Origin: a virus
DNA length: 49,507 nucleotides
Virus record (IMG/VR): IMGVR_UViG_3300032278_000014
Span: 1 to 49,507 of that record
Reading direction: 5' to 3' (one strand)
Shown: in pieces, positions 1-49,507 of the stretch
How positions within the stretch are numbered: position 1 is the stretch's first letter
Layout: each line of letters begins with the position of its first letter
Made by a program: the position numbers and the translations under genes
Notes under the pieces: generated by a model
Seen by the model: the letters and a program-made list of their open reading frames with translations, nothing else
Databases searched by the model: none
Told to the model about the DNA's origin: nothing

Positions 1-133
1 GTGTCCCAGGCAGCCTCAATTTCGATGCGATCAGCTTTCTCTGGCTCCAAACGGAACCGGCTGATTGATGATGAGGTACCCATACCTGCACTCACGCCAT
101 TCCAAACCATCGTATAACCCGCAGATGGGGTCA
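1..133. repeat. Terminal overlap, left copy
   Basis: This stretch recurs at 49375-49507 in the same orientation with a single mismatch (A at 114, G at 49488). The major capsid protein reading frame continues without a break when the two copies are merged, so this is the overlap of a circular assembly or a terminally redundant genome rather than two real gene copies. Confidence 0.95.
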
Positions 134-896
134 TCAGGCCAGGACTATCTGGCGTGTAGCAAAGCAGCACATCTTTGTCACCGATCTGGCTGTAAGACGC
201 TGTTGCGCCCTCCTGAGCGGTGTTGTATGTGCCAGCCATGATCAGCACACGTTTGCAGTTGAACAAGCGAGCGAGAAGATCCTCACTCACTGATTCCATC
301 GACGTGTACTTGATCCGGTCCACGATGTCTGCGTTATCCATGAGAGCAGAGAACACTTTGTAACTCATAATGACAGTGTTCGGCACGTAGCCGGTCGCCG
401 CCAATACTGTGTTCTTGCCCAGTTCGATATCCGCAATCGGTGTGGAACTGGCCGCATCCCACAAGGTGCCTGGGACAACATCAGTGTCCCAAATACCAGT
501 GGTGAAAGCTGCGGCAGCCCATTCGACTTCCTGGCGAATCAACATTTGTTGCGTCAGGAAACGAGTGGCATCCATGTCCATGTCGAGCGGCGCATCAGCG
601 TTCGCCCGAGTCTGGTCACCTATGTCTTTGTGTAAGGCGTAAACCTCGGCAGAGTAGGAAGCGGTACTCAATGAGTAACCCGTTCCTGCTGACTGGGTTC
701 CGTCTGCACGGCGTTGCACCTGATCTCGGAAAAAGTCAGCCTGCGAATACGTGAAGTATTTGTCAGTCTGCTTGTTCACCGAAACTTGTGGGAACGCTCG
801 GGAGGCTACGAATGCGTAGGCCTCTTGCATGAAAGCGACACTCATGTTTGTGAGAATCGCGTCTACATGCACATCTGTTGATGTTGGTTGTGGCAT
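1..896 (-). CDS. Major capsid protein, N-terminal part (gene crosses the join)
   Basis: This encodes the main head shell protein. The ATG at 896 follows a TAGGAGA ribosome site. The frame runs to base 1 and, after merging the terminal overlap, continues from 49374 to the TAG at 49323-49325, giving a 315-aa protein. Its size and its place immediately after the protease, scaffold-like and decoration genes fit an HK97-type major capsid protein. The C-terminus reads DTKIVSTALGYFLSNVTS, which is seen only after joining the ends. The assignment rests mainly on length, gene order and capsid-like composition. Confidence 0.8.
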   Translation of the reverse strand, partial: MPQPTSTDVHVDAILTNMSVAFMQEAYAFVASRAFPQVSVNKQTDKYFTYSQADFFRDQVQRRADGTQSAGTGYSLSTASYSAEVYALHKDIGDQTRANADAPLDMDMDATRFLTQQMLIRQEVEWAAAAFTTGIWDTDVVPGTLWDAASSTPIADIELGKNTVLAATGYVPNTVIMSYKVFSALMDNADIVDRIKYTSMESVSEDLLARLFNCKRVLIMAGTYNTAQEGATASYSQIGDKDVLLCYTPDSPGLMTPSAGYTMVWNGVSAGMGTSSSISRFRLEPEKADRIEIEAAWD

Positions 897-907
897 TGGT
901 CAGTCTC

Positions 908-1294
908 CTATTGCGCTCGGCCGTTAGCGATGTTTAGCAACATCGTTGTGGTTTCACCGGCGGAGGCTGCCTGTATACATTGACCGGTCATGTAGACCGT
1001 CGTGTCAGTTCCGGGTGAAATTGCATCAGCCTGAGCGTCAGCGGACGTTCCAATGAAGTTACCGGCACCGAGTGTGCCGTCGGCGACAACCTTCGAGACC
1101 CCAGAGATGGCGACAATTGCTTGCTGCCCGCTTTCAGGATTGTTTTGAAGGATGCCGATTGGCGCGTTCGTGATTGCGGTCGCAACATTCACCGTTGTGG
1201 CCGAAGCCAACACGACGAAGTGATACTGCTTGGCAGACAGATCAGCGCCAGCCGTCAGCGTCCCTATGGTGACGAGTGGGGATTCGTAAGCCAT
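908..1294 (-). CDS. Capsid decoration/cement-like protein
   Basis: A 128-aa protein rich in Ala, Thr, Gly and Val without charged clusters or membrane segments. It begins MAYESPLVTIGTLTAGADLS and ends in a beta-rich region. This pattern and size match DUF2190-like head decoration proteins, which bind the outer surface of HK97-type shells. It sits 11 bases before the capsid gene and directly after the scaffold-like gene, as head decoration genes usually do. No catalytic motif is visible. Confidence 0.65.
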   Translation of the reverse strand: MAYESPLVTIGTLTAGADLSAKQYHFVVLASATTVNVATAITNAPIGILQNNPESGQQAIVAISGVSKVVADGTLGAGNFIGTSADAQADAISPGTDTTVYMTGQCIQAASAGETTTMLLNIANGRAQ

Positions 1295-2014
1295 TTAGGC
1301 ACCTCTCTGTTCGTTGACGTATTCGTTATAGAGCGAAGGATCACGTTCAGCTACGAGCGCAATGGCTTTCGCAATGGATGAGGTTTCGCCAGCATCAACA
1401 AGAGCTTGCGCCTTGTTGGTGATTCGACCGTAGGCGTCCGCAGCACCATCTTCGTCACCCTCGGCCCCAAGCTCGGTAAAGATACCGGCCTCGGATAGAG
1501 CGACGCTTGACGCGCTTAGGATTTCTTCAATCTCTTTGGCAACCTCACCATCAGCGGCACGAAGGCGCACAAGGACCTTTGCAAAGTCAACTGGATTCAA
1601 ACCAGGAAGAATTGCCCATTGGTGAGAAGCGGTAGCCGCTTTCTCCAATTCTCGTTCTTCAACGAGTGAGCGGTTAGCTTCCTTGATGAGATCCAATTCC
1701 TTTTTAAGATCAGTGAGTTCCTTCTGCACCTCTGTGTGATCGGGGTCGTCAATTGATGCAGCGACGGGAGTAGCTACTGTTTCCATTTCTGGAGCAGCTT
1801 CTACTTCTGTGGCTTCTTCGATGACTTCCTCGACCTCTGGAGTGGCAGTTAGTTCCACGTTGTTCTCCTGGGAGTCGGGGTCAATAATCTGATCAAGCGC
1901 ACCATCCAAGTCCTGCGACTTCATTACCATCCAGCCTTCGTGCAGATGCGCGGGATGATCCACGCCTGACGCTTCTTTGATGGTGAGTTCAGTCAGCTTC
2001 ACGGACTGAGGCAT
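1295..2014 (-). CDS. Scaffold-like head assembly protein
   Basis: A 239-aa protein that I start at the ATG at 2014, preceded by AGGAGCC. A longer frame to 2209 exists, but it runs into the divergent promoter side and has no ribosome site. Residues 5-30 carry KLTELTIKEASGVDHPAHLH, a stretch I associate with actinophage head genes near XkdF-like proteases. A Glu-rich acidic stretch and a coiled coil (roughly residues 95-130) follow, then an acidic C-terminal domain. Coiled coil, acidity and position between protease and capsid fit an internal scaffold that is removed during maturation. Confidence 0.6.
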   Translation of the reverse strand: MPQSVKLTELTIKEASGVDHPAHLHEGWMVMKSQDLDGALDQIIDPDSQENNVELTATPEVEEVIEEATEVEAAPEMETVATPVAASIDDPDHTEVQKELTDLKKELDLIKEANRSLVEERELEKAATASHQWAILPGLNPVDFAKVLVRLRAADGEVAKEIEEILSASSVALSEAGIFTELGAEGDEDGAADAYGRITNKAQALVDAGETSSIAKAIALVAERDPSLYNEYVNEQRGA

Positions 2015-2162
2015 AGCGGCTCCTGATACAGATAGTGCGCATGGTAGTCGCAAAGGTGCACCCACCCCACGTATTAGTGAAACGACTTTATGTTCGTGCT
2101 CAAATCGTGTAGCAATGTCAGCACGACAGCAACCCCGCAATATGCGGAGAAAGAAGAACAGA

Positions 2163-2510
2163 ATGAGTTCAACTGAACTAGTTGACTCCGATAATTGGGA
2201 AGATGACAACGAGTGGATGCAACCTGCCCACCCGGCCCATCTGAAAAATTATCGAGTCACGATCAAAGAACACATGGAAACGTGGGACGGCATCGCATAT
2301 ACGGGCGACGTTCGCGATTCCACCAACAAAGGCGAGGTCATCGAGTTCTGGAACGACGGCAACGGCGGACCAGACATGTGGCACGGACCAACAGCGATGT
2401 TCAACCAATTTGACGCCGACACAAAGGCAGCCTACGAAGGCACCGATGTCACTTTCGAGATCATGGACATCGCCGCCCTTTGGATTACAACGCGCGATGG
2501 AGATAAATGA
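2163..2510 (+). CDS. Hypothetical protein, first gene of a plus-strand cassette
   Basis: A 115-aa acidic protein of unknown family. I start it at the ATG at 2163, after a GGAGAAAG purine stretch; an in-frame start at 2115 is possible but lacks a ribosome site. The protein is rich in Trp, Asp and Asn and looks globular and cytoplasmic. Its stop overlaps the next start as ATGA, so the three plus-strand genes are translationally coupled. They lie inside the minus-strand head operon, which marks them as an inserted accessory unit. Confidence 0.6.
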   Translation: MSSTELVDSDNWEDDNEWMQPAHPAHLKNYRVTIKEHMETWDGIAYTGDVRDSTNKGEVIEFWNDGNGGPDMWHGPTAMFNQFDADTKAAYEGTDVTFEIMDIAALWITTRDGDK

Positions 2511-2911
2511 GCCAACACAACCTGTTTGGTTTCAACCCTGACCAAATCGGGGGGAAAGTTGGGGCTAACCACCCTGAAACCAGTCAGCGTGCGGCGATAC
2601 GAGTGAAGTCAGGTAGCCAGAAGGCGCAAGTCATTCTGGCCCTGTCTTCGCTATATCCAAACGACGGCATGACAGCTTATGGACTGGACGGGTTCATCAC
2701 GAACGCTGCCGGGGATCCCATTTCACGGAATCAGATTGCAACCCGACTCGGTGAATTGCGTGACCAAGGTCTCGCCATGTACCTGTTCGACCAGTTCGGC
2801 AAACCAGTGGAACGGGAAACCACCCCAGGAAATACAGGCTACGTTCATGTCCTGACAAGACAGGGCATGGAAGTCGCTTATGACTTACGTCGGCGAGGGG
2901 TCAACGCATGA
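2507..2911 (+). CDS. Winged-helix-like hypothetical protein
   Basis: A 134-aa protein with no family I can name with certainty. Residues 20-75 contain a pattern of helices resembling a winged helix used in DNA binding (RAAIRVKSGSQKAQVILAL, then ISRNQIATRLGELRDQGL, then a C-terminal hairpin with TGYVHVLTRQGMEVA). The call RNQIATRLGELRDQGL as recognition helix is inference. It is coupled by ATGA overlaps to both neighbours, so it may regulate or act with this small cassette. Confidence 0.55.
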   Translation: MSQHNLFGFNPDQIGGKVGANHPETSQRAAIRVKSGSQKAQVILALSSLYPNDGMTAYGLDGFITNAAGDPISRNQIATRLGELRDQGLAMYLFDQFGKPVERETTPGNTGYVHVLTRQGMEVAYDLRRRGVNA

Positions 2912-3171
2912 GCAACAACTTTAGGCCCCAAGGATTCCGAGGGGGAGGCAGCGGCTTCCGCGACTGCGACACCGATATTCAAGAAGCGTGGGGCAGTCAT
3001 TGGAAAGGCTTCGCTGTGATGGTCAAAGGCCTCATGGAAAGCCAGCACGACACCTTCGATAAAGCGTTTGCCCGTCTCATACAGATTGACGAAATGGCCC
3101 CCGCGTTTCAACAAGAGTTGGAAACACAGTTGCTTGCTCGCAAGCATTCCAGTCGGAAGCCCAGCAGCTAA
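2908..3171 (+). CDS. Hypothetical protein, last gene of the plus-strand cassette
   Basis: An 87-aa protein with a Gly/Arg-rich N-terminus (residues 5-20) and a helical remainder. It has no membrane segment and no motif that I recognise. It starts within the stop of the previous gene (ATGA) and ends four bases before the convergent end of the prohead protease gene, leaving no room for a separate terminator. Confidence 0.55.
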   Translation: MSNNFRPQGFRGGGSGFRDCDTDIQEAWGSHWKGFAVMVKGLMESQHDTFDKAFARLIQIDEMAPAFQQELETQLLARKHSSRKPSS

Positions 3172-3175
3172 TTAG

Positions 3176-4450
3176 TTAGGCCAGCGCATGTTGAGGCAAA
3201 TCAGCTTCCATGCGTTGCGCTGCGCCCCCAATTGAATAGCCACGCAGTTCTCCGTTCTTCACGAGTTCCCACGCCCAAGGTTCCCAGACGACACCCATGA
3301 ATGGCGTATTAGCTGGGAAGGCATATTTGGTGATTCCTTCATTTGGAACGGCCAACTCCGTTTCGATCGGCATAGGCCACGTCAACATCTCAACCATTTC
3401 ACCGGCAGCCTTGTCGGAGTGCTGGAGGTAAATAGTGCGATCACCTTCGCGCATCCAATCCCACAATGCTTTCTGCAGGATGTCCGAATCAGTGAATTCG
3501 CCATGTGCATCTTCAATCCCGGGGACATAAACGGGGCCGAGAGTGAACCGCTGTTCGTCAGCTTTCAGAACGGGGACGCTGCCAGACATGGCTTTCACCA
3601 ACAACAACGCTGAAGCTCGCGCCTCAATTTCTTCTTCGATCACGTCGTGGCAGGTAACCATTCCGGGGGTGACTACAGACTGCTCGTGCAGCGAATCATG
3701 CCACGCCCCAAGCTCTTTGTCTGTTGCGCGAGTCACCCGCCGTTCAGCGAAACCTTCGATTTGCTGCAACCGCGCGCCAGCTTGTTCTTCGCTGCCGTAG
3801 CACCCGAAAGATCTGCCAGTTTCAGAATAAACACAAAACTGGCCATCTTCTTGTCGGATGACTTTCCGAGTTGACTCTCGATAGACCATGTGATCTTGGT
3901 TGTGGGCCATGTCCATAGGAATCACGATGGGCGTTTCTTCGATGTTCTCCAGCATGATGGCTTCCTTGAGATGGATGATTTCCATCAAAGGTGCCAAGAG
4001 AGGCCCACATTCCGGGTGGTCCAACATCAGTCGATACGCCATGAGCAAATGCGTCATGGCGTCCTCACCACCAGCAGTGTTGCCGTAATCTTTTTGTTCG
4101 TCCTGATAACCGAAGGCCTTTGCTGATCGCGTCAAAACCGATGGTGGCTTTTCGTCATCATCATGAACTTTGCGCCACGCAGCCAGCACCTTACGTTTCA
4201 CACCAGCAACAGCGTCCCGCGGTAGCTGAACACGGTTCCCCATAAATCCTCCCGGGCCAAGCGCCGCAACAGCACGCCCTATCTGGGCGCGGGTTTCTCG
4301 TTCCTCCAAGTTGTCCCAAAGCCGCAGTTTCCATGTCGACGGCTTCTCTGGATCTGGAACGTAGGCGAACGCCCTAGCTGGAAAGTCTTCACCTTCCTCG
4401 CGTTTGGTTTCGGCTTTTTCAAGGTCATCCATTTGTTTACCTTTCGCCAT
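3176..4450 (-). CDS. XkdF-like prohead protease / capsid maturation protein
   Basis: A 424-aa protein with three visible parts. The charged N-terminal part (about 1-120) includes QIGRAVAALGPGGFMGNRVQ. A middle module (about 205-235) reads FCVYSETGRSFGCYGSEEQA, a pattern I know from actinophage maturation proteases. The C-terminal XkdF-like domain (about 295-415) has RFTLGPVYVPGIEDAHGEF and ELRGYSIGGAAQRMEA. XkdF-type enzymes are thought to cleave scaffold and capsid inside the prohead. An internal ATG seven codons on, preceded by AAAGGT, is an alternative start. The gene follows the 55-aa gene by nine bases. Confidence 0.75.
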   Translation of the reverse strand: MAKGKQMDDLEKAETKREEGEDFPARAFAYVPDPEKPSTWKLRLWDNLEERETRAQIGRAVAALGPGGFMGNRVQLPRDAVAGVKRKVLAAWRKVHDDDEKPPSVLTRSAKAFGYQDEQKDYGNTAGGEDAMTHLLMAYRLMLDHPECGPLLAPLMEIIHLKEAIMLENIEETPIVIPMDMAHNQDHMVYRESTRKVIRQEDGQFCVYSETGRSFGCYGSEEQAGARLQQIEGFAERRVTRATDKELGAWHDSLHEQSVVTPGMVTCHDVIEEEIEARASALLLVKAMSGSVPVLKADEQRFTLGPVYVPGIEDAHGEFTDSDILQKALWDWMREGDRTIYLQHSDKAAGEMVEMLTWPMPIETELAVPNEGITKYAFPANTPFMGVVWEPWAWELVKNGELRGYSIGGAAQRMEADLPQHALA

Positions 4451-4459
4451 AATCGAATG

Positions 4460-4627
4460 CTACCCCACGTCGTCCACTACATCGGCATAGTGATCTATCT
4501 CGCCTCGAAACCATTTGTCGGTGTCTGATGTTCCCAACATCGGGTTGCCATCCATGTCCCTCGCTATATCTAAAGGCATTCCGACTTCTTCTTGCATATC
4601 TAAAAGCGTTTCTGGGATCTCCGTCAT
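4460..4627 (-). CDS. Small acidic protein between MuF and protease genes
   Basis: A 55-aa gene whose ATG overlaps the stop of the large MuF gene as ATGA. It begins MTEIPETLLDMQEEVGMP and ends with EIDHYADVVDDVG. It is acidic, has no membrane segment and no family that I recognise. The tight coupling on its 5' side and the protease start nine bases beyond its stop make it a convincing operon member despite its length. Confidence 0.6.
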   Translation of the reverse strand: MTEIPETLLDMQEEVGMPLDIARDMDGNPMLGTSDTDKWFRGEIDHYADVVDDVG

Positions 4628-7527
4628 GCCAGCCTCCCCGTGTCTCGCAGGACTTGTTCCACCAGCTTGTCGAGTTCATCAAACTCATCTGGTTTCCACT
4701 GGAAACCAGTCCAGCGAGTAGTGGTCTGCGCCAGCATGTCCTCCACAGCTTCAACGGAACCATGATTTTTCACAAACCACTGCTGGAAAGCACGCGCCCA
4801 AATTTCGTGCGGTGCAGACAAATAATCGCGTCGCGCTTTAGTTTTAGAGCTTTGCAGCGCATGTTGCAGTGACGGCGTTTCACGCGCTTTTGACAGGAAC
4901 GCCCACATTGACTGCAAATCTTCTGGAAGGTCGAGGGGGTCAATGTCATCTGCGAACGATTCTGGGAACAACTCCCCCACCCGGCGGACCGTTTCCTTGG
5001 AATGGTATTTGTAGGAAACCGGTTTACGCCGAACTCGGCCGTCTCTCAGTTGTATGTCTTCAGCTATCTCAGTGACATCTAAACGGTGACCGACTTCGTG
5101 GCTAAACGAACCCTGCTGTGATCCAACCGAATAGTCATCTCGAAGCTGAGGGTGCCCTCGCCTGACACTGATCCGAGAAACCAGAGGAGCGCTTTGCCAT
5201 TCAGCTAAACGCTCCTCATACGCCAGTTGGGCTTTTTTCTTTTTTTCGCTCCAAGCTGCGAAGTCCGCCTGATATTCAGGATTGCCGACATTGAACCTGC
5301 CGTGCTCATCTAAATAATCGTTCAGCCTTGGAGCACCGGCGGGGTCGCGGTACTGAGGCATAGGCCTGTCTCTGTAAGGACTAAAGTCGGCGTTCGCTTT
5401 GGCTTTGTTGCGTAACGTGATCTGAGTCGGCCCCGTGACCCACGTATCCCCCTGCAATCCGGCGTCATCCATTGCCTGCAAAACAGGGTCAATAACAGCT
5501 TGAGTTCGTTTCGCCGACGTGCTTTTTTCCACGTTCATCAGTTCAGAAATGTTGCCTGTTTGCTGGGGAGTGGCTGGTGCAATTTCTGGAACTGGTGGCT
5601 TCTTTCTCGGAAACGGAACTACATCATCAATTTTGGTGCCTCGAGTTCGAGCGACAACGACTTTCCCTCGATTCAAAATCACAGTGATCGTTTTAGATGA
5701 CCGCACATCAGTCACTTCATCTCGCCCATACCGCACAGCGTCGTAACCGAGTGCCGCGAGAACATCATGCGCGTCATCGGAACCAACAAGATCGTGAAGC
5801 GAGTCACTGAACGGCCGCTCCCTATGCCACAGATTGCGAGGCATATCAAAAACTCGAGCGTCACTGTCCATTGTCATTTCAAGAATCTCGTGCGGTCCCC
5901 GCGCAGCTTGCCTCCCAGCGAAATACTGCACCGCATCATCGGCTGAACCTTCAATGGCGTAAGTCCCGCGACCGTAAACACCTTCACCAATAAACAATTC
6001 GCCGTTACGGTAAGACCTGGCGGCTTCACCCGGGGGAAGCTCCATGAACCGGCCATTGGCATCCCTCGTGTTCACTGGGCCAACAAGCCGACGCAACTCC
6101 CCCGTAGGACTTGCTTCCGTTAAATCACCCAAATCATCGAAGTCGACAACCCGTGGCCGAGCGTCAAAGCCTTTGTACCTGATAAGAGCGTCACTGGCTT
6201 TTGCCGCATCTCCAGTTTGTTCCAATGCCACTCGATACGTCTGGCCTGAAAGAAATAGGTCGCCCGTAGGTACTTGCAAAGGGGGATCCCCCGGAATGCC
6301 GCCCTGAGATGGCAAACCTGACAACGATTCAGCAGCAGGTTGCCCAATGAGCGCCCCAGGTTCAGCTACCGCCCCTGGGCCAAGGGTTGAAAGATCTTCA
6401 ATCTGTAATCCCGGCCGCGATGGTCGAACGAACCGGAGTGGTGCCCCTGGCATTCCTGTTCCCACTGATCGAGGTTCACCAAACGTCAACGGGTCAGGCA
6501 GTTCCCTGACAGTGCAACGACAATTCGGATGGGCCGGGGGAGCTTGGCTATTGACAGTGGGGAATGTTTCCCGAATCCCGACAGATACCCCAGCCAACGG
6601 CACGCAGATGTGGCAAACATCAAAGCGAGATGTCACCCACTGTTTTTTTGCGGTCACTGGATTTATCAAACCCTGATCTGCTGCCTGCCACATGCCTTGC
6701 AATCGACCTTGATTTGATGCACGCATTATTTCGGTGCGAGCAATCATGCGTGCTCTAGACCGTTTCAATCGGTCGCCGTAAGCGTTGACTTTTCGCCGCA
6801 ACTCCGCAGCACGCATTGTTGGATTGTCAGCCATTAGGCGTTCAGCGCGGTGATAGACGGCCATTGCGTAGCGTTGCGTCAGGCCGCGAGTTGCATCACC
6901 GAATACAGACGCCAGCCCCGCCATTCCGGGCTGTAAGATTTTAGGCGACGGCATCTTGTTCAACAAGGTGACCAGTCGACTGGATACTTCGCCCCGAGTT
7001 AAACCATCCCGAAATGCCTGAGTGACAATGTCACGCACCGCCAGAATTTGGGTGTCCACCATGTCCGTCACCATGTTGGCAGCCGATAGTGATGCGTAAG
7101 CTGTGGCGTTTGGTGATGCCCTGTCAAACTGCAACTGGGCAGCAAACTGCGATGGTGTTTCAGCTTTTTCTAACTTCGCCCAAGCAGCAGCAACTAAGGC
7201 CCTGATTTCATTGAAAATTGAAGCTCCAGATTGCTCTAGCTGAAATAGCGTCACTTCAGCTAGGTAGCCCTGCCAGTCAGTGAGTACCGCTCGCAATTCT
7301 GCGTCACCGTCCTGAGTGAACGGTGCGATGAACTGTGTACGGATTGTGCTGCGAGGTATTTCTGCCCACGCTTGTAACACGGCGTCGTAATAATCTTTTT
7401 CATTCGCGGTGAGCCGAGTCTGCCCAACACGCCTATGCGCTGGTTGACCGGGTTTGCGTTTCCGAGATACTGGAAACCGTTCAGCCTTTCGAAGCCCGCG
7501 CGTTAAGCGAACAGTCGTACGCGTCAC
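4624..7527 (-). CDS. MuF head protein fused to ART-like and metallopeptidase domains
   Basis: A 967-aa protein, far longer than a typical 300-500-aa MuF protein. Residues about 40-345 form the MuF/SPP1 gp7-type head morphogenesis domain, with FDVCHICVPLAG and HPNCRCTVRELPDP near 302-340. Residues about 480-640 look like an ADP-ribosyltransferase-type domain (GEGVYGRGTYAIEG near 515, LAALGYDAVRYG, then TITVILNRGKVVVA). Residues about 700-950 look like a zinc metallopeptidase, with HEVGH at 810-814 and a possible third ligand in HEIWARAF (Glu 908). MuF proteins sit in the head and some are known to carry toxin domains. The start overlaps the portal stop (ATGA). Confidence 0.8.
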   Translation of the reverse strand: MTRTTVRLTRGLRKAERFPVSRKRKPGQPAHRRVGQTRLTANEKDYYDAVLQAWAEIPRSTIRTQFIAPFTQDGDAELRAVLTDWQGYLAEVTLFQLEQSGASIFNEIRALVAAAWAKLEKAETPSQFAAQLQFDRASPNATAYASLSAANMVTDMVDTQILAVRDIVTQAFRDGLTRGEVSSRLVTLLNKMPSPKILQPGMAGLASVFGDATRGLTQRYAMAVYHRAERLMADNPTMRAAELRRKVNAYGDRLKRSRARMIARTEIMRASNQGRLQGMWQAADQGLINPVTAKKQWVTSRFDVCHICVPLAGVSVGIRETFPTVNSQAPPAHPNCRCTVRELPDPLTFGEPRSVGTGMPGAPLRFVRPSRPGLQIEDLSTLGPGAVAEPGALIGQPAAESLSGLPSQGGIPGDPPLQVPTGDLFLSGQTYRVALEQTGDAAKASDALIRYKGFDARPRVVDFDDLGDLTEASPTGELRRLVGPVNTRDANGRFMELPPGEAARSYRNGELFIGEGVYGRGTYAIEGSADDAVQYFAGRQAARGPHEILEMTMDSDARVFDMPRNLWHRERPFSDSLHDLVGSDDAHDVLAALGYDAVRYGRDEVTDVRSSKTITVILNRGKVVVARTRGTKIDDVVPFPRKKPPVPEIAPATPQQTGNISELMNVEKSTSAKRTQAVIDPVLQAMDDAGLQGDTWVTGPTQITLRNKAKANADFSPYRDRPMPQYRDPAGAPRLNDYLDEHGRFNVGNPEYQADFAAWSEKKKKAQLAYEERLAEWQSAPLVSRISVRRGHPQLRDDYSVGSQQGSFSHEVGHRLDVTEIAEDIQLRDGRVRRKPVSYKYHSKETVRRVGELFPESFADDIDPLDLPEDLQSMWAFLSKARETPSLQHALQSSKTKARRDYLSAPHEIWARAFQQWFVKNHGSVEAVEDMLAQTTTRWTGFQWKPDEFDELDKLVEQVLRDTGRLA

Positions 7528-8849
7528 ACTTCTTCAGCCATTGGACGAGGCAAACCAGCAGCTTGACGCAGATAGCCCTCTAGATCCTCATCTGGGAACA
7601 GCGGAGCACCTGCACCCGCAAGTTGCTGAATAAACGTACCTAGAGCGGCAATGTCAATGTTGCTTGGAGACTGGAAGTTAATCGAGGGAGCTTTCGCTAC
7701 ATCAAAACCGTTAATTCGCATCAGTCGAGGCACCCCGTGTTGATTAAAGACTTCGGCGATAGCAGTCAGCCAAGTAGTCAACGAATCGAGGAACAACTGG
7801 ATTTTTGACACTGACAGAGCTTGTGTGCCTGTCGCTTGATGGCCGAGGAGAATGAAATCAGCTAAGACCGACATGGCGATTCGCTGGTCGTAACGCTGGA
7901 TGATGGCGTTGGTGTCGAACTGGCGGCGACCTCCAGTGGATAACAGTTTGAGGTCATAGGCCAAGTTCCCTGTTTCCGGGTCATACGCCAACGGAAAGAC
8001 AATGCCTTCCTGTTCGTCTCGTTTTATATTCCGGACAAGCTCTTTGATGGCGTTCAGTGCTGACGTTTCAGCCGCGGATGCATTATCACTCAGCAACTGA
8101 GGTGGAACCATTGCGACTGGCAAACCAGCAAGATCACGTTCAATACCGATGGCTTCAATCTCCTGAATTTTTGATTTGAAATACCAGGGCACAAAAGCGT
8201 TCCGCAATACGGAACGACCTCGAGGGTTGTTGTATTTAGTAGTGGTGCGGAACAACAGCATCTTCTCAATCGGAATGAAAACATTGTTGCGCCCAAAGGT
8301 TTCACCCAAGACTTGTTCTTGGGTCACTCCGTTAATGCCGCCATTCGCGTCAATGTCCCAGTCATAGATTGTGGACTGGCCTCGGATTGGGAGCTTCTTC
8401 CAACCGACCGCACCGTCATCGAACTTTGATGGGGTGTCAGCGTGTGCGCCTTCGCGTCGCTTGTAAACAATTTCGTGAACTGAAAAGCCGTACGTCAAAA
8501 ACGACATAATGGACGAAAGACAGTCATCCCATGAAACACTCATGTCTTGCATGCAGCTAGCCACAAATTCCGCGTACTGCATGGATTGTTCATCGTTTAC
8601 GTCTGCCGCATCAACTGACCAGTCAACGGTTCGCATCAGCATTTCGATGGCGTGGAGAATCGCTCCGACTACTGGATCGTTGTCGGCCATCTCGCGGTAG
8701 TTAGCGACACCGCGTCGGCCTTGAAGCTGACGCAAGAAGTCCTCTTCAACTTTGCCCCCGTACTGGACAAGACCAGAGGTGCCAATTTCCATGAAGTCTG
8801 TTGACGTTGGTCGAGCTTTACCGATGGTGCGTTCAAAACCAGGATCCAT
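7524..8849 (-). CDS. Portal protein
   Basis: A 441-aa portal protein, similar in type to Mu gp29/DUF935 portals. It forms the dodecameric ring through which DNA enters and leaves the head. Visible features are ADNDPVVGAILHAIEMLM, SFLTYGFSVHEIVYKR and KYNNPRGRSVLRNAFVPWYF, the last being typical of portal wing/stem regions. Two adjacent ATGs occur. I choose the second (8849) because GGAGG lies four bases before it but only one base before the first. The MuF gene follows with ATGA overlap. Confidence 0.85.
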   Translation of the reverse strand: MDPGFERTIGKARPTSTDFMEIGTSGLVQYGGKVEEDFLRQLQGRRGVANYREMADNDPVVGAILHAIEMLMRTVDWSVDAADVNDEQSMQYAEFVASCMQDMSVSWDDCLSSIMSFLTYGFSVHEIVYKRREGAHADTPSKFDDGAVGWKKLPIRGQSTIYDWDIDANGGINGVTQEQVLGETFGRNNVFIPIEKMLLFRTTTKYNNPRGRSVLRNAFVPWYFKSKIQEIEAIGIERDLAGLPVAMVPPQLLSDNASAAETSALNAIKELVRNIKRDEQEGIVFPLAYDPETGNLAYDLKLLSTGGRRQFDTNAIIQRYDQRIAMSVLADFILLGHQATGTQALSVSKIQLFLDSLTTWLTAIAEVFNQHGVPRLMRINGFDVAKAPSINFQSPSNIDIAALGTFIQQLAGAGAPLFPDEDLEGYLRQAAGLPRPMAEEV

Positions 8850-8939
8850 CATGCCTCCATTACGGAATGATGACGAGGTTAGCCTTTCAGCCTTTAAAGA
8901 CCATGCAGCGTCACAGAACCGCAACATTCACATGAAAGA

Positions 8940-8957
8940 ACCGCCCCGTAGGGCGGT
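8940..8957 (-). terminator. Hairpin terminator of the 46-aa gene
   Basis: On the minus strand ACCGCCC and GGGCGGT pair around a four-base TACG loop and are followed by TCTTTC. It lies 18 bases after the stop of the small Cys-rich gene and closes a one-gene transcription unit just upstream of the portal gene. Confidence 0.6.
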
Positions 8958-8975
8958 CCCTTATCTATACCGCTG

Positions 8976-9116
8976 CTACCAAGTTTCGCAGCGCGGATGG
9001 CCCGGGTGGTTGGTGTGATCAACGGCGCAACCTTCAGTGCCGCGTTCGCATGTTTCGTGTTCTGCCCTATCCGACCACCAGTGAATCGGTTCGTTGCAGT
9101 CAGTGGTTGTTTCCAT
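8976..9116 (-). CDS. 46-aa Cys/His-rich protein, single-gene unit
   Basis: A very small gene with an excellent ribosome site (GAGGAGGTCAA before the ATG at 9116). The protein begins METTTDCNEPIHWWSDRAEH and has Cys at 7, 23, 30 and 43 with several His, so it could bind a metal. No family is recognised. It has its own promoter-leader element (9117-9153) and terminator (8940-8957), which strongly supports it as real. A longer frame over the same bases in another phase lacks such signals. Confidence 0.65.
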   Translation of the reverse strand: METTTDCNEPIHWWSDRAEHETCERGTEGCAVDHTNHPGHPRCETW

Positions 9117-9153
9117 TTGACCTCCTCGGTTACTGTCGATGAGGTCAAACATA
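9117..9153 (-). promoter_or_regulatory. Recurrent promoter-leader element, copy A
   Basis: A TATGTT -10-like hexamer (9148-9153) is followed nine bases later by CGACAG (9133-9138), then TAACC and GAGGAGGT before the ATG. From TTGTATGTT to the first codon it is nearly identical to the copy before the 31506 gene. The expected transcription start falls close to CGACAG, so the motif would form the 5' end of the mRNA. Confidence 0.6.
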
Positions 9154-9202
9154 CAAGACTCACTGCGTGTAAATCCGTTAAAACGCTCCCCGGGATGGGG
9201 TT

Positions 9203-10063
9203 CTACATCCGGCGACCGCTCTCCTCTTCAGCTTCAACAGGAGCGGCGAATGCAAACCTGATCATGCTGTTATTGGTCCGCATGTTGCCGTGGTACAGGT
9301 CACCAATTTCCCAGCCTTTGGACTTGTGGTAGTTAGTAGTCAGCTTGAATCTCATTGGGTGAGCGAACCGCACCAACGCAGAATCACCGCGGACAGGATA
9401 CCAGCGGGTCAAATCATGATAAAGCTGCGGATAGCAGCCAATCACGACCGTTTCTTCACCGTCAATGATGCTGACATCGGAGCGATGTGACCAAGCCCTA
9501 GTACCCGGCACCATGTCCGTATCTACAACGATGTCAAACCAGACGCTGTCGTCGGTGATATCTGTAACCGTTAACCGAGCGAACGGAAATGGGTTGCGGT
9601 CGGTGCCAGTATCGGTGCTGAAGCGCATGGTGCCGGTGCCTACTGCGAATCGCAACGAATCGCCAAATTCCACGGTTTTGATGTTCGGGATTCCCCGTTT
9701 CACACCAGCCTCGATCATGGTTTCATATTTCTTTTCGTTGATGTCGCGTTGCACTTCAGCGTCCCTCTCTTCTTCAGCGCGCCTAATGCGACTTTCGAAG
9801 AGATCAAAAGCACTGTGCAAATCATCCAAATCTGTCCGGCGAGTTTGCAGCTTGAATCGCTCCTTTCTGATTTGGTCGGAGGTGAAAACTGAAAGCTCCT
9901 CCCCAAGCTGATCTAATTCAGCTTCCGAGAAACGGTGTTGAAAGCCGTACCCCCGGTGGGGCACATCTTCATTAGCGACGTGCTCGAGTTTTGCCAGAAA
10001 GTGCAGGGTGATAGCAGCTAGTGATTCACTGCCCGACTGTTCAGGCTTTTCTTTTTCGGTCAT
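9203..10063 (-). CDS. Hypothetical coiled-coil protein upstream of portal
   Basis: A 286-aa soluble protein of unknown family. Residues about 50-125 are highly charged and helical (RKERFKLQTRRTDLDDLHSA), consistent with a coiled coil. The C-terminal half is beta-rich, with VWFDIVVDTDMVPGTRAW and other short strands. It starts within the stop of the small gene before it (ATGA). It could be a structural or packaging accessory protein by location, but nothing in the sequence proves that. Confidence 0.6.
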   Translation of the reverse strand: MTEKEKPEQSGSESLAAITLHFLAKLEHVANEDVPHRGYGFQHRFSEAELDQLGEELSVFTSDQIRKERFKLQTRRTDLDDLHSAFDLFESRIRRAEEERDAEVQRDINEKKYETMIEAGVKRGIPNIKTVEFGDSLRFAVGTGTMRFSTDTGTDRNPFPFARLTVTDITDDSVWFDIVVDTDMVPGTRAWSHRSDVSIIDGEETVVIGCYPQLYHDLTRWYPVRGDSALVRFAHPMRFKLTTNYHKSKGWEIGDLYHGNMRTNNSMIRFAFAAPVEAEEESGRRM

Positions 10064-10176
10064 TGGCTGTGTTGTCCTTCCTTCGCTTTTTTTGCGCGAA
10101 TGCGGGCGAGCGCTTCTTGCTTGTCTGCTTCCAGCATTGCTTGGACTCGAGGGTCACTCATATCCATTACTGTCAC
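10060..10176 (-). CDS. Small hypothetical protein (38 aa from GTG, or 50 aa from ATG 10212)
   Basis: This small, helical, Lys/Ala-rich protein contains VMDMSDPRVQAMLEADKQEA and ends KKAKEGQHSQ. The ATG at 10212 gives 50 residues but has no ribosome site. The in-frame GTG at 10176 follows GGAAGG and a GACAGCAACC leader motif at about 10195-10204, so I prefer it. Its stop overlaps the start of the 286-aa gene (ATGA), which it probably serves as upstream partner in one transcript. Confidence 0.45.
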   Translation of the reverse strand: MTVMDMSDPRVQAMLEADKQEALARIRAKKAKEGQHSQ

Positions 10177-10199
10177 GATGGTTTCCTTCCCATAGGTTG

Positions 10200-10234
10200 C
10201 TGTCCCCTTCATTCAATCACAATCCCGGGGACAG
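10200..10234. promoter_or_regulatory. 8-bp inverted repeat at a divergent gene boundary
   Basis: CTGTCCCC (10200-10207) and GGGGACAG (10227-10234) are perfect inverted arms around 19 bases. The left arm overlaps the leader motif of the minus-strand small gene. It lies in the divergent gap between the minus unit (10176) and the plus unit (10326), and may be an operator or an mRNA hairpin. Confidence 0.4.
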
Positions 10235-10283
10235 ATAAAGCCTAGAACTAGCCATTTCTGCCGTTCTCTCTGCACTGACCGTG

Positions 10284-10325
10284 TATGTTGATTTCCGACA
10301 GCAACAATCGAAGGAGGTGAAACAA
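10284..10325 (+). promoter_or_regulatory. Recurrent promoter-leader element, copy C
   Basis: TATGTT at 10284-10289 is followed six bases later by CGACAG (10296-10301), then CAACAATCG and AAGGAGGTGA before the ATG at 10326. It shows the same order and spacing as the other copies. No clear -35 box is seen. Confidence 0.6.
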
Positions 10326-10745
10326 ATGGACGACACAATTTTGGAAACCAAAGACGTTCCCACAAAGGAGGCAGTCACCGTAGGTGATTATTTCACCGCT
10401 TCGTGGGGATACGACCAGACGAACATCGACTACTACGAAGCAGTCGCCGTATCAAAGACTGGTCGCGTCAAACTCCAGCGAATAGAGCAGCGAATAATCA
10501 GCCGCGGTTGCCCAAACGACGAAGTAGTACCAGTTCCTGGTGCCTACGTCGGGGAGCCAACCGGCTACAAGATCCCTCGCTTCTATTACAACGGCTATGC
10601 CAGCCAACCAGAGGCTTTCGGTGAACGCAAGCTGGTTTGCTACGTGCGGTTGAACAGTTATTCGTCAGCAACACGAGTCGCCCGCGATGAATTCGAGGCG
10701 GCCACCATAGTTCACAATCAAACCAACCCAGTCTACGGGCACTAA
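10326..10745 (+). CDS. Conserved hypothetical protein in a single-gene plus-strand unit
   Basis: A 139-aa protein. Residues 18-45 read GDYFTASWGYDQTNIDYYEA, the opening of a small family I have seen in actinophages and bacteria with no established function. A beta-rich domain follows, with VSKTGRVKLQRIEQRI and EVVPVPGAYVGEPTGYKI. The ATG at 10326 has an ideal AAGGAGGTGA site. It has its own promoter-leader and a hairpin terminator at 10772-10798, and lies against the direction of the surrounding late genes. Confidence 0.7.
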   Translation: MDDTILETKDVPTKEAVTVGDYFTASWGYDQTNIDYYEAVAVSKTGRVKLQRIEQRIISRGCPNDEVVPVPGAYVGEPTGYKIPRFYYNGYASQPEAFGERKLVCYVRLNSYSSATRVARDEFEAATIVHNQTNPVYGH

Positions 10746-10771
10746 TATCCAAACAGCCCAGAAGCTGCGAG

Positions 10772-10798
10772 GAGCCGCTCCCCCGGGGGCGGTTCTTT
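10772..10798 (+). terminator. GC-rich hairpin terminator
   Basis: GAGCCGCTCCC and GGGGGCGGTTC pair almost completely and are followed by TTT. It lies 27 bases after the stop of the 10326 gene. The reverse strand could serve the minus-strand genes that end at 10924. Confidence 0.6.
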
Positions 10799-10810
10799 CG
10801 CGTATGGACT

Positions 10811-10862
10811 GGACCCCCGAGGCGACTCGATCCTGGGGGGGTAGAAATCGCCTCGAAGGTCC
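10811..10862. repeat. 15-bp imperfect inverted repeat with a G-rich loop
   Basis: The arms 10811-10825 and 10848-10862 are complementary except for two positions that can form G-T pairs. The 22-base loop holds a run of seven G. No T-run follows on either strand, so it is not a simple terminator. The gap from 10746 to 10923 holds only this, the terminator at 10772 and a weak 61-aa minus-strand frame (10742-10927) that I do not support. Confidence 0.6.
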
Positions 10863-10923
10863 AACAGCAGTTTTGCATAGCGCCAGCTATCCATGTTTAT
10901 TGACACAAAAACCGTTGGGTTAG

Positions 10924-11148
10924 TCACTCATTTCCAGCGTGCAGGTCAGCGTGACGTGTCATCCACATGCCATGTTCGTATGTGCGTTCGTCTAGGCGCT
11001 GCGTGCGTTCGTCAATAGATCTCAGCATGACAGTGTTGTCAGCGTGCGCCTGATTGTTCTCACGTCGCATCACACTGGTCAGCACAGCGAACAATCCCGT
11101 GACAAGAGCCGCTGTTACGGCCCCTACCGCTGCAACCACATCTGTCAT
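10924..11148 (-). CDS. Small membrane protein with one N-terminal TM segment
   Basis: A 74-aa protein. Residues 5-26 (VAAVGAVTAALVTGLFAVLT) form one membrane segment, followed by a charged helix with SIDERTQRLDERTYEHG. This size and layout resemble small phage membrane proteins, including some holins, but a dedicated holin gene exists at 33472-33684. The start overlaps the thermonuclease stop (ATGA), so it is the last coupled gene of the lipoprotein-nuclease block and may act at the membrane with them. Confidence 0.55.
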   Translation of the reverse strand: MTDVVAAVGAVTAALVTGLFAVLTSVMRRENNQAHADNTVMLRSIDERTQRLDERTYEHGMWMTRHADLHAGNE

Positions 11149-11495
11149 CGTTTGCCGCCGTCATAAACTTCTGCGTGGCCTACGTCCACCAGCACATCAT
11201 TCAGGCAGCCATCGTCGTCGCCGATGACTCGACCTAAAACCCGGCCAAATTTGCCTCGCTTGTCCAAGCTGGTTTGAATCTTGATGGCCTCTTGTGCCTC
11301 GCACCAATTCACCACGTAGTCCTTTGCAGCTAAACCGAGCGCCTTCTCAGCCTTATCTCTCGTGCGGGATTCTGGTGTGTTGATGCCGAGGAGCCGGACA
11401 CGAGCTTGGTACCGAATGGAGAAACCCAGATCAAGAATTACGTCCACTGTGTCGCCGTCAACTACCCGGTCAATCGTCGCTGCGTATTCGTACAT
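11145..11495 (-). CDS. Thermonuclease (SNase-like)
   Basis: A 116-aa staphylococcal-nuclease fold protein that would cut DNA or RNA in a calcium-dependent way. Visible are RVVDGDTVDVILDLGF, then RVRLLGINTPESRTRDK (with the Arg and Glu of the active site), then DKRGKFGRVLGRV and a closing LNDVLVDVGHAEVY. No signal peptide is seen, so it would act in the cytoplasm unless carried by partners. Its start lies on the stop of the giant lipoprotein gene (TGATG). Confidence 0.85.
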   Translation of the reverse strand: MYEYAATIDRVVDGDTVDVILDLGFSIRYQARVRLLGINTPESRTRDKAEKALGLAAKDYVVNWCEAQEAIKIQTSLDKRGKFGRVLGRVIGDDDGCLNDVLVDVGHAEVYDGGKR

Positions 11496-14400
11496 CAGGA
11501 GCCACTGCTTTCTTCTGTTTCGTCACTGATGGTCAGTCGATACCAACCAGAGTTTGCTGCGTTGTACACCGTTCCCTCGACAGCGTAGTCGCCTGGTTCC
11601 ATCAACCGATCTATCTCAGCGTCCCAGGCGTTTGATACGTTCTGGATGACTGGGCGCGGTTCGTCGTAGCCAACGATCGTGTCGTTCGGGAACTCAGCTT
11701 CGTCCTCGGCGTCTGCCGGGGGGTTGTTGCATGGATGTGAGTCGCCGCCAATTGAGCAGTCTCGACCACCGTCGTCATCGGATTCAATGAACGTGCCTCT
11801 CGTGTATTCGTCGAGGTCGCCGGTGTGATCCCCGAGGTCAGGGTCGTCGTCCTCATACAGGTAGACGTAGGGGTCGGCGTGCTGGTTGGTGGTGTTGAAC
11901 TGGCTGTACTCCAGATTGGATTCAGCTTCAATGACGATGCGACGCCGTTCCCCGGTAACGCTCGGATCGTCTGGGACGGTGAATGTCACCACTTCACGTT
12001 CGCTTCGTTGATCTGGAAAGCCGGTGTTCCAGTTGCCGACAATGCACCAGTCGCCGAAGCCAGTCCATCCACCTTGTGAGCAGTTAGCTGGCTCTGTTGT
12101 GACCACTTCAGTTGTGTTGGTGCTCACAACGTTGGGATCTGCAACCGTGGTTGTTGATTGTGTGTCGCCGTATGTGGTGCCGCCGCCGCAGCCGCCGTTG
12201 CCTGTGCCGTCGTCGTAGCACCACCAGTCATCTGTCCGTTGCCTCGTGCTGGAGATTGTGCTGACGGTTTCTGTTTCGGTGACTGTGGTCGCTGTTGTGA
12301 CTTGCTGATACCAGTAGCCGTCGTTGGAGTTGAAGCCAAGCGTAGACGTGACGTTGACCGCGGTGGTTGTCTCCGTTTCGGTGCTTACCTGGTCTGCGAG
12401 ATCTTCCCACGTTGAACTGCTTCCTCCGTCCCATGATGGTTGCGGAGGCGGAGGCGGAGGCGGAGGTTCTGGCTCCTCTATTTCTTCTTCTGGTTCTTCA
12501 TCTACCCCAGGTTCTTCATCTTCGGGTTCGTCGTCCGGTAGTTCTTCAGGGGTATCCACCTCGTCGGGTGGTTCTGTCGACTCTGGTTCTTCTTCATCCG
12601 GCGTTTCGCCGTCATCCGCCAAAGGATCGTCCGCACCGTCAGCTTCGTCGGGAGTCGTGTCGTCATCTTCTTCAGTGTCCCACTCCGGCAACATCAACTC
12701 TGGTTCTTGCCACGGTTCTTCCTCAATTTCTTCATTTCCCCAGTCATCGTCCCAGTCAGGCAGCGTGATGTCCGGTAACGAATCTAGGCTGCCATCATGC
12801 GTTTCATCCTCTGGATTTTCGGGCCATTCCTCGATTGGCGGCAACAGATCTTCAGCAACGATTAGTTCATCATCCTCAACGATTTCAATTTCGACTTCCC
12901 AACCGTCGTCACCCCATTCGCCCTCCACCCGGTCGGGTAGTTCTTCAATCAGGTCCTCGGTTCGCTCAATGATCAGTTCCATTTCTTCGAGGAACTCATC
13001 GTCAAGTAACTCGGCTAAAAAGCCGCCTTCATCTTCTTCGACCCATTCCACGAAGTCCTCTGATTCGACCCACACCCAGTCGTCATCTTCTTCATGCCAG
13101 TCATCCTCCCAGGTTTCTTCGTCCCAAAAGTCGTCGTCCAAATCAAGAATGAACGGAGCTTCTTCACCTTCTTCTGGTTCAACAAACCATGCGTCGTCTT
13201 CGTCTGGTTCTTCAGCTAATCGCTCCTCCACCAGTTCTCGTAGCTCTGCCACAATCGTTGCCGGGCGCGCCTCAATTTCTTCCACAACAATTTCAACTTC
13301 ACCCTCCTCGTTTATCTCAACAACAATTTCTTCGGGCACATCTTGATCTGGTTGACTAATTTCGATCTCTGCTACCTGTTCCCCCTCGTCTGTTGCGATT
13401 GAGATCACAATTTGGGGCGCTGTGGGGGCAGGTGGGGCTTCGTGGGGGGTTTCACCAGACTCCGACCCAGCGTCGCTCTCAGGCGGTTCTGTGGGATCTG
13501 GAGGCGGTGGGGGTGCAGTGAACTGGAACGCAAGTTCCTGATCGTCCTCGATAACGACGCTGACGGCGACATTCTGATCAGCTATATCAACCGCAGCTTC
13601 TTCAAGGTCATTGATTTCGTAGCCTTCGTCCTCTGTGACCGCCAGCACGGGTTCGTCATCAGCCTCGTCGGTTATATCAGCGATAGTGGTTTCAACTCGC
13701 GCCGCGGCTCCGTCCTGCGCCACAAACAGCGATACGGCCCCATCGGTGCTGCCATCCAAAGTTTCCACATCAGCCGTGTAGTTTTCCACAGACGCTGGAA
13801 GCAGGATGAGCACAGGATCTGATGTGCTGGATGTTGCGATGTATCGGTACACCGCCCCCGGGATTTCATTGACAAGTTCACCGTCGAATACACCCAACCG
13901 TCGCCCTTGATCATCTACGACTTGCAAAGCAATCTGGCTGTCAGATGATCCAGCCGCAGTCAGTAACGTCATGGATTTCGTGCCGTCAGCTTTAGGGCAG
14001 AACGCGCACGAAAACGGAGGCTGGCGAGCCGCCATCGGCGTTAACTCCAACGTGCCGGTGCTCCCGGTCCAAGCTGATGCTGATTCTGTTGGATTCGTAG
14101 CGGCTAGTGCATAGGTCCAGACGTTACCCACAACATCAATCCAGCGTGTTTCCGTGGGCCAATTCGAGTCATAGATGTAGATTCGACTGCCCCCATTTAC
14201 AGCTTCAACCGCATAGGGGGTGACTGCGTGGCCGCCTTCTGCTGAATACAGACCCAACGTGTACCCCGCAGATGTTTCCGGGTTAGCGAAATCATCAGCC
14301 AACGTTGCAACAATCTCGGAGGGGCTTTGGTCTCGATAGAACGCTGCTGCCGCTTGCGTTTCCGAAGAAAACTGTGTCACGAACCAGAATGCAAGCTCGG

Positions 14401-14929
14401 CGGCCACTCGAGGGTCGCCTTGCTCTAACCCTGCCACCAGAGCTTCTTGCCCTAGCAAGCTCGTTGTCGCACCCTCCTGATATAACCGCAGGGACAGGAC
14501 AGCGAAGCCTTCGCAGAGTCCACCAGCCATCGCCCGGTTTGCTTGCTCGATCAACTGGAGCATTACGGGTTGGGGTGTGCATTCCCCAGCGTCGTTCACA
14601 GAGGCGCACGCTTGGCCGTCACCGTACAAACGTCGAGCGAGGTTAACCGTCAACGCTGCGGGAGCGTTACCGCCTCCGTAGTTGGAGAAACCGAAACCAT
14701 CGGCACCAGGTTCATAATCTAAGGCAACGACTTGGCTGACCTCTAACGCAAGCGGGACCGGGGGGGTGGTATCTACTGTTGCAACCAGTGCAGTCTGCTG
14801 GGTAGCTGATGGAGTGTCAGCTTCTGGGCGCGATTCACCGCCCCCGCTACACGCTGCAAGTAACAGGGCTGCGCTGATTACTGTGCTTGCGGTACGACCT
14901 AGCGCCGCCGCCTTTTTTGCTGCCACCAC
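11495..14929 (-). CDS. Giant acidic surface lipoprotein with cysteine-peptidase-like N-terminus
   Basis: A 1,144-aa protein, about 7% of the genome. A lipoprotein signal peptide ends in the lipobox LAAC (Cys 27). Residues about 120-260 have a cysteine-peptidase-like arrangement: GGLCEGFAVLSL (Cys 139), GGHAVTPYAVE (His 234) and IYIYDSNWP (Asp 254/Asn 256). Residues about 430-860 are extremely rich in Glu, Asp, Pro and Trp, including a run of eight prolines. The C-terminal region is Thr-rich with Cys residues and a beta-rich end. The start is a GTG after TTGGAGC. The gene overlaps the upstream membrane-protein gene by 31 bases. The function is not known. Confidence 0.7.
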   Translation of the reverse strand: MVAAKKAAALGRTASTVISAALLLAACSGGGESRPEADTPSATQQTALVATVDTTPPVPLALEVSQVVALDYEPGADGFGFSNYGGGNAPAALTVNLARRLYGDGQACASVNDAGECTPQPVMLQLIEQANRAMAGGLCEGFAVLSLRLYQEGATTSLLGQEALVAGLEQGDPRVAAELAFWFVTQFSSETQAAAAFYRDQSPSEIVATLADDFANPETSAGYTLGLYSAEGGHAVTPYAVEAVNGGSRIYIYDSNWPTETRWIDVVGNVWTYALAATNPTESASAWTGSTGTLELTPMAARQPPFSCAFCPKADGTKSMTLLTAAGSSDSQIALQVVDDQGRRLGVFDGELVNEIPGAVYRYIATSSTSDPVLILLPASVENYTADVETLDGSTDGAVSLFVAQDGAAARVETTIADITDEADDEPVLAVTEDEGYEINDLEEAAVDIADQNVAVSVVIEDDQELAFQFTAPPPPPDPTEPPESDAGSESGETPHEAPPAPTAPQIVISIATDEGEQVAEIEISQPDQDVPEEIVVEINEEGEVEIVVEEIEARPATIVAELRELVEERLAEEPDEDDAWFVEPEEGEEAPFILDLDDDFWDEETWEDDWHEEDDDWVWVESEDFVEWVEEDEGGFLAELLDDEFLEEMELIIERTEDLIEELPDRVEGEWGDDGWEVEIEIVEDDELIVAEDLLPPIEEWPENPEDETHDGSLDSLPDITLPDWDDDWGNEEIEEEPWQEPELMLPEWDTEEDDDTTPDEADGADDPLADDGETPDEEEPESTEPPDEVDTPEELPDDEPEDEEPGVDEEPEEEIEEPEPPPPPPPPQPSWDGGSSSTWEDLADQVSTETETTTAVNVTSTLGFNSNDGYWYQQVTTATTVTETETVSTISSTRQRTDDWWCYDDGTGNGGCGGGTTYGDTQSTTTVADPNVVSTNTTEVVTTEPANCSQGGWTGFGDWCIVGNWNTGFPDQRSEREVVTFTVPDDPSVTGERRRIVIEAESNLEYSQFNTTNQHADPYVYLYEDDDPDLGDHTGDLDEYTRGTFIESDDDGGRDCSIGGDSHPCNNPPADAEDEAEFPNDTIVGYDEPRPVIQNVSNAWDAEIDRLMEPGDYAVEGTVYNAANSGWYRLTISDETEESSGS

Positions 14930-15342
14930 AATGCTCCAACGATGAGCACGCCAAGGAACACGAACACCAATGCTGCGGTCAAGCTGCCGCCTGGGGCATT
15001 GCCCAGATTAAGTGACCAGTTTTTCGTGTCGCCGCCAAGCAAATTGTTCTGCGACTCCAACTCAGCAACACGTTCGATTAGTTGATCTAGCTGCCAATCC
15101 GTCGCTGCTGAATCGTCGGCATTGGATTTCAGAAACCCAAAGCCGCCACCTAAGACTGCCGGGAGGCCAGCAATCCAAGCAATGTTGTCCATGACAGACT
15201 GCAAAGCCGCCTTGAACTTCGATACAGCTTGCTCGGCTTTGTCCACTGCTGCCTGAGCGCGATCCGTAACTGACGCAGTGGTTTCCTGGACTTCGTTGGC
15301 AATGGCTCTAAGTTTGGCGGCCAACTCATCTGCGTCCGACAT
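14899..15342 (-). CDS. Membrane protein with coiled coil and C-terminal anchor
   Basis: A 147-aa protein. Residues 1-50 form an amphipathic helix (TASVTDRAQAAVDKAEQAV). A short hydrophobic stretch lies near 55-70 and a second helix with a coiled-coil pattern near 80-100. A strong membrane segment near 120-140 (LVFVFLGVLIVGALWW) is followed by a KRRRR end that would stay in the cytoplasm. The ATG follows AGGAGC. It overlaps the giant lipoprotein gene, suggesting that the two act together at the membrane. Confidence 0.6.
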   Translation of the reverse strand: MSDADELAAKLRAIANEVQETTASVTDRAQAAVDKAEQAVSKFKAALQSVMDNIAWIAGLPAVLGGGFGFLKSNADDSAATDWQLDQLIERVAELESQNNLLGGDTKNWSLNLGNAPGGSLTAALVFVFLGVLIVGALWWQQKRRRR

Positions 15343-15465
15343 CGGATTGCTCCTGGTTCGGACACTGAGGTCACTACTGCTAACCCGAGGGTAGCATCGG
15401 CTTATGGTTTCGCCCTGCCCTTGGTGCTCAGAAATTGAGAAACACGACGACGATTGCGCCGCTCT

Positions 15466-15660
15466 CTACGGGTCGCTGGGTTTAGACCACTCCTTAGGTG
15501 AGATCTTGGAGCGAATTTCTTCGAGCAAGTCCTCGATGGTTCGGCTGAGTGCTTCGCAGTATCGGACAGGATTGCCAGATACGGGAGAGCCTTCGGCGAC
15601 GGCTGCTGCGGAGTCAGCTTGATTTGCGATCCGGCTGAGAGTTTCAGCAAGGTCTGTCAT
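15466..15660 (-). CDS. Small helical hypothetical protein
   Basis: A 64-aa soluble protein (MTDLAETLSRIANQADSAAA at the start) with an amphipathic helical character. The AGGAGGAACTC before the ATG at 15660 is a strong ribosome site, which supports it. No family is recognised. It is the first gene of the block that continues into the membrane protein and giant lipoprotein, after a 123-base gap (15343-15465) in which I see no gene. Confidence 0.55.
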   Translation of the reverse strand: MTDLAETLSRIANQADSAAAVAEGSPVSGNPVRYCEALSRTIEDLLEEIRSKISPKEWSKPSDP

Positions 15661-15741
15661 GAGTTCCTCCTGTCGGCTGCAACGCGAGTCAATTCAGCGG
15701 AGCCGGTCAGTTGTTTGATCCGATACTAGTACACAGCGAAA

Positions 15742-15759
15742 GACGGCCGAATGGCCGCC
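15742..15759 (-). terminator. Hairpin terminator after the zinc-ribbon gene
   Basis: On the minus strand GCGGCC and GGCCGT pair around ATTC, followed by CTTTC. It lies 14 bases past the stop of the 15773-16018 gene and gives that gene the same promoter-leader-gene-hairpin layout as the 46-aa gene. Confidence 0.5.
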
Positions 15760-15772
15760 TCCCGATTTTTGT

Positions 15773-16018
15773 TTATCGGTCCCAAATAGTTTCGCTGCCG
15801 TCGCCTTGCCCGAAGGGGACGATGTTGTAGCACTTTTTGCAAACCAGTTCGTCATCAAAGTAGGTCGATGCGCCTGCGCAGCAATCAGTGAGCCGCTGGC
15901 CATTGTCGGGGTTATAGCTGCCGACGAGCAAAATCCCGGGGTCTTCGCCTTCGCGAATTTTCATCACCTCCGCGCCTGCGGTAGATCTGGGAGTTTTGTG
16001 TATTTCGTAACTTCTCAT
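15773..16018 (-). CDS. Small zinc-ribbon-like protein
   Basis: An 81-aa protein, started at the ATG at 16018 after GAGGAGGTGAA; the longer frame to 16087 would cross the promoter. Residues about 42-66 contain RLTDCCAGAS and ELVCKKCYNIV, a possible four-cysteine zinc ribbon. It is one half of a divergent pair with the 16177 gene, sharing a symmetric control region. The function is unknown. Confidence 0.6.
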   Translation of the reverse strand: MRSYEIHKTPRSTAGAEVMKIREGEDPGILLVGSYNPDNGQRLTDCCAGASTYFDDELVCKKCYNIVPFGQGDGSETIWDR

Positions 16019-16176
16019 TTCACCTCCTCGATGGTTACTGCCGATGCCTTGACAACTACACGATTCAATGCACGAAGTAAAGCGCAACCAGTAAACGTCA
16101 CGAGTTGCGCTTTATTTGGTCGGTGATTGCGTGTAGAAGAGAGGACATGACAGCAGCCACCCCACAAGGAGGGAAA
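16019..16176. promoter_or_regulatory. Divergent promoter pair with symmetric operator-like arms (copies E and D)
   Basis: The minus strand has TTTACT (16076-16081), 17 bases and TAGTTG (16053-16058), then CGGCAG and GAGGAGGTGA. The plus strand has TTTATT (16111-16116), 17 bases and TAGAAG (16134-16139), then GACAGC and AAGGAGGG. The -35 boxes lie at the ends of a perfect 10-bp inverted repeat, AAAGCGCAAC (16079-16088) and GTTGCGCTTT (16104-16113). A dimeric regulator bound there would touch both promoters. Confidence 0.65.
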
Positions 16177-16440
16177 ATGGCAACAATGAAAGGCGCGGCG
16201 GAGGAACTCATCCCCTACCGCGTCACCGTAAAGGTCAACGGGCAACTGCCCTACGACCCCTACTTTGAAGGTCAGACAGGCAACGCCTACCCTGATTTCA
16301 CATGCGAAGTAGAAGCAATAACAGAGGCAGAAGCCCGCAAACAGGGCTACCACTTCCATCCAGCAACCACGCCAGCAATGGCCCAATACCCCCATCCTCT
16401 TCGCGGCGAAACGGTCCGCTACGAAATTCAGGAGATTTGA
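16177..16440 (+). CDS. Hypothetical protein, plus-strand unit
   Basis: An 87-aa protein started at the ATG at 16177 after AAGGAGGGAAA; an in-frame ATG at 16147 lies inside the leader. It reads YRVTVKVNGQLPYDPYFEGQ and ends in a region with EAITEAEARKQGYHFHP. This resembles a small beta-sheet protein of unknown function. The stop overlaps the next start (TGATG), coupling the two genes. Confidence 0.6.
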   Translation: MATMKGAAEELIPYRVTVKVNGQLPYDPYFEGQTGNAYPDFTCEVEAITEAEARKQGYHFHPATTPAMAQYPHPLRGETVRYEIQEI

Positions 16441-16847
16441 TGACAGACTCCATTACGGATACCGCGCCAACGGCGACGAAAATCCAACCAAACCGAAGCA
16501 AAAGTTTCGCTCTCGGTTCGACCCGCTTTGTGACCGTCACCGAGGACACGCCGACTTTGCATTGCGTCCTCTGCGGCGATTACGTTGAAACCGAGGTCTA
16601 CCAAAACAGGATGCAACTAACCTGCAAATCAGGCCATAACCGTCTGGCTTCCTACGACGTGGTGAATTGTTCCACGAAGGAATTGCTGGATGACGAAACA
16701 TGGGAAACCGTCCAACGGGTTAACGAAATCAACGGCCACCCCACCCGCGTTATCGCCATCGGCGACAAACTTCACTGGGCGACAGTGCAATGGCGCGCCG
16801 ACGGTGGCGGCAACTGGACAGCAGGCGACGAATACAGTTGGGAATAA
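16440..16847 (+). CDS. Hypothetical protein with Cys pairs
   Basis: A 135-aa protein with HCVLCGDYVETEV and LTCKSGHNRLAS (about residues 41-67), a possible zinc-binding site. The ATG at 16440 is preceded by AGGAGATTT and overlaps the stop of the previous gene. No family is recognised. The gene ends before a bidirectional hairpin shared with the terminase gene. Confidence 0.6.
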   Translation: MTDSITDTAPTATKIQPNRSKSFALGSTRFVTVTEDTPTLHCVLCGDYVETEVYQNRMQLTCKSGHNRLASYDVVNCSTKELLDDETWETVQRVNEINGHPTRVIAIGDKLHWATVQWRADGGGNWTAGDEYSWE

Positions 16848-16863
16848 CCGACCAAAACCACTA

Positions 16864-16901
16864 ATAACAGCCGCCGCATCGCAAGGTGCGGCGTTTGTTA
16901 T
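16864..16901. terminator. Bidirectional terminator between convergent genes
   Basis: GCCGCA and TGCGGC form the core, and outer ATAACA/TGTTAT arms extend it. T-rich sequence lies on one side and A-rich on the other. It separates the plus-strand unit ending at 16847 from the terminase gene ending at 16906. Confidence 0.7.
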
Positions 16902-16905
16902 GTGT

Positions 16906-18264
16906 TCACAGCCGCCACTGCGAAGGGGCTGTCATGGACACTGGGGCAACCGCTGGGGTTGCTGTTGCACCCAACATCAGTTCTGTTATCCCCCAAACCA
17001 TCGCATCTAAACGATCTGGCGATATTGAGTGATCTGGAACCCACCCACAAAGCTGGTCCTCCATATCGGCGTGAAAGCCTAGATGATGGACTCTGCCCTG
17101 TTCATATAAAGCTGCAACGGGTTCCGCTCTGGTGCGTTTCCCCCGGGATGCGTGAACCATTTTGATCGGTACGTCGGGGTCTACTGTGCGCAGGGTGTGC
17201 GCCACCATGTCGCCGCCTTGGTTGGATTCTGCAACGATTCGATCAGCTTTGAAGGAATGGAATGCTGCGATTGCTGCCCTACCCCAATCGTTGGGGGTTC
17301 CATGCAGCGAATCGTCTTGCAACACATAACTGTGTCCGTTCTCACCTAAACCGCACACCACGATGCCTGTTTCAGCGTTCATTGATTTCGACCCCGCAGC
17401 AGGATCAATAGCGACAACAATCCTGACTAGTTCTGGGAGTTCGGTCACTCTGTGCTGTTCCAACATTTCTCGGTTCCACAAAGCTCCTTCTACGTCGTCC
17501 AGTATTTCGGCATACAACTCTTGTTGCCCTAATCGAGTGCCTTCGTAGCGGGTAAGTATTTCCTCCACAAACGATGGTGCGAGGTTTGCTTTGTTCTCAA
17601 ATGTGGATCCTCTGGTGAGGCGCACACTGCCATCAGTGATTGCCACAAGGTCCTTAATCAGAGGCGTCGGTTTAGGTGTCGTCGTAACTATGACCCGGGG
17701 GAACTGGCCGATACGTAAGCCGAACATCAGCATGTCCCACGCTTCTGGATAGCGCCACGCTGCAAGCTCATCAGCCCATGCCAAATCATGGTTCGGTCCG
17801 CGCAAGCGATCTGGTTCGTCTGCTGTGAACGTCGTAGCGACGGCCCCAGTGTGGAATGTGATGCGCCGTTTTGACGGTTCATAGCGGGGGCGGTCATCGT
17901 TGGGAAAGATGCCCATCAACCCTGATTCGCCCTCCACCATTGTGTCTCGCACATCCGCCGCAGTTCGACCGACTAACGCAATATGTTCTGTGCGTCTCGC
18001 TTCCACCAAAAGCCTGATTGTTTCTGCTCCCGTTCTGGTCTTACCGAAACCACGGCCCGCGAGAATCAGCCAAATACGCCAAGCTCCTTCTGGCATCACC
18101 TGACTTGGCCTACGCCATGCTGACCATGTATGCATCAGAGCTTGCTGTTCTTCCAGGCGCAACGACTCAATAACCAATTCCCGGTCAGCTAATGGCAGAC
18201 TTCTGAGTTCATCAATCAGCGAACCAGCAGGGTCGCTATCCAGGATCATCGCTGTTTGTCCCAT
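16906..18264 (-). CDS. terL: Terminase large subunit
   Basis: A 452-aa DNA-packaging motor and nuclease. The Walker A motif is LAGRGFGKTRTGAE (Lys 75), Walker B is LAWADELA (about 160-167) and VTTTPKPTP is a coupling motif. The nuclease domain begins at AIDPAAG (about 287), continues with VAESNQGG and ends at DRLDAMVW. This arrangement matches the Terminase_6 / gene-transfer-agent type, often linked to headful packaging, in keeping with a terminally redundant genome. It overlaps the small subunit gene by 29 bases. An internal ATG at 18249 is an alternative start. Confidence 0.92.
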   Translation of the reverse strand: MGQTAMILDSDPAGSLIDELRSLPLADRELVIESLRLEEQQALMHTWSAWRRPSQVMPEGAWRIWLILAGRGFGKTRTGAETIRLLVEARRTEHIALVGRTAADVRDTMVEGESGLMGIFPNDDRPRYEPSKRRITFHTGAVATTFTADEPDRLRGPNHDLAWADELAAWRYPEAWDMLMFGLRIGQFPRVIVTTTPKPTPLIKDLVAITDGSVRLTRGSTFENKANLAPSFVEEILTRYEGTRLGQQELYAEILDDVEGALWNREMLEQHRVTELPELVRIVVAIDPAAGSKSMNAETGIVVCGLGENGHSYVLQDDSLHGTPNDWGRAAIAAFHSFKADRIVAESNQGGDMVAHTLRTVDPDVPIKMVHASRGKRTRAEPVAALYEQGRVHHLGFHADMEDQLCGWVPDHSISPDRLDAMVWGITELMLGATATPAVAPVSMTAPSQWRL

Positions 18265-18745
18265 TCAAATCAGAAACCGCTGCATCAGCTAACGTCCCTG
18301 CTCGCACCATATCCAGGCGTTCACGCAACAATTGACCGATATCGGTGTAGAGAACAGACCCCTCGACATTCGCCAACTCCACCTGTCGAGGAGCATCCAA
18401 ACCTAACAAAGCTGCTTTGCGATGCAATACCTTCACCGCGGTGTTCACCACTCCCAAAACTTCGTCCGTGTCAATTTCATCTCCACCTTGCACTGCTTGC
18501 AGTCGCGCCATAACTGACCGCCACAAATGTTCAACTCGTTCTTCCTCCAATGCCCGCGCTTCTTCAACCGGCGCTGTACCCCACCATTTCAGCGCAGCCC
18601 GGTATGCGTCATGTGCCCCCGAACGCGACGCATAGCCAACACGAGTCGCAATATCGTCGAAGCTGAGACCGACAGTGCGCAAACGCACTACTTCTCGGTA
18701 TTTAGCTGCGGTGTCTGGCGATGGGACGGTTGGGCGTGGAGACAT
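18236..18745 (-). CDS. terS: Terminase small subunit-like DNA-binding protein
   Basis: A 169-aa protein started at the ATG at 18745; the frame can extend upstream but would run through the methyltransferase gene. Residues about 12-45 form a helix-turn-helix (YREVVRLRTVGLSFDDIATR). The remainder is helical with KALLGLDAPRQVELANVEG. The HTH, the size and the position before terL fit the subunit that recognises the packaging site. It lies 11 bases after the DPPY methyltransferase stop. Confidence 0.75.
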   Translation of the reverse strand: MSPRPTVPSPDTAAKYREVVRLRTVGLSFDDIATRVGYASRSGAHDAYRAALKWWGTAPVEEARALEEERVEHLWRSVMARLQAVQGGDEIDTDEVLGVVNTAVKVLHRKAALLGLDAPRQVELANVEGSVLYTDIGQLLRERLDMVRAGTLADAAVSDLNGTNSDDPG

Positions 18746-18756
18746 GTGTTCGGAGC

Positions 18757-19344
18757 TTAGTGTTCGGAGGTTATGTTTTGCAGTTTTAGCTGCTCTGGTT
18801 CTTCTTGACAAGATTGAATCCATGAGTTCCATGCTTCGGTGACTGCTCCTGTCCCGGGGAACATGTCGTGCAGGGTGTCTGTTGTTTCTGCTCCTACGCA
18901 GGTGAATAGCCATTGGCTTACTGAATTGGGTTTGGCTCCTGCTAATCCTTTGCGCATGGCCATTCGTTCCATCATCCAGTCTCGGATGCTTGACTGTCCG
19001 TTTTGTGCGTCTGCTCGTTCTCTGGGTGGTCGAGCCGGTTTGACGAGTACCGGTTCCCATGCGTATTGCAGTCGGGTTCCCGGTTTCCAGCTTGCCCACT
19101 GTTTGACCCATGCAACGATTCTGTAGTCGTTATCTTCCAGCCCAGCGTTTCGTGCGCAGTCGATGATGTGTCCTAAAGCTGGGGAGCTTGTGTGGAGAAT
19201 GAATCCGTCATAGCTGACTAGCTGATTCAGCAACTCTGCGTGGTCTACTTCTCCACCGAAATCGGGGTGGTCTTTGTATAGGTGTGCCTGCCCGGGATAG
19301 GGCGGGTCGGCGTATGCGATTCGAGCGGACGGTAGGAGTTGCAC
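18757..19344 (-). CDS. DNA methyltransferase-like protein (DPPY type)
   Basis: A 195-aa protein. The catalytic motif DPPYPG is at about residues 13-18, and the SAM-binding motif DMFPGTGAVTEAW is near the C-terminus. This catalytic-then-SAM order is that of beta-class amino-methyltransferases, and DPPY favours N6-adenine. It is short and lacks an obvious target-recognition domain, so partners may give specificity. The GTG start follows GGGAGGTG and lies directly after the stop of the Mom-like gene upstream. Confidence 0.7.
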   Translation of the reverse strand: MQLLPSARIAYADPPYPGQAHLYKDHPDFGGEVDHAELLNQLVSYDGFILHTSSPALGHIIDCARNAGLEDNDYRIVAWVKQWASWKPGTRLQYAWEPVLVKPARPPRERADAQNGQSSIRDWMMERMAMRKGLAGAKPNSVSQWLFTCVGAETTDTLHDMFPGTGAVTEAWNSWIQSCQEEPEQLKLQNITSEH

Positions 19345-19965
19345 CTACACCTCCCGACCGGAAGTCGGGTGGATCACTGTCGATCCCTCATCCGCAGGTG
19401 ATGGATATGCTATCCCATTGCGTCTAATAACACGGGCCATTTGCTTATCTAAACCCTTTAGGTATCGGTGTTTGCCAGGTTGCAGGCGCGTCGGTGCGGT
19501 TGGTCGCGCCGGGTGATTCCATGCGCCTCGAGTGTGCCGCCATCTGCCACCTATCCTGTATTCCGTAACTACTGCAGAAGTTCCCGTGTACGTCCAGTTG
19601 CCAGCTTGATAGATGCCTCCGTGGTGGCCTTGCGCTGGATCAGCAAACGAAACAACTGCACGCAAATTCGGACTGGTTTCCTTCAGTATCTTCAGAGCTT
19701 TCGCCACTATCTGTGTCACGGGGGATTCATGTGCCCGTAATGCGACACGCACCAGTTCGCAAAGCTCTGTCTGGTCTAAACCCAGCATTGTTCCTAAATG
19801 TGGGCTGGCTCCTCGACCGAATAGCACTGCGCCAATGAATCGTTCATCTTCCCAGACGCCACATTTGATCAGCTTCCCAGTTGGCATGATTTGTGAATAA
19901 TGCCATTTGGATACTGCGTGGCTAGCTGCCTCCGTAGCGCAGCCTGCAACTACTAAATCAGTCAT
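19345..19965 (-). CDS. Mom-like DNA modification protein, copy 1
   Basis: A 206-aa GNAT-fold protein of the Mom family. Mu Mom converts adenine to a carbamoylmethyl form that blocks restriction enzymes. Key stretches are SHAVSKWHYSQIMPTGKLI, GAVLFGRGASPHLG, ELCELVRVALRA and VVSFADPAQGHHGGIYQAGN. The order and sequence match Mom-type proteins annotated in actinophages. It overlaps copy 2 by eight bases and is followed by a DPPY methyltransferase, so the two may act on the same DNA. Confidence 0.7.
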   Translation of the reverse strand: MTDLVVAGCATEAASHAVSKWHYSQIMPTGKLIKCGVWEDERFIGAVLFGRGASPHLGTMLGLDQTELCELVRVALRAHESPVTQIVAKALKILKETSPNLRAVVSFADPAQGHHGGIYQAGNWTYTGTSAVVTEYRIGGRWRHTRGAWNHPARPTAPTRLQPGKHRYLKGLDKQMARVIRRNGIAYPSPADEGSTVIHPTSGREV

Positions 19966-20602
19966 CGAAAGACCACACCCCGAGTTCTTCCTCGACCTTC
20001 CCGGGATACGGCTTTGCGTCTTTCATAACTCGCCGCCGCATTTGTTTATCCAGGGGCATCAGATATTTGTGCTTTGCTTCTTGCATTATCCGGTACGCCG
20101 TCGGGTCGACATACTTGCGGAGGTATTCAATTTTTGCGGTTCCGTATTTGGAAACCACGGTGCGTTGATGAACTCGTTTGCCATGAAGAACGACTGTTTG
20201 GGCGAATGTTTCTCCCACATACACCCAGTTCATGGCTTGGTATATCCCACCGTGATGTTTTTCTTTGGTGTCTGCGTATGACAGAACCAGTCGGAGACCG
20301 GGATTCTCGCAACGAATCTGGCGAAGTGACATGGAAACTGCCTGCGATGTGGGGAACTGGTGACGGGGTTTCAACGCCACCCTGACCAGTTCACAAACCT
20401 CAACTTGGTCTAATCCGTACCGTTCCCCAAGCCGAGGATTGGCTCCTCTGCCATAGATGACTGACCCCGCGAAACCATTGTCATCCCAAACGCCGTAACC
20501 AATAATTTTGCCCGCAGGCATCGCCTTCGAGTAATGCCATTTCATAACAGCGTGCGTGGCAGCTTCCCGAGAACACGCTGCGAGAAGCACCTTCCCGGTC
20601 AC
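19958..20602 (-). CDS. Mom-like DNA modification protein, copy 2
   Basis: A 214-aa paralogue of the preceding Mom-like protein. It has THAVMKWHYSKAMPAGKI, GSVIYGRGANPRLGERYG, EVCELVRVALKPRHQFP and LSYADTKEKHHGGIYQAMN. The core motifs align fully with copy 1, but the flanks differ, which indicates an old duplication rather than a recent one. The GTG start lies two bases after the ParB-like gene stop. One copy may have changed substrate or target. Confidence 0.7.
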   Translation of the reverse strand: MTGKVLLAACSREAATHAVMKWHYSKAMPAGKIIGYGVWDDNGFAGSVIYGRGANPRLGERYGLDQVEVCELVRVALKPRHQFPTSQAVSMSLRQIRCENPGLRLVLSYADTKEKHHGGIYQAMNWVYVGETFAQTVVLHGKRVHQRTVVSKYGTAKIEYLRKYVDPTAYRIMQEAKHKYLMPLDKQMRRRVMKDAKPYPGKVEEELGVWSFDD

Positions 20603-20604
20603 AC

Positions 20605-21120
20605 CTAGACCGGCTCAATAGTATTGCTGGGGCCTACTCGCCACTCGAAACCGCAATCTGGGCAAGTGGTGGGGTTTCGCTGATCTAAACGTGGTTGTTC
20701 GCCCTCCTCGGGAAAGAACTCCACGTCTACAGCCTCAAGCAGTTCAGCTATATCGGCGTCGGTGTAACCGGTTCCTAGCAGGCTGCTTTCTTCCACCACG
20801 CTAGAGAGCAACTCAACTAATAGTTCCTCGTCATATGTGGCAAGCTCGGCTGTCTTGTTATCGGCGAGCAGTATGCGGTGTGCAGTGGGATCATCTACAT
20901 CCACCCAATAGACCGGCACCTCCTCCAAACCAACTTTCTGGGCTGCTAAGAGCCGGTGGTTGCCTGCTAGCACATACCTCGTCGAGCGCTGAGCGACAAC
21001 AGTCCCCCACCAGCCATTGGCTTTGATACTGGTGGCAATTTCATCCACGTCCCCAATTCGGGGGTTCTGCGGATGGCGCTCCAACTTGTCAATTGGCACC
21101 ATTTCAACTTCAGTTTCCAT
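20605..21120 (-). CDS. ParB-like (ParB/Srx fold) protein
   Basis: A 171-aa protein. The ParB N-terminal pattern is clear: MVPIDKLERHPQNPRIGD, then IATSIKANGWWGTVVAQRST, then YVLAGNHRLLAAQKVGLEEV. A helical region and a CPDC pair near the C-terminus follow. There is no ParA in the genome and no long DNA-binding centre, so this is more likely the short phage type often found beside methylases than a plasmid partition ParB. The ATG follows AAAGGT. The repeat array lies immediately upstream. Confidence 0.75.
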   Translation of the reverse strand: METEVEMVPIDKLERHPQNPRIGDVDEIATSIKANGWWGTVVAQRSTRYVLAGNHRLLAAQKVGLEEVPVYWVDVDDPTAHRILLADNKTAELATYDEELLVELLSSVVEESSLLGTGYTDADIAELLEAVDVEFFPEEGEQPRLDQRNPTTCPDCGFEWRVGPSNTIEPV

Positions 21121-21153
21121 GTTTCGTACCTTTCATGCGGAATATCCTCGGTC

Positions 21154-21868
21154 TTTGTATCCAAGGGGCTGTTTTGTATCCAAAACCGTGTATTCCCCCG
21201 AAAAGCCGCCTGTTTTGCTTCCAAGACACTGGTTTGTATCCAAAACCGTGTTTTGTATCCAATTCTCGTAGTGACTAGCTGAATCTTCGAGGTTCAGGTA
21301 GTGACTAGCTGGATTCACGAGGTTTTGTATACAAAGCCCGATTTTGGAAGCAACAACCGGTGTGACTAGCTGTTTCTTCGAGGTTTTCGTAGTGGCTAGC
21401 TGTTTCTTCGAGGTTTTGCTAGCAATCCCCGGGTGACTAACAAAAGACAGCAAAACACAGCTATCAACACGGTGACAACGGCGATTTTGAGCCAAAACAG
21501 CATCAAAACGCCTGCAAACACCGTGACACACCGAGTCTCTTCGAGTCTCTTCGAGTAACTCGCTGATTTCGGTAGTGACTAGCTGTGACTCCGAGTTCTC
21601 ACGCTGACACAGGAGTACTCCAAGGTTTTTCGGTGAAAACAGCGACAAACACCGTGACACAGGTGTGCTCACGCATACTCGCGGGTTTCCCCGAGATTTC
21701 ACGCCGCAACACCGTGACACACTGAGAGACACGGAGACACAGGTGTCCTCACCGGTTTTTCGGGCGAGACAGCGAGACACATGCATTCTCACGCAATCAC
21801 AGATGTGCTCACTGGTTTTTCGTCGAGTATCGGTGAGTATTGGTGTCGGTAGCGCCAAACACCGTGGC
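21154..21868. repeat. Diverged short-repeat array, probably non-coding
   Basis: At least three motif families occupy this gap. TTTGTATCCAA or close forms occur at 21154, 21173, 21214, 21233, 21252 and 21324. GTGACTAGCTG occurs at 21271, 21301, 21362, 21392 (one change) and 21575, with 30-base steps and GAGGTTTT following. ACACCGTGACAC occurs at 21518, 21649 and 21709, with a variant at 21859. GGTTTTTCG recurs at 21624, 21754 and 21814. The long minus-strand frame across it reads as repeats and is not a credible protein. The function could be an origin, a packaging site or protein-binding centre. Confidence 0.75.
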
Positions 21869-22183
21869 TCAGGCAATCTCACCGGAGGTATATCGGACTT
21901 CAAGTCGGCGGCGGCGTTCAGCAAGGCGTTCCCGTTCACTCATTCCACCCCAAACCCCATATGAAATTTTGTTGTCAAGCGCAAAGTCCAAACACGGTCC
22001 CACGGCTTCACATTGTTCACAGAGCGTCTTACCAATCGCCGGCATACCTCGATGGGGAAAGAACCACGCCAAAGGAGCGCTATGACACAACCCTTCATTC
22101 TCAACATGGAGAGGAAGCCGCGGGTAGGGCTTCCAGTCGTCAAACCGAGATGATTTAACTCGGCTGGGTGAACGAAATGACAT
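21869..22183 (-). CDS. WhiB-family iron-sulfur transcriptional regulator
   Basis: A 104-aa protein with the WhiB signature: Cys 33, then Cys 55, Cys 58 and Cys 64 (C-x2-C-x5-C), which bind a 4Fe-4S cluster, then GVWGG near residue 78 and a basic tail (ERERLAERRRRLEVR). WhiB proteins are confined to Actinobacteria and their phages and act on host sigma-factor complexes. Phage copies can shift host gene expression or exclude other phages. It is the last gene of the early leftward unit, before the repeat array. The start lacks a clear ribosome site, so it may be shorter at the N-terminus. Confidence 0.85.
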   Translation of the reverse strand: MSFRSPSRVKSSRFDDWKPYPRLPLHVENEGLCHSAPLAWFFPHRGMPAIGKTLCEQCEAVGPCLDFALDNKISYGVWGGMSERERLAERRRRLEVRYTSGEIA

Positions 22184-22287
22184 GGGGCACTAAGAATAGG
22201 TCTACATGCGGTCACGTTGGTGCCTTATCGCCTCTCGGGTGAAACAATCGGTGTCGTTGTCCACTAGTCGATGGGCGCGCATAGAAA

Positions 22288-22641
22288 TCACCATTTCTTC
22301 GATGCAGAGCTTGCAACGGCAGCCTGCTCTGAATTGGGTGAGTCCGTGGTAGGGCATCGCTGACTATTAGTAGCGGCTTTTGACGGTTTCCGGGTGAACG
22401 CTGACCACATTTCCTCTGGATATTCCTCCCTGAACCGAGCCATGTCCGCCTGAATCGTCACCTTATGCAACCCTGTAGCGGCTGCTAATTCGCGATAGGT
22501 CACCCCCAGCGAACGTAATGCTGCGAACAACTGGCGTCGTTGCACACCTAACGCCGCGATTTTGTCGCGACAAACACTGATCTCGTTTGTATGGCGAGTC
22601 GCTTCGTCAAGCAGCGCTGCCTTGGCTTCCTCATCTTCCAT
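22288..22641 (-). CDS. HTH protein
   Basis: A 117-aa protein. I start it at the ATG at 22641, since AGGTGGGTGAC precedes it and the longer frame would overlap the previous gene by 68 bases. Residues about 38-75 contain GVTYRELAAATGLHKVTIQA, a helix-turn-helix like those of sigma-like or MarR-like proteins. The remainder is basic or Ser-rich. It may be a DNA-binding regulator. The 104-base gap to WhiB holds a weak 30-aa frame at 22201-22294. Confidence 0.55.
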   Translation of the reverse strand: MEDEEAKAALLDEATRHTNEISVCRDKIAALGVQRRQLFAALRSLGVTYRELAAATGLHKVTIQADMARFREEYPEEMWSAFTRKPSKAATNSQRCPTTDSPNSEQAAVASSASKKW

Positions 22642-22642
22642 G

Positions 22643-22987
22643 TCACCCACCTGCCGCTCGGACATTCGCTGAAATGGTTCGTGCTGTTTCGATTCGAGTG
22701 CGTAACGCAATCAATGCCTGCTGAGTTGCCTTTTCCTGAGCTTCTGCAATTTTCCAGTTACGGAAATCATCGGCGGCACGCAGATGAGCGTGCGCCTCTT
22801 TTTGGGCAACCGTCCCGCTGGTTGTCTGCAATATTGCTCTGTGATATCTGCGTTTGTAATCAGCTTCAGCTTGAGCACGTTCAACCGTTAGCACGGCATA
22901 ACGCTCAACTTCGTCAGCCAACCGGTCGCCTAGTGCATCTAGCTGGTTTTCTATCTGGGCTTGGTTTAGCGGTTCAATCAGCGACAA
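22643..22987 (-). CDS. Coiled-coil hypothetical protein
   Basis: A 114-aa protein, almost entirely helical, with long heptad-like stretches (RYAVLTVERAQAEADYKRRY and EAQEKATQQALIALRTRIET). No active site is visible. It overlaps the RusA-like gene by 14 bases and stops two bases before the HTH gene start, so it is firmly part of the early leftward operon. Similar small coiled-coil proteins occur beside recombination genes in phages, but the role is not known. Confidence 0.55.
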   Translation of the reverse strand: MSLIEPLNQAQIENQLDALGDRLADEVERYAVLTVERAQAEADYKRRYHRAILQTTSGTVAQKEAHAHLRAADDFRNWKIAEAQEKATQQALIALRTRIETARTISANVRAAGG

Positions 22988-23351
22988 AGTCCACCTCCTC
23001 TATTTGTAGTCGGAGGCCATCCATGTCCCCAATTTCGGCCGGGTAGAACGTGAGCGCTCTGACAAACTGGGGATTGTCGTCGGGTAATACTCCAGCATCA
23101 ACAAGACCGTCAATCGCTGCTTTGACTGCCGGAAAACAAGCACCGACGTCTTGTCGCCATCTGCGGTCTTTAGCCAGTGGCGTCGCGTACACCTCGATTG
23201 CTGCCAATGCAGGTACATGCTGAATTTTTGCCATCCAACCGAACGCCTCCCGGGTATCTCGAGTTTTCGCTGCACGCTCCATGTGATGCCAACGCCGTTC
23301 AGCGTTACTTGTCCAAGGACGTTCGCCGTGAAGCTCCAGCAAATAGACCAT
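22974..23351 (-). CDS. RusA-like Holliday junction resolvase
   Basis: A 125-aa protein (from the ATG at 23351; a GTG at 23360 is an alternative). The RusA pattern is present: a basic N-terminal region and then RRWRQDVGACFPAVKAAIDG followed by DAGVLPDDNPQFVRAL, which contain the Asp residues that bind magnesium. It would cut branched DNA during recombination or before packaging. It is encoded with SSB, and a RecT-like protein lies across the divergent control region. Confidence 0.7.
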   Translation of the reverse strand: MVYLLELHGERPWTSNAERRWHHMERAAKTRDTREAFGWMAKIQHVPALAAIEVYATPLAKDRRWRQDVGACFPAVKAAIDGLVDAGVLPDDNPQFVRALTFYPAEIGDMDGLRLQIEEVDFVAD

Positions 23352-23372
23352 AGGGGTCACCCTATCCTTCGA

Positions 23373-23606
23373 CTATTCATCGAGATGGGACCACCCTGTG
23401 ATTGCTGCATCGTCCATGACAGTTTTCGGAATGAAAATCACCGGTTCCTCCACTTCTGATACCCCGTCAGGGCTAAGGATGCTGGCGAACACAATGGCTG
23501 TTGGTTCCCCCCGGAGCTTGCCGAAACCCATCTCGTACTCCACAACCTTGCCCTTGTATGTGACCGCCCACCCCAACGTAGGTGAGCCTGGTGGTAGTTC
23601 AATCAA
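23373..23606 (-). CDS. Small hypothetical protein
   Basis: A 77-aa protein of unknown family, probably a small beta-sheet fold (TLGWAVTYKGKVVEYEMGFG). It starts in the stop of the SSB gene (ATGA) and ends 21 bases before the resolvase start. It has no membrane segment. Confidence 0.5.
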   Translation of the reverse strand: MIELPPGSPTLGWAVTYKGKVVEYEMGFGKLRGEPTAIVFASILSPDGVSEVEEPVIFIPKTVMDDAAITGWSHLDE

Positions 23607-24025
23607 AATGGCTCTGTCGCGGGTGTCTCACGTTTCGGCATTTTGGGTGCAGAGCGACCCTCTTTGGTTTGTTTAGTTGCAACTTGTTTAGTTGCAACCG
23701 ACGTTGCCCATTTCAGCGAATGTCCGCAATCCTCGACAGTGACCTCGACCTTCGACCGTTTCTTGCCGTCGTCATCTTCCCACTTGTCCTGCTTTAATTT
23801 GCCATGAATGATGACTCGCTCACCCCCACGGAACGACTCAGCTATGTGTTCAGCTAAATCACGCCAAGCGACGCAATCAAAATAATGGGCTTTTTCTTCG
23901 CCGCTTTCAGTCTTTTGGTTGTCTGCGATAGAGAACTTCGTCAGAGCTAGACCCGAACCCAAAAAGTGCAATTCGGGATCTCTCACTATGTTTCCACACA
24001 ACGTCAGTGTGTTGTCATAAGCCAT
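23603..24025 (-). CDS. ssb: Single-stranded DNA-binding protein
   Basis: A 140-aa SSB with an OB fold at about residues 1-105: LTLCGNIVRDPELHFLGSG, then HYFDCVAWRDLAEHIAES and RVIIHGKLKQDKWEDDDGKK. The basic, Lys-rich tail ends TEPF and lacks the usual acidic DDDIPF end, so recruitment of host partners may differ. The ATG follows AAGGAG. It coats single strands during replication and recombination. Confidence 0.88.
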   Translation of the reverse strand: MAYDNTLTLCGNIVRDPELHFLGSGLALTKFSIADNQKTESGEEKAHYFDCVAWRDLAEHIAESFRGGERVIIHGKLKQDKWEDDDGKKRSKVEVTVEDCGHSLKWATSVATKQVATKQTKEGRSAPKMPKRETPATEPF

Positions 24026-24048
24026 ATTGGCTCCTTTCGGTTTCTGGG

Positions 24049-24414
24049 CTATAAGCCTCGAGGGCTGATAGCACCAAGATGTTGACGTAAATAGGTTCGC
24101 CCGATACCGGTGTCACGTATCTGCCACCCCAACGACTGTTTCACCAGCACTAGCTGGCCGTCACTAATCATGCGACGCAACGCCTTCTCTTTCCCGGAAT
24201 AGGTCATTGGCTCCAAGCGAAAAAAATGGGGATTCGCTATGAAACCGCTACCGCACGTCGGGCATCGTTTATGGCTCACCACACTTGGCCCCACGAAGTT
24301 ATACCTCATGTGTTCGACCAAATCGGGCCATGACCTTTTTGTGCTCCACGACGACGCGCCACCTGTAACAGCTAACCCCGAGAGAATTTGCAGTCGCCTA
24401 TCTGATCTCCTCAT
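24049..24414 (-). CDS. Hypothetical protein with a CPTC pair
   Basis: A 121-aa protein started at the ATG at 24414, which overlaps the previous stop (ATGA). It contains SHKRCPTCGSGFIANPHFF (one visible Cys pair) and a basic C-terminal half. No family is recognised. The early leftward position suggests a role in replication or host takeover. Confidence 0.55.
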   Translation of the reverse strand: MRRSDRRLQILSGLAVTGGASSWSTKRSWPDLVEHMRYNFVGPSVVSHKRCPTCGSGFIANPHFFRLEPMTYSGKEKALRRMISDGQLVLVKQSLGWQIRDTGIGRTYLRQHLGAISPRGL

Positions 24415-24977
24415 GCTTCCTCCAACCATTTCCACTCGGGACCGAGTTTGGTGTAGCCCGCACGTACGAGAAACGAGGCATTGTGAGGGTCTAACAGTGA
24501 AGAATCTAAATACTCCGCACGCGTCAACTCTCGCTGTTGTTGAGCCTTCCTTTTTGTACTGTCGGTGGGCTTGCCGGTTGTTTTCAGGAGCTTAGGCCTG
24601 ATTTTCGCGCAGAGCGCTTCCACAAAATCTGCTTGCTCGTCCGGTGATAACCCGGTCCAATATTTTCGGCCGTAAGCGATTTGGGCCACATGCTTGATGT
24701 AATTCCTAGCATCTTCATGTCCTTCATGGGCAGCCAAAAAACCGTTCGCTAGTTCAAGTTCAACTGAAATCGCAGCTTCAAGCATCCGCTGTTCATGCTC
24801 CGATTGCGTAAGTTTCTTCAACGGTCGAAGGTCCTTCTTCTTCTTAACGTGAGTAGAACCACAGACCGGACACGGGTTGCTTCGTTGGTCTTTTAGTGCA
24901 AGTGCTAAACGCTGGCGATGATGAACGAAAGAAGAATGAAGTTCATCCTCTGTTTTGCAGTCAGTCCAAATCCCCAT
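24411..24977 (-). CDS. Hypothetical protein, first gene of the early leftward operon
   Basis: A 188-aa protein with NPCPVCGSTHVKKKKDLR near residue 35, a possible half zinc ribbon, and a helical and basic remainder. The ATG follows GAGGAGTT and a leader with CAGTAACGA, reminiscent of the recurrent leader. It is the first gene downstream of the leftward early promoter (25033-25061). Confidence 0.55.
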   Translation of the reverse strand: MGIWTDCKTEDELHSSFVHHRQRLALALKDQRSNPCPVCGSTHVKKKKDLRPLKKLTQSEHEQRMLEAAISVELELANGFLAAHEGHEDARNYIKHVAQIAYGRKYWTGLSPDEQADFVEALCAKIRPKLLKTTGKPTDSTKRKAQQQRELTRAEYLDSSLLDPHNASFLVRAGYTKLGPEWKWLEEA

Positions 24978-25032
24978 AACTCCTCATTCGTTACTGGCTC
25001 GACTCCCCATTTTCAATACAGCCGACTTGACC

Positions 25033-25061
25033 AATCTACATGAAAGGGCACCCTTTGTAAA
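25033..25061 (-). promoter_or_regulatory. Leftward early promoter with operator in its spacer
   Basis: On the minus strand TTTACA (25056-25061), 17 bases and TAGATT (25033-25038) form a good promoter. Its spacer contains the near-palindrome AAAGGGTGCCCTTT (25043-25056). A repressor bound there would block polymerase. Confidence 0.7.
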
Positions 25062-25102
25062 TCACTGATGAAACCGCCATTACTTAACTACCTCAGAGCT
25101 GA

Positions 25103-25150
25103 TTTAAGAAGGGCACCCTTATCTGATAGGATGGATTCGACAGCAACACT
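25103..25150 (+). promoter_or_regulatory. Rightward early promoter with operator in its spacer and leader copy F
   Basis: TTTAAG (25103-25108), 18 bases and TAGGAT (25127-25132) form a promoter. Its spacer carries AAGGGCACCCTT (25109-25120), the same near-palindrome as in the leftward promoter. CGACAGC (25138-25144) and AGGAGG follow, as in the other leaders. The remaining leader to 25236 is long and holds a second ribosome site just before the first gene. A short frame from TTG 25174 to the TAG before it could be a leader peptide. Confidence 0.65.
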
Positions 25151-25236
25151 AGGAGGCCGCCTGACTGATCTCATTGTCCTACCCAACTGACAGGGTCACA
25201 TCACCCGGTCAACGAATGACTCCATAGGAGGAGCAA

Positions 25237-25851
25237 ATGGCAAACATGCAAGAGGTGCAATTGCGCCCGATTGCTGACGCCGCCAAAGCTCTCGAAGGAA
25301 TCGCTATAGATGCGACTGCCGACGAGATTGCTACAGCGGTCACCTCAGCAATCAGTCACCTAACAGATGCGTTGCAAACATGCGAGGTATCTGATGCAGT
25401 GGCAGTCAGCTTAATCCCGGGATGGAAAGCGGCTTCGACCGCTCTACGGGATCAAACCAATGATCGCAGCACCGCAGTTGCGAGTCGCTTTCTAAAGGCC
25501 AATGGAGGCAAATCTCAGCCAATCGTCGTCAATGACATAGACGGTCGGCAGATGGTCTGCACTCCAAATGTCCGAGTTAAGCGCTCCCAAATACAGCGAG
25601 ACGAACTTGTAGAAGCCGTCGAGCGAGCAGCTAGCGATCCGAAAAATCGGCTCAACCCGAACGGAACCGGCGAAATGCTGGATTACGACACGGCAAAAGT
25701 CATTCTGATGAAAAAAAGTTTCAGAATGGAACCCCGTTGGACTGAACTCAAAAAACTCGGCATCCACGATGACGAATTCTGTACCCGTGAACAAACGTAT
25801 TCACTGGACATTCAACCAGGAGGTGACCTATGGCCGACCTTGAACAGTTAG
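25237..25851 (+). CDS. Hypothetical protein, first gene of the rightward operon
   Basis: A 204-aa soluble protein of unknown function, helical at the N-terminus (residues 5-85) and with a basic middle (NVRVKRSQIQRDELVEAVER). The ATG follows AGGAGGAGCAA. It overlaps the RecT-like gene by 22 bases. Such a gene just before a RecT-like gene suggests a partner in recombination, though I see no nuclease motif. Confidence 0.6.
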   Translation: MANMQEVQLRPIADAAKALEGIAIDATADEIATAVTSAISHLTDALQTCEVSDAVAVSLIPGWKAASTALRDQTNDRSTAVASRFLKANGGKSQPIVVNDIDGRQMVCTPNVRVKRSQIQRDELVEAVERAASDPKNRLNPNGTGEMLDYDTAKVILMKKSFRMEPRWTELKKLGIHDDEFCTREQTYSLDIQPGGDLWPTLNS

Positions 25852-26624
25852 CCGAAGAACGTCAAATAGCGCGCGCAGATGACGGCCGCTACTTTGACCT
25901 AATCATGCGTCAATCTGACGTGCTCGCCAGTTCACGCATTGTTCCTGCCGCATATCGGGGCAGATCGGCAGACATTGTCGCTGCCGGTTTGGCTGGTCGA
26001 GCTTTCGGTTGGGACGTTATGGCCAGCATGAGAAACTTTCATGTCATCGAAGGCACTGCTTCGCTGCGACCGGAAGCAATGCTCGGCCTAGTGCGTCAAG
26101 CTGGTCACTCAGTCATGATCACCAGTGGCGAAGGTATAGCGACTGCGGTCGGGAAGCGCTGCGACAGCGGCGATGAACACACCGCTACCTTTACTCTCGA
26201 TGACGCCAAAGACGCTGGTTTGGCTGAAAAAAAGAACTGGCGACAATACCAAGAAGCGATGTTGCAATGGCGCGCGGTATCCAAACTGTGCCGAGCCTTG
26301 TTTAGCGACATGGTGCTCGGCGCTGGATACGTCCCCGAAGAAATCGGTGCAGACACCGATGAAACTGGGCTACCCAAAACATACGATCCGATGGTGCCAG
26401 TCACAGCAGCCAAAAATGAATTACTGAAAACTGTCGGAGACAAAGCCAACGCCAAAGAGCTTTGGGGTGACCGGGGGAGCAACAGCATCAGGCGTAGCGA
26501 ACTCGATGCACTAATAAGCGACTGGGAAGCTGAAATCGTTGACGCTGAAATCACCGAAGCTCCAGAACAACAAGAGCTTGACGACGGTGACGGATACCAA
26601 GACGACGCACTGCACACGGTGTAA
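25830..26624 (+). CDS. RecT-like single-strand annealing protein
   Basis: A 264-aa protein. The stretch VAAGLAGRAFGWDVMASMRN, followed by HVIEGTASLRPEAMLGLVRQ, TFTLDDAKDAGLAEKKNW and RAVSKLCRALFSDMVLGAGY, matches the RecT family common in actinophages. It would anneal complementary strands during phage recombination and replication. The acidic C-terminal end may bind SSB or a nuclease. It is followed by a strong terminator. Confidence 0.8.
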   Translation: MADLEQLAEERQIARADDGRYFDLIMRQSDVLASSRIVPAAYRGRSADIVAAGLAGRAFGWDVMASMRNFHVIEGTASLRPEAMLGLVRQAGHSVMITSGEGIATAVGKRCDSGDEHTATFTLDDAKDAGLAEKKNWRQYQEAMLQWRAVSKLCRALFSDMVLGAGYVPEEIGADTDETGLPKTYDPMVPVTAAKNELLKTVGDKANAKELWGDRGSNSIRRSELDALISDWEAEIVDAEITEAPEQQELDDGDGYQDDALHTV

Positions 26625-26631
26625 CCTGAAC

Positions 26632-26659
26632 GGCCCACCCGCCTCTAAACGGGTGGGCC
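26632..26659 (+). terminator. Strong hairpin terminator after the RecT-like gene
   Basis: GGCCCACCCG and CGGGTGGGCC are perfect 10-bp arms with an eight-base loop, followed by TTCAGTGTT. It lies eight bases after the stop of the RecT-like gene and probably lowers expression of the replication genes that follow. Confidence 0.75.
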
Positions 26660-26694
26660 TTCAGTGTTAATCCTCGCGCCATTTGGAGGAGTCA

Positions 26695-27414
26695 ATGGCA
26701 AATAATACACAACCGACCGCGAACCTACGAGCCGACATTGGCCCATTTTCCATTATCCCGGAATGGGTACTCGACGCAGAGGTCAGCCACGGGGCTGTCA
26801 GACTGTATGCATTGCTCGCCCGATACGCCAACAACGACAATGCAGCGTGGCCCAGTCGCGCCACCCTTGCACGCCGTTTGCATAGTTCCAAGGACACTGT
26901 TGACCGGCTGACTAAAGAACTCGAGTGCATCCACGCTTTGATGGTGGAACGCAGGACAGTGAAAACTAACGACGGCCACAAGCTGAACAAAACGAACCTT
27001 TACACAATACGCATGGTCCCACCGGGGGTAGCCGCACAAACGCGGCCACCTAGCCGAATGGATGCGGAGAGGGGTAGCCGCGACCACGCGGCCCAGAACG
27101 AGAACCATCTAGAACTAGAACCAAAGAACACTGCGTCGGAGATGTTTGATTTATTTTGGGAGGTGTACGGCAAAAAGGTCGGCAAAAAAGCTGCCGCCAC
27201 TCAATGGGGCCGTCACATATCGGACGAGGCAACAGCTATGGCAGCCATCGAAGGTGCCCAACGCCAAGCAGAACACACTGAAAAGAAATACAGAAAAGAC
27301 CCCGAACGGTGGATTAGAGATCACCGATGGGCCGATGATGAACTGATAGACCCTTCAGGTTCAGCAGGCACCATTGCCCGTCTGCAAGCCAGAGTTCATC
27401 GGGAAGGTTTGTAA
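26695..27414 (+). CDS. Replication initiator-like protein
   Basis: A 239-aa protein started at the ATG at 26695 after TTTGGAGGAG. A winged helix lies at about residues 25-95 (WVLDAEVSHGAVRLYALLAR, then SRATLARRLHSSKDTVDRL). The C-terminal part (about 145-230) contains EMFDLFWEVYGKKVGKKAA, a pattern found in lambda O-like and other phage replication proteins. It would bind the origin and recruit the helicase loader. Two helicase-loader-like genes follow. Confidence 0.65.
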   Translation: MANNTQPTANLRADIGPFSIIPEWVLDAEVSHGAVRLYALLARYANNDNAAWPSRATLARRLHSSKDTVDRLTKELECIHALMVERRTVKTNDGHKLNKTNLYTIRMVPPGVAAQTRPPSRMDAERGSRDHAAQNENHLELEPKNTASEMFDLFWEVYGKKVGKKAAATQWGRHISDEATAMAAIEGAQRQAEHTEKKYRKDPERWIRDHRWADDELIDPSGSAGTIARLQARVHREGL

Positions 27415-27587
27415 TGGAATCAACGGAAATCACCAACCGCATGAAACTGTATGCAGCACATGAGAAATATGGTGACCGGTTACTTACAGCCCACGTGGAT
27501 GAAAACTTCATCCTTATTCGGCGCGGCCTACCAGCGGCGCTGCTAGCTGTCGCAGAAGCGATAGGGGAATTTGATGGACGAAGCTGA
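27414..27587 (+). CDS. Small hypothetical protein
   Basis: A 57-aa gene whose ATG overlaps the stop of the initiator-like gene (TAATG). It begins MESTEITNRMKLYAAHEKYG and ends AVAEAIGEFDGRS. It overlaps the next gene by 14 bases, so all are translationally coupled. No family is recognised. Confidence 0.55.
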   Translation: MESTEITNRMKLYAAHEKYGDRLLTAHVDENFILIRRGLPAALLAVAEAIGEFDGRS

Positions 27588-28083
27588 GCGGCAGTCCCGT
27601 AGAAACGCTGTAGCGGCCATAGGGACGCTCTCAGTGGCTTTCGGTAAGGAGATGCCCGACGAACAAATTGACATTTACATCGACGCGCTGCATGACATTC
27701 CGGGTGAACAGTTAGCACAAGCTGTGAAAACCATTATCGGCACAGAGCGATTTTTCCCCGCAGTCGCAACTATTCGCCAAACAGCATTAGTTGACCCCTC
27801 CCGCCTTTCTGCAGAAGAAGCGTGGGGGTTTATTAGCCGACGAATCCAATCCGGAGGCCGAATGGCTGGCACTCGGGGATTAACAGACGACACCAAACGG
27901 TCAGTGGATGCCTGCGGAGGTTGGCCGGCATTATGCGAATCAACGAATCCCACTGGTGATCGAATCACTTTCACCAAGGCATACAACGCGGTAACTACTC
28001 GCAACGACAGAACAGCAACTAACTGGAAACTAGGGAAAGGATTACGACGGGCAATCGCCAGCATCGGACGAGGTGACATATGA
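27574..28083 (+). CDS. Helicase-loader-like protein
   Basis: A 169-aa protein started at the ATG at 27574 after AGGGGAATTTG. Residues about 20-75 (QIDIYIDALHDIPGEQLAQA, FFPAVATIRQTALV) resemble G39P-like loaders, in which a helical N-terminus binds DnaB-type helicase. The C-terminal half is basic. The position after the initiator-like gene supports a loading or inhibition role. The resemblance is moderate. Confidence 0.55.
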   Translation: MDEAERQSRRNAVAAIGTLSVAFGKEMPDEQIDIYIDALHDIPGEQLAQAVKTIIGTERFFPAVATIRQTALVDPSRLSAEEAWGFISRRIQSGGRMAGTRGLTDDTKRSVDACGGWPALCESTNPTGDRITFTKAYNAVTTRNDRTATNWKLGKGLRRAIASIGRGDI

Positions 28084-28451
28084 GCAAAGTTTTAGATGAC
28101 ACGTTCAGCAAGCTCCTTGACGCATACCCCGACAGCTATGACGCAGGCAACATGCGCGAGCTTTGGACTCAGACATGGGAAAAGGAACCTTTGAGCGTGA
28201 TCGTCCGCACTGCTGACCGCCTTATGAAGACATGGCAACGGTGCCCGTCATTGGATGAATTTATGGAGGAAACCAAAAAAGAAACCCATCGGCAAAACCG
28301 GGCGGCGTTACTCGAACAGATGGATGCCTGCCCTGAATGCGATCATGGGTATATAGAAACCAAAGAGAACACTTTCAAGCCTTGCCATAGCTGCCTGCCT
28401 GATTCGTATGAACGATGGGCAGTCGGGGATTACGAACCAACACGAACATGA
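28080..28451 (+). CDS. Helicase-loader-like protein with zinc ribbon
   Basis: A 123-aa protein. Its N-terminus (TFSKLLDAYPDSYDAGNMRE, then RCPSLDEFMEET) has the same layout as the preceding loader-like protein. The C-terminus has a clear CPECDHGYIETK and FKPCHSCLPD zinc ribbon (about residues 84-107). It may be a diverged partner or competitor of the loader. It overlaps both neighbours with ATGA. Confidence 0.55.
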   Translation: MSKVLDDTFSKLLDAYPDSYDAGNMRELWTQTWEKEPLSVIVRTADRLMKTWQRCPSLDEFMEETKKETHRQNRAALLEQMDACPECDHGYIETKENTFKPCHSCLPDSYERWAVGDYEPTRT

Positions 28452-28987
28452 AGAAACTGGTCACGGTAGCCATCACGATTTGCTTAGTAGTCGTGTCGTA
28501 TAGCGCCCAGTCGACAAAGGTGACTGAACATTCGGCTATGACGCTGCTCACCCTCGCCACGACTACCGTGCCAGTTGCAACCACGGTACCGCCTACTACA
28601 ACATCAGTGGTGGCAACAACGACCTCCACCACCACGGCTCCCCCGGTAACGCTGCTGCAACCCGAAAGCAACATCATTCTGGTTTCAATGGAAACACCAC
28701 AGGTCAGTGACCTCGAGCGACTGATTTGCTTTGTGGGATCCGAATGGGATTGCGGTGAAGCGATCGCTGTTTCTCAGTGCGAGTCGTGGCATACACCTCA
28801 CAGCATCAGCCCCTTCAACTCGAACGGCACCCGCGATTGGGGGCTGTTCCAAATCAACGACGTGTGGGCCGATGCTTTCCCCAGGCGGTGGGAGCATCGC
28901 CTTGACCCTGTGACCAATATAGAAATGGCTCACCACATTTGGCTTGTCACCGGACGTTCGTGGAAACACTGGACGTGCCAGCCATGA
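28448..28987 (+). CDS. Exported lysozyme/transglycosylase-like protein
   Basis: A 179-aa protein started at the ATG at 28448. A signal peptide (MKKLVTVAITICLVVVSYS) is followed by a Thr/Pro-rich linker (about residues 45-75), common in actinobacterial wall proteins. The C-terminal domain (about 95-179) has AVSQCESWHT with a candidate catalytic Glu, then SNGTRDWGLFQINDVWAD and a closing disulfide-type Cys. This resembles resuscitation-factor or lysozyme-like domains. Its position in the replication operon is unusual. Confidence 0.65.
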   Translation: MKKLVTVAITICLVVVSYSAQSTKVTEHSAMTLLTLATTTVPVATTVPPTTTSVVATTTSTTTAPPVTLLQPESNIILVSMETPQVSDLERLICFVGSEWDCGEAIAVSQCESWHTPHSISPFNSNGTRDWGLFQINDVWADAFPRRWEHRLDPVTNIEMAHHIWLVTGRSWKHWTCQP

Positions 28988-30030
28988 GAATACTGAGCCT
29001 TTGCTCTGGGTACGGTGGACTGGATTTAGCTGTGGAAAAGCATTTCAACGCTGAAACGGTGTATTGGTCTGACGTTGATCCAGCAGCATGTGCAGTGATG
29101 AGTGCGCGCTTCCCGTCAGCTACACCGCTCGGCGATTTAACGAAACTTGACAGCACCGCGCTCAACTTTGACGTGTTGACTGCCGGATACCCATGCCAGC
29201 CGTTTAGTACCGCTGGCAACCGAAAAGGAGAAGATGATGAACGACACCTCTGGCCCCATATCGCAGACACCATCAGCGTTTCTCGACCCCGATGGGTCGT
29301 GCTGGAGAACGTCGCAGGGCACCTTACTCTCGGAGGCCCCACCGTTATTGCAGAGCTTGCCCAAATGGGGTACGGCGTTCAATGGGGAACTGTTCGCGCT
29401 AGCTCCGCCGGTGCTCCCCACCAACGACAGCGGCTTTTCATCCTTGCCCACACCGACAGCCCGGGACTACAAGGACACGGGCGACAACACCGATTACGAA
29501 CGCATAGCAGCGAAAGCGAAACTAGCTGGGACCGTTCACCTCTTGCCGACACCAGTAGTCAACGACATGGGGGAAAACCACACCATCGAATGGTGGAACG
29601 ACTGGATCAAAGAGAAGAGACTGCAACACAACAACAGCAACGGCCACGGCAAGAGCCTGTCGATAGAGGCTCGTCTGCTGCCAACACCTCGAGCGCAGAA
29701 CGGGGAAGCACGCAACATGAACATTTGGGAACGTCCACTGGATCAGCCCCAAAATCTCGAGAATGCGTTAGCGAGACTGACTGGGGAAAATACGAACCAG
29801 CCATCAGACGGTGGGAACACATCACTGGACGAATAGCCCCTCCCCCGGTCACCGATAACAAACTGTCGCAGCACTTCGTGGAGTGGCTGATGGGAATACC
29901 GGCCGGTCATGTTTGCGAAATTGTGGACAACCGAGCCAAAGCTCTCAAAGTTCTCGGTAACGGCGTCGTGCCGCAGCAGGGCCGGATAGCACTACGCCTG
30001 CTACAGAAAGGATTAAACAATGGCAACTAA
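28984..30030 (+). CDS. C5 cytosine DNA methyltransferase
   Basis: A 348-aa protein started at the ATG at 28984 (ATGA with the previous stop). It has motif I (LSLCSGYGGLDLA), catalytic motif IV GYPCQPFS (Cys 71), motif VI (ENV near 108), motif VIII (QRQRLF near 147) and motifs IX-X (FVEWLMGIPAGHV, LGNGVVPQQ at 324-332). It would methylate cytosine on phage DNA, probably against host restriction. The region between VIII and IX is low-complexity, rich in Ser, Arg, Gln and His, and overlaps another gene in a second frame (29237-29836). Confidence 0.85.
   Translation: MRILSLCSGYGGLDLAVEKHFNAETVYWSDVDPAACAVMSARFPSATPLGDLTKLDSTALNFDVLTAGYPCQPFSTAGNRKGEDDERHLWPHIADTISVSRPRWVVLENVAGHLTLGGPTVIAELAQMGYGVQWGTVRASSAGAPHQRQRLFILAHTDSPGLQGHGRQHRLRTHSSESETSWDRSPLADTSSQRHGGKPHHRMVERLDQREETATQQQQRPRQEPVDRGSSAANTSSAERGSTQHEHLGTSTGSAPKSRECVSETDWGKYEPAIRRWEHITGRIAPPPVTDNKLSQHFVEWLMGIPAGHVCEIVDNRAKALKVLGNGVVPQQGRIALRLLQKGLNNGN
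29237..29836 (+). CDS. Overlapping gene inside the C5 methyltransferase gene (WRTSQ/LPTP module)
   Basis: A 199-aa frame lying entirely within the methyltransferase gene in another phase. It has an AAGGAG site six bases before the ATG at 29237. The protein has CWRTSQGTLLSEAPPLLQSL, PKWGTAFNGELFALAPP, LPTPTARDYKDTGDN and two more LPTP repeats. I associate this WRTSQ/LPTP pattern with phage proteins tied to C5 methylases, where it often precedes the VEWLMG...LGNGVVP segment. Here that segment is in the host frame. The overlap therefore looks like real dual coding rather than chance. Confidence 0.6.
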   Translation: MNDTSGPISQTPSAFLDPDGSCWRTSQGTLLSEAPPLLQSLPKWGTAFNGELFALAPPVLPTNDSGFSSLPTPTARDYKDTGDNTDYERIAAKAKLAGTVHLLPTPVVNDMGENHTIEWWNDWIKEKRLQHNNSNGHGKSLSIEARLLPTPRAQNGEARNMNIWERPLDQPQNLENALARLTGENTNQPSDGGNTSLDE

Positions 30031-30277
30031 ACGCATCCGCTACGCGGTATTTGTACCCGATCAACCCACTCAGCTACCAGCAGTGCTGAAATGGGGGTCA
30101 GGTCGAGAACCGTGGGCGTGGGGAAACCCAGACGAGGAACGAATGATGAAACCCGTAGGTGTTTATTTAGACGAAGAAGAAGCTGTGAGAATGGCGATAG
30201 CCGCTTGGCTCGAACAACACGGTGACCCCCGGACACTGCTGGCAACTCTCCATTTAGATTTGCAAGGTGACTACTAA
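30020..30277 (+). CDS. Small hypothetical protein
   Basis: An 85-aa protein, beginning MATKRIRYAVFVPDQPTQLP, with an acidic helical C-terminal half. It overlaps the methyltransferase gene by 11 bases and the HNH gene by one, so it is coupled to both. It has an AAGGAT ribosome site. No family is recognised. Confidence 0.55.
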   Translation: MATKRIRYAVFVPDQPTQLPAVLKWGSGREPWAWGNPDEERMMKPVGVYLDEEEAVRMAIAAWLEQHGDPRTLLATLHLDLQGDY

Positions 30278-30633
30278 TGAAACGTGGCGGACCGTTGCGG
30301 CGGGTGTCGAAGAAACGGGCAAGCATTCAAGGGCAGCGACGCAAACTCGTTCGCGAGCAGTTAGCCCTCCGGCCTCAGTGCGAGGCTGGTGAACCAATCC
30401 ATCTGTATTACGTCGATCACTTCGGCAGGGAGTTCGCCCGCGAGAAACTGAAAACGGATCGCTGTCATGGGCGCGCCACCGATATCCACGAACCGTTGAC
30501 GAGGGCTAGGGGCGGATCCATTATTGACGTTCACAACACAATTGCGGTTTGCCGTCGATGCCATGACTGGATCCACGACAACCCGCAAGTTGCGACGGAG
30601 CTTGGATTGCTCCGTAGTCAGTTTTCTAAATAA
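30277..30633 (+). CDS. HNH endonuclease
   Basis: A 118-aa HNH nuclease. It has a basic N-terminus (MKRGGPLRRVSKKRASIQG), then RCHGRATDIHEPLTRARGGS, then NTIAVCRRCHDWIHDNP, which give the His-Asn-His core and the CxxC pair. HNH enzymes of this type in phages often help packaging with terminase or degrade host DNA. It ends convergent to the minus-strand small genes with an eight-base overlap and no terminator. Confidence 0.8.
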   Translation: MKRGGPLRRVSKKRASIQGQRRKLVREQLALRPQCEAGEPIHLYYVDHFGREFAREKLKTDRCHGRATDIHEPLTRARGGSIIDVHNTIAVCRRCHDWIHDNPQVATELGLLRSQFSK

Positions 30634-30838
30634 TCTCCCATTCATCTTCGGCCGGGATGAGCGACAATTTTGATCCGCAGTCCCAGTCCACTCGAATACC
30701 AAAATCAAAGGTTTGCCGCAAGCTGCCAGCAACAGTTCCTTTGTCCCCTTTAACCAAGGCGGTGAACCGGTCGGCGCAGCTAATGAGCCGCACACGGTCC
30801 CCGGGTCGCAGATCAGGAGTAGATCGACCTAATGCCAC
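30626..30838 (-). CDS. Small hypothetical protein
   Basis: A 70-aa protein. The start is GTG at 30838 after GGGGAGG. It contains DLRPGDRVRLISCADRFTAL and resembles small SH3-like beta folds, but that is only an impression. It is the last of four coupled minus-strand genes running from 31369. Confidence 0.5.
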   Translation of the reverse strand: MALGRSTPDLRPGDRVRLISCADRFTALVKGDKGTVAGSLRQTFDFGIRVDWDCGSKLSLIPAEDEWEII

Positions 30839-31059
30839 AATGGCCTCCCCTCTTCTTTGTTCTCTGCTATGCGGTCGTCTGCTCTGTCGCGGTCGGAGTA
30901 GTCATAAAAGCCCACTCGTTCAGCTAGTTCAGCTAGTTCAGCAACCCGTTCATCGTCGCACTCGGCACAAATTTCACCGAACTTGGCGTCAGACATGGGG
31001 AAAATGGGGTATTGCACCCCATCGCCCTCAATGTCGCAGTATTGACATTTTGGTGTCAT
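30829..31059 (-). CDS. Small four-cysteine zinc-finger-like protein
   Basis: A 76-aa protein started at the ATG at 31059 after TGGAGAAG. It begins MTPKCQYCDIEGDG, and EICAECDDERVAELAELAER follows (two CxxC pairs). An acidic helix and a charged end complete it. Its start overlaps the previous stop as TGATG. No family is certain. Confidence 0.6.
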   Translation of the reverse strand: MTPKCQYCDIEGDGVQYPIFPMSDAKFGEICAECDDERVAELAELAERVGFYDYSDRDRADDRIAENKEEGRPLWH

Positions 31060-31199
31060 CACTTCTCCAGTCCCCATGCTTTGATTTGAATACGATTCCA
31101 ATACTCTGTTTCGTTTTTTGATCTAGCTATTTCTTGTTCACGACGCTTCCGCATGTCCTCTAGGCGTTCGTGAATTTCTATAGGTACGAACCCGCGCAT
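31059..31199 (-). CDS. 46-aa hypothetical protein
   Basis: It begins MRGFVPIEIHERLEDMRKRR and ends IQIKAWGLEK. The protein is basic and helical. Its start overlaps the stop of the 56-aa membrane protein gene as TGATG, and its own stop overlaps the next start in the same way. This repeated coupling is the main support for such a short gene. Confidence 0.55.
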   Translation of the reverse strand: MRGFVPIEIHERLEDMRKRREQEIARSKNETEYWNRIQIKAWGLEK

Positions 31200-31369
31200 C
31201 AGTTCTCCAGTTCCCAGTCGTAGGGCTTCAGTGGTGTGCCGTGATGTGTCACATCAAGCAACCGCTGCCATTGAGCGGTATATCGACGATCACGCCTATC
31301 CATAAAAGCCCCGACTGCTAGTAGCCCGCCGAGTAAAAAAAGCTCTAACGGGATCCGAAATTCATCCAT
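31199..31369 (-). CDS. 56-aa membrane protein
   Basis: It begins MDEFRIPLELFLLGGLLAVG, with one membrane segment at about residues 6-24, then a basic stretch (MDRRDRRYTAQWQRLLD) and an end with KPYDWELEN. It has an AGGAGGAT ribosome site and the recurrent leader upstream. It is the first gene of the four-gene leftward unit. The function is unknown. Confidence 0.6.
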   Translation of the reverse strand: MDEFRIPLELFLLGGLLAVGAFMDRRDRRYTAQWQRLLDVTHHGTPLKPYDWELEN

Positions 31370-31505
31370 TCAGTGAATCCTCCTGTTCGTTGCTGTCGGA
31401 CAACCACAACTACACGATCAGCGCCAATCAGTAAACAGATTGCGGCAACTTTGAGCCATTTCATCTTGTATGTTGGCCTCTATCGACAGCGACCGAGGAG
31501 GTCAA
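31370..31505. promoter_or_regulatory. Divergent promoter-leader pair (copies H and B)
   Basis: Minus strand: TTTACT (31430-31435), 17 bases, TAGTTG (31407-31412), CGACAG (31393-31398), CAACGAAC and AGGAGG. Plus strand: TTGTATGTT (31467-31475 region; TATGTT at 31469-31474), nine bases, CGACAG (31484-31489), then CGACCGAGGAGGT. The minus promoter matches that of the 16018 gene, and the plus one matches that of the 9116 gene. The two units are therefore likely to be expressed together. Confidence 0.65.
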
Positions 31506-31937
31506 ATGGAAGAACAGGAATGGGACAAGGTGGATATCGCCATCTTGCACCGCACAGATCGGGGCCGGTTTACCGGGATCACCGATGACAACTTGGGGGA
31601 GGTAACCGTAGAACGTCAATACGCCTACGAGATACCTACCCATCAGCTATTCAGCCAACGGCTGAATGTCGAAGCTCCGCACCGCGATTGTTTCGCATGG
31701 AACAACAACGTTACTGGCCGCGAATTTCCAGCACGAAGGAAAACTCGCAGCCTTTCAGCCGGGGATATCGTCTTAGTAACCGAAACCGGACTGACCTTGG
31801 GACTGAATTTCCAGGTAGAACAGCGACAGACGGTTTGGGCAGTCGCAGAATTTGGTTGGGACAAGCTGACTGACGAACAACTTCAACAGGTCTATACCCA
31901 AAGCATGGATGCGGTCCGAGGGGGTGCCGCTAAATAA
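31506..31937 (+). CDS. Hypothetical protein
   Basis: A 143-aa protein started at the ATG at 31506 after GAGGAGGTCAA. It contains AILHRTDRGRFTGITDDNLG and DIVLVTETGLTLGLNFQVE, a mixed fold without an active site that I recognise. It is the first gene of a plus-strand unit that continues through the tRNA-like element to 32988. Confidence 0.6.
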   Translation: MEEQEWDKVDIAILHRTDRGRFTGITDDNLGEVTVERQYAYEIPTHQLFSQRLNVEAPHRDCFAWNNNVTGREFPARRKTRSLSAGDIVLVTETGLTLGLNFQVEQRQTVWAVAEFGWDKLTDEQLQQVYTQSMDAVRGGAAK

Positions 31938-31943
31938 GCATTG

Positions 31944-32033
31944 GGGGTGAGTATCCAGCGGGACGCCGCGGGTACAGGAATGCCGAGGGAAAATAGCGAT
32001 TCTCGGTAGGAGGTTCGATTCCTTCTCATCCCG
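31944..32033 (+). ncRNA. tRNA-like structure, possibly a mRNA processing element
   Basis: GGGGTGA (31944-31950) pairs with TCATCCC (32026-32032), followed by G as a discriminator. A perfect T-arm (GGAGG, loop TTCGATT, CCTTC at 32009-32025) includes the B-box GGTTCGATTCC. Between them are two hairpins: TATCC/GGGTA with GCGG/CCGC (31952-31974), and GCCGAG/CTCGGT with a 14-base loop (31982-32007). The hairpins replace normal D and anticodon arms, so this is probably not a decoding tRNA. No CCA is encoded. Confidence 0.45.
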
Positions 32034-32060
32034 CGACAGCAAAAACCAAAGGAGGCTGTT
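32034..32060 (+). promoter_or_regulatory. Leader copy G directly after the tRNA-like element
   Basis: CGACAGC (32034-32040), AAAAACCAA and AGGAGG precede the ATG at 32061. Unlike other copies, there is no -10 hexamer in front. Cleavage at the 3' end of the tRNA-like structure would release an mRNA beginning with the same CGACAGC 5' end. Confidence 0.5.
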
Positions 32061-32492
32061 ATGGGTTGCAGAGGCAACATTGAAATCTCCCAACCGAAAT
32101 TCGGTTTTGGTGAAGGGGATGTATCTATTTTTTTGTACACGCACTGGGGTGGCGATGAAGTCTGTGAATCGTTGGCCCGGGGTTTAGAAGCTGGTCGAAG
32201 CCGTTGGACTGATCCCGACTATTTGACTCGCATCATCTTCAATGAGTTACAGGGAGACGACCGGCGGACAACCGGTTTTGGCATCGGTATCCAACAAATG
32301 GACAACGAGTTTGAGATGCCCAATCTCTACTGGACTACGAGGGACGGCAAGTTTGGCAGTGTGCCGGATGAGCCTTTCGTCATGTACGAAGGCAGCATTT
32401 TTACCGCAGAGGAGTTCATGCTTAAGTTTCTTCCAGAGGTCGCGACACCAAATAGCGCGTTAGAGGACACGCAGGAACTGGAAACGATTTAG
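32061..32492 (+). CDS. Conserved hypothetical protein
   Basis: A 143-aa protein. SIFLYTHWGGDEVCESLARG, then YLTRIIFNELQGDDRRTTGF and GIGIQQMDNEFEMPNLY, form a pattern I have seen in phage and bacterial proteins of unknown function. It has an AAAGGAGGCTGTT ribosome site. It is preceded by the tRNA-like element. Confidence 0.65.
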   Translation: MGCRGNIEISQPKFGFGEGDVSIFLYTHWGGDEVCESLARGLEAGRSRWTDPDYLTRIIFNELQGDDRRTTGFGIGIQQMDNEFEMPNLYWTTRDGKFGSVPDEPFVMYEGSIFTAEEFMLKFLPEVATPNSALEDTQELETI

Positions 32493-32494
32493 AG

Positions 32495-32740
32495 ATGAAT
32501 CACACCAAACACAAGGCGTACATTGTGCTTGCCCATACACAAAACGGGGACTACGAAACCGTTGAGTGGCAGATAGCGACAGGCAAAGACGCCTATTTCA
32601 AAGCCAAATGCGACGCAGAGAAGCTGGTTGCAAAAGGCTTCGCGTACGTCGCGATCAGGGAAACCAGTGACGACCTCTACGGGGGCTTTGTCGAATTCGT
32701 TCGCTCTCGTAATGTGCACCTTGATTTGACGGAGGCATGA
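32495..32740 (+). CDS. Small hypothetical protein
   Basis: An 81-aa protein, MNHTKHKAYIVLAHTQNGDY at the start, with a short beta-alpha layout. It begins two bases after the stop of the previous gene and overlaps the next gene by one base. No family is recognised. Confidence 0.5.
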   Translation: MNHTKHKAYIVLAHTQNGDYETVEWQIATGKDAYFKAKCDAEKLVAKGFAYVAIRETSDDLYGGFVEFVRSRNVHLDLTEA

Positions 32741-32988
32741 TGAGCCTTCAGCGTTTCACCGAGCTTCCCAAACTTCAGCAACAAGCTGTGGGGGAATTGG
32801 TCAACCGGTTAGCGTCACTCCAGCTTCCCAACGACTTTGTTATAACCCTGATCAGACGCACCGGGAATGACGCCGAAGCCATCTGGCGATATATGATGGA
32901 CGAAGGTTTTGCACGCGCTATAGACGCATGGATTACAGACAACGTGCCAGCTATTTTGAACGGCACATCAGATCGTTCGTTAGATTGA
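32740..32988 (+). CDS. Small hypothetical protein, last gene of the unit
   Basis: An 82-aa helical protein. Two adjacent ATGs occur (32737 and 32740). GGAGG lies four bases before the second, so I use it. It contains LPKLQQQAVGELVNRLASLQ. A strong terminator follows at 33035-33073. Confidence 0.5.
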   Translation: MSLQRFTELPKLQQQAVGELVNRLASLQLPNDFVITLIRRTGNDAEAIWRYMMDEGFARAIDAWITDNVPAILNGTSDRSLD

Positions 32989-33034
32989 GGTGGTTGCTGT
33001 CGAAACTACTGCCTTCTTAACTCTCTAACGAACA

Positions 33035-33078
33035 GAAAACCCCGAAGCACTCGCTAGCCGCTTCGGGGTTTTCATTTT
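33035..33078. terminator. Strong bidirectional terminator
   Basis: GAAAACCCCGAAGC and GCTTCGGGGTTTTC are perfect 14-bp arms around an 11-base loop, with ATTTTT on the plus side. It separates the plus-strand unit ending at 32988 from the late minus-strand genes that end at 33158. Confidence 0.85.
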
Positions 33079-33157
33079 TCCACCACGTACGCCTTGTGCT
33101 GTTATCAAGCCCACAGTGGCTTCACGCCGACGTACTTATTTTTGGGTCGATGGAAAT

Positions 33158-33475
33158 CTATTTGGCTGGAGCCTTCTTTTTGGCTGGAGCCTTTTTCTTA
33201 GCTGGTGCTTTCGCTTCAGCTTCCTTCGGTGCAGCAGCTTTCTTCTTCGCTGGGGCCTTCTTCGGCTTCTCAGCTTGCGTGCCATGCAGCGCGGCCCACG
33301 TCGTAGGACCAACCAGACCATCGACAGTCAACTTGTTCGTGACCTGAAAGTCAGAAACCATTGCGATCAAACCTCGCGAATACTGGCCGTCAGGATGCAC
33401 TCCCAAAGCCATCTGCACTTCACGGATTGCTCGCTTGTTCGAATTATTAGTCGGACTTAACCACACATCGCTCAT
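33158..33475 (-). CDS. Peptidoglycan-binding protein with histone-H1-like tail
   Basis: A 105-aa protein. Residues about 10-65 form a PG_binding_1 domain (LGVHPDGQYSRGLIAMVSDF, then LTVDGLVGPTTWAALHG). Residues 70-105 are a Lys/Ala/Pro repeat tail (KAPAKKKAPAKKKAPAK) like that of histone H1 or actinobacterial HU proteins. It is the last gene of the lysis group and overlaps the holin gene by four bases. The domain sets the cell wall as its likely target. Confidence 0.7.
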   Translation of the reverse strand: MSDVWLSPTNNSNKRAIREVQMALGVHPDGQYSRGLIAMVSDFQVTNKLTVDGLVGPTTWAALHGTQAEKPKKAPAKKKAAAPKEAEAKAPAKKKAPAKKKAPAK

Positions 33476-33684
33476 TGTTCACTCACTCTCGCTAATGATG
33501 CAGAATCGTCGCCAACCTTGCGGGCCGAAATCGCTTTAGCGATTGAAACCAGACCAGCAATCGCCCCGACCTTTATGCTGTCCATGACGCCAGGACCGGG
33601 AACAAGGAATGCCGCTGCCCACGCTTGAAGCGCAGTTGATATAGAGCGCTCCAGCAGGTCGGTCAAAAAGACTTTATTCAACAT
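33472..33684 (-). CDS. Holin
   Basis: A 70-aa protein with a charged start (MLNKVFLTDLLERSISTALQ), a first hydrophobic stretch (residues 18-32), a turn with GPGVMDS and a second stretch (36-52, VGAIAGLVSIAKAIS), then a polar tail. This r1t-type layout with two membrane segments fits a holin that lets endolysin out. The ATG follows TAGGAG. It sits between endolysin and the PG-binding gene. Confidence 0.7.
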   Translation of the reverse strand: MLNKVFLTDLLERSISTALQAWAAAFLVPGPGVMDSIKVGAIAGLVSIAKAISARKVGDDSASLARVSEQ

Positions 33685-33693
33685 TGATAACTC

Positions 33694-34821
33694 CTACGAA
33701 TTGTGGATTGCGGCCCACGTTTGCCGACCGATTATGCCATCAGCTTTCAACCGACGACGTTTCTGAAACTCCTTCACAGCGCGCTCAGTCCCTCGACCGA
33801 ACACCCCGTCAACCAGTTTCACTCCGATGTGTTGTTGCACCCATCGTACATCTGGGCCGCGCGCACCTCGCTTGATACTGCCCCCCGGAAATTCTCGAGC
33901 TTCAGTTGTGACGACTGGACGCTTCTGTTTCGCCCGAAGTTTGCTCAGTGTTTGCGGACCGACAATCCCGTCAGCCGTCAGGCGATGTTTTTTCTGGAAT
34001 CGTTTGATCGCCCAATGCGTTCCTGGCCCGAAATTGCCGTCCACGGTGATTCGATAGCCAAGCTGTGAGAGGGCCTGCTGAACCTCTTTCACTTCCCCGC
34101 CCTTATCCCCGCGGCGTAGGGCGCTAGATCGCTTAGGTGGCTTCTCAGCCGGTCTCGTACCAGTCTGAACCGCTGTCTTAGGCACCCGCCACTGGCTCGA
34201 CGCAATCATCTTCTGAACGTATCCACGCAACGGCCCCGAATAGCTCATGTCATATTTGCGGCTCGTCCATTCCCGGTGATGAATGATCCGGTTGTGATCC
34301 CAGCCTTGCCATTTGCACATCGCAGCGCAGAGCTTCACCAACACTTTGATTTGATTTTGAGAGTATTCCTCGCCGACTCCCGAATTTTCGACTTCCACGC
34401 CCCAGAATTTGCCGTTGCCTTTGCGGTAGTCGTTTGCCCGACCGAAGTTGCGTGCGTTGTACGCGTCTTGTCCGGCGTCGAACTCGGCGGTGATGTCTCG
34501 GCCAGCTTCAAGATCTTTGATGACTTCGGAGGAGCCTCGCCCTGCGTGGTTGCACCGGTTCTGAGAAATGAGCAGCAGCTTCCCCGAGCGACCCAACAGG
34601 AACTGGACCAGTGGGCCTTTCAAATCTGAGCGACCGTTCACACAAATATTGCGGCAAGGCATGTCCGCCGAACCGCCCGCCGCTGTGTGATGCACAATCA
34701 TCCCCAACGTCCCACCCGGCCTATGATCAAACGAGTATCTGGAACCGCGCCGAGTTTCCCAACCCGGTTCCGCCTCGACATCCAAACCGGCTGCTTGCAG
34801 CACTTCCAATACGTTCGCCAT
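33694..34821 (-). CDS. Endolysin: N-acetylmuramoyl-L-alanine amidase with two wall-binding domains
   Basis: A 375-aa enzyme. The Amidase_2/PGRP-type domain (about 30-215) has LGMIVHHTAAGGS, NRCNHAGRG, GVEVENSG and NRIIHHREWTSRKYDMSY, in which His, Tyr and Lys/Arg positions bind zinc and catalyse. Two PG_binding_1 domains follow (about 238-297 and 315-374, with DGNFGPGTHWAIKRFQKKH and DGVFGRGTERAVKEFQKRR). It cuts the bond between glycan and peptide. The gene overlaps the previous stop (ATGA). Confidence 0.9.
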   Translation of the reverse strand: MANVLEVLQAAGLDVEAEPGWETRRGSRYSFDHRPGGTLGMIVHHTAAGGSADMPCRNICVNGRSDLKGPLVQFLLGRSGKLLLISQNRCNHAGRGSSEVIKDLEAGRDITAEFDAGQDAYNARNFGRANDYRKGNGKFWGVEVENSGVGEEYSQNQIKVLVKLCAAMCKWQGWDHNRIIHHREWTSRKYDMSYSGPLRGYVQKMIASSQWRVPKTAVQTGTRPAEKPPKRSSALRRGDKGGEVKEVQQALSQLGYRITVDGNFGPGTHWAIKRFQKKHRLTADGIVGPQTLSKLRAKQKRPVVTTEAREFPGGSIKRGARGPDVRWVQQHIGVKLVDGVFGRGTERAVKEFQKRRRLKADGIIGRQTWAAIHNS

Positions 34822-35021
34822 CAGCCGAGTCCCTCGTCAAACTTCACCCATTGACCGTTGTCAACGTCGTAGTCGTAGGGCACGCTCTCCCAGTCGTCTG
34901 GTTTCGGTGGGAATCCGTCGGGAAGTTCAGTAGTTGCCACTGGATCTTCGATTGCTGGAAGCGTTCCCGGCTTTGGTTGTCCGGCTTTGTCTCCAGTCGT
35001 GTAGTAGTAGTCGCTCGCCAT
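34821..35021 (-). CDS. Small protein between fibre and endolysin genes
   Basis: A 66-aa acidic protein started at the ATG at 35021, after the stop of the fibre gene at 35024. It has MASDYYYTTGDKAGQPKPGT and ends with YDVDNGQWVKFDEGLG. It is Pro/Asp-rich and probably a small virion-associated protein. No family is recognised. Confidence 0.5.
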   Translation of the reverse strand: MASDYYYTTGDKAGQPKPGTLPAIEDPVATTELPDGFPPKPDDWESVPYDYDVDNGQWVKFDEGLG

Positions 35022-35023
35022 GT

Positions 35024-36640
35024 CTACGCCTTGTCCCATGTTGCGGTAGGTGTTGAAGTGCTCGTGGTTAGAGTGCCGCTGTTTGCGAAACTGGTGTAGC
35101 TATTTCCAGCCGCGCCGGTTCCAAAGTCGAGAATGTCTCCCGAAGTGACCGTCATGTTCGAGGTTCCGTAGGTAATTGTGTAATCACCGGCGACGTAGGT
35201 TGCAGCACCCGTGCCGTCAGTGGGGAGTTTGAACACAATGCTCTCCACACACGGTGCTGTGTTTATTGTCATGCTGGAAAAGATCCCGTAGACATTCTCG
35301 TCCGTTGAGTCAATAGCCATTGACTGAATATAGGGAACGTCATAACCGGTAATCCCGTGAGCGGTCTTGTAAATCAGAATCTTTCGTTGCCAAATTGCCG
35401 TCTGATTAGCGATGTCATGCTTGACGAGATAATGCTGAGAGGGGCCAGTTGCGTTATCTTTGAGTACGAAATAGCAGTAGGTGTCCGTGGAATCATTAAC
35501 GGGAGGGCATTCGATCGTGAGGCCCGTCGGTGTTGCCGGACTGTCACTTGCGTTGACTGTGTAGCGAGTCCCTTTGCTCCAACCTGAATATCCTCCGGTG
35601 TAGGGATCCCAGAAGCTGAAGTAGGCGTCGCCGCTGTAGGTGCCGCCGGTGACACCCATAACAGCGTTCCAGAGATAGATCCCCGGAGTTCCTGTTGTTT
35701 GGTAGGCGCAAATCTTCGGAGCGGATGAGTAAGCGCCCCAACCTGCACTCGAACCACCTGTGGCGAAACGGGCAGACGCCATCCCCGCCCAGCCAGTCCA
35801 GATGTATTCGTCAGCTTCACCGAATTGAACGTTGTTGGGGCCATAGCTGGAGTGATACGACGACTGAATGTAAGCCATTCGACCCGTGTTCATAGCGAAG
35901 CCACTGATGTATTGCGCCACACTTGTTGGATACGACTGAGGCATCACGGGGTAGCAGTTGCCTGCGAAGCTGTCGGGGTACAACTTGTAACCAGTCGCAG
36001 CGTCGATCGGCTGCATGATCGCCTGATATGAACCGTAGGAGCTGTAATAGCCGTAGTAGAGATGGATGCCTATGTCCTCGTTCGGTGAGACATAGAGCTT
36101 CATGTCTGTATTGGCGTAACTAGGCTGGCCGCTCTGCACGTTTTGTTTGTCGCCGCCTGAGTCACCGAACCACTGAACAGCGTAAGACGAGTTCAGCTTC
36201 GCTCGCCACGCATAACCCGTAGTTATTTCATCGCCTGAAATGTAAAGATTGGTTCCTGCTGCTACCAAACCCATCAGTCGAGTGTTCTTCTGGACGCTGC
36301 TTTCCAAAATGTTGAATTGGTAGTTGTTGACAAGAGCGTTGCCATCTGACTGGACTTTGGCGATGGCGCTCGTATACGCGCCAGCGCTGGAGTCATTACA
36401 GACCGCCGAGATGTAGATGTTGTCGCTCGTGTCGAGTGTAATTTGGCCGCTCTGCGTCGCATCTCCTACGTCAGAGGAGACACCAGGATCCCAACTCGCA
36501 AACCATCCACCAAACGGGGCAGGCCAAACGCCGTCACGTTCAGCTTCCGCGATCTCACCCAACGACCACACGCCGGGCGCAGCAATAAGCGTGGGCACAT
36601 TGTCTGGTCCAATGATGCTGCCGTTCGTGCCGTAACTCAT
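35024..36640 (-). CDS. Tail fibre / minor tail protein
   Basis: A 538-aa protein. The N-terminus has APGVWSLGEIAEAERDGVWP, an attachment module often seen at the start of tail proteins in marine and actinobacterial phages. The remainder is Ser/Tyr/Gly-rich with repeated strand patterns that resemble a beta-propeller, and the end reads KLPTDGTGAATYVAGDY. It likely recognises the host surface. A 72-aa gene precedes it with ATGA overlap. Confidence 0.65.
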   Translation of the reverse strand: MSYGTNGSIIGPDNVPTLIAAPGVWSLGEIAEAERDGVWPAPFGGWFASWDPGVSSDVGDATQSGQITLDTSDNIYISAVCNDSSAGAYTSAIAKVQSDGNALVNNYQFNILESSVQKNTRLMGLVAAGTNLYISGDEITTGYAWRAKLNSSYAVQWFGDSGGDKQNVQSGQPSYANTDMKLYVSPNEDIGIHLYYGYYSSYGSYQAIMQPIDAATGYKLYPDSFAGNCYPVMPQSYPTSVAQYISGFAMNTGRMAYIQSSYHSSYGPNNVQFGEADEYIWTGWAGMASARFATGGSSAGWGAYSSAPKICAYQTTGTPGIYLWNAVMGVTGGTYSGDAYFSFWDPYTGGYSGWSKGTRYTVNASDSPATPTGLTIECPPVNDSTDTYCYFVLKDNATGPSQHYLVKHDIANQTAIWQRKILIYKTAHGITGYDVPYIQSMAIDSTDENVYGIFSSMTINTAPCVESIVFKLPTDGTGAATYVAGDYTITYGTSNMTVTSGDILDFGTGAAGNSYTSFANSGTLTTSTSTPTATWDKA

Positions 36641-36855
36641 CGCGCAGCTATCTCGTCATCTGTGAGGCCAAGAGCTTTGAGCTTCGCGTCACCTGAGGCT
36701 TTATCTTCCGCCCGTTTAGTGTCGGCAGCTTCTTGGGCTGCAACTTCGTCGGTGTAATCAGAAACCATTTGAGCTTGTTCGGCTTCTTCTGCGTCCGTCA
36801 TATCGCGCACAGTTTCAACGCCTGTCTCGCAATTCATTTCAACGACTTTGGTCAT
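36637..36855 (-). CDS. Small fibre-associated protein
   Basis: A 72-aa, very acidic helical protein ending KLKALGLTDDEIAAR, a tail that I associate with small phage genes next to fibre genes. It may help fibre assembly. It has an AGGAGTTGTA site and overlaps the fibre gene by four bases. Confidence 0.6.
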   Translation of the reverse strand: MTKVVEMNCETGVETVRDMTDAEEAEQAQMVSDYTDEVAAQEAADTKRAEDKASGDAKLKALGLTDDEIAAR

Positions 36856-36863
36856 TACAACTC

Positions 36864-37379
36864 CTAGCTGTAGTCAATCCCGTATGCAGCGATTGAGCAG
36901 TTCGCTTCAATCGTGTAAACGGCGGTCCATGTCACCGACGTAATCGCCGCCGAACTTGAAGGGTTATAGAGAACTCCGCCCCACCATTGAGCGCCAGTGT
37001 TCTGGTTATCCCAACTTGAATTTTGGTAGAAGCCCGGATGATCGACGGCATTGGTGTAGTTCACCAAATACATCCGGAGAAACCCCATCATGTCGTCATT
37101 GATACCGGGACCTTGGCCGAAGTTAATGTCAAAATGGGTAGTGGCTGAAGCCTCCCCGTATTGACTGTTTCCGTTTATGCCCCAAGACGTTTTTCGGTAA
37201 TTGGAACCGGTGTCGCCATTCAATGTGACATCGGTACTGGAAGCACCATACGTCGCATCGGTTTTTGCTTGAAAAATAAGCTCGATGTCTTGATGCGTTT
37301 GGGGGATACCTGAAAGAGTCATCACCGCCGAGGAACCATCGGCTGTGACTTTCCCAAGAAAGTCGTAAGTGCCTGCCAT
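36864..37379 (-). CDS. Fibre-like protein, third of three paralogues
   Basis: A 171-aa protein started at the ATG at 37379. It contains AVMTLSGIPQTHQDIELIF and VTLNGDTGSNYRKTSWG, aligned with the two genes before it (GIPQTYNSL, LNGDTG). The rest is beta-rich with many Trp and Tyr. It is probably a surface-binding virion protein. It starts two bases after the stop of the previous paralogue. Confidence 0.55.
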   Translation of the reverse strand: MAGTYDFLGKVTADGSSAVMTLSGIPQTHQDIELIFQAKTDATYGASSTDVTLNGDTGSNYRKTSWGINGNSQYGEASATTHFDINFGQGPGINDDMMGFLRMYLVNYTNAVDHPGFYQNSSWDNQNTGAQWWGGVLYNPSSSAAITSVTWTAVYTIEANCSIAAYGIDYS

Positions 37380-37381
37380 CG

Positions 37382-37906
37382 CTATGAGTCCGTTCTTCCG
37401 TACAAATCCAACTTGGTGTTCGATCCCCAGTTGCCGGAAGTCATAATCAGATTGATTGTGGTTACGTCCACAGTGTTGTCGCCTTTGTACCAACCTGAAT
37501 ACAAGAATCCGATTTGGGCGCTATCCGAATGGCGGTAGTTGGCTTGACACATGAAACTCGGGCAGCCCGGACGGGTAGACGCTTTCTGGTAAGACCAAAT
37601 ATTCATGTCAAGCTGAAAAAGCATTGTTCCCACATTGAGGCTTGCGCTGGGGGTGTAAGCGAACGGTGCCATGCTTATGCCACCGCCTTGAAAGGCGTAG
37701 TTGTTTGTGCCGTCACGGCCACCACGATTGGACACGTAGTTGTAGCCCGTGTCGCTATTGAAACGAATTTTGGCGAGATCCTGACTGGTGTGCGTTGTGT
37801 GCCCTACACCTTTCATAACAAGCGAGTTGTAGGTGTTCGGGATGCCTGTAAACGTCAATGTTGCCGCGGAGCCAGTGCCTTGAACTGATGCGATGTATTC
37901 CATCAT
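37382..37906 (-). CDS. Fibre-like protein, second of three paralogues
   Basis: A 174-aa protein started at the first of two ATGs (37906), which overlaps the previous stop (ATGA). It contains AATLTFTGIPNTYNSLVMKG and IRFNSDTGYNYVSNRGG. The layout matches its neighbours, but it lacks the N-terminal attachment part of the first. Confidence 0.55.
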   Translation of the reverse strand: MMEYIASVQGTGSAATLTFTGIPNTYNSLVMKGVGHTTHTSQDLAKIRFNSDTGYNYVSNRGGRDGTNNYAFQGGGISMAPFAYTPSASLNVGTMLFQLDMNIWSYQKASTRPGCPSFMCQANYRHSDSAQIGFLYSGWYKGDNTVDVTTINLIMTSGNWGSNTKLDLYGRTDS

Positions 37907-38559
37907 GGCGTCACGAATCCGAACATTGAGATGGTTGACCCAGAAGCGAATGTGTAGCCCGATATGTCGAAATATTTGAGAGATGTAATCGCTGCGGTTC
38001 CGTTCAATAAAACTCCAGAAACCCCGTTCGCTGACATATTGGAAGTGCCGCTGGTGGCACAAGTTCCGAACTGAAGTTGGAGAGGACTAACCATGCTGGA
38101 AAGCGTGTACCCGTCAAGCAGTATTTCTCGGACGGTAGGCGTACTTGCCTCGTTACTGTCGTAGCTGTAGATAGTCGATGAGGTGTAGCCGCCGAATCTG
38201 CTTGTGATGCTTCCGCCGTGGGAACCAACCCAACACATTCCGTAATAGGAACCGGTGTCACCATTCAGTTGTAGTCGGGGAGTGGCTATTGACGAGCTTT
38301 GCCCGAGGTCGCAACTGATGAGTCTCAAACTGTTGTAAGTCTGAGGAATGCCCGAAAATGTGTAGCTAGAGGTTGACCCATCGAAGGTGTGCCCAGCGAT
38401 GTATTCATACTGCGAATACTTCGGTGCAGGCCAAGTACCGGCCCCCACGTTCTCTGCGACCTCGTTGAGGTCACCCCAAACACCGGCCGCGGCGGAATCT
38501 GTCGGAGCGGTTTCTGCTCCGATTCGACTCCACGTCTTGCCCGCTTCAATGCCCGCCAT
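37903..38559 (-). CDS. Fibre-like protein, first of three paralogues, with attachment module
   Basis: A 218-aa protein. Residues about 1-50 carry GVWGDLNEVAENVGAGTWPA, a version of the module at the start of the 538-aa fibre. The remainder has SSYTFSGIPQTYNSLRLISC and LQLNGDTGSYYGMCWVG, the shared repeat domain. The three genes probably arose by tandem duplication. Confidence 0.55.
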   Translation of the reverse strand: MAGIEAGKTWSRIGAETAPTDSAAAGVWGDLNEVAENVGAGTWPAPKYSQYEYIAGHTFDGSTSSYTFSGIPQTYNSLRLISCDLGQSSSIATPRLQLNGDTGSYYGMCWVGSHGGSITSRFGGYTSSTIYSYDSNEASTPTVREILLDGYTLSSMVSPLQLQFGTCATSGTSNMSANGVSGVLLNGTAAITSLKYFDISGYTFASGSTISMFGFVTP

Positions 38560-38562
38560 GAA

Positions 38563-38889
38563 TCAGGTGATTTCGAGCACGCTGAGCGTCACGTCAATTT
38601 GACTGGTCCCGTCGGAATAAACATCCAGCACATCGGTGGCTTCCATAACTTGCTTCCCAGCAACCAACCCGATAGCTGCGTTCAACGGCACAGAGATCGC
38701 TTTAGCAATGAACTCGGTATTGGTCGCAGTCGTATCTTTGACTGTGGCGCTGACCGGGTGAGTGCCTGACCCCACGTTCGCTGCTTGCAACTGCAACACG
38801 ATGGTCGTAGTCGCAGCGGGGACGGTGTAAAGATTACTGGCAGCAGCCGCAGCGGCCGACCAGTTCAATACCTTGAATGTGTTTGCCAT
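38563..38889 (-). CDS. Small virion protein
   Basis: A 108-aa, Ala/Thr/Val-rich beta protein, MANTFKVLNWSAAAAAASNL at the start, with VLDVYSDGTSQIDVTLSVLE at the end. It resembles small tail-associated proteins in other phages. It has an AAGGAAC ribosome site and lies between fibre-like genes. Confidence 0.5.
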   Translation of the reverse strand: MANTFKVLNWSAAAAAASNLYTVPAATTTIVLQLQAANVGSGTHPVSATVKDTTATNTEFIAKAISVPLNAAIGLVAGKQVMEATDVLDVYSDGTSQIDVTLSVLEIT

Positions 38890-38898
38890 GATTGTTCC

Positions 38899-39543
38899 TT
38901 AACTGAGAGCCAGAATAAGCGGTATGGGATCTGAATCGGGGACCAACGACACAATGTCGCTGATTAGTGCTTTCTTTGTTGAGTTGTCGCCTGCATCTTC
39001 AATGAGTACATAGTCGGTTGCGATAGCCGTTACCGACCCAGCAGCGTTCACATCCACGTTCACCGTGACGGTGCCACTCGTGCCTCCGCCTGAGATGGCG
39101 GTTCCAGCCGTCACCCCGGTGATGTCGCCTGCCGAAACAACATCTGAGATGAGAGCTTTCTTCGTGGTGTTGTCATCGACATCTTCGATGATGATGTAGT
39201 CCGTGGTGGTAGCTGTGACTGTGCTCAGGTTGTTGGCGTCAACTGAAATTGTTGCTGTTCCGCTGCTCGCTCCACCAGCCATACCGCTATTCGCTGCGGT
39301 TGTGATTCCGGTGATGTCGCCGACAGGTGAAGCCACCCAAGCTCCAGCAGCGTTCACATAGTACAAGCTGTCGTCTGATTTGAGCCATGCGTGCTGTCCT
39401 TCCTGCGGCGAAGTGATCGCAGCATCTCGTGCCGTGGCGTCAGCGAACACGCCAATGATCTGAGCCATCACGTAGCCGTCCATATCGGCGGCAGTTAAAA
39501 CGTCCCCGCTAGCGAAGTCCTTCCAACCTAGTGGTGCAGCCAT
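38899..39543 (-). CDS. Tail fibre-like protein with internal repeat
   Basis: A 214-aa protein. The N-terminus (LGWKDFASGDVLTAADMDGY) is an attachment module common to tail proteins. Two copies of a segment of about 57 residues follow, each with GDITG, a Gly/Thr-rich stretch, then TDYIIIEDVDDNTTKKALIS or TDYVLIEDAGDNSTKKALIS. It has a TAGGAGAC ribosome site. Confidence 0.6.
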   Translation of the reverse strand: MAAPLGWKDFASGDVLTAADMDGYVMAQIIGVFADATARDAAITSPQEGQHAWLKSDDSLYYVNAAGAWVASPVGDITGITTAANSGMAGGASSGTATISVDANNLSTVTATTTDYIIIEDVDDNTTKKALISDVVSAGDITGVTAGTAISGGGTSGTVTVNVDVNAAGSVTAIATDYVLIEDAGDNSTKKALISDIVSLVPDSDPIPLILALS

Positions 39544-39552
39544 TTTTGTCTC

Positions 39553-40788
39553 CTAAAATCCGAGCGGACTGGTATCCAGCACGCCATAAGTTGCGTTGTT
39601 GAGTATGAACCCCTCCACGAGTGGTTCAGCCGTATTGAACGTGGTCAAGAATCTTGTTGTCGTAATATTATGGCGTATTCCTTGCACAGTCAGGTTACGC
39701 GTAATCGTGCCACCGCCAGGTTGTGCCCTCGTTACCTGAATCGGTTGAAAGAAATCTGTGTCGAGCGCAGCGTTGACGGTGGCCGTCACGTCAGCAGTTG
39801 AGTCAATCGTGATGCCCTTGATCCGAAGGTCAGCGTCCTTGCGTGTCGCCAACACTGCGTTCGCATAATCCAAAGCACTCGCATCAGTTTCCATCAGCAG
39901 ACCGATTCGTGTCAGGTTCCGCTCGAAGTATGTGGCGATTGAAGTCGCATCGGAAACAACCTGAGCCGAGCCGCCAGTTCTAGTAATCGAGATTTTGTTG
40001 GCTAGCACTGTGTCATCGGTATTGAAATCAACGGACACATACGGGATTTGGCTGCCGGTGTCGTTGAACTGTGTTGGCGAGGCGGCTAACGCAGCGATCG
40101 TGTTGTTTCGTGACACGAACTTCGTTTTGCCGTCGGTGTCCATATAGAAACCACCGATCTCAGTGGTGGCACAATTCCTGATCGCTTGAAGCGAAGTGCG
40201 GAGCGTACCGGGATCAGCTTGGCAACTCGTGTCACCGGTATCAATTGACCGTTCCGAGCTAGGCCACGAAATCGTGTTCAAGATTTTGCCGATCCGCGTA
40301 CCTGTGTCCTGCCCTGATGCTTGACCGGTGACCGTGGTCACGTTCGCCAAGTTGAGGATTCGTTCCCCGTCAACCGCGTTGATCGTCACATAGGACGCGT
40401 CAATATCTTGCTGATACGTGTAGTTCCATGCTTCGATATATCCGCTGAACAGCAGACGCTGAGAGCCTGCGTGTGTGGCCGAAATGACTATCTGAATCAT
40501 CGGTTTGATTTCGCCCGCATACGTTCCATTGTCAGGATCGAGAACGCCCGTGGTGTCAATACATTGAACAGTCGCTGTTCCGCCTTCGAACGTGTCAAGG
40601 ACTCTTGACCGGCCACGGTTAATAGTGATGTTCTGAACATTTGGGGTCAGGTTTAAGATGGTGACCGCTGAATCGGCCAAAACCCCCGTGTCAAGTGGCG
40701 TGGTTGCGTCACCAAGAATGAGTGGCGGCCCGAACCCAGCGCTCGTTGAAAACCGAACTGAGACTTCAACTACCGCAGCCGTCGCCAT
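39553..40788 (-). CDS. Minor tail / tail-tip protein
   Basis: A 411-aa protein started at the ATG at 40788 (TAATG with the tape-measure stop). It is beta-rich and contains TINRGRSRVLDTFEGGTATV and DPDNGTYAGEIKPMIQIVI, a pattern I associate with tail-tip hub proteins placed after the tape measure. A signature of phage tail-hub folds is plausible but not proven. Confidence 0.65.
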   Translation of the reverse strand: MATAAVVEVSVRFSTSAGFGPPLILGDATTPLDTGVLADSAVTILNLTPNVQNITINRGRSRVLDTFEGGTATVQCIDTTGVLDPDNGTYAGEIKPMIQIVISATHAGSQRLLFSGYIEAWNYTYQQDIDASYVTINAVDGERILNLANVTTVTGQASGQDTGTRIGKILNTISWPSSERSIDTGDTSCQADPGTLRTSLQAIRNCATTEIGGFYMDTDGKTKFVSRNNTIAALAASPTQFNDTGSQIPYVSVDFNTDDTVLANKISITRTGGSAQVVSDATSIATYFERNLTRIGLLMETDASALDYANAVLATRKDADLRIKGITIDSTADVTATVNAALDTDFFQPIQVTRAQPGGGTITRNLTVQGIRHNITTTRFLTTFNTAEPLVEGFILNNATYGVLDTSPLGF

Positions 40789-43700
40789 TACGTCAACACA
40801 TCCAACGCCCATGCTTTACCAGAGCGCTGATCCTCTAGCGATCCCTGACGCACCAGTTCAACAATCTGTTTCTCTTGGACGATTGACCCGGCAACGTTGA
40901 TCGTTATACCGGCGATGTTTTCCATTTGTGATGCGCCGACGTTTCTATGTAGCGGTAGACCCAATGAACCTGCGTCAGCCATTCCGTAAGCAGTGTTGGT
41001 GCTTGCTCTACGGGCCAAGTCGTTAACTAGTGGTATGCCCAGCGAACCAGCATCCGCCGCTCCCCACGGCGACAGACTAGAAACCTTCACGGGAGCAACA
41101 GCAATCGGATTGGATTTAGACCCAGGCTGATTCGCTCCACCTCCCGCACCGCCGCCACCGCCACCGCTGCCGTTGATGCCACTGAATGATGGCGTGGCTT
41201 GCGTCACAAACGCTTTGAGCAATCCCGGGACACCACCGGTCGCTGAGTTTTGAAGGACATCGAAGATTCCTCTAGAAGTTCCTTCCGTTAGGCCATTGAG
41301 TTTCGCAACAAAGATTTCAAAGACTCGCGCCAGGTCGTCAGGTAATGGGCCAAGGGTAGAAATGAAATCTTTGACACCAAAAGCAAAATCTTCTTGCATG
41401 GTTTGGGCAAGCCAACCGATATCGGCACCGAGTCGGGCAATCATGTTCTCAGATACGCCAACCGACAGGCCTGCTCTACTGGCCTCTGTTCTCGCAGCAC
41501 CTAGCTGGTCTTGGGCCGCGGTGATTGCTGGGTCGAACTGCATACCAGCAGCAAGGTTGCCGATGGCTGCACCCATAGAGCGGATACCAGTGAGCGATGT
41601 AAGGAACTCGGTGAAGTCGAGGTCCGACATGGACAGCAAACCGGTTGCGGCTTCGTTCCCGGCAAACGCCCCAAGGCCAATGACCTGAGCGATAATATCT
41701 ACAGGGAAACCACGATCACGCAACGCTCGCAGATTTGACTCGAACGCGGTGTATTGAGCAAGGAGTTGCTGTGCTCGTGCTTTCGCTCCAATGTCCTCCC
41801 CGAAGCTGAAGCCGAACGCTGACGCCGTTTTTTGTGCCATGCTGGCACGCTCACCCATCAGCTTATTGACGTTTGATTGGGCTGTGTCTTGGCGCGCTAG
41901 TGCCTTCGCTAACTTATCTTCAGCGACAGCGAGCACATTAGTGAGGTTGATTCGTTTATTAGCAAGCGCTATCAGGCCGTCTTTGTGTTCAAGTGCTTTC
42001 TCAAGGGTCGCTCGCAGTTGAGGAATCTGCGTCATGCCCGTGTCGAATGCCTCATTAAATAAACCGTCGAAGGCTTTGCCGATTTGTTCCGGGGTACCGA
42101 CTATTGCCTGAGCGAATTGCTCAGACAGGGCAGAGCTTCCAAGGCCGATGCCGCTCTTAACGAACGCAGCGAATTTGCGTGCCGCTTCTTCCTGCCGTCG
42201 TTTGTGTTCCGCACGAGCTTTCTCTTGCTGCTTCTCGAAAAGTCGCTGCTGAATCTGGGCAGTGATTTCGCCTTGACGCTTCACGAGATCACCGGCGTCC
42301 ATTGCGCCACCGAACATTCCTGCGTCAGCAGCCATCAGCGCCGCTTCGTTAAGCTGATCCTGTAGCCCTTCGAGATCTACGGCATAATCAAATTCGATCG
42401 ACACGCTGTTAGATAGCGCCTCAACTTTCTTCACTTCTTCCTGCACTTGTGTAGTTTCTCGAGCAGCAAAGCCGGCAGCGTCAGCGATGGCGTAGAACTC
42501 GTTGACCGCAGTCGCAGCGTTCAGTGCGGCCAGTGCGTCGTTCAGTTTTTGTTGCTGAATCGCCCAGTCCCCTGATGCTTCAGCGTCAGCCACTAGCCCT
42601 TCGTAAACGTCTACGCCGAGGATGCGCGCATACTTGGTGGCGTTCTCACTATTAGTCAAGAACTCTTCGGACTGCTTGTTCATCGCTTTCGTGTTGTCGT
42701 CGTAGGCGTCGGCGGTTTCATCGAGCGATCTGAGAATCTCTACTGCCTGATCTAGCGAGAGTTCACCAGCGCGCAAGCTGTCAGCGATAGCACCAGTCAC
42801 TCCTTCGGTAGCTCCTGAAACTTTGCGTAGTTGAGCCTCGAACTTTTCTTGGGTCATTCCAGTCCGGCGAGACTGTTCCGCTAAGTCTTGGAAAACGTCA
42901 GTTCCGGTGCGGACTACTGCTTCCACTTTCTCTGCTTCGATTTTGACTTTTTTGAATGCTCTGGCGACTTTGCGATCTAGGAGTTCAGCGAGCAGCACGT
43001 TAGAGCCGTTGAACTCATCTACCTGAGGTGTCATTTCTTTGTAGACGCCGTTGAGTTTCTCATATTCCGCAGTCAGTTCAGCAGTGCGGTCTGCGACCAT
43101 TGTGAGGGGATCTTCGGCGGCTCTGAGTTGGTCATTGAGAAGCTCTTGGCGTTCTTTAGCTTCTTTGTTGGTTGACATGAACTTGCCGATGACGAAGGCG
43201 ACGGCAGCGAAAGCGACGACGGCGAGTCCAAGTGGCACAAGAATCGCTCCGGCGGTGACTGTGGCAGTGGCAAACGCGGCGGAAACCATACCGATGCCAA
43301 TAGCGAGCGGCCCGGCAGCCGCAGTCATTATGGCCATGACAACGACAGCAGCTTTCAGTGGTCCTGAAAGATTTGAGAATGCGGTGACGACACTGCCAAT
43401 GAATGCAGCAAGTTTTTGGATCATGGGAAGGACGACTGGGATGATTTCTTTGCCGATAGCAATCATCGAGGTCTTGAATTCACTCATTGCTTGGTTGAAT
43501 TTGAATTGGGTGGTTTCCGACGCCACACCAAACGCCTTTTCCAGATCGCCGGTGGTATTAGTCATGTTCTTAAAAATCTGTTCAGTGCTCGCGGCGTTGT
43601 TTCCCATCAAGTCCATAACGCCGACAAGGGCACGGACATTTCCGAAAACGGACGCCGCAGCATCAGCGTTGCCGTCAAATTCAGTCGAGAGCGTCTTTAA

Positions 43701-44552
43701 CGTCGACAGCAGCCCTTTTTCGCGCATCTGGGTACGCAGTCCCTCAGATGACAAACCCATCCCTGTGAGGGCTTTCTCAGCTTGCTCGGTTGGTTTCAGC
43801 AACGAAACCATAATTGAACGCAACTGGGTTGCTGCTTCGTTTGCGTTGGTGCCGGTTCTTGACATCGAAGCGAATGCGGCACCGACTTCGTTAAACGAAA
43901 CACCCATACCGCTGGCGACCGGCAACACCCGGCCCATAGATCCAGCAAGCTCATCAGCTTGGAGCTTGCCCTCTCGAACAGCAGCCACCATTACATCCGT
44001 CGCCGCTGTGGCAGAGAGATTTTCTTCGCCATAAGCATTCAGCGCAGAAGTTGCAAGGTCAGCGATAGTCGCTGCTTCACCTAAACCAACTGCTGCGGCT
44101 TTAGCAGATGCCTCCAACGTTTCGGTTGCAGCCGCTCCCCTCAAACCAGCAGACTGAATAAAGAACATGGCGTCAGCCAAGTCCTTAGGTGCCTGCGCTG
44201 TTTCACCTGATAATCGGAGAACATCACTCTCCATTGCTCGCACTTCTTTGGCTGAGATCCCCACCAAAGAGGTGATTTTGGTCATTGACGCTTCGAAGTC
44301 AGATGCCATTTTGAAAGCTGCGGCCCCGGCACCAAGCAGCGGCAGCGTGACACCCATCGACATTCGACGGCCAACCTTCATGGCCGACTTACCGAAGGCG
44401 TCGAATTTCTGTCCCGCCTTCTGGACTTTCGTCATTGACTTTTCGGTATCGTTACCGAGGCCTTTGACCTGGCCACGCAACCTGCGGATGGTTTGCGTGG
44501 CTTTGTCACGCACCTCAATGTCTATATATGCGCTGCCAAAGTTCGTTGCCAT
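40788..44552 (-). CDS. Tape measure protein
   Basis: A 1,254-aa protein, the longest in the genome. The TP901-type N-terminus (about 60-400) has RRMSMGVTLPLLGAGAAAF, FEASMTKITSLVGIS and QLRSIMVSLLKPTEQAEKAL. A hydrophobic region at about 395-460 may cross the host membrane. Long helical stretches and a Gly-rich end follow. It sets tail length and helps DNA entry. It overlaps the frameshifted chaperone (TAATG). Confidence 0.9.
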   Translation of the reverse strand: MATNFGSAYIDIEVRDKATQTIRRLRGQVKGLGNDTEKSMTKVQKAGQKFDAFGKSAMKVGRRMSMGVTLPLLGAGAAAFKMASDFEASMTKITSLVGISAKEVRAMESDVLRLSGETAQAPKDLADAMFFIQSAGLRGAAATETLEASAKAAAVGLGEAATIADLATSALNAYGEENLSATAATDVMVAAVREGKLQADELAGSMGRVLPVASGMGVSFNEVGAAFASMSRTGTNANEAATQLRSIMVSLLKPTEQAEKALTGMGLSSEGLRTQMREKGLLSTLKTLSTEFDGNADAAASVFGNVRALVGVMDLMGNNAASTEQIFKNMTNTTGDLEKAFGVASETTQFKFNQAMSEFKTSMIAIGKEIIPVVLPMIQKLAAFIGSVVTAFSNLSGPLKAAVVVMAIMTAAAGPLAIGIGMVSAAFATATVTAGAILVPLGLAVVAFAAVAFVIGKFMSTNKEAKERQELLNDQLRAAEDPLTMVADRTAELTAEYEKLNGVYKEMTPQVDEFNGSNVLLAELLDRKVARAFKKVKIEAEKVEAVVRTGTDVFQDLAEQSRRTGMTQEKFEAQLRKVSGATEGVTGAIADSLRAGELSLDQAVEILRSLDETADAYDDNTKAMNKQSEEFLTNSENATKYARILGVDVYEGLVADAEASGDWAIQQQKLNDALAALNAATAVNEFYAIADAAGFAARETTQVQEEVKKVEALSNSVSIEFDYAVDLEGLQDQLNEAALMAADAGMFGGAMDAGDLVKRQGEITAQIQQRLFEKQQEKARAEHKRRQEEAARKFAAFVKSGIGLGSSALSEQFAQAIVGTPEQIGKAFDGLFNEAFDTGMTQIPQLRATLEKALEHKDGLIALANKRINLTNVLAVAEDKLAKALARQDTAQSNVNKLMGERASMAQKTASAFGFSFGEDIGAKARAQQLLAQYTAFESNLRALRDRGFPVDIIAQVIGLGAFAGNEAATGLLSMSDLDFTEFLTSLTGIRSMGAAIGNLAAGMQFDPAITAAQDQLGAARTEASRAGLSVGVSENMIARLGADIGWLAQTMQEDFAFGVKDFISTLGPLPDDLARVFEIFVAKLNGLTEGTSRGIFDVLQNSATGGVPGLLKAFVTQATPSFSGINGSGGGGGGAGGGANQPGSKSNPIAVAPVKVSSLSPWGAADAGSLGIPLVNDLARRASTNTAYGMADAGSLGLPLHRNVGASQMENIAGITINVAGSIVQEKQIVELVRQGSLEDQRSGKAWALDVLT

Positions 44553-45129
44553 TAGCGTGCCTTAGCTTTCGCTCGGGCACGATTACTCGCCTGCTCGCGT
44601 TCGTTATTTTCCAACGAATACAGGGCAGCCCACTCCGTTAGTTCACTAGCTGTCATCCGATCCAGCAGTTCACTAACGGTCATGGAAAGCTCCCTCGCTA
44701 ACTGGAAGTAGAAGCGACGTTCAGGGGCAATTCGGTCTCGGCTGTCTCTGAAACCGAGGAATCTTTTCCCGCGTCAGCATCCGAGTCTGCGCCCATACCG
44801 GACACTGATAGGCAGGCGTTGGCTAACGAATCGACGACGTTGGCGTTCTTTTCTTCCATCATCCATTCAATATCTTCTTCCGTGAAGACGTGTTCGCCGT
44901 CGTCGGGATCGAAACAGCACGACTGAATGACAGTTCCCCACATCAATTCAACGCGGTTGCCATCCATTTGGACTTCGCCGTCTGCTGTGAAGTCCACGCT
45001 CGAGGCAAACGCGGCTCGTTGACGCGCCGACATGGAGCGAAGCTCCAACGTGACTTCCCATTCGGGGATCACATAGAGTTCGCTGCTCACATCGTGGGCG
45101 GCTCTTATTTGTTCTGCAAGTCTGGACAC
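44552..45129 (-). CDS. Tail assembly chaperones, made with a -1 frameshift
   Basis: The first frame (45129 or 45138 to 44698) encodes the G-like chaperone, about 143 aa. A GGGAAAA slippery heptamer lies at 44770-44764, in the correct phase. After a -1 shift there, the frame reads RFLGFRDSRDRIAPERRFYF and then QLARELSMTVSELLDRMTAS to the TAA at 44552, which makes a G-T fusion of about 192 aa. Both products help tail tube assembly on the tape measure. The GTG at 45129 has AAGGAG at a better distance than the one at 45138. Confidence 0.8.
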
Positions 45130-45155
45130 AGAGGTCACTCCTTGTTTGTTGGGAT

Positions 45156-45566
45156 CTAGTACGTGCCGCGAGTAACGGCGCCGGTGACTTGAAGGTCACA
45201 GGAATAGGTGACAACGTCACCGACTGGGGAAGACACGGAATAGTTAGTCAGGATGGCTTCGCCGGTGTATTTGACGTAGCCGCCGGTGGAACCTGCTGGC
45301 CCGTAAATAAATGAGCGTGACGCTGGTTCGGTGCCGCCTTTGATGTAACCGTCAACGGTTGCATCCCACAGACCACTAATCGAAATGGACGCACTCTCCA
45401 ACCCGACGATGAAACTCCGGGAGGAGCTTCCGAACGCCGTTGTATCTGCTGTCTCCGTTACTTCTGGGAAGTCAACTGAGTTGAGTGTGTCTGAAAGTGA
45501 GCGACTCGTGCCGCCCGTATCGTCAAGCTCAAAATCAACGGACTTGCCGTGTACAAATGTAGGCAT
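45156..45566 (-). CDS. Tail tube protein, short paralogue
   Basis: A 136-aa tail-tube-type protein. It begins MPTFVHGKSVDFELDDTGGT, with ETADTTAFGSSSRSFIVGL in the middle and VVTYSCDLQVTGAVTRGTY at the end. The layout fits a major tail protein that stacks into the tube. It shares the first residues and the TADTTAFG block with the upstream paralogue. Confidence 0.7.
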   Translation of the reverse strand: MPTFVHGKSVDFELDDTGGTSRSLSDTLNSVDFPEVTETADTTAFGSSSRSFIVGLESASISISGLWDATVDGYIKGGTEPASRSFIYGPAGSTGGYVKYTGEAILTNYSVSSPVGDVVTYSCDLQVTGAVTRGTY

Positions 45567-45578
45567 ATCTTGGTCCTC

Positions 45579-46340
45579 CTAGAACCTTGCGAAACTCACC
45601 ATTGTGGTGAGCGCGCCGGATGAAGCTGCCGTTGTACCTGTGCAGCGGATATATCGGTTGACGGTGCCAGAGACCGCCTTTAGCTCGCTGGTTGTAGTCG
45701 CAGCCGCAACCGTTGAGAATGTGATCAGGTCAGCCCATGTAACGTCGTTGGCTGAGTGCTGAACCTTGTAAGTGGTCACCCCGCCGCTCATTGTGTTGAT
45801 GGGGACGTGGATGAGAGCGAAACCGCCGTTAGCGCTCGACGCCGCATTATCCACTGAAGTGAACGACGCCGGGAAATCAAGAGTGGTGGCGGTCAGGTAC
45901 GGCGTTAGTTGCACACCGGTCTGCCCTGAATATGTGAGGTTCGTTGTGCCATCTGTTGTTGCCTGAAAATCTGCGGAAACAGAAACCACATCAGCTACCG
46001 GTGATGAAATCGAATACGTGAGTTGATCGGATTGCATCAAGATTGCTTTGTTGCCAATCGTCCCCGCTGCGATTGCAACGGTGGTGAGTGGGCTTGTTGT
46101 GTTCGCTAGTAGCGCTTCAAGAACTACGTCTGAGCCTGTCGTGGCGTCCTGGGACCAAAGGCCGGTCAGCCCCATCGTTGCAGTCTGCAACCCAGGAAGG
46201 AAAGATCTTGATGACGCCCCGAAGGCCGTGGTATCTGCTGTCTCAATCGAGAAGGTGCTGTCGGCTGCGTTGAAATAACTACTGAGATCAAATTCGTCGA
46301 TATAAGTTTTGGTGCCTTTGCCGTGAATGAAGGTGGGCAT
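45579..46340 (-). CDS. Tail tube protein, long paralogue with C-terminal domain
   Basis: A 253-aa protein. The N-terminal part (1-150) matches the neighbouring tail protein: MPTFIHGKGTKTYIDEFDLS, ETADTTAFGASSRSFLPGL. The C-terminal part (about 150-253) is a separate beta domain, with TTYKVQHSANDVTWADLITF, that would lie on the tail surface. One of the two paralogues probably forms most of the tube. Their functional split cannot be told from sequence. Confidence 0.7.
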   Translation of the reverse strand: MPTFIHGKGTKTYIDEFDLSSYFNAADSTFSIETADTTAFGASSRSFLPGLQTATMGLTGLWSQDATTGSDVVLEALLANTTSPLTTVAIAAGTIGNKAILMQSDQLTYSISSPVADVVSVSADFQATTDGTTNLTYSGQTGVQLTPYLTATTLDFPASFTSVDNAASSANGGFALIHVPINTMSGGVTTYKVQHSANDVTWADLITFSTVAAATTTSELKAVSGTVNRYIRCTGTTAASSGALTTMVSFARF

Positions 46341-46540
46341 TATTCGTCCTCATCTTTCGCTGGTTCAGCTTTCGGTTCGGCGACTGTTCTGCCGCCGACT
46401 GGGGCGAGAATGCCGATGTCAACGAGCCACGCAGCATCCTTCGTTGTCATCTCGACGGTTGATCCCGGTTCGTAGCGTTTGCTCGCTACTTCAACACCGG
46501 ACTCGCCGTCCTCGCCGCCGGTCACTTTGAATTTAGGCAT
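46340..46540 (-). CDS. Small acidic protein before tail tube genes
   Basis: A 66-aa protein with MPKFKVTGGEDGESGVEVAS and a Pro/Glu/Asp-rich tail. The pattern KDAAWLVDIGILAPV resembles small head-tail or tail proteins of actinophages. It has AGGAGGCGCA before the ATG and overlaps the next start (TAATG). The gap 46541-46673 holds no gene that I can support. Confidence 0.55.
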   Translation of the reverse strand: MPKFKVTGGEDGESGVEVASKRYEPGSTVEMTTKDAAWLVDIGILAPVGGRTVAEPKAEPAKDEDE

Positions 46541-46673
46541 TGCGCCTCCTGCTTAGGAATGGCGCGGCCAAAGGACCGGCCACGATGGGCACTGGACACG
46601 AAGGTCACTGGGGCCGAGTGTAGTACCCAAGGTGCTCCCGTCTGGCGTATCGTTCCAAATTGCTGCTAGTTAC

Positions 46674-46865
46674 TCATGCCGACTCGTTGATTTCTTTGCA
46701 GCGTGGACATTGGAGCCGCCACGGGGCACTCACCATCAGCGCGAGTTTTTTGCTGCACCAGCCGCAACGAATATTGGTGCGAGTTGCACGCAGGTGTTCT
46801 GGTATCCGAGCCGCCTCAGCATAGGCGTCCGCTACGTTAGAACTCTCAGAGTCTGGTAGTTGCAC
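46674..46865 (-). CDS. Com-like zinc-ribbon protein
   Basis: A 63-aa protein. The end reads IRCGWCSKKLALMVSAPW, then RLQCPRCKEINESA, with Cys 34, 37, 53 and 56 as a zinc ribbon. This matches the Com family; Mu Com is a small zinc protein that activates translation of mom mRNA. It starts at a GTG (46865) inside the tail-terminator gene, without a ribosome site. Its presence in a phage that carries two Mom-like genes is striking, but it is 26 kb from them. Confidence 0.6.
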   Translation of the reverse strand: MQLPDSESSNVADAYAEAARIPEHLRATRTNIRCGWCSKKLALMVSAPWRLQCPRCKEINESA

Positions 46866-47239
46866 GAAAAGACTGCCCGTTCTTGTGGATCACGTTCTAG
46901 GTAAAACGGCGATTGCATACCATTGGCTCGCAAATAGGTCACCCCAGACAACGCTTCATTATCAATGAGTTGCATCTTTTTGTAGATGTCTTCAGCTAGC
47001 GACGCAGCATCAGAATATGCGGCGGCACGAACAAAAACTTGCGCTCGAGGGCGAGTGTATGCAGGGAGAGATGAACCCCCCATTGCTTCCACTGCTGATT
47101 GTCCACCGGTTTCAATGACACCTACACAAGTGTTGGGCGTATCCGGCAGCCGCCCTAAAAACAGGTTCGTGCCTAACGTGAGTGTCGTATCGGTCACGTT
47201 TGCAGCCAAATAGGTTCCGATTTCAGGTAGAAACGCCAT
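46832..47239 (-). CDS. Tail terminator-like protein
   Basis: A 135-aa protein with FLPEIGTYLAANVTDTTLTL, then YTRPRAQVFVRAAAYSDAAS and LASLAEDIYKKMQ-like helix, ending in ERAVFSCNYQTLRVLT. This fits minor capsid/tail terminator proteins (DUF3168-like fold) that cap the tail. It follows the gp10-like gene. Confidence 0.65.
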   Translation of the reverse strand: MAFLPEIGTYLAANVTDTTLTLGTNLFLGRLPDTPNTCVGVIETGGQSAVEAMGGSSLPAYTRPRAQVFVRAAAYSDAASLAEDIYKKMQLIDNEALSGVTYLRANGMQSPFYLERDPQERAVFSCNYQTLRVLT

Positions 47240-47240
47240 C

Positions 47241-47720
47241 TCATTTCCTCAACAAGTCCATGCCAGCAGCAATCAGTCGTGTCTTGAAACCCTCAGGCCA
47301 TGACTCGACTTCGCGATCAAATGGGAACTCTAAATACTTTGGACCACCAAATGTTGTGTTCCCGGGTTCTGTCGGCCCTGAACCCTGCGCTCCGCCCACT
47401 CGACGCTTCCCGGGAGGTTTCGGTGGATGCCATAGGTCAGCGTTCTCGTGCTGAATTAACGCGTACGGTGCCGATGGTCCCCCGTAACTAATAGAAGCTG
47501 TGATTGAGTTCCCACTCCGTCGAGGGCGGACGATATCCTGACTTGCTCTCAACTGGCCTTCATCTTCGGGCACCATTTCGTCAGCGTTACCCGCGATGGA
47601 TTGCACCGCAGTTTCCACAGCTTTGAGTAGCGCTCGTTCAGTATCAACAGCGACACGCTCCATTTCCGCCATGATCTCTTTGAAGCCCTTTGATGTCATG
47701 TTGATTGGCGATCTAGCCAC
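47241..47720 (-). CDS. HK97 gp10-like head-tail joining protein
   Basis: A 159-aa protein with ERVAVDTERALLKAVETAVQ, then VPEDEGQLRASQDIVRPRRS and ASISYGGPSAPYALIQHENA, the usual pattern of the HK97-gp10_like family. It joins the neck to the tail. The GTG start at 47720 is placed because the previous stop lies two bases before it; an ATG at 47699 is an alternative. Confidence 0.75.
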   Translation of the reverse strand: MARSPINMTSKGFKEIMAEMERVAVDTERALLKAVETAVQSIAGNADEMVPEDEGQLRASQDIVRPRRSGNSITASISYGGPSAPYALIQHENADLWHPPKPPGKRRVGGAQGSGPTEPGNTTFGGPKYLEFPFDREVESWPEGFKTRLIAAGMDLLRK

Positions 47721-47722
47721 AA

Positions 47723-48094
47723 CTAGCCGCCTTTCTTCGATGTAGACCCCACATACACCACCTGCGCTACCTGGCCCAACGGATCACGTTTCGTGTTCAC
47801 CCGGACAATCGGCCGAGTAGCTGAAATGGGACTTGGCAATGTTATTTGCCCATCAGGATCAATCGCAACGGAGGCGTCCGGCAAATAGCAGATGTAGTCA
47901 ATGTCTATGAGGGTCTCATCAGCGCTTCTCCGACCTTCTTCGACACGAACAATGTAGGCGTCATAGCTGGTGGCTCCTCCGGTGTAAGTGCGTTCCCCGT
48001 AATTGTTGACTGAGGATGTGGTGCGAATCTGCACCGTGTCCGGCGTCATGTTGACCTTCAGGTCTGTCATAAAGGTCTGCGAGGGAAGCGCCAT
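47723..48094 (-). CDS. Head closure / neck protein
   Basis: A 123-aa protein with MTPDTVQIRTTSSVNNYGER and DAYIVRVEEGRRSADETLID, typical of head stopper proteins that close the portal after packaging. It overlaps the adaptor gene by one base and precedes the gp10-like gene. Confidence 0.65.
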   Translation of the reverse strand: MALPSQTFMTDLKVNMTPDTVQIRTTSSVNNYGERTYTGGATSYDAYIVRVEEGRRSADETLIDIDYICYLPDASVAIDPDGQITLPSPISATRPIVRVNTKRDPLGQVAQVVYVGSTSKKGG

Positions 48095-48567
48095 CAGTCT
48101 GCTCCGCTGTAATTAGTCACAACCTCGTCAGCGCCACCACGATCGTTTGACCACTGCCCACGAGAGAAGTACGGCTTTACTATGTTGCTGTTGTCCTCAT
48201 CTATCTCTTTGTCAGAAACCGTTATGCCGCCAGCGTACGGGGTTGGCGTATTGCCTTCACGCGACGCTTGTTGGTAGAGGAGCTTGGCTTGTTCTCGTGC
48301 GTTGTACGCCTTCTGATTCATGTCAACTTTGAGATCGCCAACAGATTGGTCAGCTAGCCGACTGAACTTCGACGCAATAGCAACCATCACCCGGTACGAA
48401 ACCTCATACAGAGCAGTGGTAGCTGTGTCGCTACCTGTGACCTGATTATTGGTCCACGCTATTTCCTCATCGTTGATGAGTTGGTCATTCGTGTCAGTGT
48501 CACCCGTCAGGAAACGAATCGCCGCAAGAGCACTAGCTGCCGGGTCACCGGCGTAAGTCCAAGTCAT
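48094..48567 (-). CDS. Head-tail adaptor
   Basis: A 157-aa protein, largely helical: SALAAIRFLTGDTDTNDQLI, then EEIAWTNNQVTG and SYRVMVAIASKFSRLADQSV, the pattern of head-tail connector (gp6-like) proteins that bind below the portal. It overlaps neighbours by one base on each side. Confidence 0.75.
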   Translation of the reverse strand: MTWTYAGDPAASALAAIRFLTGDTDTNDQLINDEEIAWTNNQVTGSDTATTALYEVSYRVMVAIASKFSRLADQSVGDLKVDMNQKAYNAREQAKLLYQQASREGNTPTPYAGGITVSDKEIDEDNSNIVKPYFSRGQWSNDRGGADEVVTNYSGAD

Positions 48568-48860
48568 CAGCCGTAGAAGACCGATCCGACATGAGTTCCC
48601 GCACCAGACAAGGTGACACGAATTCCGGTCGTGACTTTTATTCCTCCTGGGTAGCGGAGGTTGGCTGATTCGTCCGCTGCGAGAGTGACCTGAGCGATCA
48701 GCGTTCCCGAGTCAGCGGTGTTGTCATAAATTTTGATGACCTTCGCACCGTCGGAAGTGAAACATCCACCGAAGAAGATGCCGTCACCAGTGAGAACCGT
48801 TACCGACGCATCAGCAACTGCGGAAGTGGTTGCCGCGTATGGGGGCGGAATGAGAGCCAT
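48567..48860 (-). CDS. Small beta protein, paralogue of the next gene (decoration-like)
   Basis: A 97-aa protein with IFFGGCFTSDGAKVIKIYDN, then SGTLIAQVTLAADESANLRY and GGIKVTTGIRVTLSG. The same order of motifs is in the gene at 48870-49241. It might decorate the capsid, given the position after the capsid gene. It has an AAGGAAC ribosome site. Confidence 0.5.
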   Translation of the reverse strand: MALIPPPYAATTSAVADASVTVLTGDGIFFGGCFTSDGAKVIKIYDNTADSGTLIAQVTLAADESANLRYPGGIKVTTGIRVTLSGAGTHVGSVFYG

Positions 48861-48869
48861 GATTGTTCC

Positions 48870-49241
48870 TTAATCGTTCCAGTGGGCAAAGATCGTGCCC
48901 GTTTGATTTCCAGCGCCGCGTTCAGTCACCTCGACATATAAGCCGTCAGGACATGTCACGCCGCCGTTGTAGTCAATGTTTTCAGACGCATCTTCGGCAA
49001 TGGCTTGTTGATAAATCAGCGTGCCAGTGTTATCCACGCCGTTGAACGCTTTCACCACTACCGAGCCAGTACCCGCAAGAGTGCTGGTGTCTAGAACTCC
49101 TTCTGTCACGCTGTCCAGAGTAAAGCCGCCAGTGCCGCAGGTGAAACAGCCACCCACAAAGATCGCGTTTTTGCTAGTCACCACCACATCATTTACGAAT
49201 TGTCGCCTCCTAGCTGGATAAGGCGGAACAACTCTAGCCAT
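48870..49241 (-). CDS. Small beta protein, larger paralogue (decoration-like)
   Basis: A 123-aa protein with IFVGGCFTCGTGGFTLDSVT, then TGTLIYQQAIAEDASENIDY and GVTCPDGLYVEVTERG. It contains the whole pattern of its neighbour plus an insertion of about 20 residues after GGCFT. It follows the capsid gene after a hairpin terminator. A capsid surface role is inference. Confidence 0.5.
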   Translation of the reverse strand: MARVVPPYPARRRQFVNDVVVTSKNAIFVGGCFTCGTGGFTLDSVTEGVLDTSTLAGTGSVVVKAFNGVDNTGTLIYQQAIAEDASENIDYNGGVTCPDGLYVEVTERGAGNQTGTIFAHWND

Positions 49242-49263
49242 GTGCTGTCCTTAGAAAGAAATG

Positions 49264-49296
49264 GAGGGCCGGGCCGGAAGTGCCGACCCGACCCTC
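49264..49296 (-). terminator. Hairpin terminator after the capsid gene
   Basis: On the minus strand GAGGGTCGGGTCGG and CCGGCCCGGCCCTC pair along 14 positions (two G-T) around CACTT, followed by CATTTCTTTC. It lies 27 bases past the capsid stop and would set capsid mRNA above that of the connector genes. Confidence 0.7.
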
Positions 49297-49322
49297 ATGT
49301 TGTGAATCTCGTAGCGATGAAT

Positions 49323-49507
49323 CTACGAGGTGACGTTGCTCAGGAAATACCCGAGCGCTGTGGAAACAATTTTCGTGTCCCAGGCAGCCTCAATTTCGAT
49401 GCGATCAGCTTTCTCTGGCTCCAAACGGAACCGGCTGATTGATGATGAGGTACCCATACCTGCACTCACGCCATTCCAAACCATCGTGTAACCCGCAGAT
49501 GGGGTCA
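49323..49507 (-). CDS. Major capsid protein, C-terminal part (gene crosses the join)
   Basis: This is the continuation of the capsid gene that begins at 896. Bases 49375-49507 repeat 1-133, and 49323-49374 supply the last 17 codons including TAG. A GC-rich hairpin with a pyrimidine tail follows at 49264-49296, so some transcripts probably end after this highly expressed gene. The genes below it would then be read by run-through. Confidence 0.8.
   Translation of the reverse strand, partial: TPSAGYTMVWNGVSAGMGTSSSISRFRLEPEKADRIEIEAAWDTKIVSTALGYFLSNVTS
49375..49507. repeat. Terminal overlap, right copy
   Basis: Second copy of bases 1-133, differing only at 49488 (G against A at 114). The mismatch suggests either strain variation in the sampled population or a base error. 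It falls within the capsid gene. Confidence 0.95.

What the first reader, a model, noticed from the sequence alone, without database searches (positions are those of the whole stretch)
9117..32060. A recurrent promoter plus 5' leader element shared by at least eight transcription units
The copies lie at 9117-9153(-), 10284-10325(+), 16019-16081(-), 16111-16176(+), 25103-25150(+), 31370-31435(-), 31469-31505(+) and 32034-32060(+). They share a -10 of TATGTT, TAGTTG, TAGAAG or TAGGAT, then after 5-9 bases CGACAGYAAC (one copy CGGCAG, one TGACAG), then 4-7 bases and AGGAGG. The copies at 9117 and 31469 are almost identical over 37 bases. The expected transcription start falls at or near CGACAG, so it would be the 5' end of the mRNA. 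A looser copy lies before the gene at 10176, and the gene at 24977 has CAGTAACGA and GAGGAG. The units are mainly small accessory genes and early genes, so this looks like a phage-wide regulon with a shared mRNA cap-like leader. It is comparable in spirit to the start-associated sequences of cluster K mycobacteriophages, but of different sequence.
Basis: partly seen in the sequence, partly recalled or inferred. Interest (0 to 1): 0.8.

Follow-up and report, generated by a model that had tools for sequence, protein, structure and literature searches.

The report
Phage mRNA leader punctuated by tRNA-likes
A group of uncultured phages gives many small-gene messages the same short 5' leader, and appears to make that 5' end in two interchangeable ways: by starting transcription there, or by placing a tRNA or a miniature tRNA look-alike directly in front of it so that tRNA-processing enzymes could cut the message there.

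Summary
The repeated leader is real. Seven window sites carry YGRCAGYRR + strong Shine-Dalgarno + ATG, against 0.1 in shuffles. Relatives sharing the portal gene (79-90% identity) carry many more copies. The copy at 32034 has no promoter. It begins one base after the 3' end of a tRNA-like element (31944-32032, discriminator 32033) squeezed between two genes. Relatives have about 19 more such copies behind tRNA-Trp genes or 48-59-nt mini-tRNAs, always flush with CGACAG. A scan blind to the leader found 11 tRNA-like elements ahead of a Shine-Dalgarno start in these phages; all 11 are flush with CGACAGCAA. For three orthologous genes, one phage has a promoter and another a tRNA-like element, with the leader kept; in the closest pair homology breaks exactly at the leader. 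So the leader marks an RNA 5' end and acts in the RNA, not as a promoter part. In relatives the promoter form is often a leaderless ATG-RCA-NCA-ACC start; the tRNA form usually adds a GACAG/CTGTC stem around the Shine-Dalgarno. Best reading: tRNA punctuation of phage operons, giving every message a CA-rich, translation-favouring 5' end. Cleavage and translation effects are inferred, not shown.

The parts
31944..32033 (+). tRNA-like element: 7-bp acceptor GGGGTGA/TCATCCC, D-like arm, long middle arm, T-arm GGAGG-TTCGATT-CCTTC, discriminator G32033
   Evidence: structure scan score 11 of 12, 0/500 shuffles as good; relative at L281:1586 with the same conserved middle loop. Below the Rfam (E<=2) and ARAGORN thresholds; the minimum-energy fold forms the acceptor but not the T-arm
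32034..32060 (+). leader CGACAGCAAAAACCAAAGGAGGCTGTT, flush with the tRNA-like element; GACAGC pairs with GCTGTT next to ATG 32061
31506..31937 (+). small gene upstream of the tRNA-like element; its own leader copy is at 31484
   Evidence: stop codon 6 nt before the element
32061..32492 (+). small gene (MGCRGNIEIS..) downstream; orthologues in L281 and L276 also sit behind tRNA-like elements, of a different type in L276
31455..31505 (+). promoter-type copy: TATGTT, 9 nt, CGACAGCGAC, AGGAGG, ATG 31506; TTGGCCTC/GAGGTCAA inverted repeat covers the SD
31370..31435 (-). promoter-type copy: TTTACT-17-TAGTTG, 8 nt, CGACAGCAAC, AGGAGG, gene 31199-31369; orthologue in L276 has a tRNA-like element in place of the promoter
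9117..9153 (-). promoter-type copy: TATGTT, 9 nt, CGACAGTAAC, AGGAGG, gene 8976-9116; TTTGACCTC/GAGGTCAAA inverted repeat covers the SD
10284..10325 (+). promoter-type copy: TATGTT, 6 nt, CGACAGCAAC, AAGGAGG, gene 10326-10745
16019..16081 (-). promoter-type copy: TTTACT-17-TAGTTG, 9 nt, CGGCAGTAAC, AGGAGG, gene 15773-16018
16111..16176 (+). promoter-type copy: TTTATT-17-TAGAAG, then ATGACAGCAGCC in frame with the SD-led ATG 16177 (possible leaderless start)
25044..25156 (+). divergent promoter region with two AAGGGCACCCTT dyads (25044-25055, 25109-25120); + strand TAGGAT, 5 nt, CGACAGCAAC, AGGAGG; no adjacent ATG

Best explanation
The element is the standard 5' terminus of mRNAs in this phage lineage: (Y)GRCAGCAAC, a CA-rich spacer, AGGAG, then the start codon. 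Its 5' end is produced in two interchangeable ways. (A) A promoter starts transcription at it; in relatives this promoter has TTGCAA / AGGGG-dyad / TATAAT, and the first transcribed codons are often themselves a leaderless ATG-RCA-NCA-ACC start. (B) Inside an operon, a tRNA-Trp gene or a miniature tRNA-like element (acceptor stem + one hairpin + T-arm, no encoded CCA) lies between two genes and ends exactly one discriminator base before CGACAG. Host tRNA-maturation enzymes (RNase P on the 5' side, RNase Z or an equivalent on the 3' side) would then excise it and release the downstream message with the same 5' end as a promoter-started message. This is 'tRNA punctuation' in a phage. The shared 5' end most likely serves translation and mRNA stability: ACA/CA-rich sequence near the SD or AUG favours ribosome loading, and in class B a 5-6 bp GACAG(C)/(G)CUGUY stem puts the SD in the loop of a 5'-terminal hairpin. 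SHOWN by sequence: the shared leader, the exact flush junction, compensatory acceptor stems, promoter/tRNA swaps, and frame conservation of the leaderless starts. INFERRED: cleavage, the enzymes, and the effect on translation and stability.
For: Leader enriched in the window and present in portal-relatives at gene starts. A leader-blind scan for tRNA-like elements 12-60 nt before an SD start: family 11 sites in 0.47 Mb, 11/11 flush with CGACAGCAA; distant relatives 1 site in 1.45 Mb; controls 1 in 1.3 Mb, an ordinary tRNA-Leu with a different context. Each class B junction scores above at least 491 of 500 shuffles; promoter copies score 0 except one below threshold. Acceptor stems pair 78/78 in 13 elements with 8 different 5' strands, swapped mean 53.6, 0/5000. 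Elements sit 6-41 nt after a stop codon in 19 of 20 cases, with an ATG 27-39 nt downstream. Promoter-gene-tRNA-like-gene tandems in the window, L131, L132, L276 (twice), L416, L435. Promoter/tRNA swaps at orthologous genes: L205 vs L203/L466 (downstream 91-92% DNA identity, upstream about 50%), L276 vs window 31398, L207 vs L280; element type changed at the same gene in L276 vs window/L281 and L207 vs L416. Class A start codons in frame and open 13/15, non-start variants 1/11; class B stem 15/20, 0/500 shuffles. Literature: RNase P, tRNase Z and the CCA enzyme accept acceptor/T-arm minihelices (PMC3714273); CCA-less tRNAs are matured at the discriminator by RNase Z (PMC10100781); ACA motifs and CA repeats enhance translation (PMC3879156, PMC9031893); 5'-terminal AUGs on SD-led mRNAs bind ribosomes (PMC4965119).
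Against: No RNA data; no cleavage has been seen. B. subtilis RNase Z is stimulated by a U within 2 nt after the discriminator (PMC10100781), and CGA has none, so another RNase Z type, RNase P plus an exonuclease, or another enzyme would be needed. The minimum-energy folds of the window element and of L276:2685 do not form the T-arm, and L406:2671 folds little better than shuffles (z -1.4). The window itself has only one class B copy. Five of 20 class B leaders lack the CTGTC arm. Many relatives are short contigs and are not independent. The host is unknown.
Confidence: 0.62

Rival explanations
1. Purely transcriptional: CGACAG is the initiator/initially transcribed part of a phage-specific promoter recognised by a phage factor.
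For: Seven window copies and most relatives' copies have a -10 5-9 nt upstream.
Against: About 20 copies have no -10 and a tRNA 3' end at that place instead; promoter and tRNA-like element replace each other while the leader stays.
Confidence: 0.08
2. The tRNA-like elements are ordinary or decaying tRNA genes, or conserved recombination boundaries for swapping gene cassettes; the leader is conserved because cassettes recombine there, not because messages are processed there.
For: Homology breaks exactly at the leader between L205 and L203, and one element type precedes different genes in L205 and L206; some elements are real tRNA-Trp genes.
Against: Mini elements lack a D-arm and mostly lack an anticodon-like loop but keep the acceptor, T-arm, discriminator and exact junction; acceptor stems change on both sides. 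Junctions of plain tRNA genes with a downstream SD start are rare elsewhere. Recombination alone does not explain an exact 1-nt junction with unrelated elements.
Confidence: 0.15
3. The motif is a coding relic: the N-terminal codons ATG-RCA-GCA-ACC of leaderless genes, a CA-rich downstream enhancer, with no role once the start codon is lost.
For: In relatives most operator promoters are followed at 6-7 nt by ATG-RCA-NCA-ACC; ATG/GTG forms are in frame 13/15 times.
Against: Forms without a start codon (CGACAG, CTGACAG, CAACAG, TAACAG) are widely kept, out of frame or closed by a stop, and class B leaders never have a start codon there.
Confidence: 0.1
4. Mainly a translational switch: the 5' hairpin (GACAG/CTGTC in class B, TTGACCTC/GAGGTCAA at 9117 and 31469) controls SD access, for example silencing read-through transcripts as in phage T4 e/soc (own knowledge).
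For: Stem 15/20 in class B, 0/500 shuffles; TGGC/GCCA versus TGAC/GTCA pairs in class A; z -4.9 and -2.7 at 9113-9150 and 31472-31509.
Against: The hairpin is missing in many copies and of another kind in the window; it does not explain the tRNA junction.
Confidence: 0.05

Closest known systems
tRNA punctuation of mitochondrial polycistronic transcripts
   Same: tRNA structures between genes, so that tRNA maturation would release the flanking mRNAs
   Different: A phage with bacterial-type SD genes; dedicated mini tRNA-likes mostly without a usable anticodon; a fixed leader after each element that also occurs behind promoters
Bacterial tRNA-mRNA operons (tRNA-tufB, metY-nusA; own knowledge)
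   Same: mRNA 5' end set by tRNA processing
   Different: Single host operons with functional tRNAs; no repeated leader, no interchange with promoters
T7 early mRNA punctuation by RNase III (own knowledge)
   Same: A phage operon cut between genes by a host processing enzyme to give defined mRNA ends
   Different: Long hairpins cut by RNase III, not tRNA-like elements
Start-associated sequences (SAS/ESAS) of cluster K mycobacteriophages (PMC3203893)
   Same: Repeated sequence just upstream of starts of many small non-structural genes
   Different: SAS is the 13-bp ribosome-binding site itself, ESAS an inverted repeat upstream; no tRNA-like elements described there
E. coli mRNAs with 5'-terminal AUG plus SD-led gene (PMC4965119)
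   Same: Class A in relatives: AUG at the predicted 5' end, then SD and second AUG
   Different: Here repeated across a phage regulon, in frame, with fixed codons RCA-NCA-AMC
ACA/CA-repeat translation enhancers (PMC3879156, PMC9031893)
   Same: ACA and CA-rich sequence upstream of the SD or downstream of a leaderless AUG
   Different: Never shown for this leader

Membership tests
tRNA punctuation | tRNA or tRNA-like structure abuts an mRNA with no gap | tested here: met
   11/11 blind hits flush with the leader; all class B junctions at the discriminator
tRNA punctuation | structure held by selection (compensatory change) | tested here: met
   acceptor pairs 78/78 own vs 53.6 swapped, 8 distinct 5' strands
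tRNA punctuation | RNase P/RNase Z cleavage yields the mRNA 5' end | not testable with these tools
   no RNA data; the host is unknown
Canonical tRNA gene | cloverleaf recognised by tRNA finders | tested here: not met
   ARAGORN finds only tRNA-Trp in L207, L131, L413, L414, L415; none of the mini elements nor the window element
Phage-specific promoter regulon | every copy has -10/-35 at fixed spacing | tested here: not met
   class B copies lack a -10; window hexamers and spacing vary
Phage-specific promoter regulon | shared operator | tested here: inconclusive
   AGGGG/CCCCT dyad in about 46 promoters of relatives; in the window only at 25044-25120
Leaderless mRNA | start codon at the predicted +1 | tested here: inconclusive
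   relatives: NTG 6-7 nt after the -10, in frame 13/15; window only 16148
SAS of cluster K | GGGATAGGAGCCC 3-7 bp before the start | tested here: not met
   leader sequence and position differ

The most novel reading that the evidence does not exclude
These phages evolved dedicated miniature tRNA mimics, without decoding function, as mRNA-processing signals: each is inserted between genes so that host tRNA-maturation enzymes cut the operon into messages that all carry one 5' leader identical to the promoter-made one. Promoter and tRNA mimic are interchangeable genetic parts.
Probability: 0.55. Interest if true: 0.88.

Novelty: new variant of a known kind. Interest (0 to 1): 0.78.

Why it matters
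tRNA punctuation is known from organelles; I found no report of a phage building mini-tRNAs for it. If true, it explains tRNA-like remnants that tRNA finders miss in phage genomes, gives a natural minimal substrate set for RNase P and RNase Z, and offers natural promoter/processing-site swaps that test what an mRNA 5' end does. It would also let one place mRNA 5' ends in uncultured phages from sequence alone.

Tried and rejected
Collection-wide patterns of the leader with SD alone gave mostly chance coding hits and were set aside. Near-identity search in annotated phages: no match. Search of bacterial genomes with the portal gave no close relative, so no host. MAFFT alignment of the mini elements misaligned the stems and was replaced by a right-justified pairing test. 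A single genome-wide promoter consensus for the window was rejected: hexamers and spacing vary. A second leader, CGATGGGAACAAC, behind a tRNA-like element in L239 and behind a promoter in L250 suggests the arrangement is older than this leader sequence, but two cases are too few. L413:2866/3125 looked like a swap but is one overlapping ORF counted twice.
Full report
WHAT THE WINDOW IS. The window is a 49,507-bp virus record of a siphophage type: tape measure, major tail protein, endolysin, portal, terminase, RecT-like annealing protein, replication initiator, methylase and Mom-like genes. No close DNA match exists in the annotated phage collection. Portal and terminase relatives at up to 90% and 74% amino-acid identity occur in other IMG/VR contigs. 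The host is unknown.

OBSERVATION. The eight listed copies are present. The composite pattern leader + SD + ATG is found 7 times against 0.1 in shuffles. A ninth copy lies at 2124. The copy at 25138 has no start codon nearby. The copy at 32034 has no -10.

TWO CLASSES. In relatives sharing the portal gene the same leader stands before many genes. Class A copies follow a promoter. Class B copies follow, without a gap, the 3' end of a tRNA or tRNA-like element: tRNA-Trp (L131:6092, L207:8648, L413, L415, L416; for those ARAGORN accepts), mini elements of 48-52 nt (L276:2685, L280:19924, L406:7659, L406:2671, L205, L206, L105, L131:2420), elements of 58-59 nt (L132:970, L207:6539, and a related longer one at L276:940), and 86-90-nt elements (window 32034, L281:1586). 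Between the acceptor 3' strand and CGACAG there is one base, the discriminator position; for a few elements the scan scored best one register off, because the acceptor has six pairs. No CCA is encoded after it.

IS THE JUNCTION REAL? Scoring acceptor plus T-arm, each class B junction scores above at least 491 of 500 dinucleotide shuffles, and none of the class A copies passes the threshold. Because class B was partly defined by that score, I ran a scan that ignores the leader: canonical T-loop, T-arm, acceptor, and an SD start 12-60 nt downstream. It found 11 sites in 0.47 Mb of this family, all 11 flush with CGACAGCAA; 1 site in 1.45 Mb of distant relatives; and 1 in 1.3 Mb of unrelated contigs, an ordinary tRNA-Leu. 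Across 13 elements with 8 different acceptor 5' strands, all 78 acceptor pairs (six per element) form, against 53.6 when 3' strands are dealt to other elements (0 of 5000). Several mini elements have no D-arm and no 7-nt anticodon-like loop, only a short hairpin, so decoding is unlikely for them. Caution: minimum-energy folds form the T-arm in most but not all elements, and not in the window's.

ARRANGEMENT. For 19 of 20 elements an upstream reading frame stops 6-41 nt before the element (L406:2671, at 177 nt, is the exception), and the downstream ATG is 27-39 nt after the junction (the chance hit in L334 is left out). In the window the order is leader 31484 - gene 31506-31937 - element 31944-32032 - discriminator 32033 - leader 32034 - gene 32061-32492. 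Tandems of promoter copy, gene, tRNA-like element and leader copy recur in L131, L132, L276 (twice), L416 and L435.

NATURAL SWAPS. Orthologous genes are preceded by a tRNA-like element in one phage and by a promoter in another, with the leader kept: L205:8047 versus L203:9288 and L466:2526, where identity is 91-92% downstream and about 50% (the alignment floor) upstream, the break being at the first base of the leader; L276:2685 versus window 31398 (58% amino-acid identity over 38 residues); L207:8648 (tRNA-Trp) versus L280:19543 (54% over 84), where the promoter copy reads CAACAGCAAC. At two further genes the element type itself changed (window and L281 versus L276; L207:6539 versus L416:2667). 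This speaks against a purely transcriptional role and says that what matters is the RNA 5' end and the leader.

THE PROMOTER CLASS. In relatives about 46 promoters have the form TTGCAAGGGGTNNCCCCT..TATAAT. At 6-7 nt after the -10 most have ATG-RCA-NCA-ACC, a leaderless start; the rest have (NN)ACAGCAAC followed by an SD and an ATG. When the leader holds ATG/GTG, it is in frame and open with the SD-led ATG in 13 of 15 cases; when it does not, in 1 of 11. mRNAs with a 5'-terminal AUG and a later SD start are known in E. coli and can bind ribosomes at the terminal AUG (PMC4965119). The dyad between -35 and -10 suggests a common repressor or activator.

HAIRPIN. In class B, GACAG(C) can pair with (G)CTGTY just before the ATG in 15 of 20 leaders (mean stem 3.8 against 0.72 in shuffles, 0 of 500). 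In class A the TGGC forms face GCYA and the TGAC forms face GTCA, a two-sided change, weakened by shared ancestry. In the window, 9117 and 31469 instead carry an 8-10 bp stem that covers the SD and would form fully only in read-through RNA.

HOW IT WORKS (INFERENCE). A promoter or a tRNA-processing event creates the same 5' end. RNase P, tRNase Z and the CCA enzyme accept acceptor/T-arm minihelices (PMC3714273), and CCA-less precursors are matured at the discriminator by RNase Z (PMC10100781). Two points need care: B. subtilis RNase Z is stimulated by a U within two bases, absent here (PMC10100781); and no cleavage has been observed. The CA-rich leader fits known translation-enhancing ACA and CA elements (PMC3879156, PMC9031893).

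NOVELTY. Four literature searches found no report of phage mini-tRNAs used to set mRNA 5' ends; the library is incomplete. Known parts: tRNA punctuation in mitochondria, tRNA-mRNA operons in bacteria, SAS in cluster K phages. New is the combination in a phage, with miniature elements and a fixed leader shared with promoters.

Noticed in passing
window 19324-19395 (-): tRNA-Gly(UCC)-like gene found by Rfam (44 bits) but not ARAGORN, with T-loop UGCAACU and no GG in the D-loop. It overlaps the end of the Mom-like gene, and the GTG start of a DPPY-type methylase reading frame (18757-19344) lies inside its T-arm. It is not followed by the leader.
   Followed up: partly
window 24978-25236: Divergent promoter region with two AAGGG(CA/TG)CCCTT dyads, each between a -35-like and a -10-like box (TTTACA-17-TAGATT on the minus strand), matching the AGGGG/CCCCT dyad of relatives; possible autoregulated switch.
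   Followed up: partly
window 9113-9150 (-) and 31472-31509 (+): Inverted repeat TTTGACCTC/GAGGTCAAA (TTGGCCTC/GAGGTCAA) starting right after the -10 and covering the SD; would silence read-through RNA but be lost from RNA started at the promoter.
   Followed up: partly
L239:3332 on the reverse complement, and L250:568 (+): Distant relatives with another leader, CGATGGGAACAAC..AGGAG: flush behind a tRNA-like element in L239, 6 nt behind TACACT in L250.
   Followed up: partly
L130, L132, L203, L206, L208, L466 and others: Dozens of operator-type promoters followed by leaderless genes starting ATG-RCA-NCA-ACC, a near-fixed N-terminus M-[TA]-x-T across unrelated small proteins.
   Followed up: partly
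window 16019-16176: Back-to-back leader copies flank an inverted repeat AAAGCGCAAC..GTTGCGCTTT, possibly a shared operator.
   Followed up: no
L205:8047 and L206:8413 mini elements: The middle hairpin loop CTAAGGA in a 5-bp stem looks like an anticodon arm (U33, AAG), unlike the UUCG/GAAA loops of other mini elements; origin from a D-armless tRNA is possible.
   Followed up: no
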